64,000 nucleotides of DNA from Halichondria panicea (Eukaryota; Porifera; Demospongiae; Suberitida; Halichondriidae): contig NC_087377.1 in the NCBI RefSeq assembly GCF_963675165.1, forward strand, positions 11,394,632-11,458,631, in the 5' to 3' direction. Shown one piece after another: positions 1 through 64,000 of the stretch (its first letter is position 1; each line of letters opens with the position of its first letter). The notes below the pieces were generated by a model. That model had not been told where the DNA came from, did not search any database, and was given only the letters and a program-made list of their open reading frames with translations. A program made the translations under genes and the position numbers.

Positions 1-763
1 ATATTACTAGAATCAACTTTACCCAAAACTTGTTGCATTTTATGCAGCAACATTACTATTAGACAACAACCAAGCTACACACAACCTCTCCATTAATTGA
101 TACACCCACCGCATTAGGTACGACCGAGTATACCGTATTATAATTATTATAGCTGGTATAATTAGCAAAGGCAAAACATTCATGGTTGCATGAGCAATAT
201 TTAGTCACTTTGTGGATAATATTTTTGTGAGGTTGCTGCTTGCACTGCAGGTAAAGGTAGGCAAGGTCGCTTCATTCATGGGTAAAAATTAAGAATTATA
301 TTCGTGCTGAGTTCCAACCACGAAAACCAAGAATATTTTGTTTCCCGGAAATGACCAGCAAAAATATACGGTACCTCTCTGAGGTGAACATTAGGTTTAT
401 TGGTTTCAAGCGCCAATGCATTGATTATAATAGCCTATAAGGATGAAAAAATGTATACTGTATAGAAGTGGTGCATGCATAGTTTTCATGCAAATGTCAC
501 CAAAAAATGATCATCTGAATCTATAGTCACACATTTTGCAATTGTGTAAAAACTATAGTCATCACTTTTACAGTACTTTTTTGCCAAATTGTGACGTGCC
601 TGCGTGCTAAGAACATAATAACAGGTATTTAGTTTTGATGTGATAGCAGAAATCGTTTAATGTATGAATGTATAGTGTGCCCTAGGGTTACATGGTGGCC
701 GCTAAATTCATATTGACACAAGGATTGTGAAGCAGGTGCAACGCTGCATGAAAAACACAACTA
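1..763. other. Non-coding flank, no gene seen
   Basis: AT-rich sequence with no exon-like stretch on either strand. If the tail exon at 1014-1282 belongs to a gene, its upstream exons are not here, so they lie outside the window or are lost. Confidence 0.5.
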
Positions 764-943
764 CAGTGGAGCCCATCAGGCTATAACGGACACCTTTGGG
801 GAACAATGTTTTGGCCTTATACAGAGGTGGCCTTTGTTGAGGGGTTGTTTTATACACAAATTGTTCATTTGGGACCTGGGTGCCTGGCCGTTATATAGCA
901 GCTGGCCTTTATTTGGAGGTGGTTGTTAACAAAGGTTCCACTG
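764..943. mobile_element. Pogo/Tigger-like MITE, copy 1
   Basis: A 180-bp element with imperfect terminal inverted repeats (CAGTGGA... and ...TTCCACTG), flanked by TA on both sides. TA target duplication and these ends fit non-autonomous Tc1/mariner-pogo elements. A close copy lies at 28947-29121. It has no coding capacity. Confidence 0.7.
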
Positions 944-1013
944 TATTCATTATGCATTAATTCTCAAATGAAAAACATGTACAATTAATGTATATGCATG
1001 CACACACATGCAG

Positions 1014-1282
1014 AATCTGTGCGGTCCCTCTCTACTGGTGAAGCAATGGCAGTCAGTGTGGCAGCTACATTCACTATTTCCATAGCGATTGGACTCTTGT
1101 TGTGGATGTCTGTAATGTACTGCATTATGTATTACAGGAATAGGGGATGCTACGCAGTAAGACAGCGTCAGGAGGAAAGCATTCAACCCACTGTGCCAAG
1201 TGGTCTTGTTTATGAAGAAGTTACTCCTATCCAAGAACGAATTGAGCTGAAACTGAATGAAGCATACGGACCATTATCATAG
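1014..1282 (+). CDS. Terminal exon of a receptor: TM helix and two-tyrosine tail
   Basis: A phase-1 exon follows a good acceptor (CACACATGCAG) and runs to TAG at 1280-1282. At 269 bp it is exactly as long as the terminal exon of the receptor at 41251-43454, which supports orthodox exon boundaries. It encodes a short juxtamembrane stretch, a hydrophobic helix (AATFTISIAIGLLL followed by WMSVMYCIMYY), a basic stop-transfer (YRNRG) and a tail with VYEEV and, 14 residues later, YGPL. LVYEEV fits the ITIM pattern. The two-tyrosine spacing is longer than a canonical ITAM. No CCP, Ig or FN3 exon lies upstream within the window, so this is either the 3' end of a gene starting beyond the left edge or an orphan duplicate. 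Confidence 0.7.
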
Positions 1283-3806
1283 CTTATTAAACTAAACTGT
1301 CTGAAGGCCTCAATTCTTTTATTGCAGTATGTTGTGGTGTGCAGTTGTAGTTGTAAGTGAAAAGATTCTTACCTGTGCATATTGAGTATCACTTGATATT
1401 GCAAGATAGTATACATATACAGAATTTAGATGATGTTTTGAGTTGTATAGAATGAAGAGCAATAACCTGTATGTATGTTTCTTTCTGTGCAGTCAGTATA
1501 ATTATAATGTTAAATAGCTCTCAAAACAGGGAGCTTTTGACCTCAATATAGAAGAATCTACAAGGATATATTATATAAGTTGCTGCATGTGTAAAGTGAA
1601 TAATTATTATTTTGTGACTATAAATTAGCATCATGCAATAGTCGCATAATTAGCTAATACACTATATTATATATATAGCTGTATTATAATACAGCTCTAG
1701 TATATAATTATAGTTGAAAGAAACGATGTTGAAGAATGAAACTCCCCACCCACACATGCACAGCAGTCCTTGCAGCAGTATATCTACCACTTATTCATCT
1801 ATATACCAGTCGCTGCTGCAACTGTTCCACATCAACCGTCAACAGAGCTTTCGGCTGGAGGAGCCCATGCATCATGTTCATCAGTAAAGTAATTACGAGT
1901 TTGTAGACTGTATAATAATAACAAGGCATTATCAACTCTCTTAGTTTTTACAAGCCCTGCCCTTTTAAAAAATAACCAGCCCTTGTTGCCTTTGACCTCT
2001 GAGATCATAGGAATAGCAGTGCCAGTATATAGCATGTTGCACTGGGGCAAAGTGACCTTTTTGAGACCAGAGCCCACCCTCCACCCAAATTAGTGGAACA
2101 TGAATGAGACAATTGTGGTTCCTGTGGTAAATGCATGCATGGTTTCAATGCACTAAAAATATTATTGTAAATCCAGCCACTAAAACATAGCAAAAACTAC
2201 CTTTTACCTATTTTTTCACATTTATGCAGCAAGTGGTTTCTATATTAGATTGTGGTCAAGGGCCTAAAAAGGCCCGAGATCATTACCTAATACAAGGGCC
2301 AATATAAACTGCTGGTGGCACGAATTGCCATAATAACTATTACATTGTCACTGATCATTTCCAATCCCTGTACTGTAGGACTACCTAGCAATATTAATAG
2401 CCTAACTTTACAGCACAACACAATCAATAACACAATCAACATTCAAACTATCACAACAATCACAAAACTCAACCAAAACACACCACGAGGCTCTCTTCTA
2501 TCACCTGACACACAGCCATTAAAAATCACCTGACACACAGCTCTATATACATAACACAAAATAAGCATACACATCCTACGCAATAATGTCCATGCAGTCT
2601 CTTATACACCCATTACAAGCCTTTACAAGTATACTTTGCAACTATAATACTTTACATATTTTGTAACCTTGTGAAAGAAGTTAGCAGTAGTTTTCAGGGG
2701 GAACTATTCGGCGTGCTTGTCGTTGTTAATTATCAATGTGCATGTGCTGATACCTGCAGCGTTCACATAGCTCCAACACAGCGTGTACAATGACTTTTAA
2801 ACTATATCAGTAGCCATGCCGACTATATGGTCGGCTAAAGCTGGGAAAGGATTAAATCCTGCGCACGATTATTTTAACACAACAAATGAAACGACCTTGA
2901 CCACTTTGACCTGCCGGTACAAGCAGCAACCAGATCACAAACTGACTAAATATTGCTCAACTACAAATATCCCCCCCTCCCCGCTAAGCCTAACTTTAGC
3001 CAAGTATAGTGATTGCTTTTGGATCGAATGTTCCATTATCGAAGAAAGCATAATTATACCCTCATATTATAACCTTGGTCCCAGGCCAATTTTTCTTTTT
3101 GATTTTTCTTTAAATTGAAAAATTTGCCTCAGTATTAAGTATAACTAGGGAAGCACAATTAACATAATAGGGATTGATCGAGGTAGATACAGTGCAACAA
3201 CCAAATAAAGTAGAGTATGAAGGTATTGAAAATTAAACTATTGGTGCATGCATATATAATTATACATAATACAGTATGTATATATAATATGGGGGGGGGG
3301 GGACAGAGCCTCCTGTTTTTCAGACTGTAACAGATTATTTGATTTATACAAGCAGATTATGTAATAGTTATTACATGGCTATGACTGTCACAATCTGTTT
3401 ATTATGCCTCGGTGCGCATGCGCAAGCGAGGTATACGGTAGTGTGTTTGTCTGTGTCTGTCTGTATCACCTATACCACTTTTTCTAGATCCGCCACTGGT
3501 TACACATATATACTGTGCAGGGTTGCAATTATTATCAAAGTGTCATTATAATTTTATTGCTTACGTATATATAGCAGATATATATTTCTAGGGTATAAAT
3601 GTTTGCAGAAGACCATAATAATTATATAGCTATAAGGAATTTTGCAGATTCAATAGTTTTTTGACACGCAAGCATGCATGCGATATTAGTATCTGCGAAA
3701 ACCGCTAATGTTTATCGCCGAAATATACTCGCTATAATTATAATACGGTGTGCGGTACTCAAATTTTTTATTTTGAGCTCTCAGCATATCATCTTACAGA
3801 TACATA
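1283..3806. other. Intergenic AT-rich DNA with repeat ends
   Basis: I see no recognisable gene. Around 2250-2300 is a motif (GTGGTCAAGGGCCT..AGGCCCGAGAT) that recurs near 6125-6155 and, inverted, near 51237-51275. A G-tract lies at 3291-3302. At 3408-3440 is a GCGCATGCGC-centred repeat end also found at 20062-20095. Open frames at 2315-2533 and 2816-3118 match nothing I recognise. Confidence 0.4.
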
Positions 3807-4617
3807 TCAAATCGATTGCATTAATTGTGAGCTTTCAGTGATTGTGAGTGGTGTCACAGTCACTGTCTGAGTCTCACAGTAAGGGAGGCTCTCTCCAGCT
3901 AATGATAGAGATGTGTTGGTGGTATTGTACACTGTTCCATCCAGGTTGATAGTGTATCCAGTAACACATCTCTGGTATGGTGCATCCAGTGGGTCCCACT
4001 CCAGAACAGGGCATAAACTATTAGTTCTCAGATTTGCCACCCAGGCAGTTACAGGCAGTGCATTTATATCTGTATAGCAGTTCACACAAATAGGTAGGCT
4101 GCAGCTAGAAATTGTTACTCACCTATCACATTCAGTGTGGTGTTGCCAACTAGTGGCGACGAAAAAAGACCACCAGCAAAGCATTCAATCAGAGTACCGT
4201 TCAGTACCTCAGTGACAGATATTTGAATAGTTGAGCTCACTGTAGGGCCAGTGTTGTTGCTGACCATGCATGGTGATGGTGAATTGACCACACGTGTATT
4301 CTGCAAAACCAGTAGTGTGGCTCACTAAACCATTGCAAGACATGGCTCCACTAATTTCCCATCGACTTTGTTCGGCATTAACATTGTCATGGCTACAGGT
4401 TAGAGAGACCAACTCTCCAGGACAAACTGTTAGCATTTCTCTTTCATCAGTAATGTTTGACAGAATGCTGAGTTTCCATACACAGTATCTAGACAATAGT
4501 AAACAAAGCAACTCATTGTTCAGTATAATTATGCACCCTATATACTCATTGTCTATATCAACTTACCCAGTTGATTTGTGGCTAGCAGTATCCATGAAGC
4601 TAGGACCAACGGGATAA
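3807..4617 (-). pseudogene. Ig-FN3 receptor copy, frameshifted
   Basis: Read from high to low coordinates, there is a hydrophobic signal-peptide-like exon (4566-4618, IIPLVLASWILL), an Ig-like exon (about 4500 to 4123) and an FN3 exon (4069 down to a stop at 3807). The Ig exon has the typical C-P-G-E start, a first cysteine (SLTCSHD), a tryptophan and a second cysteine (TLIECFAGG), but the two halves lie in different frames. The break falls at a duplicated CATG (4264-4271), and removing one unit would join them. The FN3 exon carries VLEWDPLDAPYQRCVTGY. No TM exon follows. The phase of the presumed signal exon does not match the Ig exon either. Best read as a decayed relative of the other receptors; a single assembly error in the Ig exon cannot be excluded. 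Confidence 0.6.
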
Positions 4618-4618
4618 T

Positions 4619-5724
4619 CTACAGAATTAGAAGAGAAGCATTCTTTTTTGTTACAACATATACAGGTATTCATAGATCTTGGATCTTACCTTGCAACTTG
4701 ACACACTCATGATCTATATAGATCTCACTACAATTATCTCTGTTGTCTTTAAACACTGCCTGCATAATTGGACTAGATCTATCTTTGACAATCCGTACCC
4801 ATTCAACATATTCAGCACATTGAGAGCTTGACTGAGTGACCATTGATCAAAGCATATATAAAAGTGAGAATCTATAATTATGGTGAGACCAATCACAAAT
4901 GTCATGTAAACTTGCAGTTACTGCTCTTATAATCCATGTTAATTTCACTCCTGCAAACAGCTGAGTATATAAGTGTGCGTCTAGACTACATGCTAATTAT
5001 CTGCATAAAACTGCGTAACAATGATGCAATCTGAGCACACTAGCATGATTTTGAATTCATGCCTGCATGTATATGCCCTAGATGCTCTCCTGATGGAATG
5101 GATGGAGAGGCTATAATTATGCTAACATTGTGTCCTATTGGTTTCGCTATACAACCTGCAGCCATGACAATAGATTGATAGTGAACAACATTGATGGACA
5201 ATAATTATTAGTGGAAGTGTATTTTACAATCGTTTAGTGAGCCACACTCATTTCTGGGTTTCACAGAAGACACATGCATGCAAAATATTATTTGAATGGA
5301 CGTCTGTCAAGTTGTATATGCCCTGTCCATTATAGAACGCTCATTTGCGATAAAAGACGTGTGCATCCATAAATTATTGACGATTGCATGTGAATGGATT
5401 ACACGTGAACAATCTTCAACAATCTGATAATCAATTGATTTTATTATCAGAAAAATTGATTTGATCGATAATAAATTTTTTTATGATTTATAAATTGTTG
5501 TGGACCAGCTTTGATGCGATTGATGTAATAGCTAAGCCTCAATTACAGGCCATCCTCACAATTATAAGCGGCCTGGAATCGAGGGTCTTGATTAGCTATC
5601 TCATATGATAGGTTGATCAGTCATATGACTATAACGCAGAAGCGAGACACATCAAAAATTAAAGAGAAAGGCCCATTGTCACACCAAATTGTGGTGTTTT
5701 TCAGTGAAAGAATAATTATAGATC
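4619..5724. other. Intergenic, no gene recognised
   Basis: AT-rich sequence. A short initiator-like exon (ATG followed by six codons and GTAAGA) near 4690-4713 on the minus strand could belong to the Ig-FN3 copy, but this is weak. The 5555-5600 stretch contains an end of the TAGCCTCGA-type short elements. Confidence 0.3.
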
Positions 5725-5733
5725 TACATGTAT

Positions 5734-5834
5734 ATAATTGCCTCGATTCCAGGCCGAGTTTTCGCTTTTATAACGGTTAGGTGAATGTTAACAACTAGTT
5801 ATAAAAACGAAAACTCGGCCTGGGATCGAGGCTA
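5734..5834. mobile_element. Short foldback element with TAGCCTCGA-type ends
   Basis: An approximately 95-bp near-perfect palindrome (GCCTCGATTCCAGGCCGAG inverted at the other side) built around an 18-bp loop. TACATGTAT occurs directly right of it (5835-5843) and again just left of it (5725-5733), consistent with a 9-bp target duplication, with a few extra bases at the left junction. Confidence 0.6.
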
Positions 5835-5835
5835 T

Positions 5836-6275
5836 ACATGTATAGCTTCTGTGGTAATAATTATGTCTATACGATCTCATTAAAATTAAGTCAGGTCCTT
5901 CAATTATTTTTTTATATATAGTTATTAGCCTAGCTAAGTTGTCATCGTTTAATCGGCTCCTTAATCTCGTCTTAATCAATTGACTGAATGAGCGTTTTAA
6001 GTTCCTTCACCATCTATAATATATACTGAAGCTGCAAATAATGGTCCATGCAGGTATGTATGTATTAGTTATTGCATGCATGCATGGCTATGAGTGCCAC
6101 AAACTGTTTATTGGCCCGTTAGTATGGTCAAGGGCCTTTAGCCCGAGATTATTATCTATAGCGTTATTTTAGAGACAAATCGGCCTGGGAACGAGGCTAC
6201 GTATGCTAAACCATGCATTGTCATTTTTCTAGGCAACATTGTAGGGTATATAATTAACAGAACTGCCAATTAAAA
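5836..6275. other. Intergenic, no gene seen
   Basis: AT-rich DNA with a second GGTCAAGGGCCT..GCCCGAGAT repeat motif near 6125 and one solitary CCTGGGAACGAGGCTA element end near 6182-6201. Confidence 0.3.
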
Positions 6276-6817
6276 GTGAAAACTATCTTGTCAATTGTAG
6301 GGTATTTTGCTCTGACCTGCCTCAAATCGAAATTGAAAATGGTGTCTTGGAATATAATACGGAGGAAGATGCGTTTAATGCTACCAAGACCGAACGGAAC
6401 TGTTTCAACATACACATGCATATATATCCCAGTAGATACAGACTGGATGGAAATATATACCACAAGGATTTGTGACACTGGAAATTGGACGGGCACAGAA
6501 CCAGCATAATATGCATACATTTTATGCTATGTATACATGTATGATTGTATACGTATACATGTACATGTATAGTTATTATTGCGATCCTTCTGTATACTGG
6601 TGAAGCAATGGCAGTCAGTGTGGCAGCTACATTCACTATTTACATAGCGATTGGACTCTTGCTGGGGATATCTCTAATGTACTGCATTATGTGTTACAGG
6701 AATAGGGGACGCTATACAGTAAGACAGCGACAGGAAGAAAGCATTCAACCCACTGTTGTGCCAAGTGGTCCTGTTTATGAAGAAGTTACTCTACTCCAGT
6801 ACACGAGAATGAGATAA
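6276..6817 (+). pseudogene. Decayed CCP exon plus truncated receptor tail exon
   Basis: At 6300-6510 is a recognisable CCP (sushi) remnant in more than one frame: ALTC then, one base out of register, PQIEIENGVLEYN, and later ICDTGNWTGTEPA. At 6573-6817 (acceptor TGTATAG) is a terminal exon very similar to 1014-1282, with the same TM helix, RNRGRYTVRQRQEES and VYEEV. After VYEEV the sequence is deleted and shifted, giving a premature TAA at 6815-6817. The second tyrosine motif (YGPL) is therefore lost and the exon is 245 rather than 269 bp. Together with the 1014-1282 exon it suggests tandem duplication of receptor 3' ends followed by decay. Confidence 0.7.
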
Positions 6818-7574
6818 TAATACCTGTAATTCAATGTACGTGTAGTTACCATGCAGTGGGAAATTGTACAATTAATCATCGAGCAATTCCCTAGTATAGC
6901 TACATGCATGCAGGCAGGCTATACTAATAGCAATGTGAAAATTGGGGCCTGGAGATGCTTATACTATATTCTTGTTTCGTTCGCACTTGCAATCACATAA
7001 GCATATATAAGCATACTCCACTAGTATACATGCAGTGGTGCACGCATTTAACAATATAAGCATAATTATTGCACATCATGCAATGCAAAAAAATATGAAC
7101 ACCCTCAAAGCCCATCGCCCAGTCACAATGCATTTTTGTCATTACAGCATTCATTTCCTATACAATCTGGACAAGGGTGACCACATCTCAGCATCACACA
7201 CAATTACATTGCTAAACTAGTGATCCTTACCAAAAGCATAAAACCACACTTGCCCAAAGGCATTTGAGTAAATTCATAGCAATTAGTTGGAAGGCGGAAA
7301 GATTGACTTTTTCTCTTATGAATGTCATTATACTAATTTACTCCCCCTTTTACGGATCAATGAATACGTTTAAAGTGTTTACAGCTGCAACCATTAGTTG
7401 AAATGTTATTATAGCAACCGTTATCATTGAAAGATAAACTTACTTAGTACCACAAACAGGCGATCTATTCTCCTGAACTAACATACAGAGAAATGAAAAC
7501 AAAAATGCGCGGTTGTGTATACAATAGCTTCGATGTACCAGTGAACACTTACATGTACATATATACATGTACGT
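6818..7574. other. Intergenic, no gene seen
   Basis: AT-rich sequence between the decayed receptor copy and the 32-bp minisatellite. I see nothing exon-like. Confidence 0.3.
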
Positions 7575-7928
7575 ACAGCAATACCATCAATGTATTAGCA
7601 GTGCACACAGCAATACCATCAATGTATTAGCAGTGCACACAGCAATACCATCAATGTATTAGCAGTGCACACAGCAATACCATCAATGTATTAGCAGTGC
7701 ACACAGCAATACCATCAATGTATTAGCAGTGCACACAGCAATACCATCAATGTATTAGTAGTGCACACAGCAATACCATCAATGTATTAGTAGTGCACAC
7801 AGCAATACCATCAATGTATTAGCAGTGCACACAGCAATACCATCAATGTATTAGGAGTGCACACAGCAATACCATCAATGTATTAGCAGTGCACACAGCA
7901 ATACCATCAATGTATTAGTAGTGCACAC
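7575..7928. repeat. 32-bp minisatellite, 11 copies
   Basis: Head-to-tail units of exactly 32 bp with the core ATACCATCAATGTATTAG; 11 cores can be counted. Units differ only at one or two positions (GCAGTG / GTAGTG / GGAGTG), which indicates recent homogenisation. There are no unique spacers, so this is not a CRISPR. Confidence 0.95.
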
Positions 7929-9740
7929 ATATGCATGTACAGCAATACCTTTGTACTAATTGCATACATGTATACAGCTGTTGCTGTCATCACATGTTTA
8001 AGTCAACAGAGTTGGACTTCATAACCTTACATAGTCAAAACTGAAGGCAGGAAAACTTATCATGCGTTTTGTGTACCTATACAGAGATCGACACATACCA
8101 AACAGTAGCTACAGCTATGTATTGGGTATTGGCTATGCAGCTGTCAGTTGCCAGTTGCTGACTAAGTGTGTTGATGCAGCTGCACTAGATTGCAACACAG
8201 TTGCCAGGCACTACAATACCACAATTAACCAGAAGCTTTCAGCCTATAGAAGTAGTGATAATGAGATTTCATTCTGTTTGGCAATTCTCAGCGGGCAGCA
8301 GCAGTATATGCTAGTTGTACTGTGGTTTGCAGTTCACATTGAAGCTTAATTTTGGGGAGATTAGAGAGCTACTTGAGATAAGTGTACCAGTGTATACACA
8401 AGCACACCACAGCACACTCTAATCTACATGTAAGGTCTTATGCAAACAGTTTGTACCTCAAGCATTTTACTATCTGCCCAAAATAAAGTGAGCATCAACA
8501 CCAGGTCAGCCATGGCCATCTAGAATATTGGACAGCCATGTCAGGCCCTAAAAGTCTCTGTTTCAGGATTTTTAACTAAACCACATCTATAATACAGACA
8601 CTGTGATAATTATTGGTGTAATGCAATAGCAGGTGTTACTATAGGTGTCAAATGAAAAATATGCAGGTGCTAAATACAAAGTATGATTGTGTTTATAGCC
8701 CATGGCTATATTGAATAAACAATCATTGGTCTGCCTAAGGGTGTAGAGTTTTCACTGCACAAATCTACAACTAGATAGGTAGTGGGTCAACAGTTGGATG
8801 CTGACCTAAGTCACCTACATGTAACACATAATAATGGGAACAATACTAAAGACAGCTGGCATCTTGCAAAGTGTATTGACAGTCATGTGTCTGGAAGCTT
8901 TGTCATGAATGTGTACATAATAAAGCGGTAAAGTACAATCACAGACTATAAATAGTATTTCTATTCTTATCTTACGATTTTGGGTGTTTGTAATTCATTG
9001 ACGCATTACAGCAGCACTACAAGTACAACCATTATACATCAACAACATTCCATTCAACTTCCATTCCACATTCACAACTTTCCAGCCCAGGTTCAAAAGC
9101 TTAGTTCAGATACACAAAGGATATTCATGATCTGATGATGTCAAACTTTGCTATGGAAACACCAATCAGCTTGTAGTAACTGCTCCAAGGATTCTTGGGT
9201 GAATTCCAGACACACCCAAAAATAAGAGGAAATGACATAGGCAGAGGGGAAATGACAAGCCAATCTCAATGTGTGTTTTCTACTGGGACTGGCCAAGCAC
9301 ACATAACCATAGAAACAAGGGGATAGATATGCCAATGATAAGTCACATCATGTGGTACATAAGTGGTGTATTACTAGTATGTCCAGAAGCTATACAAACA
9401 CACTAACCACCTACACAATGTGCTTGGGCCTGAGGGTCAGTGAGGGAACAATCAACATAATAATAATTATGTGCTAACCACATCCTACGTACTGACAAAT
9501 TAAGCCTTACCAGGGTGTCATAAGGGATTTTGAAGTAGAGGGGGAAATAAGGCATGCTTTTGAAAAAATAATAACTTGCTAAAAAAAGTCAATTGTTATT
9601 TCGATTACCTACAGGTGTTAGCATATGTAACACTGCCAGCTATGGACATCAGTCATATAACTTGTACCTGAATGTAAAATTTTAGGAGGGGGGAAATTGG
9701 AGACAGAGGGGGGATATCCCCCCTGTATGACCCTGCTTAC
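7929..9740. other. Intergenic, no gene recognised
   Basis: Non-repetitive AT-rich sequence. The open frame at 8062-8349 has no detectable domain, signal peptide or splice context, so I do not call it a gene. Confidence 0.3.
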
Positions 9741-9885
9741 AGGATCTTTGCAACGTCAACAGAAGGCGTTGAGGATTGAGCGTTGAGCGTTCCTTATAAT
9801 GGAAGACTAGTGGTGCAAAGTGTTCCATACATAAAGGAACGCTCATGCAACCCTCAACGCTTATTGTTGATGTTGCAAAGATTCT
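9741..9885. mobile_element. Foldback hairpin (MITE-like)
   Basis: About 50-bp imperfect inverted arms (9741-9795 and 9834-9885) containing TTTGCAACGTCAACA and its complement, and GAGCGTTCCTT against AAGGAACGCTC, around a 38-bp loop. No coding capacity. Confidence 0.65.
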
Positions 9886-9994
9886 GCAAAACCCTGTAGG
9901 GGCATACACATGTAGATACATTTAGGATCAGGATAATATGGTATAGGCCTAATGATGTGATCAAGGTGCTCTACATAATAGCATAATGTTATAA

Positions 9995-10935
9995 CCACAT
10001 CCTTATGTAAGGGTACACAGAGCATTGGGGCTGTAACTAGGTGTCCAAACAGTGGGAGACAGACACGAGAGAGCTAGTGATTGTACAATAGAGAGCTGTA
10101 ATTATGTAAGGGTACACAGAGCGTTGAGGCTATAACTATCCTAATGTAAGGTGTCCAAACAGTGGGAGACAGACATGAGAGAGCTAGTGATTGTACAATA
10201 GAGAGCTGTACTTATGTAAGGGTACATAGAGCATTGAGGCTGTAACTAGGTGTCCAAACAGTGGGAGACAGACACGAGAGAGCTAGTGATTGTACAATAG
10301 AGAGCTGTACTTATGTAAGGGTACACAGAGCATTGAGGCTGTAACTAAGGTGTCCAAACAGTGAGAGACAGACCATGAGAGAGCTAGCTATAGTGATTGT
10401 ACAATAGAGAGCTGTAATTATGTAAGGGTACACAGAGCATTGGGCTGTAACTAGGTGTCCAAACAGTGGGAGACAGACACGAGAGAGCTAGTGATTGTAC
10501 AATAGAGAGCTGTAATTATATAAGGGTACACAGAGCATTGAGGCTGTATAACTAAGGTGTTCAAACAGTGAGAGACAGACATGAAAGAGCTAGTGATTAT
10601 ACAATAGAGAGCTGTAATTATGTAAGGGTACACAGAGCATTGAGGCTGTAACTAGGTGTCCAAACAGTGAGAGACAGACTATGAGAGAGCTAGTGATTGT
10701 ACAATAGAGAGCTGTAATTATGTAAGGGTACACAGAGCATTGAGGCTATAACTATCCTAATGTAAGGTGTCCAAACAGTGAGAGACAGACCATGAGAGAG
10801 CTAAGTGATTGTACAATAGAGAGCTGTACTTATGTAAGGGTACACAGAGCATTGGGGCTGTAACTAGGTGTCCAAACAGTGGGAGACAGACACGAGAGAG
10901 CTATAGTGATTGTACAATAGAGAGCTGTAATTAAA
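9995..10935. repeat. About 100-bp tandem satellite, 9 or so copies
   Basis: Units of roughly 96-112 bp, each containing GGTGTCCAAACAGTG, AGACAGAC, GAGAGAGCTAGTGATTG and TACAATAGAGAGCTGTA, then TATGTAAGGGTACA. Length variants come from small indels (for example AACTATCCTAATGTAAGG inserts). The array ends about 450 bp beyond the 3' end of the Death-domain receptor gene. Confidence 0.9.
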
Positions 10936-11393
10936 GCATGTGAACATCCTACTAAATATAAAGGTGTTAGGGGAAGCACAGACCAACTGTTGGGCCTCTA
11001 TATCCTGTTCAGTGTTTGTGTTTGTGTCTACACAATCAACACTACCAGGTGATACATAGCAATTCCCAATGGCCTATTTCTACAACCTGATAAACTGCAA
11101 TCCGAAAATTCTTGGCAAGAAAACAATGTGATCAACACAATATAAAATAAACAGCAAAAGTTAACAATAAACATATATAGAAGTTTCCCTGATTAAGGTA
11201 CATCAAAATAAACATGTAAATTGACACCTAAACAACCCGTTACATAGAAACAGGGACACACAAAACACCGACTGTGCACGCACAGGAAAATAAAACTAAA
11301 ATCATGTATTGAGTAAATACTCTCAAAAAATTACATAACGTGCAAATTAAACCACTCTTAGACTAATAGATAGTTCCATACCACCGCGGCGTC
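10936..11393. other. 3' flank of the Death-domain receptor
   Basis: Presumed 3' UTR and flank of the minus-strand receptor. I did not find a convincing minus-strand AATAAA here. Confidence 0.3.
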
Positions 11394-13258
11394 CTAATGC
11401 TTGGCGTAGTGTTTAGGAGGCCGTGGTGGTAACGGGGACTCGTCCTTAGGGACTGGTTTGGGGGGGCGGACTGGAGTCATCTCACTGTGAGGGGGAGATA
11501 GATAAAGGATTGTTAATGCATGTACGTATCCATTGTGTGTAGAATTAAGAGTGTTTAGAACATAACATGTATAGCACGAATTGTGTAATGCAATTGGTCA
11601 TTAAAGACTATACGTTATAATTATAGAGAAAGAGAGCGAGAGAGATCAAAAATAACGGTCCTGTCATTGTCTGAGCCATAAGCTTGAGCATGACTAGCGC
11701 TAGACAAACGTCTACACAGATGGAGAGTACGTTCAATATAGACTTACGCTTTAGGAGGACGTGACGGAGGCAGCGTCTTTGACTGTCCTGGACTGTCGTC
11801 CGTCATGGTGGGTGATCGAGAGGGGAGGGGAGGGGGAGGGGCTCGGTCGTACTTGTACACGGTACTTGGTACAGCCTTCATGTTCAATTCTACTGGGAGA
11901 CGACCTGTGAGTGTGAGTGTGTGTGTGTAGTATTGAGTCATTGTATTGTACATATTTTATACTGGTGGATTTGAGCACTCAAAAAAGCACAGAAGGAATA
12001 CTCTGGAGCCATTGTCAAGCTGTACACATTATGCATGACCGCATCTTCTCAGAGTGATAAGAGTGAACTGATTACACACATGTTAGTCCCTATTTAGTGA
12101 GCTGGGCCCCCCATTGTGTTCAGTATGTGAACCACATTGTCAGCCTATACACACACACACACAGTACACTGGGTGAGGTGACTACCTGAGCTTTAAGCGT
12201 GTGTCAGCATCTCCATGAACACACAGTGGACAGGTGTACACACTAATAACATGGTAATGTATACCATAACTACTTGGAGTTAACAGCTGTTAAACATACA
12301 AAGAGTCTCATTTTGGTAAACAGGGAAGCATGTTATATATACCACAGTTCTCAATGAATGGAGAGAAGAGCAAGAATGTGGCTTGTTGTAAAGTAAAGCA
12401 GTTGTTGTGTCTAGTAGTTGGGTAGTTAGGACACAACACAATACTGCCCACACAATCAAGGGAAGCCAGGTGTGGGCCCTTGGGGTAAGTGGATACGTGT
12501 GTACATACATGTACATGTACAAGTACATGATTATAATGATAATGACCTTTTGTGATGGCAGTTAGAGAGAGAAGGTAATTTGAGTACAAAATCGTGACTG
12601 TCAATTAGAAAGGCTATTAGGGTTGCTTAAACATCGGTATAGCAATAACAATAACATGTTTTTCCAACAACATACAGTCGATTGTGAGTATTAAACATGT
12701 ATACGGACACAATGACAGGCCACTATTACAGCAACACACATGAAACCACTACTCACCAGTATTATAGATATTCAGGAGTTCTTGCGACAGTTGCTCTTCC
12801 CCGATATTATGGAGATGACCAGCCAGCTCCCTCCAGGTTGGTCGCCCAGAACAGTTTCTCATCCACTGGTCGATCACCTCCGTTAGACATCCACTATGGT
12901 TGATTCCACATGAATCCTCGATCTAAAATGAGATATTTGAGTGAGTTACACCAACAATAGATTGGCACTTCTATTTGTACGATTAAGGTGTGACCAGACA
13001 ATGGGTTAATTATAGACTTTTAAGAGAGTTATTGTTATCAACTTTCATCATTAAAAAAAAACATTCCTTCACACCACGTACAGAACAATGATTGACCCTT
13101 GATAGATTTAAGATTAGTAAGTACCTGCTCAATCATTGTCTCTGGCAGCCTCACAGTCTCAGCCAGCTCCCTCCATTTGTGTTCCATTGACCTGATCTGG
13201 ACCAAGGCCTGGTCAATGTCCAGGAGCTTGTCCACATCAGGCAGGGCTGGGGCTGAGG

Positions 13259-13293
<35 letters not shown>

Positions 13294-14289
13294 AGTGTGA
13301 CCTCGCTAATGCAAAGAGGCCACCTAAAACATATTTCAGTAGGCTATGCTTCAGGGCAGCACTATAGTTAGGTCACCTGTCACTGGAGGAAGCAATGAAT
13401 GCTATACACTTTCTAACACTCAAGCCATTGAGGGGAGTCTATAGCAGCTATATCTTGCTGCCCAACTCATGATCAGTGTGTGAATCCACATAACAAGGTT
13501 AGCTCTCAATCACCCACTGCCTTAAAAGGTAAGGGTAAAACCAGAAGCTGAAAACTTGACAGCTTATCAAAGAACCACCACTGGTTCCTAATCAGCTAGT
13601 CAGGTGATGGGATTCTGCCATTTCGGCAGATTAAGAAGAAGTGTGCTGTAATGTTGTCTGTTCCTGTTAGGATGCTTCTATCTTGTCTTTCCAAGTGTTG
13701 TTTTGCCTGTCTACCAGGAACAGACAACAACACTATAATTATACAGCTTAATCATACGGAATGGGAAAAAATGGAGATCTCGCTAGATATCTCTAACTAC
13801 CAGGAACGGACGCACTATGATACATTCTGGTACACCTATCAAAATCATTGACAATGACTCAAAGCTTAATCCCACAAACAGACTCACCTGTTGGGCTGGT
13901 GGGGAGGGTGGCTGCTTTGGCCTGTTTCCGGCTGGTGGCAGCAACATCCACAGTGGCGTAGGTCACCTGGTGCTGGTCCACTGTGGCAGTCGTATTTTTG
14001 CCTTTCTTGTGGGGCTGGCTGGAGCTAAGGGCAGCATAGACCACTGGCTCCACTGTAGCCTGAGGTGTCGGGAAACAAACAGAGTTAAGATTATCTTTCA
14101 GTTACAGATCTGTACAATGAGAAGCAGGATATTGCGGTAAGGCATTGTATTGGTGTACATGCACCACAGGACACATCTACACAAACAAACAGTTTCTTTA
14201 TGAACCAAAGATGATTTGTTTAACTTTAAATTAGTAGTTATAATGCCAACCAAAACAGACACCCAATAGTCACAATACTCTCACTAATG

Positions 14290-14336
<47 letters not shown>

Positions 14337-16873
14337 CACATTGCCGAGCTGGCCATAGCCGGGTAGTCTCTGAGTCTGCAGGAAAATAGAGTGCAATGAA
14401 CAATTGTGTCTAGATGAAATTACCTGTCCAGTGTTCATTGTACTGTAGCCTTCAGAGTTGATTCCTATTTTCTGTAAGGAGGAAAAATCAAAAATCAATG
14501 CTTTGTTCAATAGCTCTAGGTAGTGTTACGTACATTGTCTGAGTTGAGGACCACCTCATCGTAAGTTAGTGCCCCAGCATCCTGTATATGAATAATTATA
14601 TAGAAAGTAAGTGCACTGCACATTTTTTCAAGAGTTCATATGCCATTTTTGCTGAATGTGAGGTATACTAGTAGTGTAAACTGACTGAGCACTTCTCACC
14701 GGACTACGATTGACTCTGCTGTAACCCTCAGAGTCAGGAGGAGGAGGTTGAGCCTGGGGAGAGAGAAAGCGAACAAGAGAGTGGGGGTGGTGAGAGAGAG
14801 AGAGAGAGAGAGAGATTATTATAGGCTCTAAGTCTTACCTTCATGATGTACAGCAAAAAAATGATCAACTCACTTTCTTTGATTCTTTCCTTGGGCCGTC
14901 ATGCCTCAGCTCACTGTAGTCTCCCTGAGCAGTGACACATAGATACACACTACACACAGAGTTTACGGTCTTACCTGAAGTCCTGACATCTCTACCACAT
15001 CTTCTCTGAACTCGTCTGATTTCTGTCTCTTCAGTAAGAACAGGGCAATCACCACGATGCCTATGAGACACACCACCACCAGTATTCCACCAACAACACC
15101 ACCTACTATAGGTCCAATGTCAGTACCTGGGGGTGATGTATGGATAGAGCAGTGTAAAACTAAAAGTTTATATAAGTCACCTTCGGTTGGTGACATACAC
15201 ATTATTTCTTCAGGTGCAGTGCTCCAGACTCCAGCATTAGTGCAAGTGATGGTGTTGGGTCCAGTCAGTGAGAGTCCATTGTCACACTGGTAAGTCAGCA
15301 CTGTTCCCTCCAACACTGTCTCGTTCAACAGCTCATAGTCCACTATAGTACCGTTGAATGGTATGACAGGCACAGTGCAGTTGACTGTGAATGGCAGATA
15401 CATAATACCAATTTAAAAACACATTAATATCTTACCTGGGCTCTCCCTGCACACCAAGCTCCCAGGATTCTCCACCCACTCTCCCCTACCCCCCACATCA
15501 GTGCATGTACTGGTCCTCACATCAAGGGGGAACAGTCCATCTTCACAGCGATAGGTGACCTCTGAACCCAGTGAGAAGGGTGGTGTCCCACCATTGACGT
15601 CCACACTGCCATTGGATGGTGCAGCAGGAGAGCCACAGGTGAGATCTGAGAGGAGGGGACTATAGCATACAATGCAGCCATGACAACTTACCTGAGAGAC
15701 ACATGTAAGTGGTGGGGTCAGGTGACCATCGTCCATCACTCTCACAGGTTGAAAGTACCATCTGTCTATTGCAAGTGAAGCTTAGTGTTGATCCTATTAG
15801 TACAGGCAGTGGTGGACGACCATTGATGGTCACTCGATCCGCAGGTGGTGGATTAGAGGGGCAGGTAACTGCATTGGAGAAACATAATATAAGGTGTAGG
15901 TTACTAATCCATAGAATGCATTCCTGCTATTGGTCACTTCTACTAACCAATAGCAGGAATCACCACCATTACAGCACTGCTATTGCCAGCACAGTTGACA
16001 GTTTTGATGGTCACAGTGTAGTGAGTGTCGTAGGAGATGGTTATCTGTGCCAAGGTGGTCTCCACGGTGACTGGTGACTCGGAGAGAGGTGTTGGGGAGA
16101 TGGTGAGGGCATAGCTGACAGACACACCGCCAGTAGAGGAGGGGGAGTCCCAGTCCAGAGTGATAATGGAAGAGAGAGTTTGATTTTGAATGGAGGAAAT
16201 TATTGGGTTGAGTGGAGAAGTTGGGGCACCTGCAAATTCATGATTAGCTGCATGGAGAATTTAAAAACTCACCAGCAACTGTGACAGTCTGTTGTGACTC
16301 TATTGCAACACCATTATTAATAGTAGCAACACAGGTGACATTGCTACCATCCAGTACAGACACTTCACTGAGGTTGATGAGAGTGGACGTCAGATTTCCA
16401 TCATCATTGCTCACAAAAACAGCCTCAAACATGATCACTCCAGATCCAAATGTGTCCCTTCGACCAACTTGTGAGAATATATTGAATGGATTAATTTGTA
16501 CTTCTGACATCAACATAGACTCTGCTGGAGGATCTACTCTCCATTGCAATGCAACACCACCAGGTACGAAGCATGTGAACAAAACTGTCTCTCCAGGACA
16601 CGCCACACTCGTGTTATACATCAGATCCAAAGTGGCCTCTGTTTTGGAAACAAAATGACAGAAGTATCTAATAGGGCAATAATATGGTACAGTTACATGT
16701 ACTTGAATACTGAATACACATGATACATCTGCTATCAGCCTATCTACCTTAAAACAGTTACATAGCTACGTACCGGTACCCAGGCTAGATCTAGTCTAGG
16801 CACGAACTTTACCTGCAACAACAAAAGATGATAGGAGATAGAACAGGAGACATATCTGGACAAGAAGATCCAT
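11394..16873 (-). CDS. Ig-FN3-CCP3 receptor with tyrosine-motif tail and Death domain
   Basis: Seventeen exons join with consistent phases to 803 codons plus stop: 16813-16873, 16273-16638, 15948-16229, 15692-15868, 15436-15645, 15181-15384, 14975-15126, 14874-14924, 14700-14753, 14534-14581, 14424-14471, 14337-14375, 13888-14059, 13125-13258, 12757-12922, 11748-11904, 11394-11484. Domains: signal peptide 1-20 (LLVQICLLFYLLSSFVVA), Ig about 30-140 (C-P-G-E, FTCF, W, VTCVAT), FN3 143-236, CCPs at 237-295, 296-365 and 366-433, TM about 438-464, seven tyrosine motifs 487-600, Death domain about 635-712, proline-rich end (PPRPPK). Extracellular exons are phase 1 and the first cytoplasmic mini-exons phase 0. 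Likely a type I sensor signalling through SH2, Death-domain and SH3 partners; the ligand is unknown. A paralogue with the same ectodomain lies at 41251-43454. Confidence 0.88.
12757..13258 (-). other. Death domain encoded by two exons
   Basis: Exon 14 (13125-13258) gives HKWRELAETVRLPETMIEQ and exon 15 (12757-12922) gives CLTEVIDQWMRN and TWRELAGHLHNIG. Two W-R-E-L-A helices, the LTEVIDQWM helix and the overall length match a Death-fold adaptor domain. It lies inside the cell, followed only by the proline-rich tail. Confidence 0.8.
13259..13290. repeat. (GT)n microsatellite at a splice acceptor
   Basis: A GT run directly abuts the Death-domain exon, so on the minus strand the acceptor is a CA repeat ending in CACACAG. 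Length changes here would alter the acceptor context. Confidence 0.9.
14292..14332. repeat. (CA)n microsatellite in a receptor intron
   Basis: About twenty CA units end immediately next to the donor (GTGAGTG on the minus strand) of the GYGQL mini-exon. Confidence 0.9.
14793..14814. repeat. (GA)n microsatellite in a receptor intron
   Basis: A GA run in the intron between the DYSEL and GYSRV mini-exons. Confidence 0.85.
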
Positions 16874-19345
16874 CGCTACTGCATGAAAACAAATCCCAGC
16901 TAGCTAGACATAAACTGCACAGCCCCCTCATGCTCATCCGTGACAACAAGGCCACGCCTCCGGGGCAATTTACTGTAAGTCGGAACCTGGTTTGGGATTT
17001 CAGATTACCTTCATTTTTGTCATGCCGTGCCACTAAGCGTCTTTATATCCACGGTTCATTGAATTCGCCCGAAAATCATGGCTCTTTTCTTCGTCTTTTT
17101 TGTAAGTCAGCAATAATAATAATGTAGATGTATAATAAAATTATTATTGAATTAGATCTAGTTATGCTGTGTGAATGGTCAATGACTGTACTTGTGCATA
17201 TCTCCTATCCGTCTATTCTTGAAGTATGTACTCATAGTAAATGCTATCATTCTGTTGCTCTGTTAATTCTCAGACTGCTGTGATTGCCCACATGCTAGCA
17301 AGCAGTAACGGTAAGAATCCAGTGGTGTATAGGTACCGTATAAGCTCTTTTTAAGGCGCCCCTCTAAAGATGCGCCATAAAGCCTCCAAAGTAATTTTTG
17401 AAACTCTAAATGGAGCTCCACCACGTGTGAGTATGGCTGCGCGTTGGTAAATAGAGGTAAAATGAGCAAACAGATCACAGAATTCTTCCTTCCACATCTG
17501 GGCAGCCCTCAAGCCAAAAGTAACCACAGTACCTCTTTAACGTGTACAACCTAGCCTGTTGGAAGACCAAGAAAACTGCTGCAGGTGCCTGGCCCTGTGG
17601 CATCAAGCTAGCTGTTCTGAACTTCATGGAGTAACCAGGTAAGATAAGGGGGTGCTCCAGCACCTATGCTTCCTACGCTCCTGACATGCACAGTCCATTT
17701 GCAAAGCTATTTTTTACCTCCAATTAGAAGGCGCACCTCTAAAGACACGCCATCCAGTCTCGAAACTAATTTTTCAACCTCCTAATAGAGCCACCTTTAC
17801 CAGCGTAATTATTTTAATGTGGCGCCTTAAAAAGAGCTTATACCGTAGATGTTTTTACAAAGAGGGGCGATGATACACGCTCACGTCATACACATAATAA
17901 AAGTCCATATTAATTTCTGCGGCTTTCCCCTAGGGAGATTTTAATCCAGTGCAGGTGTATTGTAGTATATTAAAGTAGTGCTCGTGCAACTACAGTGCAT
18001 CCAGCTTAGAGAGTAGATTACCACAAATTTGTGAGTAGCTGTACTTAAATGTAAATATCTTTCGATTGGAACATTTCTAAGAAATTGTACTGATACTATT
18101 GTGTAGGTGAATGATAGCCTCCTTTGCAGCCTCTCCTTTTTCTGTTCTTTGTCACAATAAGAGAAGGGAGGAACAAAGAAAGAAAGAAAAGGAGACGCGT
18201 GATCCCCATACTGACGTAGACACATTTTAACGAGCGTAGGCGAGAGAAAACCTCAATAACTGTCCTCCCACACAGTACTTGGAACGCATTTATTATCTAG
18301 TGTATAATTAATTTTATGAACAGTAACATGAGTAGAGTAGGCCTTCGTGAGACCTTTAGTCAGTAGAGAAAGTATGAAAGACTAGAGTAGACTATACTGC
18401 TGTAGATCTAGTCAAGTGGGTCTGCTGAACTCAGGAAAAAAACTGAGCTAAATTTAGATGTAGATCTAGATCTTTAGTCTTCAGTCTTTACTAGGTAAGC
18501 CCTCGTCTACGATGTCTCCACACTTGATTCTGGCTTACTATCCATGATGCTTTTATGTTAGAGTTTGCAATGCGTAGGCATGCTGTAGCGTTTTGCTCTG
18601 TCAGGCTCCGCCCAGCTAATGATTGCCCACGCTCATTTTCACTTGTCTATACCACTTGTCCACTGTCACGCGACTTAGCAAGGCAGGCTCTCCTTTTTCT
18701 TTGTCTTTTCCTTCTTTCTTTCTTTGTTCCTCCAATTTGTCCCGTATTTTATCTTATTGAACTATTGTGACAAAGAACAGAAAAAGGAGAGGAGGCTAGG
18801 TGAATGACCAAACATACTCAAAATGTTTCCATGAAACATACGGTGGTGGGTTTGTGGTGATTAATAGAACAACAGCAAATTGTTATAGTGGGTAATCGGT
18901 TAGAGTAATAAAACAGCAATCTTGTACAGCTAAGGTCCTAGTCGTCTTCATCACATAATTGTTCAATGATTTAGATATCCTGACCATCCCTTTATGGGTC
19001 TTACATATGTTCACAGTGTTTATAATTCATGATTTACTTGTTTTTAGGTACACTTTTGGTTAGAGTAATAACTTCTAATAGCTTAGCTTTCAAATTGTAG
19101 TAAGTTTACAGATAAATGGGCTACATTTTGATACCAAGAACATCCTATATGCTTATTCCATTGCGGAGATAACACTGAAAAGCTACAGAATTTCTACTGT
19201 TTGATGACATCAGCAGCTACAAACCAATGACGCTTTAATCAACCGCAAGCTTAATTAAGAGTGGGCGTACAGTTATTGTATGCCCACTTACGTGGTTAAT
19301 TAGAGTGTCATCGATTTGTGGTTAGCAGCTTGTGATGTCATCAAA
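15436..19345. repeat. Left arm of a large inverted duplication
   Basis: This interval matches the reverse complement of about 36603-42717. It includes receptor exons 1-5 and the upstream region, the 0.5-kb TIR element at 17334-17847, a poly-purine region and half of a foldback element. Peptides read in the 17263-17663 stretch are identical to those at 38388-38788. Similarity is very high through exons 1-4, lower in exons 5-6, and absent in the tails. The right arm has an extra 2064-bp insertion (38883-40946), for which this arm carries the empty site at 17169-17177. Confidence 0.9.
17334..17847. mobile_element. TIR element (AAGCTCTTTTTAAGGCGCC ends), left-arm copy
   Basis: A 0.5-kb element with inverted ends containing TAAGCTCTTTTTAAGGCGCC and longer subterminal similarity (GCCTCCAAAGTAATTTTTGA-like blocks on both sides). 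The inverted copy is at 38204-38717. No intact protein. Confidence 0.75.
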
Positions 19346-19514
19346 ACAGTAGAGAATATGTAGTTTTTCAGTGGTATCTCAAAAGCATAGAGGATTTTCT
19401 TGGTATCAAAATGTAGTCCATTTATTTGTAAACTTACCAGAGAACTTTTAAAGCTAAGCTATACAATTTTCACTCTAACCGTAAGTGTACCTAAAAACCG
19501 GTAAATCATGAAAG

Positions 19515-20092
19515 CACCGCAGGTGCTGATGCCTCGGTGGAGATGCCAAAGCTACATAACATAAAGCTACTAAAAGCTTTTATACACTCATTAGCCTCGA
19601 TCCCAGGCTGCACTTCACTCAGGGAAAGGCCGGTGTAGGAGGCTATACACTCATATCTGCACTCATATGATTAACATTTTTGCATGCAAACTCGAAGAGT
19701 GGGATTGTTGTTAAAACGATCGATGCCAAAAGTTCAAGTCTAAAATTAATGGCTGCACCAGCAGAGCCTTACAGCTCTCTTCTCACTCTTGCAGCTACCA
19801 ATAGCTAGCGTTCTAGTGCAGAGCTAACTATTAAGTAGAGTAGCAACACTCGGTAAACAAGTTTGGCTACGTGCTCTTCTGAAAAGGCTGCAATGGCATT
19901 CCAAGTAGGCATAACTCGAGAACAAAGTATTATTTTGCAAATCCACGAATTAAAATCCAAGTAAACATAACTAGAAGCCTATAGAAACTCTTACTTGCAC
20001 TTGATTCATCCTTGAGCAGCTGTAGCAGTCTACACACACACACGCACACTAACACACTACCGTATACCTCACTTGCGCATGCGCACCGAGGC
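19515..20092. mobile_element. Element nested in the foldback arm
   Basis: Compared with the uninterrupted version near 36903-36925, about 580 bp are inserted between ATGAA and ATGAA. Its right end is a GCGCATGCGC-centred sequence (TACCTCACTTGCGCATGCGC) also found at 3408-3440. It contains its own 54-bp micro-element at 19592-19645. Confidence 0.55.
19592..19645. mobile_element. 54-bp micro-element with perfect 9-bp target duplication
   Basis: Starts TAGCCTCGATCCCAGGC and ends GGAGGCTA. It is flanked by TACACTCAT at 19583-19591 and 19646-19654, an exact 9-bp duplication. Too small to encode anything; it must be mobilised in trans. Confidence 0.8.
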
Positions 20093-20318
20093 ATAATGAA
20101 TTATAGACACTGTGAACATAATTATGTAAGCCCATAAAGGATGGTCAGGATATCGAACAATTATGTGATAAAGTCTAGGACCTTAGCTGTACAAGATTAC
20201 TGTTTTATTACTCTAACTGATTACCCACTATAACAATTTGCTATTGTTCTATTAATCACCACAAACCCACCACCTTATGTTTCCATGGAAACGTTTTTGG
20301 GTATATTGTAGCTTGGTC

Positions 20319-20566
20319 CAGAGGAGGTTGGACACGCGTCATAATGTTTTACGGAGGAAATGTGTGTGCATGGAGAGATATTGTTAAACTACTACGACTC
20401 ATTAACTAACAGGAGATATAATACAAGAGAGATAGACAAGCAAGAATGGGTAAAATGCTGACTCAGCAGGATCGAAAAGGATCGATTTTAAGCGTATTCA
20501 TGAGATTATTGATGACTATTAATGACTAACCGATGACTACGGATGACGCGTGTCCAGCCTCCTCTG
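20319..20566. mobile_element. 248-bp MITE with 9-bp target duplication
   Basis: Terminal inverted repeats CAGAGGAGGTTGGACACGCG (one mismatch), flanked by AGCTTGGTC at 20310-20318 and 20567-20575. The 9-bp duplication fits a MULE-type mechanism. Confidence 0.8.
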
Positions 20567-20695
20567 AGCTTGGTCATTCACCTACACAATAGTATCAGCA
20601 CAAATGTTCCAATCGAAAGATATTTACATTTAAGTACAGCTACTCACATATTTTTGTTAATCTAAGCTGGATGCACTGTTCTTATAAAACTCCAG

Positions 20696-22546
20696 GTCAA
20701 GTAGTCTCCCTAATGCCACCTCTTGAACAAGGTGACTTTTACTGTGATCAGGACAGAATAACCTGTATTGGAACTGGAGGAGTTATTTCATGGACAGCTC
20801 CACCATCAATCCCTGAAAACAATCCACGAGGTTTTAGTTCTTCTAGCAGTCTACAAACGCCTGTATCATTTGGTAATGTTGAAATAACATTGACTAACAT
20901 TGTGCCCGGTACTCCTCCTAATCTTACGTCGGTAATGACTCTGTCAAATATCTCTGAGGTAAACGTAACTTGTCAAACAGAAGTGTCTGGTTCTCTGCAA
21001 GCACTAAATTTAATTCGTTCAAGTGAGTTACCATAAATTATTGTGGTGTGTGTAATGCCGAGCTTTTAGTGCATTCCATTACAATTTGCAGTAACACCTT
21101 CAGCTGCTAGTAATCTTCAAGTTCTACATATAAGTTGCACGTCATTCAGAATTACTTGGACGGCTGCTACTGAAAACTATGATCTAATGCACTATGTTGC
21201 TCAAGTTTATGTTGATGACTCGGCAACGCAATATAATACCACGAACACCTCTATGGATTTGGACCTTCCACTATCTGGTGGAGAGAGAATCCGTGTAACT
21301 GTTGCTGTTGTGACCAGATGTGGTCAAGTTAGTATGCCAATCAATTCCGATGTCATTGTCTTCGTTTATACAAGTGTCTGTGAAAGTAAGCTAATTATTA
21401 TTGTCATGCCAACTGCTTATCAATGCACTTTTTATTTTAAGATTTGTGTAGACCATGTGACAATAGAGGTTTAATTGCTTCTGTGATTATCGGTGGTGTT
21501 TCACTTCTGCTTCTTGTTGGTACTTGGACAAGTATTTTGGTTATTTTGGTAAGTGAACAGTTATTGACACACGTATTTCATTTTGTGTCCAATTTTATAA
21601 TGAATGATGTTGTTTTAGTGGCGGAAGTGGCAGTGCCGAAAAAAGAGTGTTCATCAATCTCAATCGGTTAGTTATTGTTCATTGTACATGTGATAGGTGT
21701 ATTTGATGTGTACCACCCGAGGGAGTACATATCAGGGTGTCATACAAGGGGAAAGGGGGCTTTAATTCCACCCCCCCCTAAAATTTGCATTCTTGTACTA
21801 GTTGTATGACGGAATGTCCATAGCTAACGGAGTATTAGACAGAGATACAGTACAGAGAGAAATAACAGTTGACCTTTTTTTTAGTTGGTTACTTTTCTTA
21901 TTTCCCCCCTCTACTTCATAATCCTGTATGACATCCTGCATATACAACTGCACAAGGGTTCAAATTCTATGATAAACACATTTACAACTGAGTAGTGTCA
22001 ACACTCTTGATCTTCACTGTGTGCTTTCGTATTGTGCCAACCATAACTATAACTAGTTAAGAACTACCACTCTTATAAAGGCAATGCAGCATTTTTAGGT
22101 GATGCTTTAATTAGGTTTCAATTTTATATTCCTGGAGGGTTTATGGATGTCATACCCTGATATACCTTTTTGCTGTAGGCATCTGGCACTGAGCTTAAAA
22201 CGACAGACTCACAATCGGTTAGTTAGTGTGTACATATGTCATATGCATTCAACCATTGATTACGATTTATATTGTATGCTTGACGGTGCGTACATAATAG
22301 TCCTCGTTTCTTAGGAACCAAAATGATGTGGGAAATGAACGATTGTTCCTTTAATGAAGTAAGTGCAGGAACCTTTAATCCATTTGTGAATGCATTGATT
22401 GTTGATGACATCTGCCTTTGAAGCTGAATTGTGTAATTGCCTTTTATAATTATAAATAACAATGTTGTACCTTCTCTCTTTTGTAGGCTTCAAGAAAGAA
22501 AAAAACTATTGTAGCGTTATGCCCAGCTAGGATTGCGAGAGTATAA
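20696..22546 (+). CDS. 5'-truncated Ig-FN3 receptor with TM helix
   Basis: Exons 20696-21022 (Ig-like: ITCIGTGG, VISWTAP, NVTCQTEV), 21092-21385 (FN3: FRITWTAATENYDLMHY), 21442-21548 (TM: LIASVIIGGVSLLLLVGTW), 21619-21666 (basic stop-transfer WRKWQCRKK), 22179-22217 and 22487-22546 (ends ARIARV, TAA). Phases agree throughout (1,1,1,0,0,0). No signal-peptide exon is visible: the Ig exon begins just after repeat DNA (20573-20690) that also occurs at 37918-38045, so the 5' end appears to have been removed at the edge of the duplication and foldback. The two small 48- and 39-bp phase-0 exons resemble in size the mini-exons of the Death-domain receptor but contain no tyrosine. An exon near 22315-22361 may be used alternatively. 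Confidence 0.65.
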
Positions 22547-22653
22547 GTAGCTACAGTAAACTACTCTCTTTCAGTTCAACATGTGTTTAAGATGCAAGAT
22601 CACAATACTGCGCATGCTCAGTAGACATAAGAGCATGCATAACAAAATACATA

Positions 22654-23027
22654 CAGTAGACTCGGCTCTCTGAAGTACGGCCACCTCGATATACCGGCCA
22701 TTTGGCTATATGTTTACTGCACAAAACTCACCCTGAAGTACGGCCACTCGCTATTCCGTTTACCGGCCAGTACAGTGCTGGCTGTCCTAAACAAGGTTTT
22801 CAATGTAATTTTGTAGGTATATTACGGCCGGATATGACGTTTTGGGTGTGGTTTAGCAAATAAATTGGTTAAAAATAAGTGAACATTATCTTCTAGACAA
22901 GAACCGCAAAAGTAGTCATTAGGTAAGGTCGTTTTTAAGCCGCGGCTATTTCCTGAGCTGAGGCCACCTAGCTGTTCGGGCCAAGCTGCATGGTCCCAAG
23001 GGTGACCGGATTAACGAGAGTCTACTG
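22654..23027. mobile_element. Tigger/pogo-like MITE (AGTAGACTC ends)
   Basis: Ends CAGTAGACTC and GAGTCTACTG flanked by TA, with internal repeats of CTGAAGTACGGCCAC and TACCGGCCA. Related copies form a palindromic pair at 32325-33030. Non-coding. Confidence 0.7.
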
Positions 23028-23435
23028 TATTATGGAGGGTGATTAGTGCCAAAATGTTACTTTTTATTTGAACGGTGAATATTTAAATTTGGCCCTCAAG
23101 TTGTGTACCCAAATATCATTTATCACCACCCAGATATGCTTTTAATGCACAAAAATAGTTCCTTTAATAGACTAAATAGTATAATAATACCCAAATAATT
23201 ATCAATACCCAAAAATAATTATAGTACCCAAAATATACCCAAATTAATAATGTCAATCCCAAATGTAGTAGTAACCTAGCCTATGTCAGGATTTGTCTTT
23301 GCTGCAACTATAGTTGCAGCCCAATCAGATTGCAGCATTTCTACTGTGGTCTGTGTCACGTCCGGTTGCGCAACCTCAAGCAAGGTAAAATTGGTTAACA
23401 CCACTTCAGAATAATTAAATGATTATTCATATAAA

Positions 23436-23681
23436 GGGGGGACAGGTTTCAGCCCATCGAGCATTCGTTCTGCTGCAGAAAATCATGCAGCACCAATCAG
23501 ATTGTATAGTTCTTACGTAATGCATTCCTTGGCTTCCCAGCCTCTCCCCTTCTCTAGCTCTGCAGCAAGCTGAGCTCTGTGCCACAGACTGTGGTTAGAA
23601 GCGTGGCTAATATTAACTATATTCATAGTTAGTACGGGAACAGCAGAACGAATGCTAGATAGGGCTGAAACCCGTCCCCCC
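23436..23681. mobile_element. Foldback element
   Basis: Inverted arms of about 42 bp (GACAGGTTTCAGCCCATC, GCATTCGTTCTGCTG) at 23436-23475 and 23640-23681. No frame of note; the frame across it (23513-23710) has no domain. Confidence 0.65.
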
Positions 23682-23756
23682 ATTTTATGGCTGGGGACGG
23701 GCACGCCCATCTAGCTCGGGAGCTAATCTATCCATTTGATGCAACATTTGCGATAA

Positions 23757-24575
23757 GCCTCGATCCTAGACTCGCCAGCCAGCCCTTCCTCGGGGTAAGG
23801 GACTGGTGGATTGCCTATCTGAGAGTTGTGCCGGTGGAATTTTAATGAGTTGCATGACATCATGTATGACATCATCATGTGGTTTGTAATGTCTGATATG
23901 CGTGGGTTGCAAATAGCTACACAATTACAAATAAGCTCCCCTTGCTTAGTTTGTTGCAGAGAAACCAAGAAACATTGAGACTGGTGGTAGAAGGCTACTG
24001 TCAAGCCCTTTCCATCCCCAGACTGGAAAGATTTTCTCCAATGTAAGACAAGTGGTGCAAATCAACTAAAGTCACTGGAGGATTTGTTTCAATTGCAGCT
24101 TGATTGATAAGCTCTGCTTGGTCGCTTAATCTTGCACTAGCACAGTCTTGCCCATCCATTATTTTGTTATTACCGTATAGCGCGAAATTTTCGAGGGGCT
24201 TAATTTTCGCGGATTTCGTGGGTTAGAATCCTACACGAAAATTAAGTCCACGAAAATTGAATTACCTGCTATAGCATGCATAGATTTAAAGGCGTGGCTT
24301 CCGGTAAGCAGTCATTCCGCGAACATTGTGCAACGAAATAGCTTTTAGAGGCTAATCCACGAAATATAAGTGCCTCGAAAATTTCGCGCTATACGGTATC
24401 ATGCATTCTACCACAAACAAATTAGCTAAGCATACTGTGGGCGTAAGAATGTCACATGACATTGATACTGCACCCTGATTGGTCATTACCAGATTCAGAT
24501 AACGGCACAACTCTCAGATAGGCAATCCACCAGTCCCTACCCCGAGGAAGGGCTGGCTGGCGAGCTACCTCGATC
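23757..24575. mobile_element. TIR element with a nested MITE
   Basis: Inverted arms of about 75 bp at 23757-23832 and 24503-24575 (GCCAGCCAGCCCTTCCTCGG inverted). Its interior contains the separate 228-bp foldback element at 24171-24398. Confidence 0.7.
24171..24398. mobile_element. Foldback MITE with TACCGTATAGCG ends
   Basis: Inverted ends TACCGTATAGCGCGAAATTT, nested inside the 23757-24575 element. A diverged relative is at 62888-63096. Confidence 0.8.
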
Positions 24576-25195
24576 CCAGGCTGATCCGTCTCCAATTGAA
24601 CGCTAGGTCGCCTCCTCGGCCTGGTATTGATTGTATCTGGGCGTGACCGGAAACTGGTAAGTATCAAGAGGAATGCTTGTAAAATCTTCATTTCATCACA
24701 GTTGGCTAAAAATAATAATATTAATGACACTAGAAATTAATACTCTGTAGAGTGCACAGCAGTACTGCGTCTATAATAAATGCAGATGTTTAGAAGCGAA
24801 GATCTCAAACAGGAGCTTCCAGAAAGACTTAATAAATACTGCGTTGGATATGCCTGCTAGGCCTTCAGGTGGCATAACAAAGATTGTGTGTTCACAGTGC
24901 ATCAAGAGACAGTAGAATCCTGACGTCACTGGTCAGGATAGCAACCACAAGTGTTGAAAGAGCCATTCCATGTCAGTAGTTTTAGTGCAGGTAGTTCTAT
25001 AAGATCGGCCCCATGGGAAGGACACGAGTGGCACTGGGCATCCTCTTTCAATGTGTTCGCACCCATCAGCTAGGAGGAGTACGACAGGGGTTGGAGGGGA
25101 AGGTTCCATTTTGCTCCTGTATACAAATTAGTATGAACTTAAATTCACCATTCCACTATACATTTTATAACTCACAGTGATGGTCCACACAAAAC
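24576..25195. other. Repeat-derived non-coding DNA
   Basis: Includes GATCCGTCTCCAATTGAACG to TGGGCGTG (24586-24647), whose inverted copy lies at 31537-31600. No gene recognised. Confidence 0.35.
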
Positions 25196-25244
25196 TAGCC
25201 TCGATCCCAGGCCGCACTTCCTTGAAGGCCGGTGAAGGAGGCTA
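25196..25244. mobile_element. 49-bp TAGCCTCGA micro-element
   Basis: Ends TAGCCTCGATCCCAGGC and GGAGGCTA, flanked by ACACAAAAC and ACACAACAC (8 of 9 matching). Confidence 0.7.
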
Positions 25245-26340
25245 ACACAACACCAGTGCCAGTGCCGTAATGTCATATCTTGATACAGATACCAAGGATT
25301 GGACTATAGGCTATACAGTGGCGGATCCAGAGGAGGGTCCATGGAGTCCCTTGACCCCCCGTTTTGAAGTTATGCACCTATCAATGTAAATCCCCACCCA
25401 CCCCCTCACGGGAGAGGGTGGGGATTTGTAAGTCATTTGCAAAATAACTTCCTACTTGGGGGCAGGGCTTTTGTCAATCCGTATATTCAAGGATACAAGA
25501 ATCAGTATACTACAATATGTGTTTCTTCTTTTTCTTTGTGACCTCCAATGCCACATGGACTATAGCAGGTATATAGAGCTAGTGTGTATACGCATATGCA
25601 TATGCTAGTCATTGTTCTTGGATATAGGCCCTAGTTTGTGCTTAATAGTATGGAGAAGAAGGTGGTTGTGTCTACTAGTGGTAGTATAGAAGTGCACATT
25701 GTGAACCATTCTTTTTATTAATACTTTTTATTAATATTGTTGAATCCCCTGTGTGGGGGGAGAGTCGTTTGTAGTGCTATGGACATGCATTTGTACAAAG
25801 AGGTGTTCCCTGGGGGAGTGTCTTTGTAACTCCCCTATTGACAAATCCCCACCCTATCCCGTGAGGGGGGGGTGGGGATTTGCATTGATAGGTGCATTAA
25901 TTAACCAGCTAGCTATTTATCAGTTTTTGTAGCTATTGTAATTTGATTCAATGATTGTACCTGTTGTTTTGATGTATCAAATGCCAAAGGAGTGTTCAGG
26001 TTAGCCTAGGCTAGCGCTAGCTAGTTGACTGTTCGTGGCAGCTAGCTCTATGCAAGTCTATTATGGAACTTCCCCTGGCTGAGTATGGGATTTTCCCTAG
26101 TCACGTGTGACCGGAAGTGGGCGTAACCCTAAAAATTCGCGCTGCGCGCGACTTTCACTAGGGATTGACTAAGTTCACCCAAGTTGATGAGGATCTAGTG
26201 GGTGGGTTGGCTCCACCCAACTAGTTTTTAATTACAAATATTATGCAAGGAATGACATCAGTATAAACAAAGGAGGCTCAGCTAGCTTGGTTCTTGCAGA
26301 GATAGAGTAATTACTTTACCTCTGGTTCTTGGTACATAGT

Positions 26341-27099
26341 CTAATAAGTTAAATCTACAGTTGATGTTGCTGACTGAAGCTCAGGAGCACTGTCCATTGA
26401 GGTGAGCAAGAGGTTAGAAGGGGTTACCCTATCAAAATGGCATTCCAAAGTATGAATGAGCTCTATGTGGTAGCCCTTTGGTTGTGAAAGCTGAAGGATC
26501 TTATTAAGTACTAAGTCTGAACATTTTTCTTGTTGATGAAAGTGCTCGTTTGGTCGATAGCAAATCCAATGGTAACGTTGGCTGTCTGGTTGCTTACAGA
26601 AAATGTAGATTTCTGTCTTCAACAAGTTAGCTGCTGCATAGATTTCAACTTGCGTACCCCAGTAGCCAATAGCTTCCATTTTCTTGCAGTGAGCCTCAAG
26701 GGTACCATCAAATACATATCTTTGAAATAAATGGCTGCTTTCTCGTGTGTGTCGGATAAGCATTTGTCGGACTGTATGGTGAAATTTGTCATGGCCCAAG
26801 ATCTCTTTGGAAAGTGCTCTAAACAGACAATTTCCATCAGCTTGAATGTAGTCAATTCTCCGTTGTTTTCCCAGCATATTCTGAAATAGTTTATATCCTT
26901 CTGTGTTCGGTGCAGGATTAATAATGCATCTTGTTTCGTGTATATGATCTGCTGTCTTTTCACTTCCCAACAGAGACAGTGAAAGCTGGCGTCTGTAACT
27001 CCGTACCATTACCTCATGTGTTGAGTAAAGCCCACCTGAACTTGGAACATATTGCGGAGGGACAGGAATATCTGCAAAATCTGCATTGGGTAGCTTCAC
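26341..27099 (-). CDS. OTU-family cysteine protease domain of the MULE
   Basis: A 252-codon open stretch with the OTU signature: DGNCLFRALS (catalytic Cys), WGTQVEIYAAANLL and the C-terminal His region ECHFD. OTU enzymes cleave ubiquitin chains, and OTU domains are carried by many eukaryotic transposons, where the substrate is unknown. The protein likely continues from the CXXC exon by splicing (short extension near 27217-27014), so the ATG at 27099 need not be used. All three active-site blocks are present, making it the best-preserved part of the element. Confidence 0.75.
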   Translation of the reverse strand: MKLPNADFADIPVPPQYVPSSGGLYSTHEVMVRSYRRQLSLSLLGSEKTADHIHETRCIINPAPNTEGYKLFQNMLGKQRRIDYIQADGNCLFRALSKEILGHDKFHHTVRQMLIRHTRESSHLFQRYVFDGTLEAHCKKMEAIGYWGTQVEIYAAANLLKTEIYIFCKQPDSQRYHWICYRPNEHFHQQEKCSDLVLNKILQLSQPKGYHIELIHTLECHFDRVTPSNLLLTSMDSAPELQSATSTVDLTY

Positions 27100-27291
27100 A
27101 AATCCCGGGCAAGACCTGAAATAACCCTATTGAAGGTATATAAGAGTGCGACAACAGAATCAGTGCTATACGTACATCACAAAATTCCTTTTCTGATACT
27201 TTCCCCTTTTCTTGCACTTCAAGTTGTGGTGTTGAAGCTGCACCTGTATAAATAATTATTGTCTCTATGCGATTACAAATGTGGTATATGA

Positions 27292-28080
27292 TTATATGGT
27301 ACCCCCCCTTACCACTAAAATGGTGTATAGTCTTGAAATAACATTTGCCACATCAGCTTCTGCTTTTGCAGTACGAATGCACTTGCGTTTGATGCAGCAC
27401 TGTTTCTTAATTCCTGCATGGTCCACCATTCTTAGGCTTGTCCAAACAAAACTTACATTGATTGCAGTCTGTACTAATGCATCCTGGACACTGTTCACAC
27501 CGTCTTTGCCTCTTCCGACCTGCCATATAAAGTGTAAAGTTGTGTGGTGTAAAGTAGTCAGGTGTACTTTTTGAATCACTATGAATGGTTTGTGTTTTAC
27601 TGGATAGTTGTTCTGGCACTTGCTTTGTCTTTACCCTCTGCATGAACTCATTTCGTGACTCTGACACTTCTTGTGCAATCTTAAAGTATATGACACACAT
27701 ATATAATTATGGCCTTGTAAAATAATTATAATAGTCCTCACCTTTTTGTACCTTAGTGCTTTGTTCCCTACACGGCTTTTAAAATGCCAGTCCTTTTTTT
27801 TGTGGTGGGTCTTTGAATGCACGGATAGAGAGGAATATTTAAGGGATTTTTGGTGCAGTTTTTTGGTGCAGTTTCTTGTACTTTTGTGATATCTTCTTTG
27901 CTGAATGGGTAACGAGGGCAGGTCTTAAAAGTAAACCTCCTTCATGTGGCAACATTCCTCTGAACTTAGCCTCCACATCTTTAAGCATTTGATCAAGGTG
28001 CCGTAGCTTTGTGCTGTCAGTGCAGCTGTATGACAGAGACTCTACCACTTTTAGTGTAGTCAGAACTTGTTGTCGTGTTT
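27292..28080 (-). pseudogene. MULE continuation with CXXC zinc finger
   Basis: The exon around 28048-27840 (ESLSYSCTDSTKLRHLDQML) has no recognised fold. The 27700-27292 stretch carries a CXXC-type zinc finger of the kind that binds unmethylated CpG: RKRQRRCEQCPGC, CNQCKFCLDKPKNGG and, one base out of frame, KKQCCIKRKC. The frameshift lies near 27405-27415. A CXXC domain in a MULE suggests that target choice or regulation responds to CpG methylation; this is inference. Confidence 0.75.
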
Positions 28081-28152
28081 TTTGAGTAGAAACAGAATGC
28101 TATATATAATATAAGCATGAAGTATATAATTATACATATACATGATTTGTAG

Positions 28153-28829
28153 TTAAATCAAAATACTCACCTCATGTTGGGGAATGTCATCTGTAATCGT
28201 TTTTTCTTCTTCACTCAGGTAAGCAGATGCAATGCTAACTGGAGCGTCACTATTGGATAGAGGAGCTGAGTCAGCAGTAATATATTCATTCTTAAGGTAG
28301 TCCTTTGGTAAGCTCATCCATCCCCAGTTTGGAAATTTTTCAAACACTGCAAAAAAGTGTTTGCAAGGTATGTGCCAGCGTGTCCAATCTTTGCAAGAGC
28401 ACTGTGGCATGTTTTCGTCGTTTGTGAACTCAAGTGTATGTTGCTTTCCCGAGGTAGTCTTAACTGTGAATTGACCTTTCGTACCATTTTGTTCAATTGA
28501 CGCTTTAGGGAATTTTTCAGCTTTTCTGATTCGGGTCAAACAGTGCAGAATTACTGACCTAGGCCGGCCTCTCAAATACTCAGGAACAAACTCGTTGTAT
28601 GATCTGTACGAATCTGACATAGCAAAGTTGTCTTTCTGATACTTCTGTAGCATGCATGCTGGGCAAAAACTCTTCTACCAAAATTGTTACTAGATGTGAT
28701 AGCGTTGTATTTTTTCCCTTTGGTAAATAGTTGTATTTCAATGTTTTGTTCATTAATTGCTTCAACCCCATTGTTGGTGTTTACAGCGGCATGGTAACAA
28801 TCATCCCTATAAACTCTGGCCCATAGCTG
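28153..28829 (-). pseudogene. MULE continuation with SWIM zinc finger
   Basis: An exon starting near 28829 (acceptor CATTACAG) reads WARVYRDD and NTNNGVEA, then shifts frame at least twice through LKYNYLPKGK and EEFLPSMHA before settling in the frame that gives YNEFVPEYLRGRPRSV. It ends with a SWIM zinc finger, CSCKDWTRWHIPCKHFFAV (C-x-C...C-x-H), typical of MULE transposases and thought to bind DNA or protein. The frame breaks make it a pseudogene. Confidence 0.75.
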
Positions 28830-28946
28830 TAATGGGATCAAAAGTACAGTCACATCATAATAATCATAATACAACCGTTTTTATTTTCTCGTACCACTCA
28901 GAATAATTATATGCAATAATTATTATGTGACAGACGTACAATATTA

Positions 28947-29121
28947 CAGTGGAACCCCTCTATAACGGACACCTTTGGGGAACAATGTTTTGGCCTTTAT
29001 ACAGAGGTGGCCTTTGTTGAGAGGTTGTTTTACACAAACTGTTCATTTGGGACCTGGGTGCCTGGCCGTTATATAGCAACTGGCCTTTATTCAGAGGTGG
29101 TTGTTAAAGGAGGTTCCACTG
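28947..29121. mobile_element. Pogo/Tigger-like MITE, copy 2
   Basis: 175 bp, ends CAGTGGAACC and GGTTCCACTG, TA on both sides. Close to the copy at 764-943. It lies in the intron just downstream of the MULE catalytic exon. Confidence 0.8.
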
Positions 29122-29135
29122 TAGACGATGCTTAC

Positions 29136-30834
29136 CTTTGGGATACTTAACCATTTTGTATTGAGCCAATCCCTCATGGTGTTTCCAGATGTTGGATGGT
29201 CATCTATCGCTTTTTGATAGTAGAATTCTGAGGGTAACCCTGACACGTTTTCAGTTGGTGGAGCATTAGCACATTCCCTTAACATAGATAGAAGACATTC
29301 CTTTTCATCATTACTGAGACTATGTTTGTGATTATTTGTCCACCTCTCCCATGCTTGTTCGCGATGAAAATCACATAAATATATTTGTACACCTGGAAAG
29401 GTCTGTTTAAGAGCCAGAAGTTCAGCCTCCAAATAATCGGTCATGAAAAATTTGGGGTTCCACTTAGGATTCCATTTATGTAACAGTTGTAAGGCCTCAG
29501 ATACATGTTGAGCCGTTTCAGACTGAGTAATAAACTCACCAACCACACTGTACCCTACATTCGTTTTGACACAAATAAAAAATAAGGCCAAGTCGTAACG
29601 TGTGGTTTTATACGTTGCATCTTTATATTGTTCCCATAACGTTCCAGTAACTTTTTGCCATTGTGTTTGGTGTACATACAGGAAACTTTGAGAGCATTGC
29701 TTGTGAGATCCTAAAACCTCACACCAGTCATCATCACCTCCAGAGTTTCCTTGAAACCCTTTGGTTAATGTGTCTTCCTTTTTGTTTTCCTCTTTAGGTA
29801 CTTCTTCTGATGATTGATGGTGCGTTTCAGAATCTTCAGACGAGATGTAAGGGCGAAAGAAAAAGGTACTTTCCCTGTCATGTTCTTCCCATTCTTTAAT
29901 TTTGAGTCTCAAGTTTTCTTGATCAAATTTTGAGAGCTCTAGTGCTCTCTTTGCTCGATACACATGATTTTTGATATCAACATTGTTAGGATAAAATGCT
30001 CTGTCATGGGCTTGTGGTTTGAATCCAAGCTCTCTACTAATTTGGTTGTCTGTGTAGTACTTCAAGAGCTTTTTTACCTCGTGTACATCAGTAATATTAG
30101 CTGACACTAGCTTTGAAATTTTTGATAGTAGCAAGGGGTGTACTTTCTGTGCAAATGCAATATCTGCTCCAATCAGGTGGCTGCTGTGTGCTTCATTCGT
30201 AGGAAGCGATACGAAGTATTTTGTTTGTTTTTTCGGGGTACCTGTAGCCAATTCATTCCTTAATTTTCCCAATTTACCTTCACGTAGTAGCCGTAACTTC
30301 CATGGACTGAGCCCTTCTTTTTCCTGCTTTGTGATCTGATAGTCGGGATACAGTGTATATTTAATAGTTTGAATGTGTGCACAACACCCAATTTTTCTTG
30401 TGCCTTGTAGTCGTAGCCGAGCATGTTTGCACTCTTTCTTTCGAAAGTAGTGTTGACCATATTGGCAATCTAAAGTTGTTGTTTGTCAACAGAAAAAGGC
30501 GTATCTTTAAAGTTGACTGCATTTTTCTTCTCCCAGAAAATCTTCGCCGCCTGACTGCTACAAGCAGGGACCTCCTGCAGAGTGAAAGACTCTTACATTA
30601 ATTATACTACTCTGTTTATTGTCTCAAGTTTGTTTATTGTATTATTACCTTATTTTCCTTTTCTTGTGTTTTTTGAGCAGTGCTAGTGGACCGTCGAATA
30701 CCAAATGTTGATACTGTGTATGCTTGGTGCTGCTGTCTCAACACGTCCAAGACTGTGTCATCAACGTAACCTTCATAGTATAGGCCAACTCTCCTCAGGT
30801 TGTGTTCTCCAACCCACTGTGGTGCTGCATCCAT
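29136..30834 (-). pseudogene. MULE transposase, N-terminal and catalytic part
   Basis: The first exon (30834 to about 30649) starts with ATG and ends at a GTAATA donor. A second coding stretch around 30578-30300 holds a zinc-binding-like block (DCQYGQHYFRKKECKHARL), interrupted by a frame change near 30470. The long frame from about 30300 to 29136 contains the DDE domain: DATYKTTRYDLALFFI (first Asp), FFMTDYLEAE (second Asp), and the MULE signature CDFHREQAWERW. It ends at a donor (GGTAAGC) at 29136. Catalysis would be cut-and-paste DNA transposition. Frame breaks before and after this exon indicate that the copy is dead. It continues into the SWIM, CXXC and OTU portions. Confidence 0.75.
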
Positions 30835-31044
30835 AGCTAGCTAGCATGCAGTAATGATAGATCTACACGTACACACGTGTACCATGTGCATTTATTAAAT
30901 CAAGTTTCCCTCGCAAATACCGCGGTAAATGACATTAGGATCACGTGCTCCTCATCAACTTAGGTGAACTTAGTCTATCCCACTTTCACTACTCGCGCTG
31001 CTGGAACCCCCCCTTTCATTTTTCCTGGATCCGCCACTGCTATA

Positions 31045-32324
31045 GTGTACAATTTCCAATGATGAAAGGGTATTATCGCTCACCTTGACAATACATCCCA
31101 GGCCCAGCCACTTGTGGACACCCCTGAGCATAGTATATACAAGATATCGATGGCCAGAGTCTGAGGATAGACTCTACCAAGTGTATTTGGCAATCAATGG
31201 TCTAATCAAGCGCTTGTATTAAATTGTGTAGTCAATCAAAGGTAGCCAACTGATAGCAGAAACTTGAGAACCTAGGTCTGTTCTTTCACAAGAGTGATGC
31301 TCCTTCTTCCTTCGCACAAGACAGCTCCTCACACTCTAGCTAAGCCTATATCTATGACAAACTAAACTTGCAAAGAATAGACCTCCTATGACACGGAGTT
31401 CTTTGTGATTTAACGGTGATTTTACGGAGTAAGTATGCTTACATACACTATTAGTGTTTCTATTCGCTCCACCTTGCTCAGGTATTCGCTCTTTTCGAGC
31501 GAATATCTGAGCAACCACAGCACATGCCCAGATACACGCCCAGATACAATCAATAACAGGCCGAGGAAGCGACCTAGCGTTCAATTGGAGACGAATCGAG
31601 GCTACATTTGCGATAGACCAGTGGGTGCAGTCTTGTCTAGTGATGACTTTTGTCAGTAATTTTCCATGACACTGATGTAGAACCATAGCAATCTATCTAG
31701 ACGTATCATGTATGTCTATGCAATTCTTATGGATCATGTAATCAATCATGTAATCATCAGTAAAGAAGGTGAGAAGTAATAAATTCAGTTGATAAATGAT
31801 ACACATGCAGGCTACAATATACATGTCTACGTTGTTCTACCAGAGATTATCTCTGTTTCTACTATAGATTTTAGTTCTATACATTAGTAATATGTACATG
31901 CAGCATCTGAGATCTTGAGTGAAAATTTAGTTTAGTGTACGAGTGTCTGATGATTTTGATAAAATTAATTGGCTTCCTTCCAGTTTTGTAGCATCTTGCA
32001 GTATATACATGTTCCTGTGGCGAACCATCCTTTGCATGCAGATAAAACAAGTGGTGCTCTTTGGACATTGCACATACAATGTGCTTAAACCTTCCCAACC
32101 ACACAAAAGTCTGCTCTCCAGCTTGGGTGTTTGCAGCTGGAAATTTTTCTTTAAGAATTTTGGGGGGATACTTTTCTTTGCACTCTGGGTTGACATGATT
32201 GGGCAGGTGAAAAGAATCGATGATCTTGTAACTACGCTTCGTTCACCGGAGGTGGTAAGGGGAAAGTATTTTTGCCACATTTAATCGTGAACATTGCATG
32301 CACATGCATATTGTCATACAAGAT
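31045..32324. other. Non-coding or unrecognised
   Basis: Holds the inverted copy (31537-31608) of the repeat at 24586-24647, ending CGAATCGAGGCTA. The minus-strand frame at 31927-32280 (CFICMQRM) has no domain I recognise. Confidence 0.35.
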
Positions 32325-33030
32325 ACAGTAGTCTAGACTCTCGCTATTCCGGCTCCCTGAAGTACGGCCACCTCGATATACCGGCCATTTGGCTTGGCAC
32401 GGAATGCTAGCTATATGTTTACTGCACAAAACTCACCCTGAAGTACGGCCACTCGCTATTCCGGTTACCGGCCAGTGCTGGCTGTCCCAAACAGGGTTTT
32501 CAATGTAATTTTATACGTGTATTACGGCCGGATATGACGTTTTGGGTGTGGTTTAGCAAATAAAATTGCTTAAATAGGGAACATCATTATCCTACATTAT
32601 CCTCGAGACAAGAACCGCAAAAAGTAGTCATTAGATTCGAGGTAAGGTCGTTTTTAAGCCGCGGCTATTTCCTGAGCTGCAGCCACCTCGCTATTCCGGC
32701 CAAGCTGCATGGTCCCAAGGGTGACCAGATTAAGTAGACTCTCGTTAATCCGGTCACCCTTGGGACCATGCAGCTTGGCCGGAATAGCGAGGTGGCTGCA
32801 GCTCAGGAAATAGCCGCGACTTAAAAACGACCTTACCTCGAATCTAATGACTTTACATTGAAAACCCTGTTTGGGACAGCCAGCACTGGCCGGTAAACGG
32901 AATAGCGAGTGGCCGTACTTCAGGGTGAGTTTTGTGCAGTAAACATATAGCTAGCATTCCGTGCCAAGCCAAATGGCCGGTATATCGAGGTGGCCGTACT
33001 TCAGGGAGCCGGAATAGCGAGAGTCTACTG
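32325..33030. mobile_element. Two AGTAGACTC elements in palindromic (head-to-head) array
   Basis: 32325-32734 is a copy of the element at 22654-23027. 32735-33030 is a second copy in opposite orientation, lacking about 110 internal bases. They meet at GTAGACTCTCG, so the whole can form a long hairpin. Confidence 0.75.
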
Positions 33031-33077
33031 TACTATCAAAAGCTGAGTAAGGCAATACTAACATTTTTGGATGTTTT

Positions 33078-34169
33078 TTAGATGCCAGCAAAGCTTTTGC
33101 TAGAGTTAACCATACTACATGTACCCTGTTTAAGATGCTTATTGATAGGAACATTCCTCCCACAGTACTGCGATTTCTCTTCTCATGGTACAGGGACCAA
33201 GAACTAGTTGTTCGCTGGAATGCAGATATTTCAGCATCTTTTAATGTTTCGAATGGTGTACGTCAGGGTACATGACGTGGTGTTCTCTCTCCAATCCTTT
33301 TCACGGTTTATATTGACGAGCTCCTGCAAAGACTATCTCGACTTGGAATTGGTTACCAACTTGGTGGGCACTCTGTCTGTGCACTTGGTTATGCTGACGA
33401 TATAGCCCTTCTGGCCCCCTCACCATCTGCCATGCGTATCTTATTGAAAGAATGTGAAGCATTTGCCTCTGAATTCGATATAACTTTTAATGCCAGCAAA
33501 ACTCAGCTTATTTGTTTCAGCAATCGTTCGATGACACTACCTAACGGAGTTTTCAGGTTCAATGGAGTTGCTCTTCAGTTTACAGACATAGTGACCCACC
33601 TTGGCCACACCCTTCATCGCAAGTTGGATGACGAAGTTGATATTGCACAAGTAACTTCCGTTATGTGCAGGAAAGCTAACTACCTGCTCCATACATTTAG
33701 TGGGTGTGATATGAGAGTGAAAACTAAGCTAATTGTGACCCACTGCCTTTCACTATATGGTTGTGTTTTGTGGAGACTTGACAGTAAGAAAATTCGTGCT
33801 CTTGAAACCGCTTTTAACAATATTTTGAGGAAAATTTGGAGATTGCCTCGTCAATGTCACACAAGAATTCTCCACTGTGTTGCTGGAGTTCAGAGTTTGT
33901 TTAATAGAATACCAGATATTTTTTCGAACTTCATGTCACGTGCTTTAGCATCTAAATCCACCCTCATTAGATCAGTTTTCTCATGGGCGTCTAGCCATGC
34001 ATTCACAGCAGTCGGGGCTAACAACCTGATCAAAAGGAATTTTATTAAAGTTTATAGCAGTGACGACATGGTTTGTGCGGACTTTGTTCGGGATGTCAGG
34101 CTAGGCCGCATTTCATTCAACTCGCGTGAAGATACATCAATGATAATTAACTCTATCTGCTGCAATTGA
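33078..34169 (+). pseudogene. LINE (non-LTR) reverse transcriptase fragment
   Basis: A single frame encodes the 3' half of a reverse transcriptase: LDASKAFARVNH, GVRQG, GVLSPILFTVYIDELL, the catalytic GYADDIALLAPS, then the thumb and C-terminal region to TGA after SICCN. There is one in-frame TGA near 33274 between GVRQG and GVLSP, in an arginine-type position (CGA to TGA is plausible). The endonuclease and N-terminal RT are absent, cut at the palindromic MITE pair. 5' truncation is usual for LINE insertions. No poly-A tail was noted. Confidence 0.8.
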
Positions 34170-34214
34170 CTTTAAGTTGGACTAACTATCTTGCACTATA
34201 GTTCTATACTATTA

Positions 34215-35170
34215 CTATATACATGTAATATAATATGTACACCTATTCCTGGTGTGTTCAATGATAATTATTATTATTATTATTATTATATCAGTTGGGT
34301 TGGTGACAATTTGCAGTAGGTTATCGTGTTTCCTTAAGTAGTTTTTTACAAAACTAAACATTTCTTCTGCCGGATTGAGATCAGGACTATACGGTGGAAG
34401 AAATAGTAAAAGTATGCCCATTTGTCTGAATAGATCTGTGATATCTTGAGTGTGCACAGACAAATTGTCCATTATAACAATTGAACAAGGATTATATCCG
34501 TTGAATGGTAGCTGTTCGGTATGAGGGATCGTCTTGCATATATATAGTCAAAGAAACTTCCGCATCAACATTATAGACTTAGTAACTTCAACAGCTACTA
34601 CACCATCAGTGCTCATGCCAGCAATATAGCATTAACTCTTTGCCCACGACTCAACAGGCGTTTATTCTGTGCAGGTGCCAATGCATATCCATACTTTCTG
34701 ATATGATCTCTGGCATCTGAACCCGTTTCATCAATAAATACAAACTGGTCTGGATTAAATAGTAAACACTGAGCCATAAATGCTCCACGGAGTGTATAGC
34801 ACCTTTGGAGAGCTACTTGTTGAATCTTCTTTTGAGTGATTCCATATCTTCTAAGTAGCCGACAAATAGTTGGGGGAGTCACCACAACCCCCATTGCTTC
34901 CTCCAATTCGTGGCACACCTCAGAGAGATACATGGATGGATCCTCGAGCACCATCCCAACTGTATATATTTCTTCATGTACACTTAGCTTTCTCAGCTCT
35001 CTCCTTTGTTCGCTCAGTACAGGGTCTACTTTTCCTGTTTGCTGAAACCTCGTAAATATACTGTATGCTGTGCTTGCTGCAGTATTTAAGTTAGTAGCTA
35101 TCTTGTCATAGGTAAGATTCATACCAATTCTTTGATAGACTATACTCTCCAGCGTAGATATGTGCCATAG
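34215..35170 (-). pseudogene. IS630/Tc1-mariner-type DDE transposase
   Basis: The N-terminal helix-turn-helix region (YDKIATNLNTAASTAYSIFTRF) is followed by the DDE_3-like core: FVFIDETGSDARDH (first Asp), IVIMDNLSVH (second Asp), PPYSPDLNPAEEMFSFVKNY (Glu). The frame is broken between 34613 and 34475, and the C-terminus runs into an ATT microsatellite (34263-34291). I did not find terminal repeats. Confidence 0.75.
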
Positions 35171-36602
35171 GCTTTCTTTCTTCCCGGTTCAGCTGACATT
35201 TTGATCTGTAGTATTACATTTGAATTTCCCGCAGTTTTCCTCTTGTAAGCACAACACAGAAGTCCGTACGTCAACGCAAATTCGAACGCAACTGAAATCC
35301 ACTGTAGCTGTTTAGGCCCTCAAAAGATAGATTATGTTGTTATGATTATGTTTCCTTGATGGGAAGTAAAAATGTCCAAAACTTTCTTAGCTATGCTAGC
35401 TTCTTTAGCTCTGACAGCCACCCTAGTAAACTAATTCATGTAAGTTGCTTCTTAAAACACAATATCTAAGTCAACACACAAATCTTTCAGACAGCTGTTC
35501 AGGTAGTAACACAGCTCAATGTACAACATTATCAGTGGATGTAATCACTCTGTAATGGATGTAATGCCAGTAATCACTCCCTTTTTACAATGATTACTGC
35601 AACCAAACAGTGATAATTATAAATATTCATCCATTACATGCACCCGTTGATTTGCATTACTCATTAGACAATGACATTGAATCATTAGACTTCTTACTTG
35701 GCTATGGGTCAAGTGTTAGGTAAAGATCATTAATGCCAAAAAAATTGTGGTGGCGGCACAGTGTGACATTACATACCAAGTAAGGCAGAAATTAAAGCTG
35801 TACGCTCACACGCATGCACTTGATGATCCGCCAGCTCCAACAACTCTTCATCCATTGGTCAATATCACTTCAGTCAAGCAGCTGAGACAAAACAGACGGT
35901 AAAGACCCACTACACAATAAACATCGAGTGAGACAAGGGTACTAGTCTGATAAAGGGTCATGCAATCTATTTGATGGACATAAATATTAAATGATCAAAA
36001 TAATGATGACAGTAGAAAAAGACCTAGCTTGCAGGTATAGTCTACTGCTTTTCAAGGTCACCGTCACTCCAGCTAGCCTCGATTCCAGGCAAGATATTTA
36101 CTTTTGTATAATCAATTTCTAGTAGAAGTTGATTTGGTTCACTTGAACTTAGCAATGGCAAAAACATATGCATGAATAAATCGAGTGACCAATCTTAGAA
36201 TTAGGCTGCTAATAACTATTACCACAAGCGTAAAACCACACATGATAATTGAGTAATTCGTTAAAAAGGAGTACAAGCTACTCCCCACTAATGAAAATGC
36301 CTATAAGCGTACAGCCAGAGGTTAGCTAATTATTAAAGAAAACATCATTAAGGCTATGCTGGCCAATTTTCCTTTAATAGAACGGAAGGTCTAAGAGAAT
36401 AGGCTTGCATTTGGCATGCATAGATCAGATCCAATGACCACTCTACTACTAAAGGCCATCCCAGTGTATATAAACCCCTCTCCTTTTGCAAATAATGATC
36501 GGAATGTGCTGAGGATCCTTGATGGTTTTCGACAGCCTCAAAGTACTCGTGCAACTTCGGGACGACACCTTCTATATCAGAACATGATAAGGTTGGTCTA
36601 CC
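35171..36602. other. No gene recognised
   Basis: 35530-35600 contains short direct repeats of ATGTAAT..CACTC. 36073-36090 has a solitary TAGCCTCGATTCCAGG end. Frames near 36354-36628 have no recognisable domain. Confidence 0.35.
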
Positions 36603-38203
36603 GTTTTGATGACATCACAAGCTGCTAACCACAAATCGATGACACTCTAATAACCACGTAAGTGGGCGTACAATAACTGTACGCCCACTCTTAATTAAGC
36701 TTGCGGTTGATTAAAGCGTCATTGGTTTGTAGCTGCTGATGTCATCAAACAGTAGAAATTATGTAGCTTTTCAGTGTTATCTCCGCAATGGAATAGGATG
36801 TTCTTGGTATCAAAATGTAGCCCATTTATCTGTAAACTTAGTACAATTTGAAAGCTAAGCTATTAGAAGTTATTACTCTAACCAAAAGTGTACCTAAAAA
36901 CAAGTAAATCATGAATTATAAACACTGTGAACATAATTATGTAAGACCCATAAAGGGATGGTCAGGATATCTAAATCATTGAACAATTATGTGATGAAGA
37001 CGACTAGGACCTTAGCTGTAAAAGATTGCTGTTTTATTACTCTAACCGATTATATGTACCCACTATAACAATTTGCTGTTGTTCTATTAATCACTACAAA
37101 CCCACCACCGTATGTTTCATGGAAGTGAGTATGTTTGGTCATTCACCTAGCCTCCTTCGCAGCCTCTCCTTTTTCTGTTCTTTGTCACAATAGTTCAATA
37201 AGATAAAATACGGGACAAATTGGAGGAACAAAAAAAGAAAGAAGGAAGAGACAAAGAAAAAGGAGAGCCTGCCTTGCTAAGTCGTGTGACAGTAGACAAG
37301 TGGTATAGACAAGTGAAAATGAGCGTGGGCAATCATTAGCTGGGCGGAGCCTGACAGAGCAAAACGCTACAGCATGCCTACGCATTGCAAACTCTAACAT
37401 AAAAGCTGTTAGCATCATAGATAGTAAGCCAGAATCAAGTGTGGAGACATCGTAGACGAGGGCTTACCTAGTAAAGACTGAAGACTAAAGATCTAGATCT
37501 ACATCTAAATTTAGCTCAGTTTTTTTCCTGAGTTCAGCAGACCCACTTGACTAGTATAGATATAATTATTAGATCTACAGCAGTATATAGTCTACTCTAG
37601 TCTTTCATACTTTCTCTACTGACTAAAGGTCTCACGAAGGCCTACTCTACTCATGCTACTGTTCATAAAATTAATTATACACTCCAGTACAGGTTGTGTT
37701 CCTAATAAATGCGTTCCAAGTACTGTGTGGGAGGACAGTTATTGAGGTTTTCTCTCGCCTACGCTCGTTAAAATGTGTCTACGTCAGTATGGGGATCACG
37801 CGTCTCCTTTTCTTTGTCGCTTCCTTCTTTCTTTCTTTCTTTCTTTCTTTGTTCCTCCAATTTTCTCTTCTCTTATTGTGACAAAGAACAGAAAAAGGAG
37901 AGGCTGCAAAGGAGGCTATCATTCACCTACACAATAGTATCAGTACAATTTCTTAGAAATGTTCCAATCGAAAGATATTTACATTTAAGTACAGCTACTC
38001 ACAAATTTGTGGTAATCTACTCTCTAAGCTGGATGCACTGTAGTTGCACAAGCACTACTGTAATACACTACAATACACCTGCACAGGATTAAAATCTCCA
38101 TCAATCTCAAACCTTTCCTAGGGGAGAGCCGCAGAAATTAATATGGACTTTTATTATGTGTATGATGTGAGCGTGTATCAGCGCCCCTCTTTGTAAAAAC
38201 ATC

Positions 38204-38717
38204 TACGGTATAAGCTCTTTTTAAGGCGCCACATTAAAATAATTACGCTGGTAAAGGTGGCTCTATTAGGAGGTTGAAAAATTAGTTTCGAGACTGGATG
38301 GCGTGTCTTTAGAGGTGCGCCTTCTAATTGGAGGTAAAAAATAGCTTTGCAAATGGACTGTGCATGTCAGGAGCGTAGGAAGCATAGGTGCTGGAGCACC
38401 CCCTTATCTTACCTGGTTACTCCATGAAGTTCAGAACAGCTAGCTTGATGCCACAGGGCCAGGCACCTGCAGCAGTTTTCTTGGTCTTCCAACAGGCTAG
38501 GTTGTACACGTTAAAGAGGTACTGTGGTTACTTTTGGCTTGAGGGCTGCCCAGATGTGGAAGGAAGAATTCTGTGATCTGTTTGCTCATTTTACCTCTAT
38601 TTACCAACGCGCAGCCATACTCACACGTGGTGGAGCTCCATTTAGAGTTTCAAAAATTACTTTGGAGGCTTTATGGCGCATCTTTAGAGGGGCGCCTTAA
38701 AAAGAGCTTATACGGTA
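38204..38717. mobile_element. TIR element, right-arm copy
   Basis: Inverted copy of 17334-17847, present before the duplication. Confidence 0.75.
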
Positions 38718-39021
38718 CCTATACACCACTGGATTCTTACCGTTACTGCTTGCTAGCATGTGGGCAATCACAGCAGTCTGAGAATTAACAGAGCAACAGA
38801 ATGATAGCATTTACTATGAGTACATACTTCAAGAATAGACGGATAGGAGATATGCACAAGTACAGTCATTGACCATTCACACTAGCTGGGCGGAGCCCGG
38901 CACCCGTTCCCAACGGGTGGCCGGGTGACACGCTTATATAGGATTTGTACTGCTGCACTGAGGAGTGCAGCCCAATCAGATTGCAGTATTGCAAGTGGTT
39001 GGTTAATACCCACTTAGCTAG

Positions 39022-40440
39022 GTGGGTGTGCAGCTGGGCGGAGCTGCCTTGAGCAAAATACACAAGCTGTCACAGAAGCTGCTAACGAGCTTGGAAGTAG
39101 TCACTTCTTTTCTGAGAGGCAGAGATGTCTTTGCTGTATTGCCTACTGGATTTGGAAAGAGCCTTTGCTATGCTTGTTTGCCTGCAGCATTTGACAAAAT
39201 ATTGGAGAAGGAGAAAGGTCATTCTTGTAGTAGTAGTCACTCCTCTGCTGGCCATCATTCATGATCAGGTATGTAAGGCTAGATAGAACATACATATAAT
39301 TATACGTACATGTGCATATGAGCTGTTTACACATAACTAGATCATTCTAAGCTGGATGCTTTTATTCTATATATAGGTAGCCATCTATTGTTCTAAAGGC
39401 ATCTCTAGCACATATGTCTCGGGCGAGATGTCTGATGCAGCTACAATGGATGCGATCTTCCACGGAAAGTATCAGCTAGTATTCTTTACACCTGAAATGA
39501 TCATCAGCAAAAAGCATTGGAGAAGACTTCTGGGGGGAGATGTGTATGCTAATAGACTCAAGGCTTTGATAATCGATGAAGCTCATTGTGTGAAGAAATG
39601 GTATGTATTTGACTCATCGTTTTTTATTAACATGTGTACCAATAATATTATTGCAGGGGTGAGACTTTCAGGCAAATGCTGTTGAGAATTAGAGAAGTGC
39701 GCAGCCTCATTCCAACATCAGTTCATGTGATGGCACTAACAGCAACAGCTACCCGAAGTGACATTTCATTCATTTCTCGTATTGTTGGCCTAAGAAACCC
39801 ATTTGTCATTACGAGAGTCCCAGTAATCCCAAATTTGATTTATGCTGTTGGATTATTCAAAAGTATACCAGAGACATTCCAAAACTTGGCCCAGAAATTG
39901 GTAATCGAGAGAAACAAGTTTCCCAAAACAATCATATATGGACGTTCTTTTGGAGTGTGTGGTGACATGTACCTCTTCTTTAAGGATTACCTTGGAGCTG
40001 CATTCACAAATCCTGATGATGCACCTGATCTTTCTGAATTTCGCCTCGTGGACATGTTTACAAGTGTCACTGATCCAGCCCATAAATCTGAAATCATTCG
40101 TTTATTTAAGGGTGATGGCAATCTTCGCATTGTTGTAGCTACTATGGCATTTGGTATGGGTGTTGATTGTCCCAACATTCGATAAATCATTCATGTTGGC
40201 CTGTCAGACGATATCAGTAGCTATGTACAAGAGACTGGTAGAGCAGGTCGAGATGGTAAACCATCACGTGTAACCCTTTTGAAGGCAAGAATTTACCATC
40301 AAGTTGATAATGAGATTAAAGAACATGCTTCAAACTTCAACACTACAGATTGTAGAAGGGGTGGTCTTTTCCGAAATATTGACAATTACAAACATGTTGA
40401 TCTCGGTTTCAATTGCTTGTGCTGTGATATTTGTTCTAAG
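39022..40440 (+). pseudogene. RecQ-like superfamily 2 helicase
   Basis: Three exons can be joined: about 39022 to 39269, about 39378 to 39599 (donor GTATGTA) and 39656 to 40440 (acceptor ATTGCAG). Motifs in order: Walker A LPTGFGKSLCYACLP, FFTPEMI, DEAH box IIDEAHCVKKW, ALTATATRS, IVVATMAFGMGVD, ETGRAGRDGK, and a RecQ zinc-binding remnant (CRRGGLF...CCDIC). RecQ enzymes unwind DNA 3' to 5' using ATP. An in-frame TAA at 40183-40185, between motifs V and VI, breaks this copy, and the frame around the first intron is uncertain. It starts about 140 bp from the TIR, facing inward. Confidence 0.8.
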
Positions 40441-40496
40441 TCATGTTTATGTGGACAGTGTGACCTAAGACTTAGTTACTTCTTTCAGCTAATTAC

Positions 40497-40735
40497 ACAT
40501 TTTATTTTCATTATTACCTGTGCTTCAAGAAAGCTGCTATATCTACCGAAACATTTCCTGCACATTTTGGGCAATCTGTTTTTATCACTGCCATTTATAA
40601 TACTGTTAATGTGGACATCAGCACACATCTGTTCTTCCTCATTCTCCAGTAGCATTGTCCACAGGTCCAACACTTCCTTTACCAGGCCTTGATAGCTCAT
40701 CCCCACATCCAAAACATTGTAACACTTGGGCCATT
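40497..40735 (-). pseudogene. Zinc-finger N-terminal fragment of a transposon protein
   Basis: Reading left from the right TIR: QCFGCGDELSRPG, then after a frameshift VLDLWTMLLENEEEQ and LPKMCRKCFGRYSSFLEAQ, ending at a GTAATA donor (near 40517). The paired C-x2-C motifs and spacing resemble the zinc-finger N-terminus of the DUF6589-type gene at 44194 (CRLC...YICRKC). The rest of such a gene is missing, so the element appears internally deleted. Confidence 0.55.
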
Positions 40736-41250
40736 CTTGCTCAGTACTTTATTTTAATTTAGTAGCAAAGTCATGTTGTTCAGTGCCAGCCAGTGTGGTA
40801 CAGTGCGGTGCATATTGCGTTTAACACCCACTTAAAATAATTATATTCATGATGCTCCAAGCAATATTACATAACACACAAGTACAAATCTTATATAAGC
40901 GTGTCCCCCGACCTCCCGTCAGGGACGGTCGGGCTCCGCCCAACTACATTCACACAGCATAACTAGATCTAATTCAATAATAATTTTATTATACATCTAC
41001 ATTATTATTATTGCTGACTTACAAAAAAGACGAAGAAAAGAGCCATGATTTTCGGGCGAATTCAATGAACCGTGGATATAAAGACGCTTAGTGGCACGGC
41101 ATGACAAAAATGAAGGTAATCTGAAATCCCAAACCAGGTTCCGACTTACAGTAAATTGCCCCGGAGGCGTGGCCTTGTTGTCACGGATGAGCATGAGGGG
41201 GCTGTGCAGTTTATGTCTAGCTAGCTGGGATTTGTTTTCATGCAGTAGCG

Positions 41251-43454
41251 ATGGATCTTCTTGTCCAGATATGTCTCCTGTTCTATCTCCTATCATCTTT
41301 TGTTGTTGCAGGTAAAGTTCGTGCCTAGACTAGATCTAGCCTGGGTACCGGTACGTACGTAGCTATGTAACTGTTTTAAGGTAGATAGGCTGATAGCAGA
41401 TGTATCATGTGTATTCAGTATTCAAGTACATGTAACTGTACCATATTATTGCCCTATTAGATACTTCTGTCATTTTGTTTCCAAAACAGAGGCCACTTTG
41501 GATCTGATGTATAACACGAGTGTGGCGTGTCCTGGAGAGACAGTTTTGTTCACATGCTTCGTACCTGGTGGTGTTGCATTGCAATGGAGAGTAGATCCTC
41601 CAGCAGAGTCTATGTTGATGTCAGAAGTACAAATTAATCCATTCAATATATTCTCACAAGTTGGTCGAAGGGACACATTTGGATCTGGAGTGATCATGTT
41701 TGAGGCTGTTTTTGTGAGCAATGATGATGGAAATCTGACGTCCACTCTCATCAACCTCAGTGAAGTGTCTGTACTGGATGGTAGCAATGTCACCTATACT
41801 GCTACTATTGATAATGGTGTTGTAATAGAGTCACAACAGACTGTCACAGTTGCTGGTGAGTTTTTAAATTCTCCATGCAGCTAATCATGAATTTGCAGGT
41901 GCCCCAACTTCTCCACTCAACCCAATAATTTCCTCCATTCAAAATCAAACTCTCTCTTCCATTATCACTCTGGACTGGGACTCCCCCTCCTCTACTGGTG
42001 GTGTGTCTGTCAGCTATGCCCTCACCATCTCCCCAACACCTCTCTCCGAGTCACCAGTCACCGTGGAGACCACCTCGGCACAGATAACCATCTCCTACGA
42101 CACTCACTACACTGTGACCATCAAAACTGTCAACTGTGCTGGCAATAGCAGTGCTGTAATGGTGGTGATTCCTGCTATTGGTTAGTAGAAGTGACCAATA
42201 GAAGGAATGTAGTGTCCTTTTTTCTATGGATTAGTAACCTACACCTTATATTATGTTTCTCCAATGCAGTTACCTGCCCCTCTAATCCACCACCTGCGGA
42301 TCGAGTGACCATCAATGGTGCTCCACCACTGCCTGTACTAATAGGATCAACACTAAGCTTCACTTGCAATAGACAGATGGTACCATCAACCTGTGAGAGT
42401 GATGGACGATGGTCACCTGACCCCACCACTTACATGTGTCTCTCAGGTAAGTTGTAATTAATATCATGGCTGCATTGTACGCTATAGCTATAGTCCCCTC
42501 CTCTCAGTTGCCACCTGTGGTTCTCCTGCTGCACCATCTAGAGGTAGTGTGGACATCAGTGGTGGGACACCACCCTTCTCACTGGGTTCAGAGGTCACCT
42601 TCCACTGTGATGAGGGACTGTTCCCCCCTAATGTGAGGACCAGCACATGCGCTGATGTGGGGGGTAGGGGAGAGTGGGTGGAGAATCCCGGGAGCTTGGT
42701 GTGCAGGGAGAGGCCAGGTGAAATGTAGTTGTTTAGAAGCTTGATTTTTCTGTCAAAAAATTTGTTTAACTGCATGTGTACAATTGTACCGCCTTTGTTC
42801 CACATTTCTTAGTATTCTGCAATGGCAGGTCATTAATGGGTGCTCATGTTGAGCTGATGAGATACAAAGATGTATACTCACAGTTATTTTCTGACCGTCC
42901 CTATATATATATATAGTCAACTGCACTGTGCCTGCTGAGCCGTGCAACGGTGCTATAATGGACTATGAGAGGTTGAACGAGACAGTGTCGGAGGGAACAG
43001 TGCTGACTTACCGGTGTGACAATGGATTCTCACTGACTGGACCCAACACCATCACTTGCACTAATGCTAGAGTCTGGAGTACTGAGCCTGAGGCAATCGT
43101 GTGTGTACTTATGACTGAAGGTGATGAGCTTTGTAATAATATATAATTATTGTATACTATCTACTATCTCATTTCACATGTACAGTTTCTACTATCGCTC
43201 CCTTGTTCTCCACTTCTGCAACTGTCGCTATCAGTGTGGTCATCACTTTCATTGTCACTCTAGTCATTGGATTCCTCACTGGACTCCTAGTGATGCATCT
43301 TTTCTCTCGTAAGAAGGCAGTATACTTCCCGGCAACTGAAGGACAAGCTAACGCAGCGTCCACTGCACCAGTTGGTCCTGTTTATGAGGAGGTGTCACCC
43401 AAAGAGGACATTGAACTCAACACAAACCAGGCGTACGGACCATTAGGACTGTGA
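41251..43454 (+). CDS. Ig-FN3-CCP3 receptor with short two-tyrosine tail
   Basis: Seven exons with consistent phases give 522 residues: 41251-41311, 41490-41855, 41899-42180, 42270-42446, 42508-42717, 42917-43120, 43186-43454. Exon lengths 1-6 are identical to those of the Death-domain receptor (61, 366, 282, 177, 210, 204 bp). Signal peptide 1-20, Ig 21-142, FN3 143-236, CCPs 237-433, TM about 447-469 (VVITFIVTLVIGFLTGLLVM), tail with VYEEV and, 13 residues on, YGPL. The second Ig cysteine is replaced by tyrosine (NVTYTATI), so the canonical Ig disulfide is lost. It lacks the Death domain and proline-rich tail. This is the long receptor's ectodomain on a different signalling tail. Confidence 0.9.
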
Positions 43455-44086
43455 CAGTTGTTCACTCTTAATTTTAATACAATAAGTTAATTACGATCAT
43501 TCTGGCATTTCGTTTGTTTATGGACCTATATTATATAGACTCGCTATAGTTTAATATAGATAGTGTTGATTAATGCCTAATACTAATCATAGATTGTCTC
43601 ATGCAATTACATTTATATATCCCTATAATTATACAGGTTATTTTTTGCTGTAAAACCTGTTATTATTATAATGTGGTTTTTCTGACTTCCTCAATCAGAC
43701 TGAAATAGAATAAAGTGATGTGTTTCTTTATGCCTATGAACCAAAACTCGACAGTTATTATAATATACCTCGGTGTGTGGTAGTATGTACATTACACCTA
43801 GCTTTCAGTATATTCAGCTTTGCAACTTTCATTATTATGCATTGAGACAATGTAAACAATACATGTAGCACTGAATCTGTTCGCATAATTATTTAACAAT
43901 TAAGGTACATTACTTATACAACAGTTACTGCATGTTACTGTTCTGTCAGACTTGTCCAGATTCCTAGCAAATATAAATCACAGTACATTGTAAGAAAAAC
44001 AATTATAGTAACGAGTGCATGGTGTAAGCTGTGCTGTGCTATAATGCCTCTCGCCATGTTTTGCTTTGCTCAAGTAGGGTACACGT
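43455..44086. other. 3' UTR/flank, no further gene
   Basis: AT-rich DNA between the receptor stop and the left TIR of the next transposon. Confidence 0.4.
43709..43714 (+). promoter_or_regulatory. Candidate polyadenylation signal
   Basis: AATAAA 255 bp beyond the receptor stop codon. Confidence 0.4.
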
Positions 44087-44193
44087 TAGCCTCGAACCAG
44101 GCCCAACGTAAAATTGGGCCTGGAAGGGATTGCATGCGCATGAAGCTAATAATTGGTCAACACGTGTGGTGAAAACTGGAGCTAGCTCACAGA

Positions 44194-47100
44194 ATGGCTT
44201 CTGGCAGAAGTTCTACTTGTAGACTTTGTTCCTCAACTACATCTAGGAAGTATTTATTTGGTTTGTTTACACCTTTAGGAGAGAAAGAGAAGTTGAGTGA
44301 CCGCTTAAGCACTTTATTGCTGGTGCATGCCAATCACCAAGAACGATATGTTGCCTCAGTACATTTGTAGGAAATGCAAGGAAGCCTTTCTTGTAGTGGA
44401 AAGAAAGTTGAAGTCCCTACGCATCCAAGCCAAAGAGAGTTTTGACAAGTTTCAACAAACAGTCCCTATGCACACACAAACACATTTCAATGCACCTACA
44501 TGTACACCAGAGTCCCGAAAGCGACCTAAACACACTAGTAGCTTAACGGGAGTGTCACCATTTATAGCTAGGTCTCGTCCGCCATCTAAAAAGGCATCAA
44601 GAAGATTGTTTGAAGGAAACCAGCTTTGTAAGTAGCATTACATGTATACAAAGTATGTACACACACACACACATTAATTTATGACAACCATGCAAATTTA
44701 ATGTGCATGTGTTCTTGCTGTAATTTTCTTTTCTTTAGCTCCAGAGAGACCAATTCCACCTGCTCCTTGTTTGGCATTGAGCAGCAATTCATCTGTAATA
44801 GATATGGACAATGTCACGAGAGTACACCAGATTAACATACATGTTGCAATTTTCTTTTGTAGCTCCAGAGAGACCTCCTCCTTGTCCAAGTGAGAATCTC
44901 TCACCCACACATGGTATGCACAATGTCATGTACAAAGAACTTAATTATTATAATTATTATGACGCAATTAGATAAAAAACATGGGTTTTTAATCTTGCCT
45001 CATACATGCATTAGGGGTAACTGTAACTAGCATGGCAAATCGATATGTTAATTACTGATGAAACGGTTTCGACATCTGTTAAGGTAAGAACACTTTCGAA
45101 CCCTAACCCTTGTAGCTAAATATAATATTGCAGGTAACAGTTACCACCCCAAGTCACTCTGGTGGAATAATTAAGCAGCTAGATACCAAGTTGGAAAAAG
45201 TTGGAAGGGCATTAGCAGGAGGTCACATTCCTACAATTGCAAAGGCCGTGTACGCCAATCCTGACCTTAAAAAGCAACTGAAAAGTAAATTCTTATCGGA
45301 AGTAGGTACTGAGTGTTCTACCATGTGCAGGATAGAATTACCAATAAAATATTAACGCACCATCAATGTTCCAGAAGATACCAGTCGATGCCATATCAGC
45401 ATTTTCTTGGAGAAAGTGCATCCGAGAGCTCGAGTTACATGCTCCAACCCTTCTTCAGATGCTCTTGGTAATTTCGACTCACACCGACCACAGAAACTCA
45501 AAAAAAAAGACGACTCTCACTTTCCAGGAATATGCATGGCAGTAGCATGTATCATAAAGGAGAGGAACAAACATAATTATGTGTGGAATTCAGAGCATAA
45601 TATCATTGATCCTATTCAGGTCTTGTACCGAGAAAAAGGTACGTATACTTTGATGTCACAAATATGGAACTGACATATCTTTTTCTTTACGTTTCAGGTA
45701 TACACACGTCTGAACCAAGTAGGTGTTGCCGTCAGCTATGATACAACCATCTCCACCATCGGCAAAATCGCCAAGCTTCATCAAGTTCCGATCAAAGACT
45801 GGCTAAGTACGGGCACTGACATCAAGTTAGTTGGCGACAATGTCGATAAGAACGTTAGGGTACGTGACATTAGATCAGACCATAGAGGTGAGATGGTACA
45901 CATGTACAGTATGCTTGTGGTCAAAAGCTGAGTTCAATCAGCTGGTCTTTCAACAGCGAGTAGAGCGAGTAATCTCACAGACTGCTCAGCATTGCATTTT
46001 TTACCATCCAAACATGATCTGGATGAAATTAGGGGAGACCTGGTAATTCTTGTCAGTCGTATTCTGTGCAAGTACATCAAACCATTGAAACCTCTATTGT
46101 CATCATGATCAGTCGACAAACACATTACACACCAATATTCCACTGAAATGGCCTTACCATCTGATGTACATGTCGTTGATGTTTTGATGAAAAATGAGAA
46201 CAGTAGTGCTGATATGATTGAGATAATGCAACATCAACAGAGCTTCATTCCAGAAAACTTTCCCAAGGGACATCGGATCATGTCTGGAGGAGACCACCTG
46301 ACTTGTGAGAGGCAAATAGCAGCTCAGCACCACCTTAGTGATGGGGACACACAGAGGGAACACCTGGAGCTAATAGAGCCTCAAGTTGAGGATTGGCACG
46401 CATTAATGAATTTCATGTTGGTAAGAATATGTACATGTATATGTCAGGGTTTCATCTAGGATAAAAAATTTGGGAGGGAAGGTTTGTTATGCGCGCCACA
46501 AATTTTGGGTCATGCCCACTTTTGTTTACCACACTCCCTATTACATGCTAGTGCAGACTTGTACAAATGTGATGATGTCATTATTCTCAAAATTTGGGGG
46601 GGAAGCTCAGCATTTTGGGGGGGGAAGGTTCACCCCTGCCTCCCCACTACATGAAACCCTGTATGCATGTATACCTCTGCCTCCCCACTACATAAAACCC
46701 TGTATGCATGTATGTATATGTACTACGTACATGTATAGTTATTGCATTCCAATTTGACCCACCAATAAAGTCATTATTATTAATTTTTTATGGCCATCCT
46801 TTTTACTTGTAAGTAGCATCCTTTTTACTTGTAAGTAGCATACGTGTGCTGTACACTGTACATAGGCATAACAAAGTTTAACGCTATCAAGTAGACGATT
46901 AAATTATAAACATTTTACCTGCTATATAGGGTATTTGGAAGAAATTGTTCAAAGACTCAGCACGAGACCATGGCACCCTGAGACAGCTCTGTGGTCTTCT
47001 TGGCCGGCACCCAGCAGCGAAGGACCCTAAAAAGGATATGAATGCCTGTGTTGATTTCCTGATGGCTGTGGTGAAGGGTCACTATATTGCTGCGGCTTGT

Positions 47101-47951
47101 CTGATTCTTGGAATCGAAGCCCCAGTCAGAGATTGCCAATATACCAAACCCCAAGTGTACTTCAGTTGAGGAGAGACGTGAATTTGTGTACAGTGTAAGA
47201 GCGTGGTGGACAAGTGTGGACTAGTTGATAATGCACTCCTTTTAAAAGATGACGCAACCGAAGATGAACATAAGGATGGTATACACAGTTATAATTGTCT
47301 ATGCCATTTTGCATCTTTGGTGATCGAATTTCTAGATGCATGGTCAGAAGGTGATGGCGACCGAATATGCAGATGTTGGAAGATCTTTATGCTCCATTTT
47401 CATGAAGGAAAGCAGACGAAGTACGCATTACAAGCGTTGCGTATTCAGTTTCAACTGGTTGAACTTTCACCTTCATTAGCACATCAACTTAAATGGAATC
47501 GTTTCGTAAATTACAAAGGAGGTAGAGGAACAAACATACCGTGTGATCTGCACAATGAACACATAAATAGAAGCGTGAAAGGTATTATTAACCATATGGG
47601 TGCACCTAAGTGAGAGTGCTGTTAGACGAGCTGGTCACAATGATTGAAGATATTATTAATAACTTTGACAAGTGTACTAATGTTCCATACCAGAGTAGTA
47701 CTCACTCAACACGAAGCGATGAAAAAGATGTTATGAAAATAGTAGGTGTTGTGAAACGAAACAAGCTGCTTCATTTCATTCCAGGTCGTGCTCATGCTGC
47801 ATACCCATCAATGACCTCAAATCCTCTGTCCCACTTGAAAAAACAACATATGCTGCATTGGATAGTAAACAAACAATGTGCAAGGATTAATTGGGAATGT
47901 GTATTTGGAGCAGAAAATGTAGAAGAAGAAGATAACGATAATGACACATAA
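44194..47951 (+). pseudogene. DUF6589-type putative transposase, multi-exon, decayed
   Basis: Begins MASGRSSTCRLCSSTTSRK, followed one frame over by LPQYICRKCKEAF, together a paired C-x2-C finger. Short spliced exons follow at 44741 and 44862 (both starting after TTTAG/TTGTAG with CTCCAGAGAGACC), then 45135-45340 (GGIIKQLDTKLEKVGRALAGG). The core has KLVGDNVDKNVRVRD (about 45819-45870), MSGGDHLTCERQIAAQ and VEDWHALMNFML (46278-46420), and 47203-47951 (CRCWKIFMLHFHEGKQTKYALQ in part, IPCDLHNEHINRSVKG, STHSTRSDEKDV). These match my recollection of the DUF6589 family, widespread in invertebrate genomes and suspected to be transposon-derived. Frame breaks near 44325, 47165 and 47610 show decay. 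The Asp residues in GDNVD, GGDHLT and EDWH are candidate catalytic acids (inference). Confidence 0.6.
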
Positions 47952-48058
47952 TTATTAACTCGTGTATTTGTAATTACAGACCATTAAATTTTCTATTAAC
48001 AATTCAACACACCAACTGTTCACAATGTCTTCACCATTCAACATCAAATCCTACAGGG

Positions 48059-49499
48059 TCAATCTTGTGCTAGAACTAGAATTAATTGCGCACACACATT
48101 GCAACAGAGTAGCAGGTCTACAGATTTTGGGGTTGAGCTCATACCAAAGTAACCGACAAGTTGAGAACGCCTGCATTCCTTGTCATTTTCGAGATAGGAT
48201 CGAACAGCCAATGTCTCAACATGGCGAGGATTACTCAAGTCCTTTCTCGAAGGAGCATCTATTGGCTTCCAGTAGATAACAGATGTAGCATGATCACCTG
48301 AACGTCCTGAGCGGCCACTTTCTTGAAAGTAATCGTCAATACTACTTGGTGCTCCATAGTGTACAATATGGTTCAAGTTCACAAAGTTCACTCCCATGCC
48401 TAAAGCAACAGTGGCAAATACAACTCGAACAGTACCACAAGCTTGCGACATACTTGATATTATATGATCCTTGATGTGATCAGTAGTTTGAGCATGGAAC
48501 ATACCAAACAGTCGATTCATACTAATTTTGGGAGCATCAGGGGGGTAATAACTATCGTCTCCAAGTGTTCTATGAAAATACTGGTATAAATCAGCACACA
48601 CGTTCTTTGTACGGCAATATACAATAGTTCGAGTTGCTTTGATTTTGGCAGTTTTTTGTAATGAGACAATGGAGGCAAAATCAGACTCAATAGTGTTGCT
48701 CCTTCTTACTTTATAATATATGTTATCACGATTTGGAGAAACTGACACTTCCTTGCATCCACCAAGTTCCAACTTTGCTATAACATCAGCCTTGACTGAC
48801 CTAGTAGCAGTAGCAGTAAGGGCAACCATAGGGACACCAGGAGGGATTAAGGCTCTGATGTCATTGAGACGAGCGTATGAAGGTCGAAATGTCGAACTCC
48901 TGTACAATAAACATTATTTTGGTAAAGATAATACCATCTGCATGGACAAACAACATTTATTACACCATGGTATATGATACTGATACAAGTTAAGCATACC
49001 ATTTTGACACACAGTGTGCTTCATCCACTGCAACGGTCACTATATACGGTCAGAAAATGTAGGTGTACTCAATAGACTTCTCCATCTTTCAACTCCAATG
49101 ACAGCTTCAGGAGAAGTAAATACTATTTATATTTATCAATGTCCTTCTCAGAGAAGAGGAAGCTCTTATCGACAACACTGCGATCACTCATTATGGCACA
49201 ACACACTCCTCTCTTTGCCAGACTCTTCGTTTGGTCCAACATTAGCGAAAAATCAGGGGAGAAACTACCAACACCACACTATTAGAAACATTCTTTAGCC
49301 GGTCAAACACAAAGGGCAAGCTCTCATAAATAATCGATTTTCCAAAACCAGTAGGCAGCCACACAAACACATCATTACCTTCCACTACATACTTAATGCT
49401 TTCTAACTGTTGAGATCTTAACTTGAATGTAACTCTATCTAAGGACTCAAGGGCGTAAGTAACTAAATCTTCGAACGATGGTGGACTCGAAACTGCCAT
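48059..49499 (-). pseudogene. RecQ-like helicase of the 5.6-kb transposon
   Basis: Starts with MAVSSPPSFEDL at 49499, 149 bp inside the right TIR. Motifs in order: RSQQLESIKYV, Walker A LPTGFGKSIIYESLP, VLVVSPLI, (frameshifts between 49240 and 48910) FTSPEAVIGVERW-like and AVDEAHCVSKW, then in one long frame 48907-48059 MVALTATATRS, TIVYCRTKNVCADLY, VVFATVALGMGVNF, ESGRSGRSGDH, and the zinc-binding ECRRSQLVGYFG...CCNVC. RecQ-type unwinding is the expected activity. The breaks in the first third make this copy inactive unless introns explain them. It converges with the DUF6589-type gene. Confidence 0.75.
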
Positions 49500-49750
49500 T
49501 ATATTTTTTGTCTACTAAGCACTTTTTATACGGACCTATAGTACATTTACAAACAGTATCCAAATTCCCAAGTTTTCTGGGAATTTTGATGCATGCGCAT
49601 GCAATCCCTTCCAGGCCCAATTTTACGTTGGGCCTGGTTCGAGGCTATATTTCACTAGGCTGTTTTTTCAGCAACACACCTAATGCACATGCGCAAACCA
49701 CACCCACTCACTTTAGGTTGAGTGGGTGTTATAATAAATACGTACAGTAC

Positions 49751-49785
49751 TAGCCTCGATTCCAGGCCGCTTGGAATCGAGGCTA
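49751..49785. mobile_element. 35-bp micro-element
   Basis: TAGCCTCGATTCCAGGCCG and inverted end GGAATCGAGGCTA, almost a perfect palindrome, flanked by GTACAGTAC and GTACAGCAC (8 of 9). Confidence 0.7.
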
Positions 49786-49806
49786 GTACAGCACCTACAA
49801 CACCAC

Positions 49807-52800
49807 TTAACGCTTAAGCACAATAACAAAACCATTTGCAGACACTGCTAATGCTTCCTTGTATTCAGACTGAGTTACGTTAGCTTTAGCTAGCACATCG
49901 TCAATTGTGAAGTCATCACAATCGCCTTCTGTTAGTACTTTATGCACACTTTTCAAAGTTTCTACATAATCAGTTCGATCTTCGTGCTTCTTCTCTGCTA
50001 TCAAAGTTTCATCATTAGGAGGGTGTGGGAAATTAAAGCGACAGGTTTGGTTTCTCTTGCAATATGAGGAATGCCTATGCTGCTGTAGCTGCAACACCAA
50101 GTCTCTTAGTTTACCACTATCAGGTATGGACACAGAAACATACTGATCAATGAAGTCACACACTTCAGACATAGGGGCTTCTTCAAATTTGGGGGCATCT
50201 TTTACCCAAAGCACACAGTGTGCGTGAGGAGAACCTCTAGCTTGAAACTCAATCCTAACTGCATAGTCTACAATTTCACCGAGAGGCTTAGCTGGGGACT
50301 TTAAAAATTCATTAAAGAATGTGTTTAAACGATATTGAAAGTGCCTAGCTGCAGTAACTGGGTTACGCCATAGATGTAGGAGAGAGGGATTGGAAACGGA
50401 AGTGGGCCTCGGAAAACATCCGCGCCTCGCTTTCTTGTCTTCTTTTCTTGCCTCAAATGAGGAAAACTCATTGCATAAGCGGTGAAAGAATAGGGAAAGA
50501 GACACAATCAACAGTGCATTGGTACATGGTAATAGTAAGGAGAATGTGCAGAGCTAGTGGTATTGGATACTTGTTTCACAGTAGATATAAAATCATCAGA
50601 GGATGCTTAGTTCCCTGAAATTGTGAATGTATTTGTGACTGTCAGAGGCTTCTCTTTTGCTGCCAACTTAATTAAATGAAAAAAAAAACCATCAAGAAGT
50701 CCACTAGTTTGAGGCAATAACCATGATCATTCATACGACAAGATACATAATACACCATGTAATTTTCTTAATAATTGTTTTCACTTTTTGATGAATCAAT
50801 TGTACGAAGTTTCTATATAATAATACTAGGCTGGTGAGCGTACATTTCAATTTCCAATTCATTAAGTATAATTACATACACTTGGAGACAGCAAAACACT
50901 CCACAGCACTGCCAGTTGCTTTCTAAGTGTAAAACGAGTGGGATCAAACCAAACAACATTAACAAAAACTTACACGATAAAAATGATTATTACAGCTATA
51001 ATTATGATTAGTTTAGCACTCTAATCAGACAGTCTTAGATGGAGAGAAGCTGGTGAGGTATACAAGGGTGTATATATAGCCGGAACAGCCGATAACATTT
51101 ACGAGGGCGGTGACGTATAGGGTGTAGAGAGGAGGGGTATTCTTCTGTCTTCTTTTCTTCAGCGTACTCAGTAAGTTTTGGCTTGCGAGGTATTGCTATA
51201 TAAAATATAGATGAAACAGCATTTGTAGTAGTTAAATATCTCGGGCCTACAGGCCCTTCACCACAATCTAACTACCGGGCCAATAACAATTATGAGGTAA
51301 AAATAGGTGACTACACATTCATGCACACAAAAGCTATACATCCACCTGATCCAAAACTAATGCTCTTGTGGTGATCACCAATCATAAGGGAATGTATGCC
51401 TAAAATTAAAATTTCTGTAACGCTTAGCGTATTCCCAAAAAAGGGATCTTTAGTGGTGCTCTTTAATTCAACTTTTTTCTAGCACTAAATTCTACCAGCT
51501 GATGTATGACTAATTTTCTTTGGCTTGGGGTGATACCACATGATTTACCAACAAGCAATTGAAGTATACGACCTAAACATTAATCATTTCAGAGAAAAAG
51601 GGATAAATGTGTACAATACAAGATTAAACTTACCTAAATTCAATGAAGAAGATAGTTGCAACGGTAAATAGAGCTTGAATAATGGTTATTCACTATCTAT
51701 ATAAAGCACAGTTGCACTGGATACTGGAAAACTTGACAGAATACTAGTGACAACTCATAAAATCCTAGATTTGCAATAATCTCAGTTACCCGCAAAGTTC
51801 CTGGGGAATAGATTAGCCCTCATTAAGCGAGGCGCGGATGTTTATCGAGGTCATATGTGAAGTACATTGAAATCTACTTCCGTTTCCAATCCCTCTCTCC
51901 TACATCTATGGTTACGCCTAATCCATTTTGACTTTTCATCAAATGAAAGGGCAGCTACCTCATCATCCGTGTAATTTTTACCATACTGTCGGGCTATGGT
52001 TTGAATGATATCAGGCCACTTCATATCTGCTGCTGTTAATGTAAAAAACCACGTAGGTGTACCTAGCTGCCGAATCATAGCCAACATTTCAAAGAAGGTT
52101 TTCTGGTAATAGGGGGGAGATCCTTGTATGTTTTTCATGAAACGATACGCTTTATCTCTACGTAGACATTGGCTCACAAACGAGTCATCTCTAGCTTGAC
52201 TAGCTGTAAGGCTACCAGGCTTTTGTCTAAAAATGAAATGATTACAGTCACCTTGTATTTTTTTGGCTTCTACTATGTACTGGGCAGTAAACAAGTAGTC
52301 AGTATCACTAGCAAACCTACCGTCTACATTTAACAGTCTTTGGTTAAAGTATTTTTGATAAGTCAACTTTTTAGGTCTTTCGGCACTAAAACACCCAGTC
52401 CCATATGGAAACTTGTCAGGATTACTCATAGCCTCAAAATTAGTGTCAGACATTATGTACAATGGTTTTTGGTTTTCACCCGGTGCTAGGCAGACAATCT
52501 CAGCAAATGCTTCAGGGTTTTCAATGGACATCATACTAGCTGTAGGACCACCTGTGATTTGTCTGGTATGCTCATCTCCCTCATCAAATGTTTTATCATC
52601 AATTTCAAATTCAGGAGATACAGTATCATCATCGCTACTAGTAGTATCAACTGTACTGGTAGATATACCCGGTGCAGTACTTGCAGATGACTCTAAGCTG
52701 ATAGTAGGCTCATTAAGCACATCAAGGCCTACAAAATGCCATTGTAATATAAGTCCAATATTAACCTCAAATAAAGTAGACCCATTTTGAGGCTTCAACG

Positions 52801-53301
52801 TTACATCTTTGTTCATTCGCAGCATACACATTGATGGTTACCGAAAAGATGTCAGCTATTGCTGCTATACATAGGTTATCTCCCCAGGCACCGTGTCTAA
52901 GCCTTTCAAGATATCTAGTCCACCTGGCTAGTAACTGCAAATTAGGATCAGCAATATACTATCAATGAAAGAATCTTCAATAGTGGGAGCCTCTGTATCA
53001 TTGTCATACGGGTTACTAGAGGGTTGAAATCCAGCTAAAAAGCTGCTGAAATGGTCACTATGGTTTCCATGTAAGAGGCTACCATCTGTCTCAGTTCAGG
53101 GGCACTAGTACTGCACATAGTCTTGGCATTTAGCTGGTAAGCTACTGACCAAAATAAACAATTGCCATCTCCTGGCACATTATAAATAGTCAAATTACAG
53201 CCAGAGGCAAACTGCTCTAAACATTTAGAAGCAACTGTTAGGCAGGGAGTATACTGCCCTTTGCAGCTCACAAGGAAGTTAGGGAAAATAGTAAATTGCA
53301 A
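49807..53301 (-). pseudogene. Helitron Rep protein with OTU domain, truncated and interrupted
   Basis: Three parts read downward. 53301-53035 has an OTU N-terminus (VPGDGNCLFWSVAYQL). 52831-51911 has the Helitron-like N domain (QYFNQRLLNVDGRF, LGTPTWFFTLTAADMKWPDI) up to WIRRN. 50360-49807 has the Rep HUH motif (EFQARGSPHAHCVLWV) and CRFNFPHPP. The N domain and HUH part are separated by a 1540-bp element inserted at a 9-bp target; with it removed the frame is continuous. The gene stops at 49807 near a micro-element, before the Rep active-site tyrosines and the Pif1-like helicase, so the element is dead. Helitrons move by rolling-circle replication. The OTU domain is a known accessory in some animal Helitrons. 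Confidence 0.8.
50370..51909. mobile_element. 1540-bp non-autonomous element in the Helitron gene
   Basis: Perfect 34-bp terminal inverted repeats (50370-50403 and 51876-51909), with AAACATCCGCGCCTCGC repeated subterminally. Flanked by GGTTACGCC at 50361-50369 and 51910-51918. The interior has no convincing gene. The 9-bp duplication suggests MULE-type movement. Confidence 0.9.
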
Positions 53302-53966
53302 AAAACCACTTGAGATAAGTGTAACAGTTTACATAAGTAAACCACAATACTATAGAGCCCTTATTAAGGGCTCTAACTTCTAAGGGACCAAGTTTAAATT
53401 TTGGAATAGACCAGATCTTTATGTTTTGTTGTTGTAGTTTTTCACGCTATTTGTTGTAGCTCACATAAGCTCACGTGAAGTTTTGGCAAATAGTATTACT
53501 GTAAATGCAAAAAACCACTGTGTAACAGTTTACAGCTAAACCACAACTTGGCCAAATCTCAGTACTAAGTTTGGGCTGTAGGAGTAGCTTGATTACGACA
53601 TAACTGCCTGTTCGTCTAGCTATTTTTTTGTTGACTGAGAAACAGCCTGCTGCTGAACCAGTCTTCAATTCTCTGCCACAATGACATAGTACGCCACTTA
53701 ACTCCTCTTGATAAGGATTAGTTTTTCATGGTTACCCAACTATAGGGGTAACTATAGTAGTTTATGCTGAAAACTGTACTAAGGTATATACTATATATAT
53801 ATATCTGAATCTTCTGTTCCAAAATTTATACTTTGTCCCTTAATTTTTGTTCTATAGTATTGTGGTTTACTTGTGTAAACTGTTACACTTATCTCAAGTG
53901 GTTTTTTGCAATTTACTATTTGCTCCAAACTTCCAAGTGAGCTGCAAAGGGCAGTAGCAAACTTCA
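53249..53966. mobile_element. Inverted-repeat (foldback) segment near the OTU exon
   Basis: About 105-bp arms at 53249-53355 and 53858-53966 (CAAAAAACCACTTGAGATAA, GTAACAGTTTACA, GCCCTTTGCAGCTCAC). The arms include the edge of the OTU coding region, so the structure probably arose by inverted duplication of Helitron sequence. Confidence 0.6.
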
Positions 53967-54489
53967 AAGGAACCAAATTACTATGTTGGTGAGCACTGTG
54001 GAATGCTGAGGCCACTCTATCTTCAGGCAAGGAGGTGCTAACACCCTTTAAAGAGGTTTCATCTGGGATAGTAGTACTAGCAACATCACCCTTACAAACA
54101 GGTTTAACCAGTTTATTACCAGAAAGGTCACCTGCAGCAGCAGAATCACTAACAGTATTTTTCATTAAGCCATCAAATAAATCTAGGTCTAGCTCTTCAG
54201 AGTTTTTGGACCATTCATGCAGCATTAATCTTAATGCTAGCATAATTGGGGTGGTTTGCTTTAAGCCAGTCTATAGGGCACTGAAAATCTTTTCTGGAGT
54301 AATTATTCATACATATAATGGCCTTTGTATTCTAATTTTCTTTTAAATTTTAATGGGACAAGCTGACTTTGATCAGGTAACCTAGGCAATATTTGAACAA
54401 CACTGTCCAACCTTATTGGAACATTTACAGCGGGACCATGGATACACCTAAATTACTCTTATTCAGCTACAATAGTTAACCATGAACGC
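53967..54489. other. Possible Helitron N-terminal coding remnant
   Basis: The minus-strand frame 54243-53791 (LMLHEWSKNSEELDLDLFDGL) is open but unrecognised. It may be the upstream part of the Helitron OTU protein or unrelated. Confidence 0.3.
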
Positions 54490-57400
54490 ATGTTAACTAG
54501 CAGCCGAGGTCAGTTACCCCCACCCCTACAGGCTCCTATCCCTACAGGGACTAACTACTCGCTATGTCGCAGCTCCGACCAGCGTCGTCGTGCAGTCTCC
54601 CTCCCCAGTCTCCCTCCCCATCTCTGCGACATAGTGACACCTCTCAAACGGGAGGAATGGGCGCGGAACATGCTCTCCCACCCAGACACTATTTTTACCG
54701 GTATTATTCTCGCAGGGCTCACCGGCGGCTTCAGGATCGGCTTTAACCACCGCTCAACGCAACTACAGAGTGCACCTTCCAACATGCGCTCAGCAGTAGA
54801 CCACCCAGACATCGTGAACAACTACCTTTTGCTAGAGAAAACGGCAGGCCGCATTGGCGTTCTCTCAACATCACTCGAGGACTCTATTTCCCCTCAAACC
54901 AGCCCCTTTGGAGTCATCCACAAAAAATCGAAGCCAGGCAAATGGAGGCTGATCATCGACCTGTCTGCACCAGAGGACCACAGCGTCAACGATGGCATTG
55001 ACAAAGCACTATGCTCAATATCCTACGTCAAGATTGACGAGGTAGCCAACTACGTGCTGTCCTTTCCCCCAGGAGCTCTCATGGCAAAAATTGACATCAA
55101 ACATGCATACCGCAACATTCCGGTTCACCCAGATGACCGCCACTTACTAGCCATGCGATGGCAAGATGAAATCCTCGTGGATAAAGTGCTCCCCTTTGGT
55201 CTAAGATTAGCCCCTATCATATTTACAGCAGTCGCTGACGCCCTGCAATGGATCATTCAAAATAAAGGGGCATCGTCACTGTTCCACTACCTGGATGACT
55301 ACATTACAGTTGGTCCCCCAAATTCACCTCAATGAAGCCACAACCTCGAAATTATTAAACAGACCTGCCAGGAACTGGGAGTTCCCTTAGAGGAATCGAA
55401 ATCAGAAGGACCCATGGCCTGCCTCACCTTCCTCGGTCTTGAGCTCGACTCAGCAACTCGCATCATTCGCCTCCCTCAGGATAAACTGGCCCGCCTACGC
55501 CAATCTTTATCGGACTGGGGCAGTCGCAAAGCTGTTCGGAAACGCGAACTGCTATCCCTAATAGCTGCAAAGGTGGTACGCCAAGGGAGATCCTTCCTTC
55601 GCCGACTCATAGACCTGGCCACGGTAGTCAACCACTTAGAGCAGTTCGTCCGCCTGAACATTGGCGCTCGATCCGACATTACCTGGTGGAGGACCTTTGC
55701 ACACCAATGGAATGGCACTTCCATGCTATACGCCTATAGCCTCCAGCGCGCACAGCTACATGTATACTCGGACGCTTCGGGTTCATGGGGATGCGCAGCT
55801 TTGACAGGCCCAGCATGGTTCCAGCTCCAATGGCCCCCAGCCACAGGGGAATGCCACATTTCAGCCAAAGAAATGATTCCGATTGTCATCGCCGCAATAC
55901 TATGGGGAAAAAATTGGCAGGGCCGATCGGTGCGGTTTCACTCCGACAATTCAGCAGTCGTAGCGCTACTCAATTCGGGCTCTGTTCGCGACGATTCAAA
56001 TGCATCTAATGTGGTGCTTAACATTTGTGGCTGCATCTTTCAACTTCATTTTCTCGTCGGCACATATTCCGGGGGCAGAGAACGTTCTGGCAGACGCTCT
56101 CTCTCGGAACAAGGCTCAATTATTTCTCTCTCTCTCCCCTCAGGCACGGAGACTACCCTCATCAGTACCCAAAGCAGTCCTGGAGCTTCTTCTCGGGGAG
56201 AAACCGGACTGGACATCACAGGCCTGGATAAGGCTGTGGAATTCTATTTTCACCACGCCCTAGCCCCCTCTACACAACGCACCTACACCTCAGCACAAGC
56301 ACGGTACCTCTCCTTTTGCGCACAATTCGACATCACCCCCTTACCACTCCAAGAAACACATCTCTGCCGATACGTATCTTGGTTGGCCAAAGACAACATT
56401 GCACATACCACAGTTAAATCTTATCTCTCGGCACTAAGGCACTTGCAAATAGCTCGCAATCTCCCAGACCCCATGATCTCCACTTTTCCCAAGTTGGAAG
56501 GTGTCATCCGGGGCATTAAAATGCAGCAGGCACGCCATAAGACATCCTCCCCAAAACGGCTCCCAATTACCCTAGCCCATCTTCACAAACTACGTTCCTT
56601 TTTCGCATCAAAAGGGAACGAGGCAGACTCGTTCATGCTGTGGGCAGCCATATGCACTTGCTTCTTTGGCTTCATGCGATCGGGTGAAATGACCATCCCA
56701 TCGGAGTCTGCATTCGACCCATCCTCCCACCTATGTTTCAATGACGTGTCAGTGGACAATATTGCTGATCCCCAAGTGGTCAAGGTTTGCCTGAAAGCAT
56801 CTAAAAACAGATCCGTTTCGCCAAGGGGTCCTTGGCCGAACCAATAATCCTCTGTGCCCAGTGACAGCGTTGCTGTCATACCTCGCGCTTCGAGGTAACC
56901 GTCAGGGTTTTCTATTTTTATTTGCGGACGGACGTCCTCTCACCAAGTCTAGATTTGTGTCCCAAGTCCGAGACGCTCTTTCGCGCCTGGGCGTGGACTC
57001 CTCTAGGTACGCTGGCCACTCATTTCGGCCGCCACTGCTGCCGGGGCCCACGGTCTCAGCGAACCTGTCATCCAAATGCTGGGCAGACGGAAAAGCTCAG
57101 CATACCAACTCTATATTCGCACCCCAAGGGACAAACTCGCTAGCTATTCCAGGGGCGTAGGCAGGAATTTGAGGAAGGGGGGGCGCTGAGCTGTTCGCGC
57201 CAGAAACTACTTGGCGCGGAGCGCCGAAAATTCCGGTTACCAGGAGCCACACCCCCTAATTAATGACTCATTGCGCATGTGCAAGAAATAGCCACACCTT
57301 GCTTCAATTAATAATACTGCTAAAGCTAGCTAGCTAGCTAGCCGTAGCTAGCTAGCTTAGTTCTGTTGCACTAAAGAATCAAAGTTACTAGTATAGTATA

Positions 57401-57590
57401 GCTAGCTCTTGGACATGCTGTTTGTCTGCCACTAATCTATACCAGTAATTCCCTGGCTGAAGACTCATCAGAGAAGGTGGGGCTTTTAGTGTAGTTTTTG
57501 CAGAGAAAGGGGGGGCTCCAGCCCCCAAAGCCCTCCCCCTCCCTACGCCCCTGCTATTCAGCAGTTATTAGTACAGAACCCGCACCTTAA
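54490..57590 (+). pseudogene. DIRS-like retroelement: RT, RNase H, tyrosine recombinase
   Basis: The RT segment (54640-55390) has PFGVIHKKSKPGKWR, KIDIKHAYRNIPVH, PFGLRLAP and the catalytic YLDDYITV. RNase H (about 55750-56090) has VYSDASGSWG, SAKEMIPI and HSDNSAVVALL, then, frame-shifted near 55995, HIPGAENVLADALSR. The tyrosine recombinase (56220-57140) has APSTQRTYTSAQARY at its start, the first Arg in FMRSGEM, and YAGHSFR. RT plus a tyrosine recombinase in this order defines DIRS-type elements, which integrate by recombination rather than with an integrase. Defects: TGA at 55333-55335, frameshifts near 55995, 56845 and 57020, and a 404-bp insertion at 57150-57553, beyond which the frame resumes to TAA at 57588-57590. 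Confidence 0.8.
57150..57553. mobile_element. TIR element inserted in the recombinase gene
   Basis: Ends CAGGGGCGTAGG and CCTACGCCCCTG with longer inverted similarity, flanked by CTATTC at 57144-57149 and 57554-57559. Non-coding. Confidence 0.8.
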
Positions 57591-57685
57591 TTGATGTAAC
57601 TATGTTTATGTGACGTACCTATATATAATTACTATACTTGTGTATTCGTAAATACTCTGTGGACTCAGATAAATTGATTCTCTTT

Positions 57686-58394
57686 GGAGGGGGCTCGTAA
57701 CCTAGCTACTCACCTAATTTATTCCCTCGTCCTGGGATTAATGATATTCATTGACCTAAAATTAACCGCAGGGAATTCGCAGCTCATAGACGGCCTCCTC
57801 CTCCTACGCTGCTCCACCCCTCCAACTCCCCAAGGCTGATGGGTAGTTGAGGGTATTACCGCTGATTGACGCTTCGGAGCGTAGCCAACATTAAATGGAG
57901 TTTAAGGAAGTTAAACGGAGTTAATGGGGCGGAGCGTAGCCTCCACGCCACACACGCCTCCTAGCAAACATTATCTCGTGCTGGGCCTTATCACTCCAGC
58001 GCATGACTAGTAAGCACTGCCTCGTGGTGAGATTGGCTGAGCAATATAAAATTTGGACTGCTGTCTTTGCTGTTTCCCTCCCACCCATTTTCCCCATTTT
58101 ATTTTATTTTTTATTTTTTATTGTAGTTACTTCTAATTTTCTCCGGTATGTCCATACCGTGATGGGGCACCGTAGGAGGGGGCTCGTAACCTAGCTACTC
58201 ACCTAATTTATTCCCTCGTCCTGGGATTAATGATATTCATTGACCCAAAATTAACCGCAGGGAATTTGCAGCTAATCATATTCATAGACGGCCTCCTCCT
58301 CCTACGCTGCTCCACCCTCCAACTCCCCATAAGGCTGATGGGTAGTTGAGGGTATTACCGCTGATTGACGCTTCGGAGCGTAGCCAACATTAAA
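57686..58394. repeat. Spaced direct repeats downstream of the DIRS-like gene
   Basis: 57686-57894 and 58175-58394 are near-identical (GGGGGCTCGTAACCTAGC, TTATTCCCTCGTCCTGGG, GCTGATGGGTAGTTGAGGG), 489 bp apart. Split direct repeats at one end are characteristic of some DIRS/Ngaro-type elements. I did not find a further copy 5' of the RT. Confidence 0.7.
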
Positions 58395-60140
58395 GCTTCG
58401 TTGTCTAATAAAAGCGAGCAAAATGTAGCTTGAACAGAACTTGCACATGCGTTACTTATAACTGAAGTGATCCTGTACCAAGAAGGATGGAACAGGGTCA
58501 CTAAAGTAGAAAGCTGTATATACCAAGAACAATGGAACAGGGTCACTAAAGCAGAAAGCTTGAATTATAGCTCCTGCTTTTAGCTCTGGGATCTAGGACC
58601 TGGAGCCATACTTCTCTGAGACTCCAGGCTTCCACAGTGCATATAGTACCACTACCTGTTCTCAAATGTTTTAGCATGCCTCCAGTCTGGTTTAGTTTTA
58701 TTGTTCCTGAGTTGCTGTGCAAGTCATGCATGATGATGATAACAACATCACTATATGCACTGCATTATATTTCTAGTTTCTTTATAATCATGTCACCAGC
58801 AGAGGGTTTGCACTTTAGTGCTCTACTTTTGTGTGGTTTTGAAGACACACCTTCATAAGATCAGCAATGATCACCCTCACTGACAGAAAATTGATGGTGG
58901 ATCAAGTGAAGAGTGTGAGCTACACGACTTGCATGGTGCTACCATCATCAGCTCAAACAGAGAGGGATCGACAATGACACTATATAAACCTGTTTAATAC
59001 GAGAAATGTAATATGTATACGTATTATAGAATGTCTATACTTCTCTGCACAGGAGCAATGGCTATTATCCATACAACAGTGCTCCTCTTGGCTATACTAA
59101 CGGACGAGACTGGACAGTGTGAGGTAAGGGCTTAATTGTCTTTGGTTTCTTTTTAATCTTGTCCTATACTCATAGAACTGGAGTGTATATCTGCTCGTTC
59201 GAGCGTTGTTTAGAGGCATCAAGAGAATCTACGTTTCTCAAGCAAGATTTAACTGAGTTATAAACAGGGGCCTAAATCAGAGAGGTCCAGCAGCCTGCTA
59301 AACCTTCTTGAAAAGAAATTTGGGGCATTCAATCATCCTGAAGTTTCCCTGGGTCACTATAATCGTGCTGCAGCACAACCGGTAACTCCCCTTGTGAAGC
59401 ATCTTCCTATTATGTGCATCTTTTTGTATACTCCACTCAAGTGAAATTTCTACGTATAAATTTCAATTATCGAAATATTTTTACCGACTACAAATTAAAT
59501 ACATGAAAATTGTTCGCATGCGCAGACAACTTGTACCAGGCCTAGTTGTTCGCCTATCCATTATAAAAGCGAAAAACTCGACCTGGGATCGAGGCTAGTG
59601 CAGAGCTATTATAACTACTAAGTAGAGTATAGCAACACTCCATGGACAAGTTTTTCTACGCACTCAGTGACTACTCTAGAAACCTATAAAAACTCTTACT
59701 TGACACACACACACACAACTGTATATCTCGCTTGCGCATGTGCACTGCATGGGTTTTTAACTTACTAAATTCCTCAGTTGTACATCTATATGCTCGTCAG
59801 AGCCCCAATATGATAATTGGCAGTGATCTTTGTGTTGATAAGATCCAATATATTATAGTTTTTCCACATTACCAATATTAATACAAGTGCGTAATTACCT
59901 CAATTACATTTAAGTGCCAAATTTTCTGCTGATTTGACTAATTGTTTTTAATGTTTTCAGTTGCAGTAATCAATAATTATGGTAGTTGCTTTTCACCATC
60001 TACTTCCACTAAACAACATAATAATTATTATAGTCATTGCTTTGTTATTGATAAAAATAAAACTATAGAAAGCAATGCAAGTTGCAATACTGAAGTACAA
60101 TGTTAGTACCTGCAGTTATTGGGAATTGTCTTGTAATGAT
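58395..60140. other. Mostly non-coding; candidate signal-peptide exon and exon remnant
   Basis: At 59058-59123 (plus) ATG opens a hydrophobic peptide, AIIHTTVLLLAIL, ending at GTAAGG; it looks like a signal-peptide exon without a downstream gene. 59555-59600 contains CCTGGGATCGAGGCTA, an element end. 59759-59870 is a decayed duplicate of a receptor exon (see separate entry). Confidence 0.4.
59759..59870 (-). pseudogene. Decayed duplicate of the three-span receptor's Ig exon 3' end
   Basis: Over about 110 bases this closely resembles 61903-62012, including the ACTTACTAAA donor region, CTCAG.TGTAC.TCTA and GGCAGT.ATCTT.GT.TT. No other exon of the copy is seen. Confidence 0.6.
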
Positions 60141-62496
60141 CTACTGACTTAAAGGATCCACGTAGTCGTACTCGTGTAGTAGTTCACATCCCCCTCCTAT
60201 CTGACCCACAACACCTGTTAGCTGACCATACGACTGGTTAGACTTCAGCAATATCTGCTCCTGCTCAATATTTATTAGCTCAGGATGCTCACTCCTTCTC
60301 TTTGCTTTCGGTTTCACTTTGATTTTGCTGTACTGGTGACTCAATGATAAATCTTTTTGGCTGTTGCATTCTGGAGTAGCATATGTTGGGCAAGCAGTCG
60401 TAATACTCTTGTCTGTGTGCCCGTAAGACTCGTTAGCTTTTAACTCAACTTCTATCATATCCGAGACATTGCCTTTGACTTTTGCTAGATCAACCTCATC
60501 GTACAAAACACTGTTGGAATGCTGACCTGATTTACTTTGTTTGGGAAGTGTGGAGGGTGGACTTTTTCTGCTAGGTGTTGTAACTATGCTGTTGAGGAAA
60601 GCCTTGTGATTTAATTATTCAAATGACCAATTAACATATTGTATGAAAGAAGTAAATCTATGCATAATGTATCACATAGGGCTTACCAAGTATCTTTGTT
60701 TTCAAATCGCAATGTGAATTCTGAACAACACATGTACAAAGTGTAGTGTTCAAGACAAAGTTGCAACATAATAATTAATGAAGCTTTAATGAAAGTGAAA
60801 CTTACTACGATGGTTGTACACTCCGTGTCCGATAAAGCTCCAAATAGTAATCAAAATTGTTATTCCCAAACATGAAATGACTAACATTGTATCAAGCATA
60901 CTGTCGCGAAGTGTCATCCTAACTGGACTGCATTGTGTACCTATGGGGATTTTTTAAGAATAACTTTACTATATAGTACTTAATGAAAACATTGTTTACC
61001 ATAGAAAATGATCCCAAAGACAAATAGTGAAGAAATGCAAATGAAAAGCAGTACGAGTAGGATCACCATAGAAACAACAAGAGATTTCTTTCTAGAGACA
61101 AACACCTTCACCTTACAAAAAGCTGCATTTCCAATTTTCAAAGTTATTATTTTTAGCTAATGGTAACTCACCTCCGATAAGTAGTAATAAGAAATGAATG
61201 ACCGTCAAGAAAAGGTACAGTGAAGTTGTGCTAAGAATGGCAGTTGATTTAAACTCAACAGGGATTCCATCTGTATAAAATTAATACAACACTATATTAT
61301 AGAGGCATTATTGACTGAAAACCTAACCTTTAACAGACATATTTTCTTTGATAAATAAATTGTTATTTGCCTCCATTGAAAACGCAAATGTGTGGACTGT
61401 ACCAGGACTTGAATGTGGAATTTTCAACACTTCCATGCCATTAATAGGCTGATTACTCAGTGTTGTGTGTTGTATAGTACAAGTAGAGTCGTTTTGAATG
61501 ACTGCACAACTGACCGAATAGAGACAGTTAGTTGAATTAACTTAAGTACGAAAGTAATCTGCACTTTTGAGCCCTATAATTATATAGAATTAATAATAAT
61601 AGCTGCATTATATAATTATAAGGGAGTACGATGTAATAATAATTCGTGTCTCACCTATTAGAAATGCGTACACTTTTGTATTATTCCTGGACGATCTAGT
61701 AGTAAACAAACTCAGTTCAATGTTATACTCTCCCATAATGGTTCTTATGGAGAAAAATCTGGCCTCACAGAACGGACCGACACAACGTTTCACAATTTTG
61801 ATCTTATCTGATCCATTAATCGACATGGTGTACACAAGAACTGAAGAACACATTAACTAAAGAGATTACATAAATTGTATGCATTCAGTAGGTTTATGCA
61901 CAACTTACTAAACTCCTCAGATGTACTTCTACACTAGTCAAAGCCCCTAGCCAGTACATGGCAGTAATCTTCGTATTAACAAGATCCCACACTATAATAT
62001 CAGATACCAGCTTTTTGTCATAAGTACTAACATCACCACACAGTATGCTAGTAATTTCTTGATTTTCTAGTTTCAACAGATCAACAAAAAGAAGGGATGA
62101 AAAATTTGCAAGTGATTGATCAGCATATTTGGAAACAGTGACTAGTTGAACTGCCAAAACAGCAGGATTATTGATAGCCTCAACAGCAGTAATATTAGCA
62201 CGATAATCAGGAAGGAACGAAGTACCAAGTTTAATTATTTTAGGAGAATTAGAGCTCCTATAGCTCCATTGCAATTGTGCGAGATTCACTCCTTCACAAA
62301 TCAGCATCACACTGACATTAACCGAACAAGCCATGTTCACTTTATTGTTGACAAATAGGCTCACGTTAGCCCCTGCAAATAACTAGCTATACATAAGCAT
62401 GTCTGTATAGAGCCTCATAGAAAAATTACACAACTTACCTTTAACAGGAAGACTGTAAACAGCAGAACAAATGAAGAAGAGACAGATAAGAATCAT
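60141..62496 (-). CDS. Ig-like receptor with three membrane spans and tyrosine tail
   Basis: Nine exons with consistent phases give 578 residues: 62439-62496, 61909-62372, 61655-61856, 61328-61501, 61172-61270, 61000-61122, 60806-60940, 60687-60720, 60141-60588. Signal peptide 1-17 (ILICLFFICSAVYS), then an Ig-like domain (MLICEG, LQWSYRS, ITSILCGD) and an undefined glycosylated ectodomain. Three hydrophobic spans follow, each on its own exon: SLYLFLTVIHFLLLLI, VILLVLLFICISSLFVFG and MLVISCLGITILITIWSF. The basic loop after span 1 (KVKVFVSRKK) and residues after span 3 fit N-out, C-in topology. The 150-residue tail has VLYDEV (ITIM-type), ESYGH, QYSKI and QSYGQL. I know no named family with this layout. 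The reading is likely intact. Confidence 0.8.
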
Positions 62497-62887
62497 AGCT
62501 ATAATTATAATTATATTAGTATTTTGCAGGCTGCTTTTTTCCTTTGCAATATTTTTAACAACATGCAGACAGTTATAATTATGTATTGCTGATCATGTGA
62601 GCTACGTACAGTCAATCAATCATCAAAATTAATGCATGCAGTTACTTGAATTCAGTACTTTAAATAAAAATAAAACTGGTATAAACTCCCACGCATGCAC
62701 CGGTATTTCACATGCAATTATTGGTGGGTGTGGTTTCCTGGAATTGAAACGCGAATATTAAAACCACGAACATTTCTGCTGAGGGCTATAGAGCCAAATA
62801 GCAAAAATGTTCACCGCGAAAAGTGAGTTGCAGCTATATAGCCGTCAGTTTGTAGAGAGATCCAGCGAGTTTGTAGGTACTTACCTA

Positions 62888-63096
62888 TACCGTATAGCGG
62901 GTAATTTTCGTGGGGTAAAATATTCGTTATTTTCATGGGCAAGCTGATCTCCACGAAATTTTAACGTAGGTGTGACTTACCGGAACGTAGGAATGCAGGC
63001 AGGCAATGAGACTAAACGAAATTTTTACTCACGAAAACCACAGTTTCTCGAGTTGAACGAAATTTTTACCCCACGAAAATTACCTGCTATACGGTA
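62888..63096. mobile_element. Foldback MITE with TACCGTATAGCG ends
   Basis: Inverted ends TACCGTATAGCGGGTAATTT and complement, with ACGAAATTTTTAC blocks. Relative of 24171-24398. Confidence 0.8.
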
Positions 63097-64000
63097 GTCT
63101 AGTTCTATAGCTTTAGCTCTTCCGTATGAAGTTTTATAAGCCGTTTCTCATCGTCTCCCTCTATTTATCTACATCTCCAAGCCTATATATAAAGAGAGCT
63201 GCAAGACTCACACAAAATATCGACTAAAAATAATAGTGTTATACTATGGGAAATTTTTGCTATTTCTCTTTGTGTCACCCTGCCCATTCATTCGTATAAA
63301 CAGATAAAAACTTCAGTTCAATATTTCCTGGTCCACTGACGCTAAAATTTGCCGACAGGTCTAGCTTTGTGATTTTTAACTGTACACAATATACACAAAA
63401 TAATGATATTCATGCATGAGCGTTTAATGAGTGGGTAGAAACACTATACCGTAACCATAAAACACTTGTAGCTAGCGTGAGTGTTTATAATTATGCAGCA
63501 ATTAAGATGGATACAGCAAATTAAACACTTATTTATGGCAATAACAAATAAAAATAGGTCATTCGATATAGGTATTTTCTTTTTTACGTCTATAGGGGAA
63601 AATTAACTTATTAAAAATGCATGCAGGCAACGTAAGTTTTGCGGTTCATCTGCTGATCTAACAACATTGCCAAACTTAACATTCTCAGACTGTCAAAATG
63701 TATGTAACAACAGGAACAAGTAATACATGCATATCCATGTATCTGTAATACCTGAGGCTTATCAGTTCCTTTAATTACTTTGTTTCTGTTGACTGTTTCA
63801 CGTCTTTATATCAGGTGTTTCAATTTTAACCAGAGAGTATATTCTGTGAAGATAGCAAATAACGTTTATAATTAGTACAGACATTCGGTTTTTGATCGGT
63901 ACATTGTCAAGTGGAAACAACCAGAAGCAAAGCTACATATTTAATTTACCTTCAGTACCATAATTACAGCAGATTGCAGTTAACTTGCCTGTAGACTTTG
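63097..64000. other. Intergenic, no gene seen
   Basis: AT-rich DNA without exon-like sequence on either strand. Confidence 0.4.

Follow-up and report, generated by a model that had tools for sequence, protein, structure and literature searches.

Paired receptors with homogenised ligand-binding regions are best known from vertebrate immune cells. In primates, the genes for Siglec-11 and Siglec-16 lie head to head about 9 kb apart, and repeated gene conversion keeps their first exons and upstream DNA alike, while one partner bears ITIMs and the other has a different tail (PMC5701461). This is a single pair of V-set/C2 lectins that signals through an ITAM adaptor. The CEACAM paired receptors of Xenopus and mammals form a cluster of more than 80 genes, in which the ITIM genes and their counterparts have opposite transcriptional orientation (PMC5112662). 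Conversion there is confined to the N exon, the ligand-binding exon, where silent changes are nearly absent, and the counterpart carries an ITAM. The authors consider the inverted orientation necessary for intrachromosomal exchange. In invertebrates, the Botryllus fester family and fester co-receptors are encoded as neighboring pairs in a cluster of Ig plus sushi receptors, with tails that contain ITIM, hemITAM or YxxI/L/V motifs (PMC12065747). Fester has three transmembrane segments and FcoR has Ig, sushi and two C2 Ig domains. The partners share little amino-acid identity and no Death domain is described there. The Alr genes of the Hydractinia allorecognition complex are a large linked family of Ig-superfamily receptors with tyrosine motifs, with 41 members (PMC11999971). 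Antiparallel, tail-swapped pairs or Death tails are not mentioned in the text consulted, and no CCP is noted.

Here, we describe two divergently transcribed receptor genes within a window of 64,000 nucleotides of Halichondria panicea (NC_087377.1, here C1, positions 11394632-11458631, of a 131-Mb assembly with 39 contigs). Gene A (minus strand) and gene B (plus strand) lie on inverted arms 24 kb apart and share six exons of 61, 366, 282, 177, 210 and 204 nt. They differ from the Siglec pair in that many such pairs occur, the heads have Ig-like-FN3-CCP order, the ITIM partner has a Death domain and the other partner lacks an adaptor-type membrane residue. Compared to the CEACAMs, the homogenised region is larger and spans upstream DNA and about four exons, and gene B has no canonical ITAM. 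In contrast to the fester partners, the heads of such pairs are 91-99% identical, and both genes have a single transmembrane segment.

Self-comparison of the window revealed one large inverted repeat whose arms are 88-100% identical in blocks (Table 1). Both hand-built gene models translate open and all internal splice sites are GT/AG. The initial annotation had described the two genes as divergent paired receptors with swapped tails, and its coordinates and domain order are right. However, the left edge it gave for the locus is only the end of exon 5 of gene A, and gene A runs on well outside that span, to at least 12757. We could further show that the similarity includes about 2.2 kb upstream of the start codons, about 1.0 kb of it letter-identical, and that the right arm was later split by a 2.06-kb transposon. 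The DNA between the two genes gave only transposon-type Pfam matches.

Table 1. Features of the gene A/gene B locus (positions within the 64,000-nt window)
Feature	Position	Strand	Remarks
Gene A exon 1, signal peptide	16813-16873	-	ATG at 16873; letter-identical to gene B exon 1
Gene A exon 2, Ig-like domain	16273-16638	-	keeps the invariant cysteine C102 of the exon; weak Ig_2/ig matches only
Gene A exon 3, FN3 domain	15948-16229	-	fn3 below Pfam cut-off
Gene A exon 4, first CCP/sushi-like domain	15692-15868	-	Pfam counts two Sushi stretches in the whole protein
Gene A exon 5, second CCP	15436-15645	-	divergence from B begins
Gene A exon 6, third CCP	15181-15384	-	
Gene A exon 7, transmembrane segment	14975-15126	-	unrelated to B
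Gene A exons 8-13, tyrosine tail	13888-14924	-	YSEL, YSRV, LTYDEV (ITIM), YSTM, YGQL, VVYAAL (ITIM), VTYATV (ITIM)
Gene A exons 14-15, Death domain	12757-13258	-	nearest solved structure FADD
Probable last exon of gene A, proline-rich, stop (tentative)	11744-11904	-	PPPPLPSR; candidate ORF after an AG; region 87.8% conserved in unit 2
Gene B exon 1, signal peptide	41251-41311	+	ATG at 41251
Gene B exon 2, Ig-like	41490-41855	+	cysteine invariant in the other sequences aligned is Tyr here (41798)
Gene B exon 3, FN3	41899-42180	+	
Gene B exons 4-6, three CCP domains	42270-43120	+	42270-42446, 42508-42717, 42917-43120
Gene B exon 7, transmembrane segment and short tail, stop	43186-43454	+	YEEV and YGPL
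Left arm of the inverted repeat	15197-19353	-	16333-17869 letter-identical to the right arm
Right arm of the inverted repeat	36597-43104	+	interrupted by the transposon
Transposon with a RecQ-like helicase, in gene B's upstream arm	38884-40940	+	terminal inverted repeats; 9-bp target duplication CATTCACAC; Helicase_C E 4.5e-4

The nucleotide identity of exons 1 to 6 is 100, 98.6, 99.3, 97.7, 90.0 and 84.8%. Across exons 1-3 there is one silent difference in about 175 silent sites (a divergence of ~0.006), and silent divergence then rises to 0.023, 0.126 and 0.258 in exons 4-6. Introns 1-4 are 97-100% identical between the two genes, while introns 5-6 do not align. Protein-level constraint cannot explain this pattern, and sequence transfer does. 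The longest identical run is 1,537 nt, from about 1.0 kb upstream of the start codon through most of the Ig exon. None of 5,000 shuffles of aligned columns reached this length (largest 696), also when exons 5-6 were left out. The tails, in contrast, do not align (46% for exon 7).

Sushi domains are clear in these proteins. The Ig assignment rests on weaker evidence, since the exon has a C-W-C pattern that is invariant in 14 aligned relatives but broken by Tyr in gene B, and Ig_2 matched only with E 0.028, under the cut-off. A profile search of this exon against the PDB gave only weak matches, mostly to antibody light chains, and an AlphaFold model built from two window sequences reached a pLDDT of 40, all-beta only and without a usable fold. 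The Death domain is better supported, as it matched the Pfam profile in all seven family members scanned (best E 4.7e-7), although the window copy scores 22.2 bits against a cut-off of 22.6. In the tail of gene A three motifs fit the ITIM pattern, accompanied by four further YxxPhi motifs. The last two ITIMs are kept in 14 of 14 A genes that have this exon. The two tyrosine motifs of gene B are separated by 13 residues. With this spacing and a Val in the first motif they do not form a canonical ITAM, and the membrane segment has no charged residue for an adaptor.

Interestingly, the window is one unit of a 3.7-Mb receptor complex. The B tail exon was found at least 167 times on C1 between 11.25 and 14.93 Mb, with one scored copy elsewhere (contig C7), although only the best 150 of about 300 candidates were scored per search. 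The A tyrosine exon occurs 22 times, all on C1 between 11.4 and 13.8 Mb. These counts are approximate, because some segments of the cluster, such as those at 11.705 and 12.4226 Mb, are 99.91% identical over 4.5 kb and may be very recent duplications or unmerged haplotypes. A genes are antiparallel to the nearest B gene in 21 of 22 cases and the head-side neighbor is a divergent B gene in 20 of 22 (P = 0.0006 and 0.0002 after shuffling of strands among A genes). In the locally inverted blocks at about 12.60-12.84 and 13.79-13.82 Mb both classes are flipped together.

The heads do not follow the tails. On a tree of Ig plus FN3 DNA from 32 genes the tail class changes 7 times, at least 5 of them on well-supported branches, and a tree that holds all A genes in one head clade was rejected (AU p 5e-70). 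Near-identical heads of neighboring A and B genes occur in four groups. These are the window pair (11.41/11.44 Mb) together with a second copy of the whole pair ~100 kb away, termed unit 2 (11.51/11.532 Mb); A at 12.19 Mb with B at 12.20 Mb (95% over 663 nt); A at 13.00 Mb with B at 13.05, 13.12 and 13.15 Mb (93-97%); and A at 13.604 and 13.63 Mb with B at 13.609 Mb (91%). The A gene at 13.604 Mb has no matching Ig exon in its usual place and sits on a long branch, and hence its identity figures use FN3 onward. A second head clade, with A genes at 12.64 and 13.76 Mb, is not closest to its neighbor. Thus, homogenisation is frequent but not universal.

The recurrence of this layout also bears on the possibility that two alleles or repeat copies were assembled as an inverted repeat. 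The cluster is hard to assemble, and some false duplication elsewhere is possible. However, the different tails and flanks, the transposon in one arm only, and the same head-to-head layout in unit 2 and in other neighborhoods make such an artefact very unlikely, although no long reads were available.

The initial annotation had suggested a recent duplication or gene conversion limited to the 5' halves, and recent transfer limited to these halves is well supported. One might argue that a single inverted duplication copied a promoter plus head exons and fused them to an existing tail, without repeated conversion. A continuous inverted repeat that includes 2.2 kb of upstream DNA, found in unit 1 (the window pair) but not in unit 2, indeed looks like one copying event. 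However, identity is not uniform, as the letter-identical core lies between less similar ends that fade from 97 to 77%. The two units are copies of one head-to-head pair (A tails 89%, spacer 92.9%, B part 91%), and in unit 2 the heads are again alike within the unit, at 97.3%. In exon 4 the partners resemble each other (97.7 and 99.4%) more than same-class copies of the two units do (95.5 and 94.9%). Four-way site patterns are unit-type in the upstream region and exon 4, mixed cross-type in exon 5 and class-type in exons 6-7. A single event does not give the patterns of exons 4 and 5. Exon 6 is still homologous at 85%, so the genes were already full-length relatives. Repeated exchange between the arms explains these data more simply, although an inverted duplication may have begun it, and we regard a single duplication alone as unlikely. 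The number of informative sites is small (6 unit-type in exon 4, 4 cross-type in exon 5) and hence the exact history is not fixed.

With moderate confidence we therefore favor a model in which genes A and B are partners in a large cluster of Ig-like-FN3-CCP membrane receptors. Repeated gene conversion between inverted copies keeps their outer halves alike (promoter region, signal peptide, Ig, FN3, CCP1 and partly CCP2), while the transmembrane segments and tails stay distinct. The term paired receptors fits by anatomy. In the absence of expression, ligand or signalling data, and by analogy with Siglec-11/-16 and the CEACAMs, we infer that both receptors bind the same ligand, are co-expressed and send different signals. 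Co-expression is a reasonable prediction for the window pair, since upstream DNA is shared there, while unit 2 does not share it to the same extent. From its motifs, gene A might pass an inhibitory or death-type signal through SH2 phosphatases and Death adaptors. The tail of B is conserved, and B might act as counterpart, be it a weak activator, an adhesion receptor or a decoy. The work of these receptors is probably self/non-self or microbe recognition.

An alternative is that there is no functional pairing and that homogenisation is a by-product of inverted repeats lying close together in a tandem expansion of B genes with a few A genes. B genes outnumber A genes about 8 to 1, so most B genes have no A partner. 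Some A copies are damaged, with a stop in FN3 at 13.63 Mb and no tyrosine/Death exons found at 13.08 Mb. The head clade without neighbor match would also agree with this view. However, the consistent antiparallel layout, the intact tandem ITIMs and the shared upstream DNA of the window pair suggest maintenance, and we consider this alternative doubtful. More speculative, and in our view improbable, is the idea that the pool of more than 150 B-type receptors acts as a donor reservoir of heads. Opposite-strand ITIM-Death receptors would be re-headed from it by conversion between inverted copies. This would give an invertebrate recognition complex, perhaps for allorecognition, in which the same recognition surface is repeatedly matched to an ITIM/Death output and to a short-tail output. 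Somatic exchange is not excluded.

In the open literature searched we found no description of an ITIM-plus-Death receptor cluster. The anatomy of the vertebrate paired receptors, repeated many times in an invertebrate cluster with such a tail, would point to convergent logic for self/non-self or microbe recognition. The clear split between heads and tails makes gene conversion, polymorphism and ligand sharing directly testable, and the locus gives a concrete chromosomal candidate for allorecognition or immune receptor genes.

Transposon genes lie around and between the receptors, and include OTU and MULE with SWIM, reverse transcriptases, a Helitron-like N-terminus, and an integrase-like ORF after a reverse transcriptase. 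In the right arm only we found a 2.06-kb transposon with a RecQ-like helicase, inverted ends (GGCGGAGCCCG...) and a 9-bp target duplication. A 5.5-kb element-like stretch is bounded by 63-bp inverted ends and holds a second RecQ-like helicase ORF. A palindrome with 182-nt arms, 98% complementary, has a second inner 113-nt palindrome. Tandem arrays consist of a 32-bp unit x 11 (98% match) and an about 99-bp unit x 7.7.

Two 4.5-kb segments of contig C1, 0.72 Mb apart, are 99.91% identical (4 mismatches, no gaps), and may represent a very recent segmental duplication or an unmerged haplotype. One A-type gene carries a stop codon in its FN3 exon and is a probable pseudogene. Another has an A-type head and membrane exon, but no tyrosine/Death exons were found in the stretch examined, indicating a truncated or decayed A gene. 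The second Ig cysteine, invariant in the 14 relatives aligned, is Tyr in gene B, so its Ig disulphide may be lost.

Coordinates of the additional features
Feature	Position	Strand
Tyr in gene B exon 2	41798	
Transposon, right arm	38884-40940	
Element-like stretch	44087-49647	
Its inverted ends	44087-44149 and 49585-49647	
Its helicase ORF	48059-48913	minus
Transposon genes	26341-35188, 51851-56847	
Tandem arrays	7575-7929 and 10149-10933	
Palindrome	32327-33034	
Near-identical segments	C1:11705000-11709500, C1:12422550-12427100	
A-type gene with stop codon	C1:13631800-13637800	
Truncated or decayed A gene	C1:13074600-13080400
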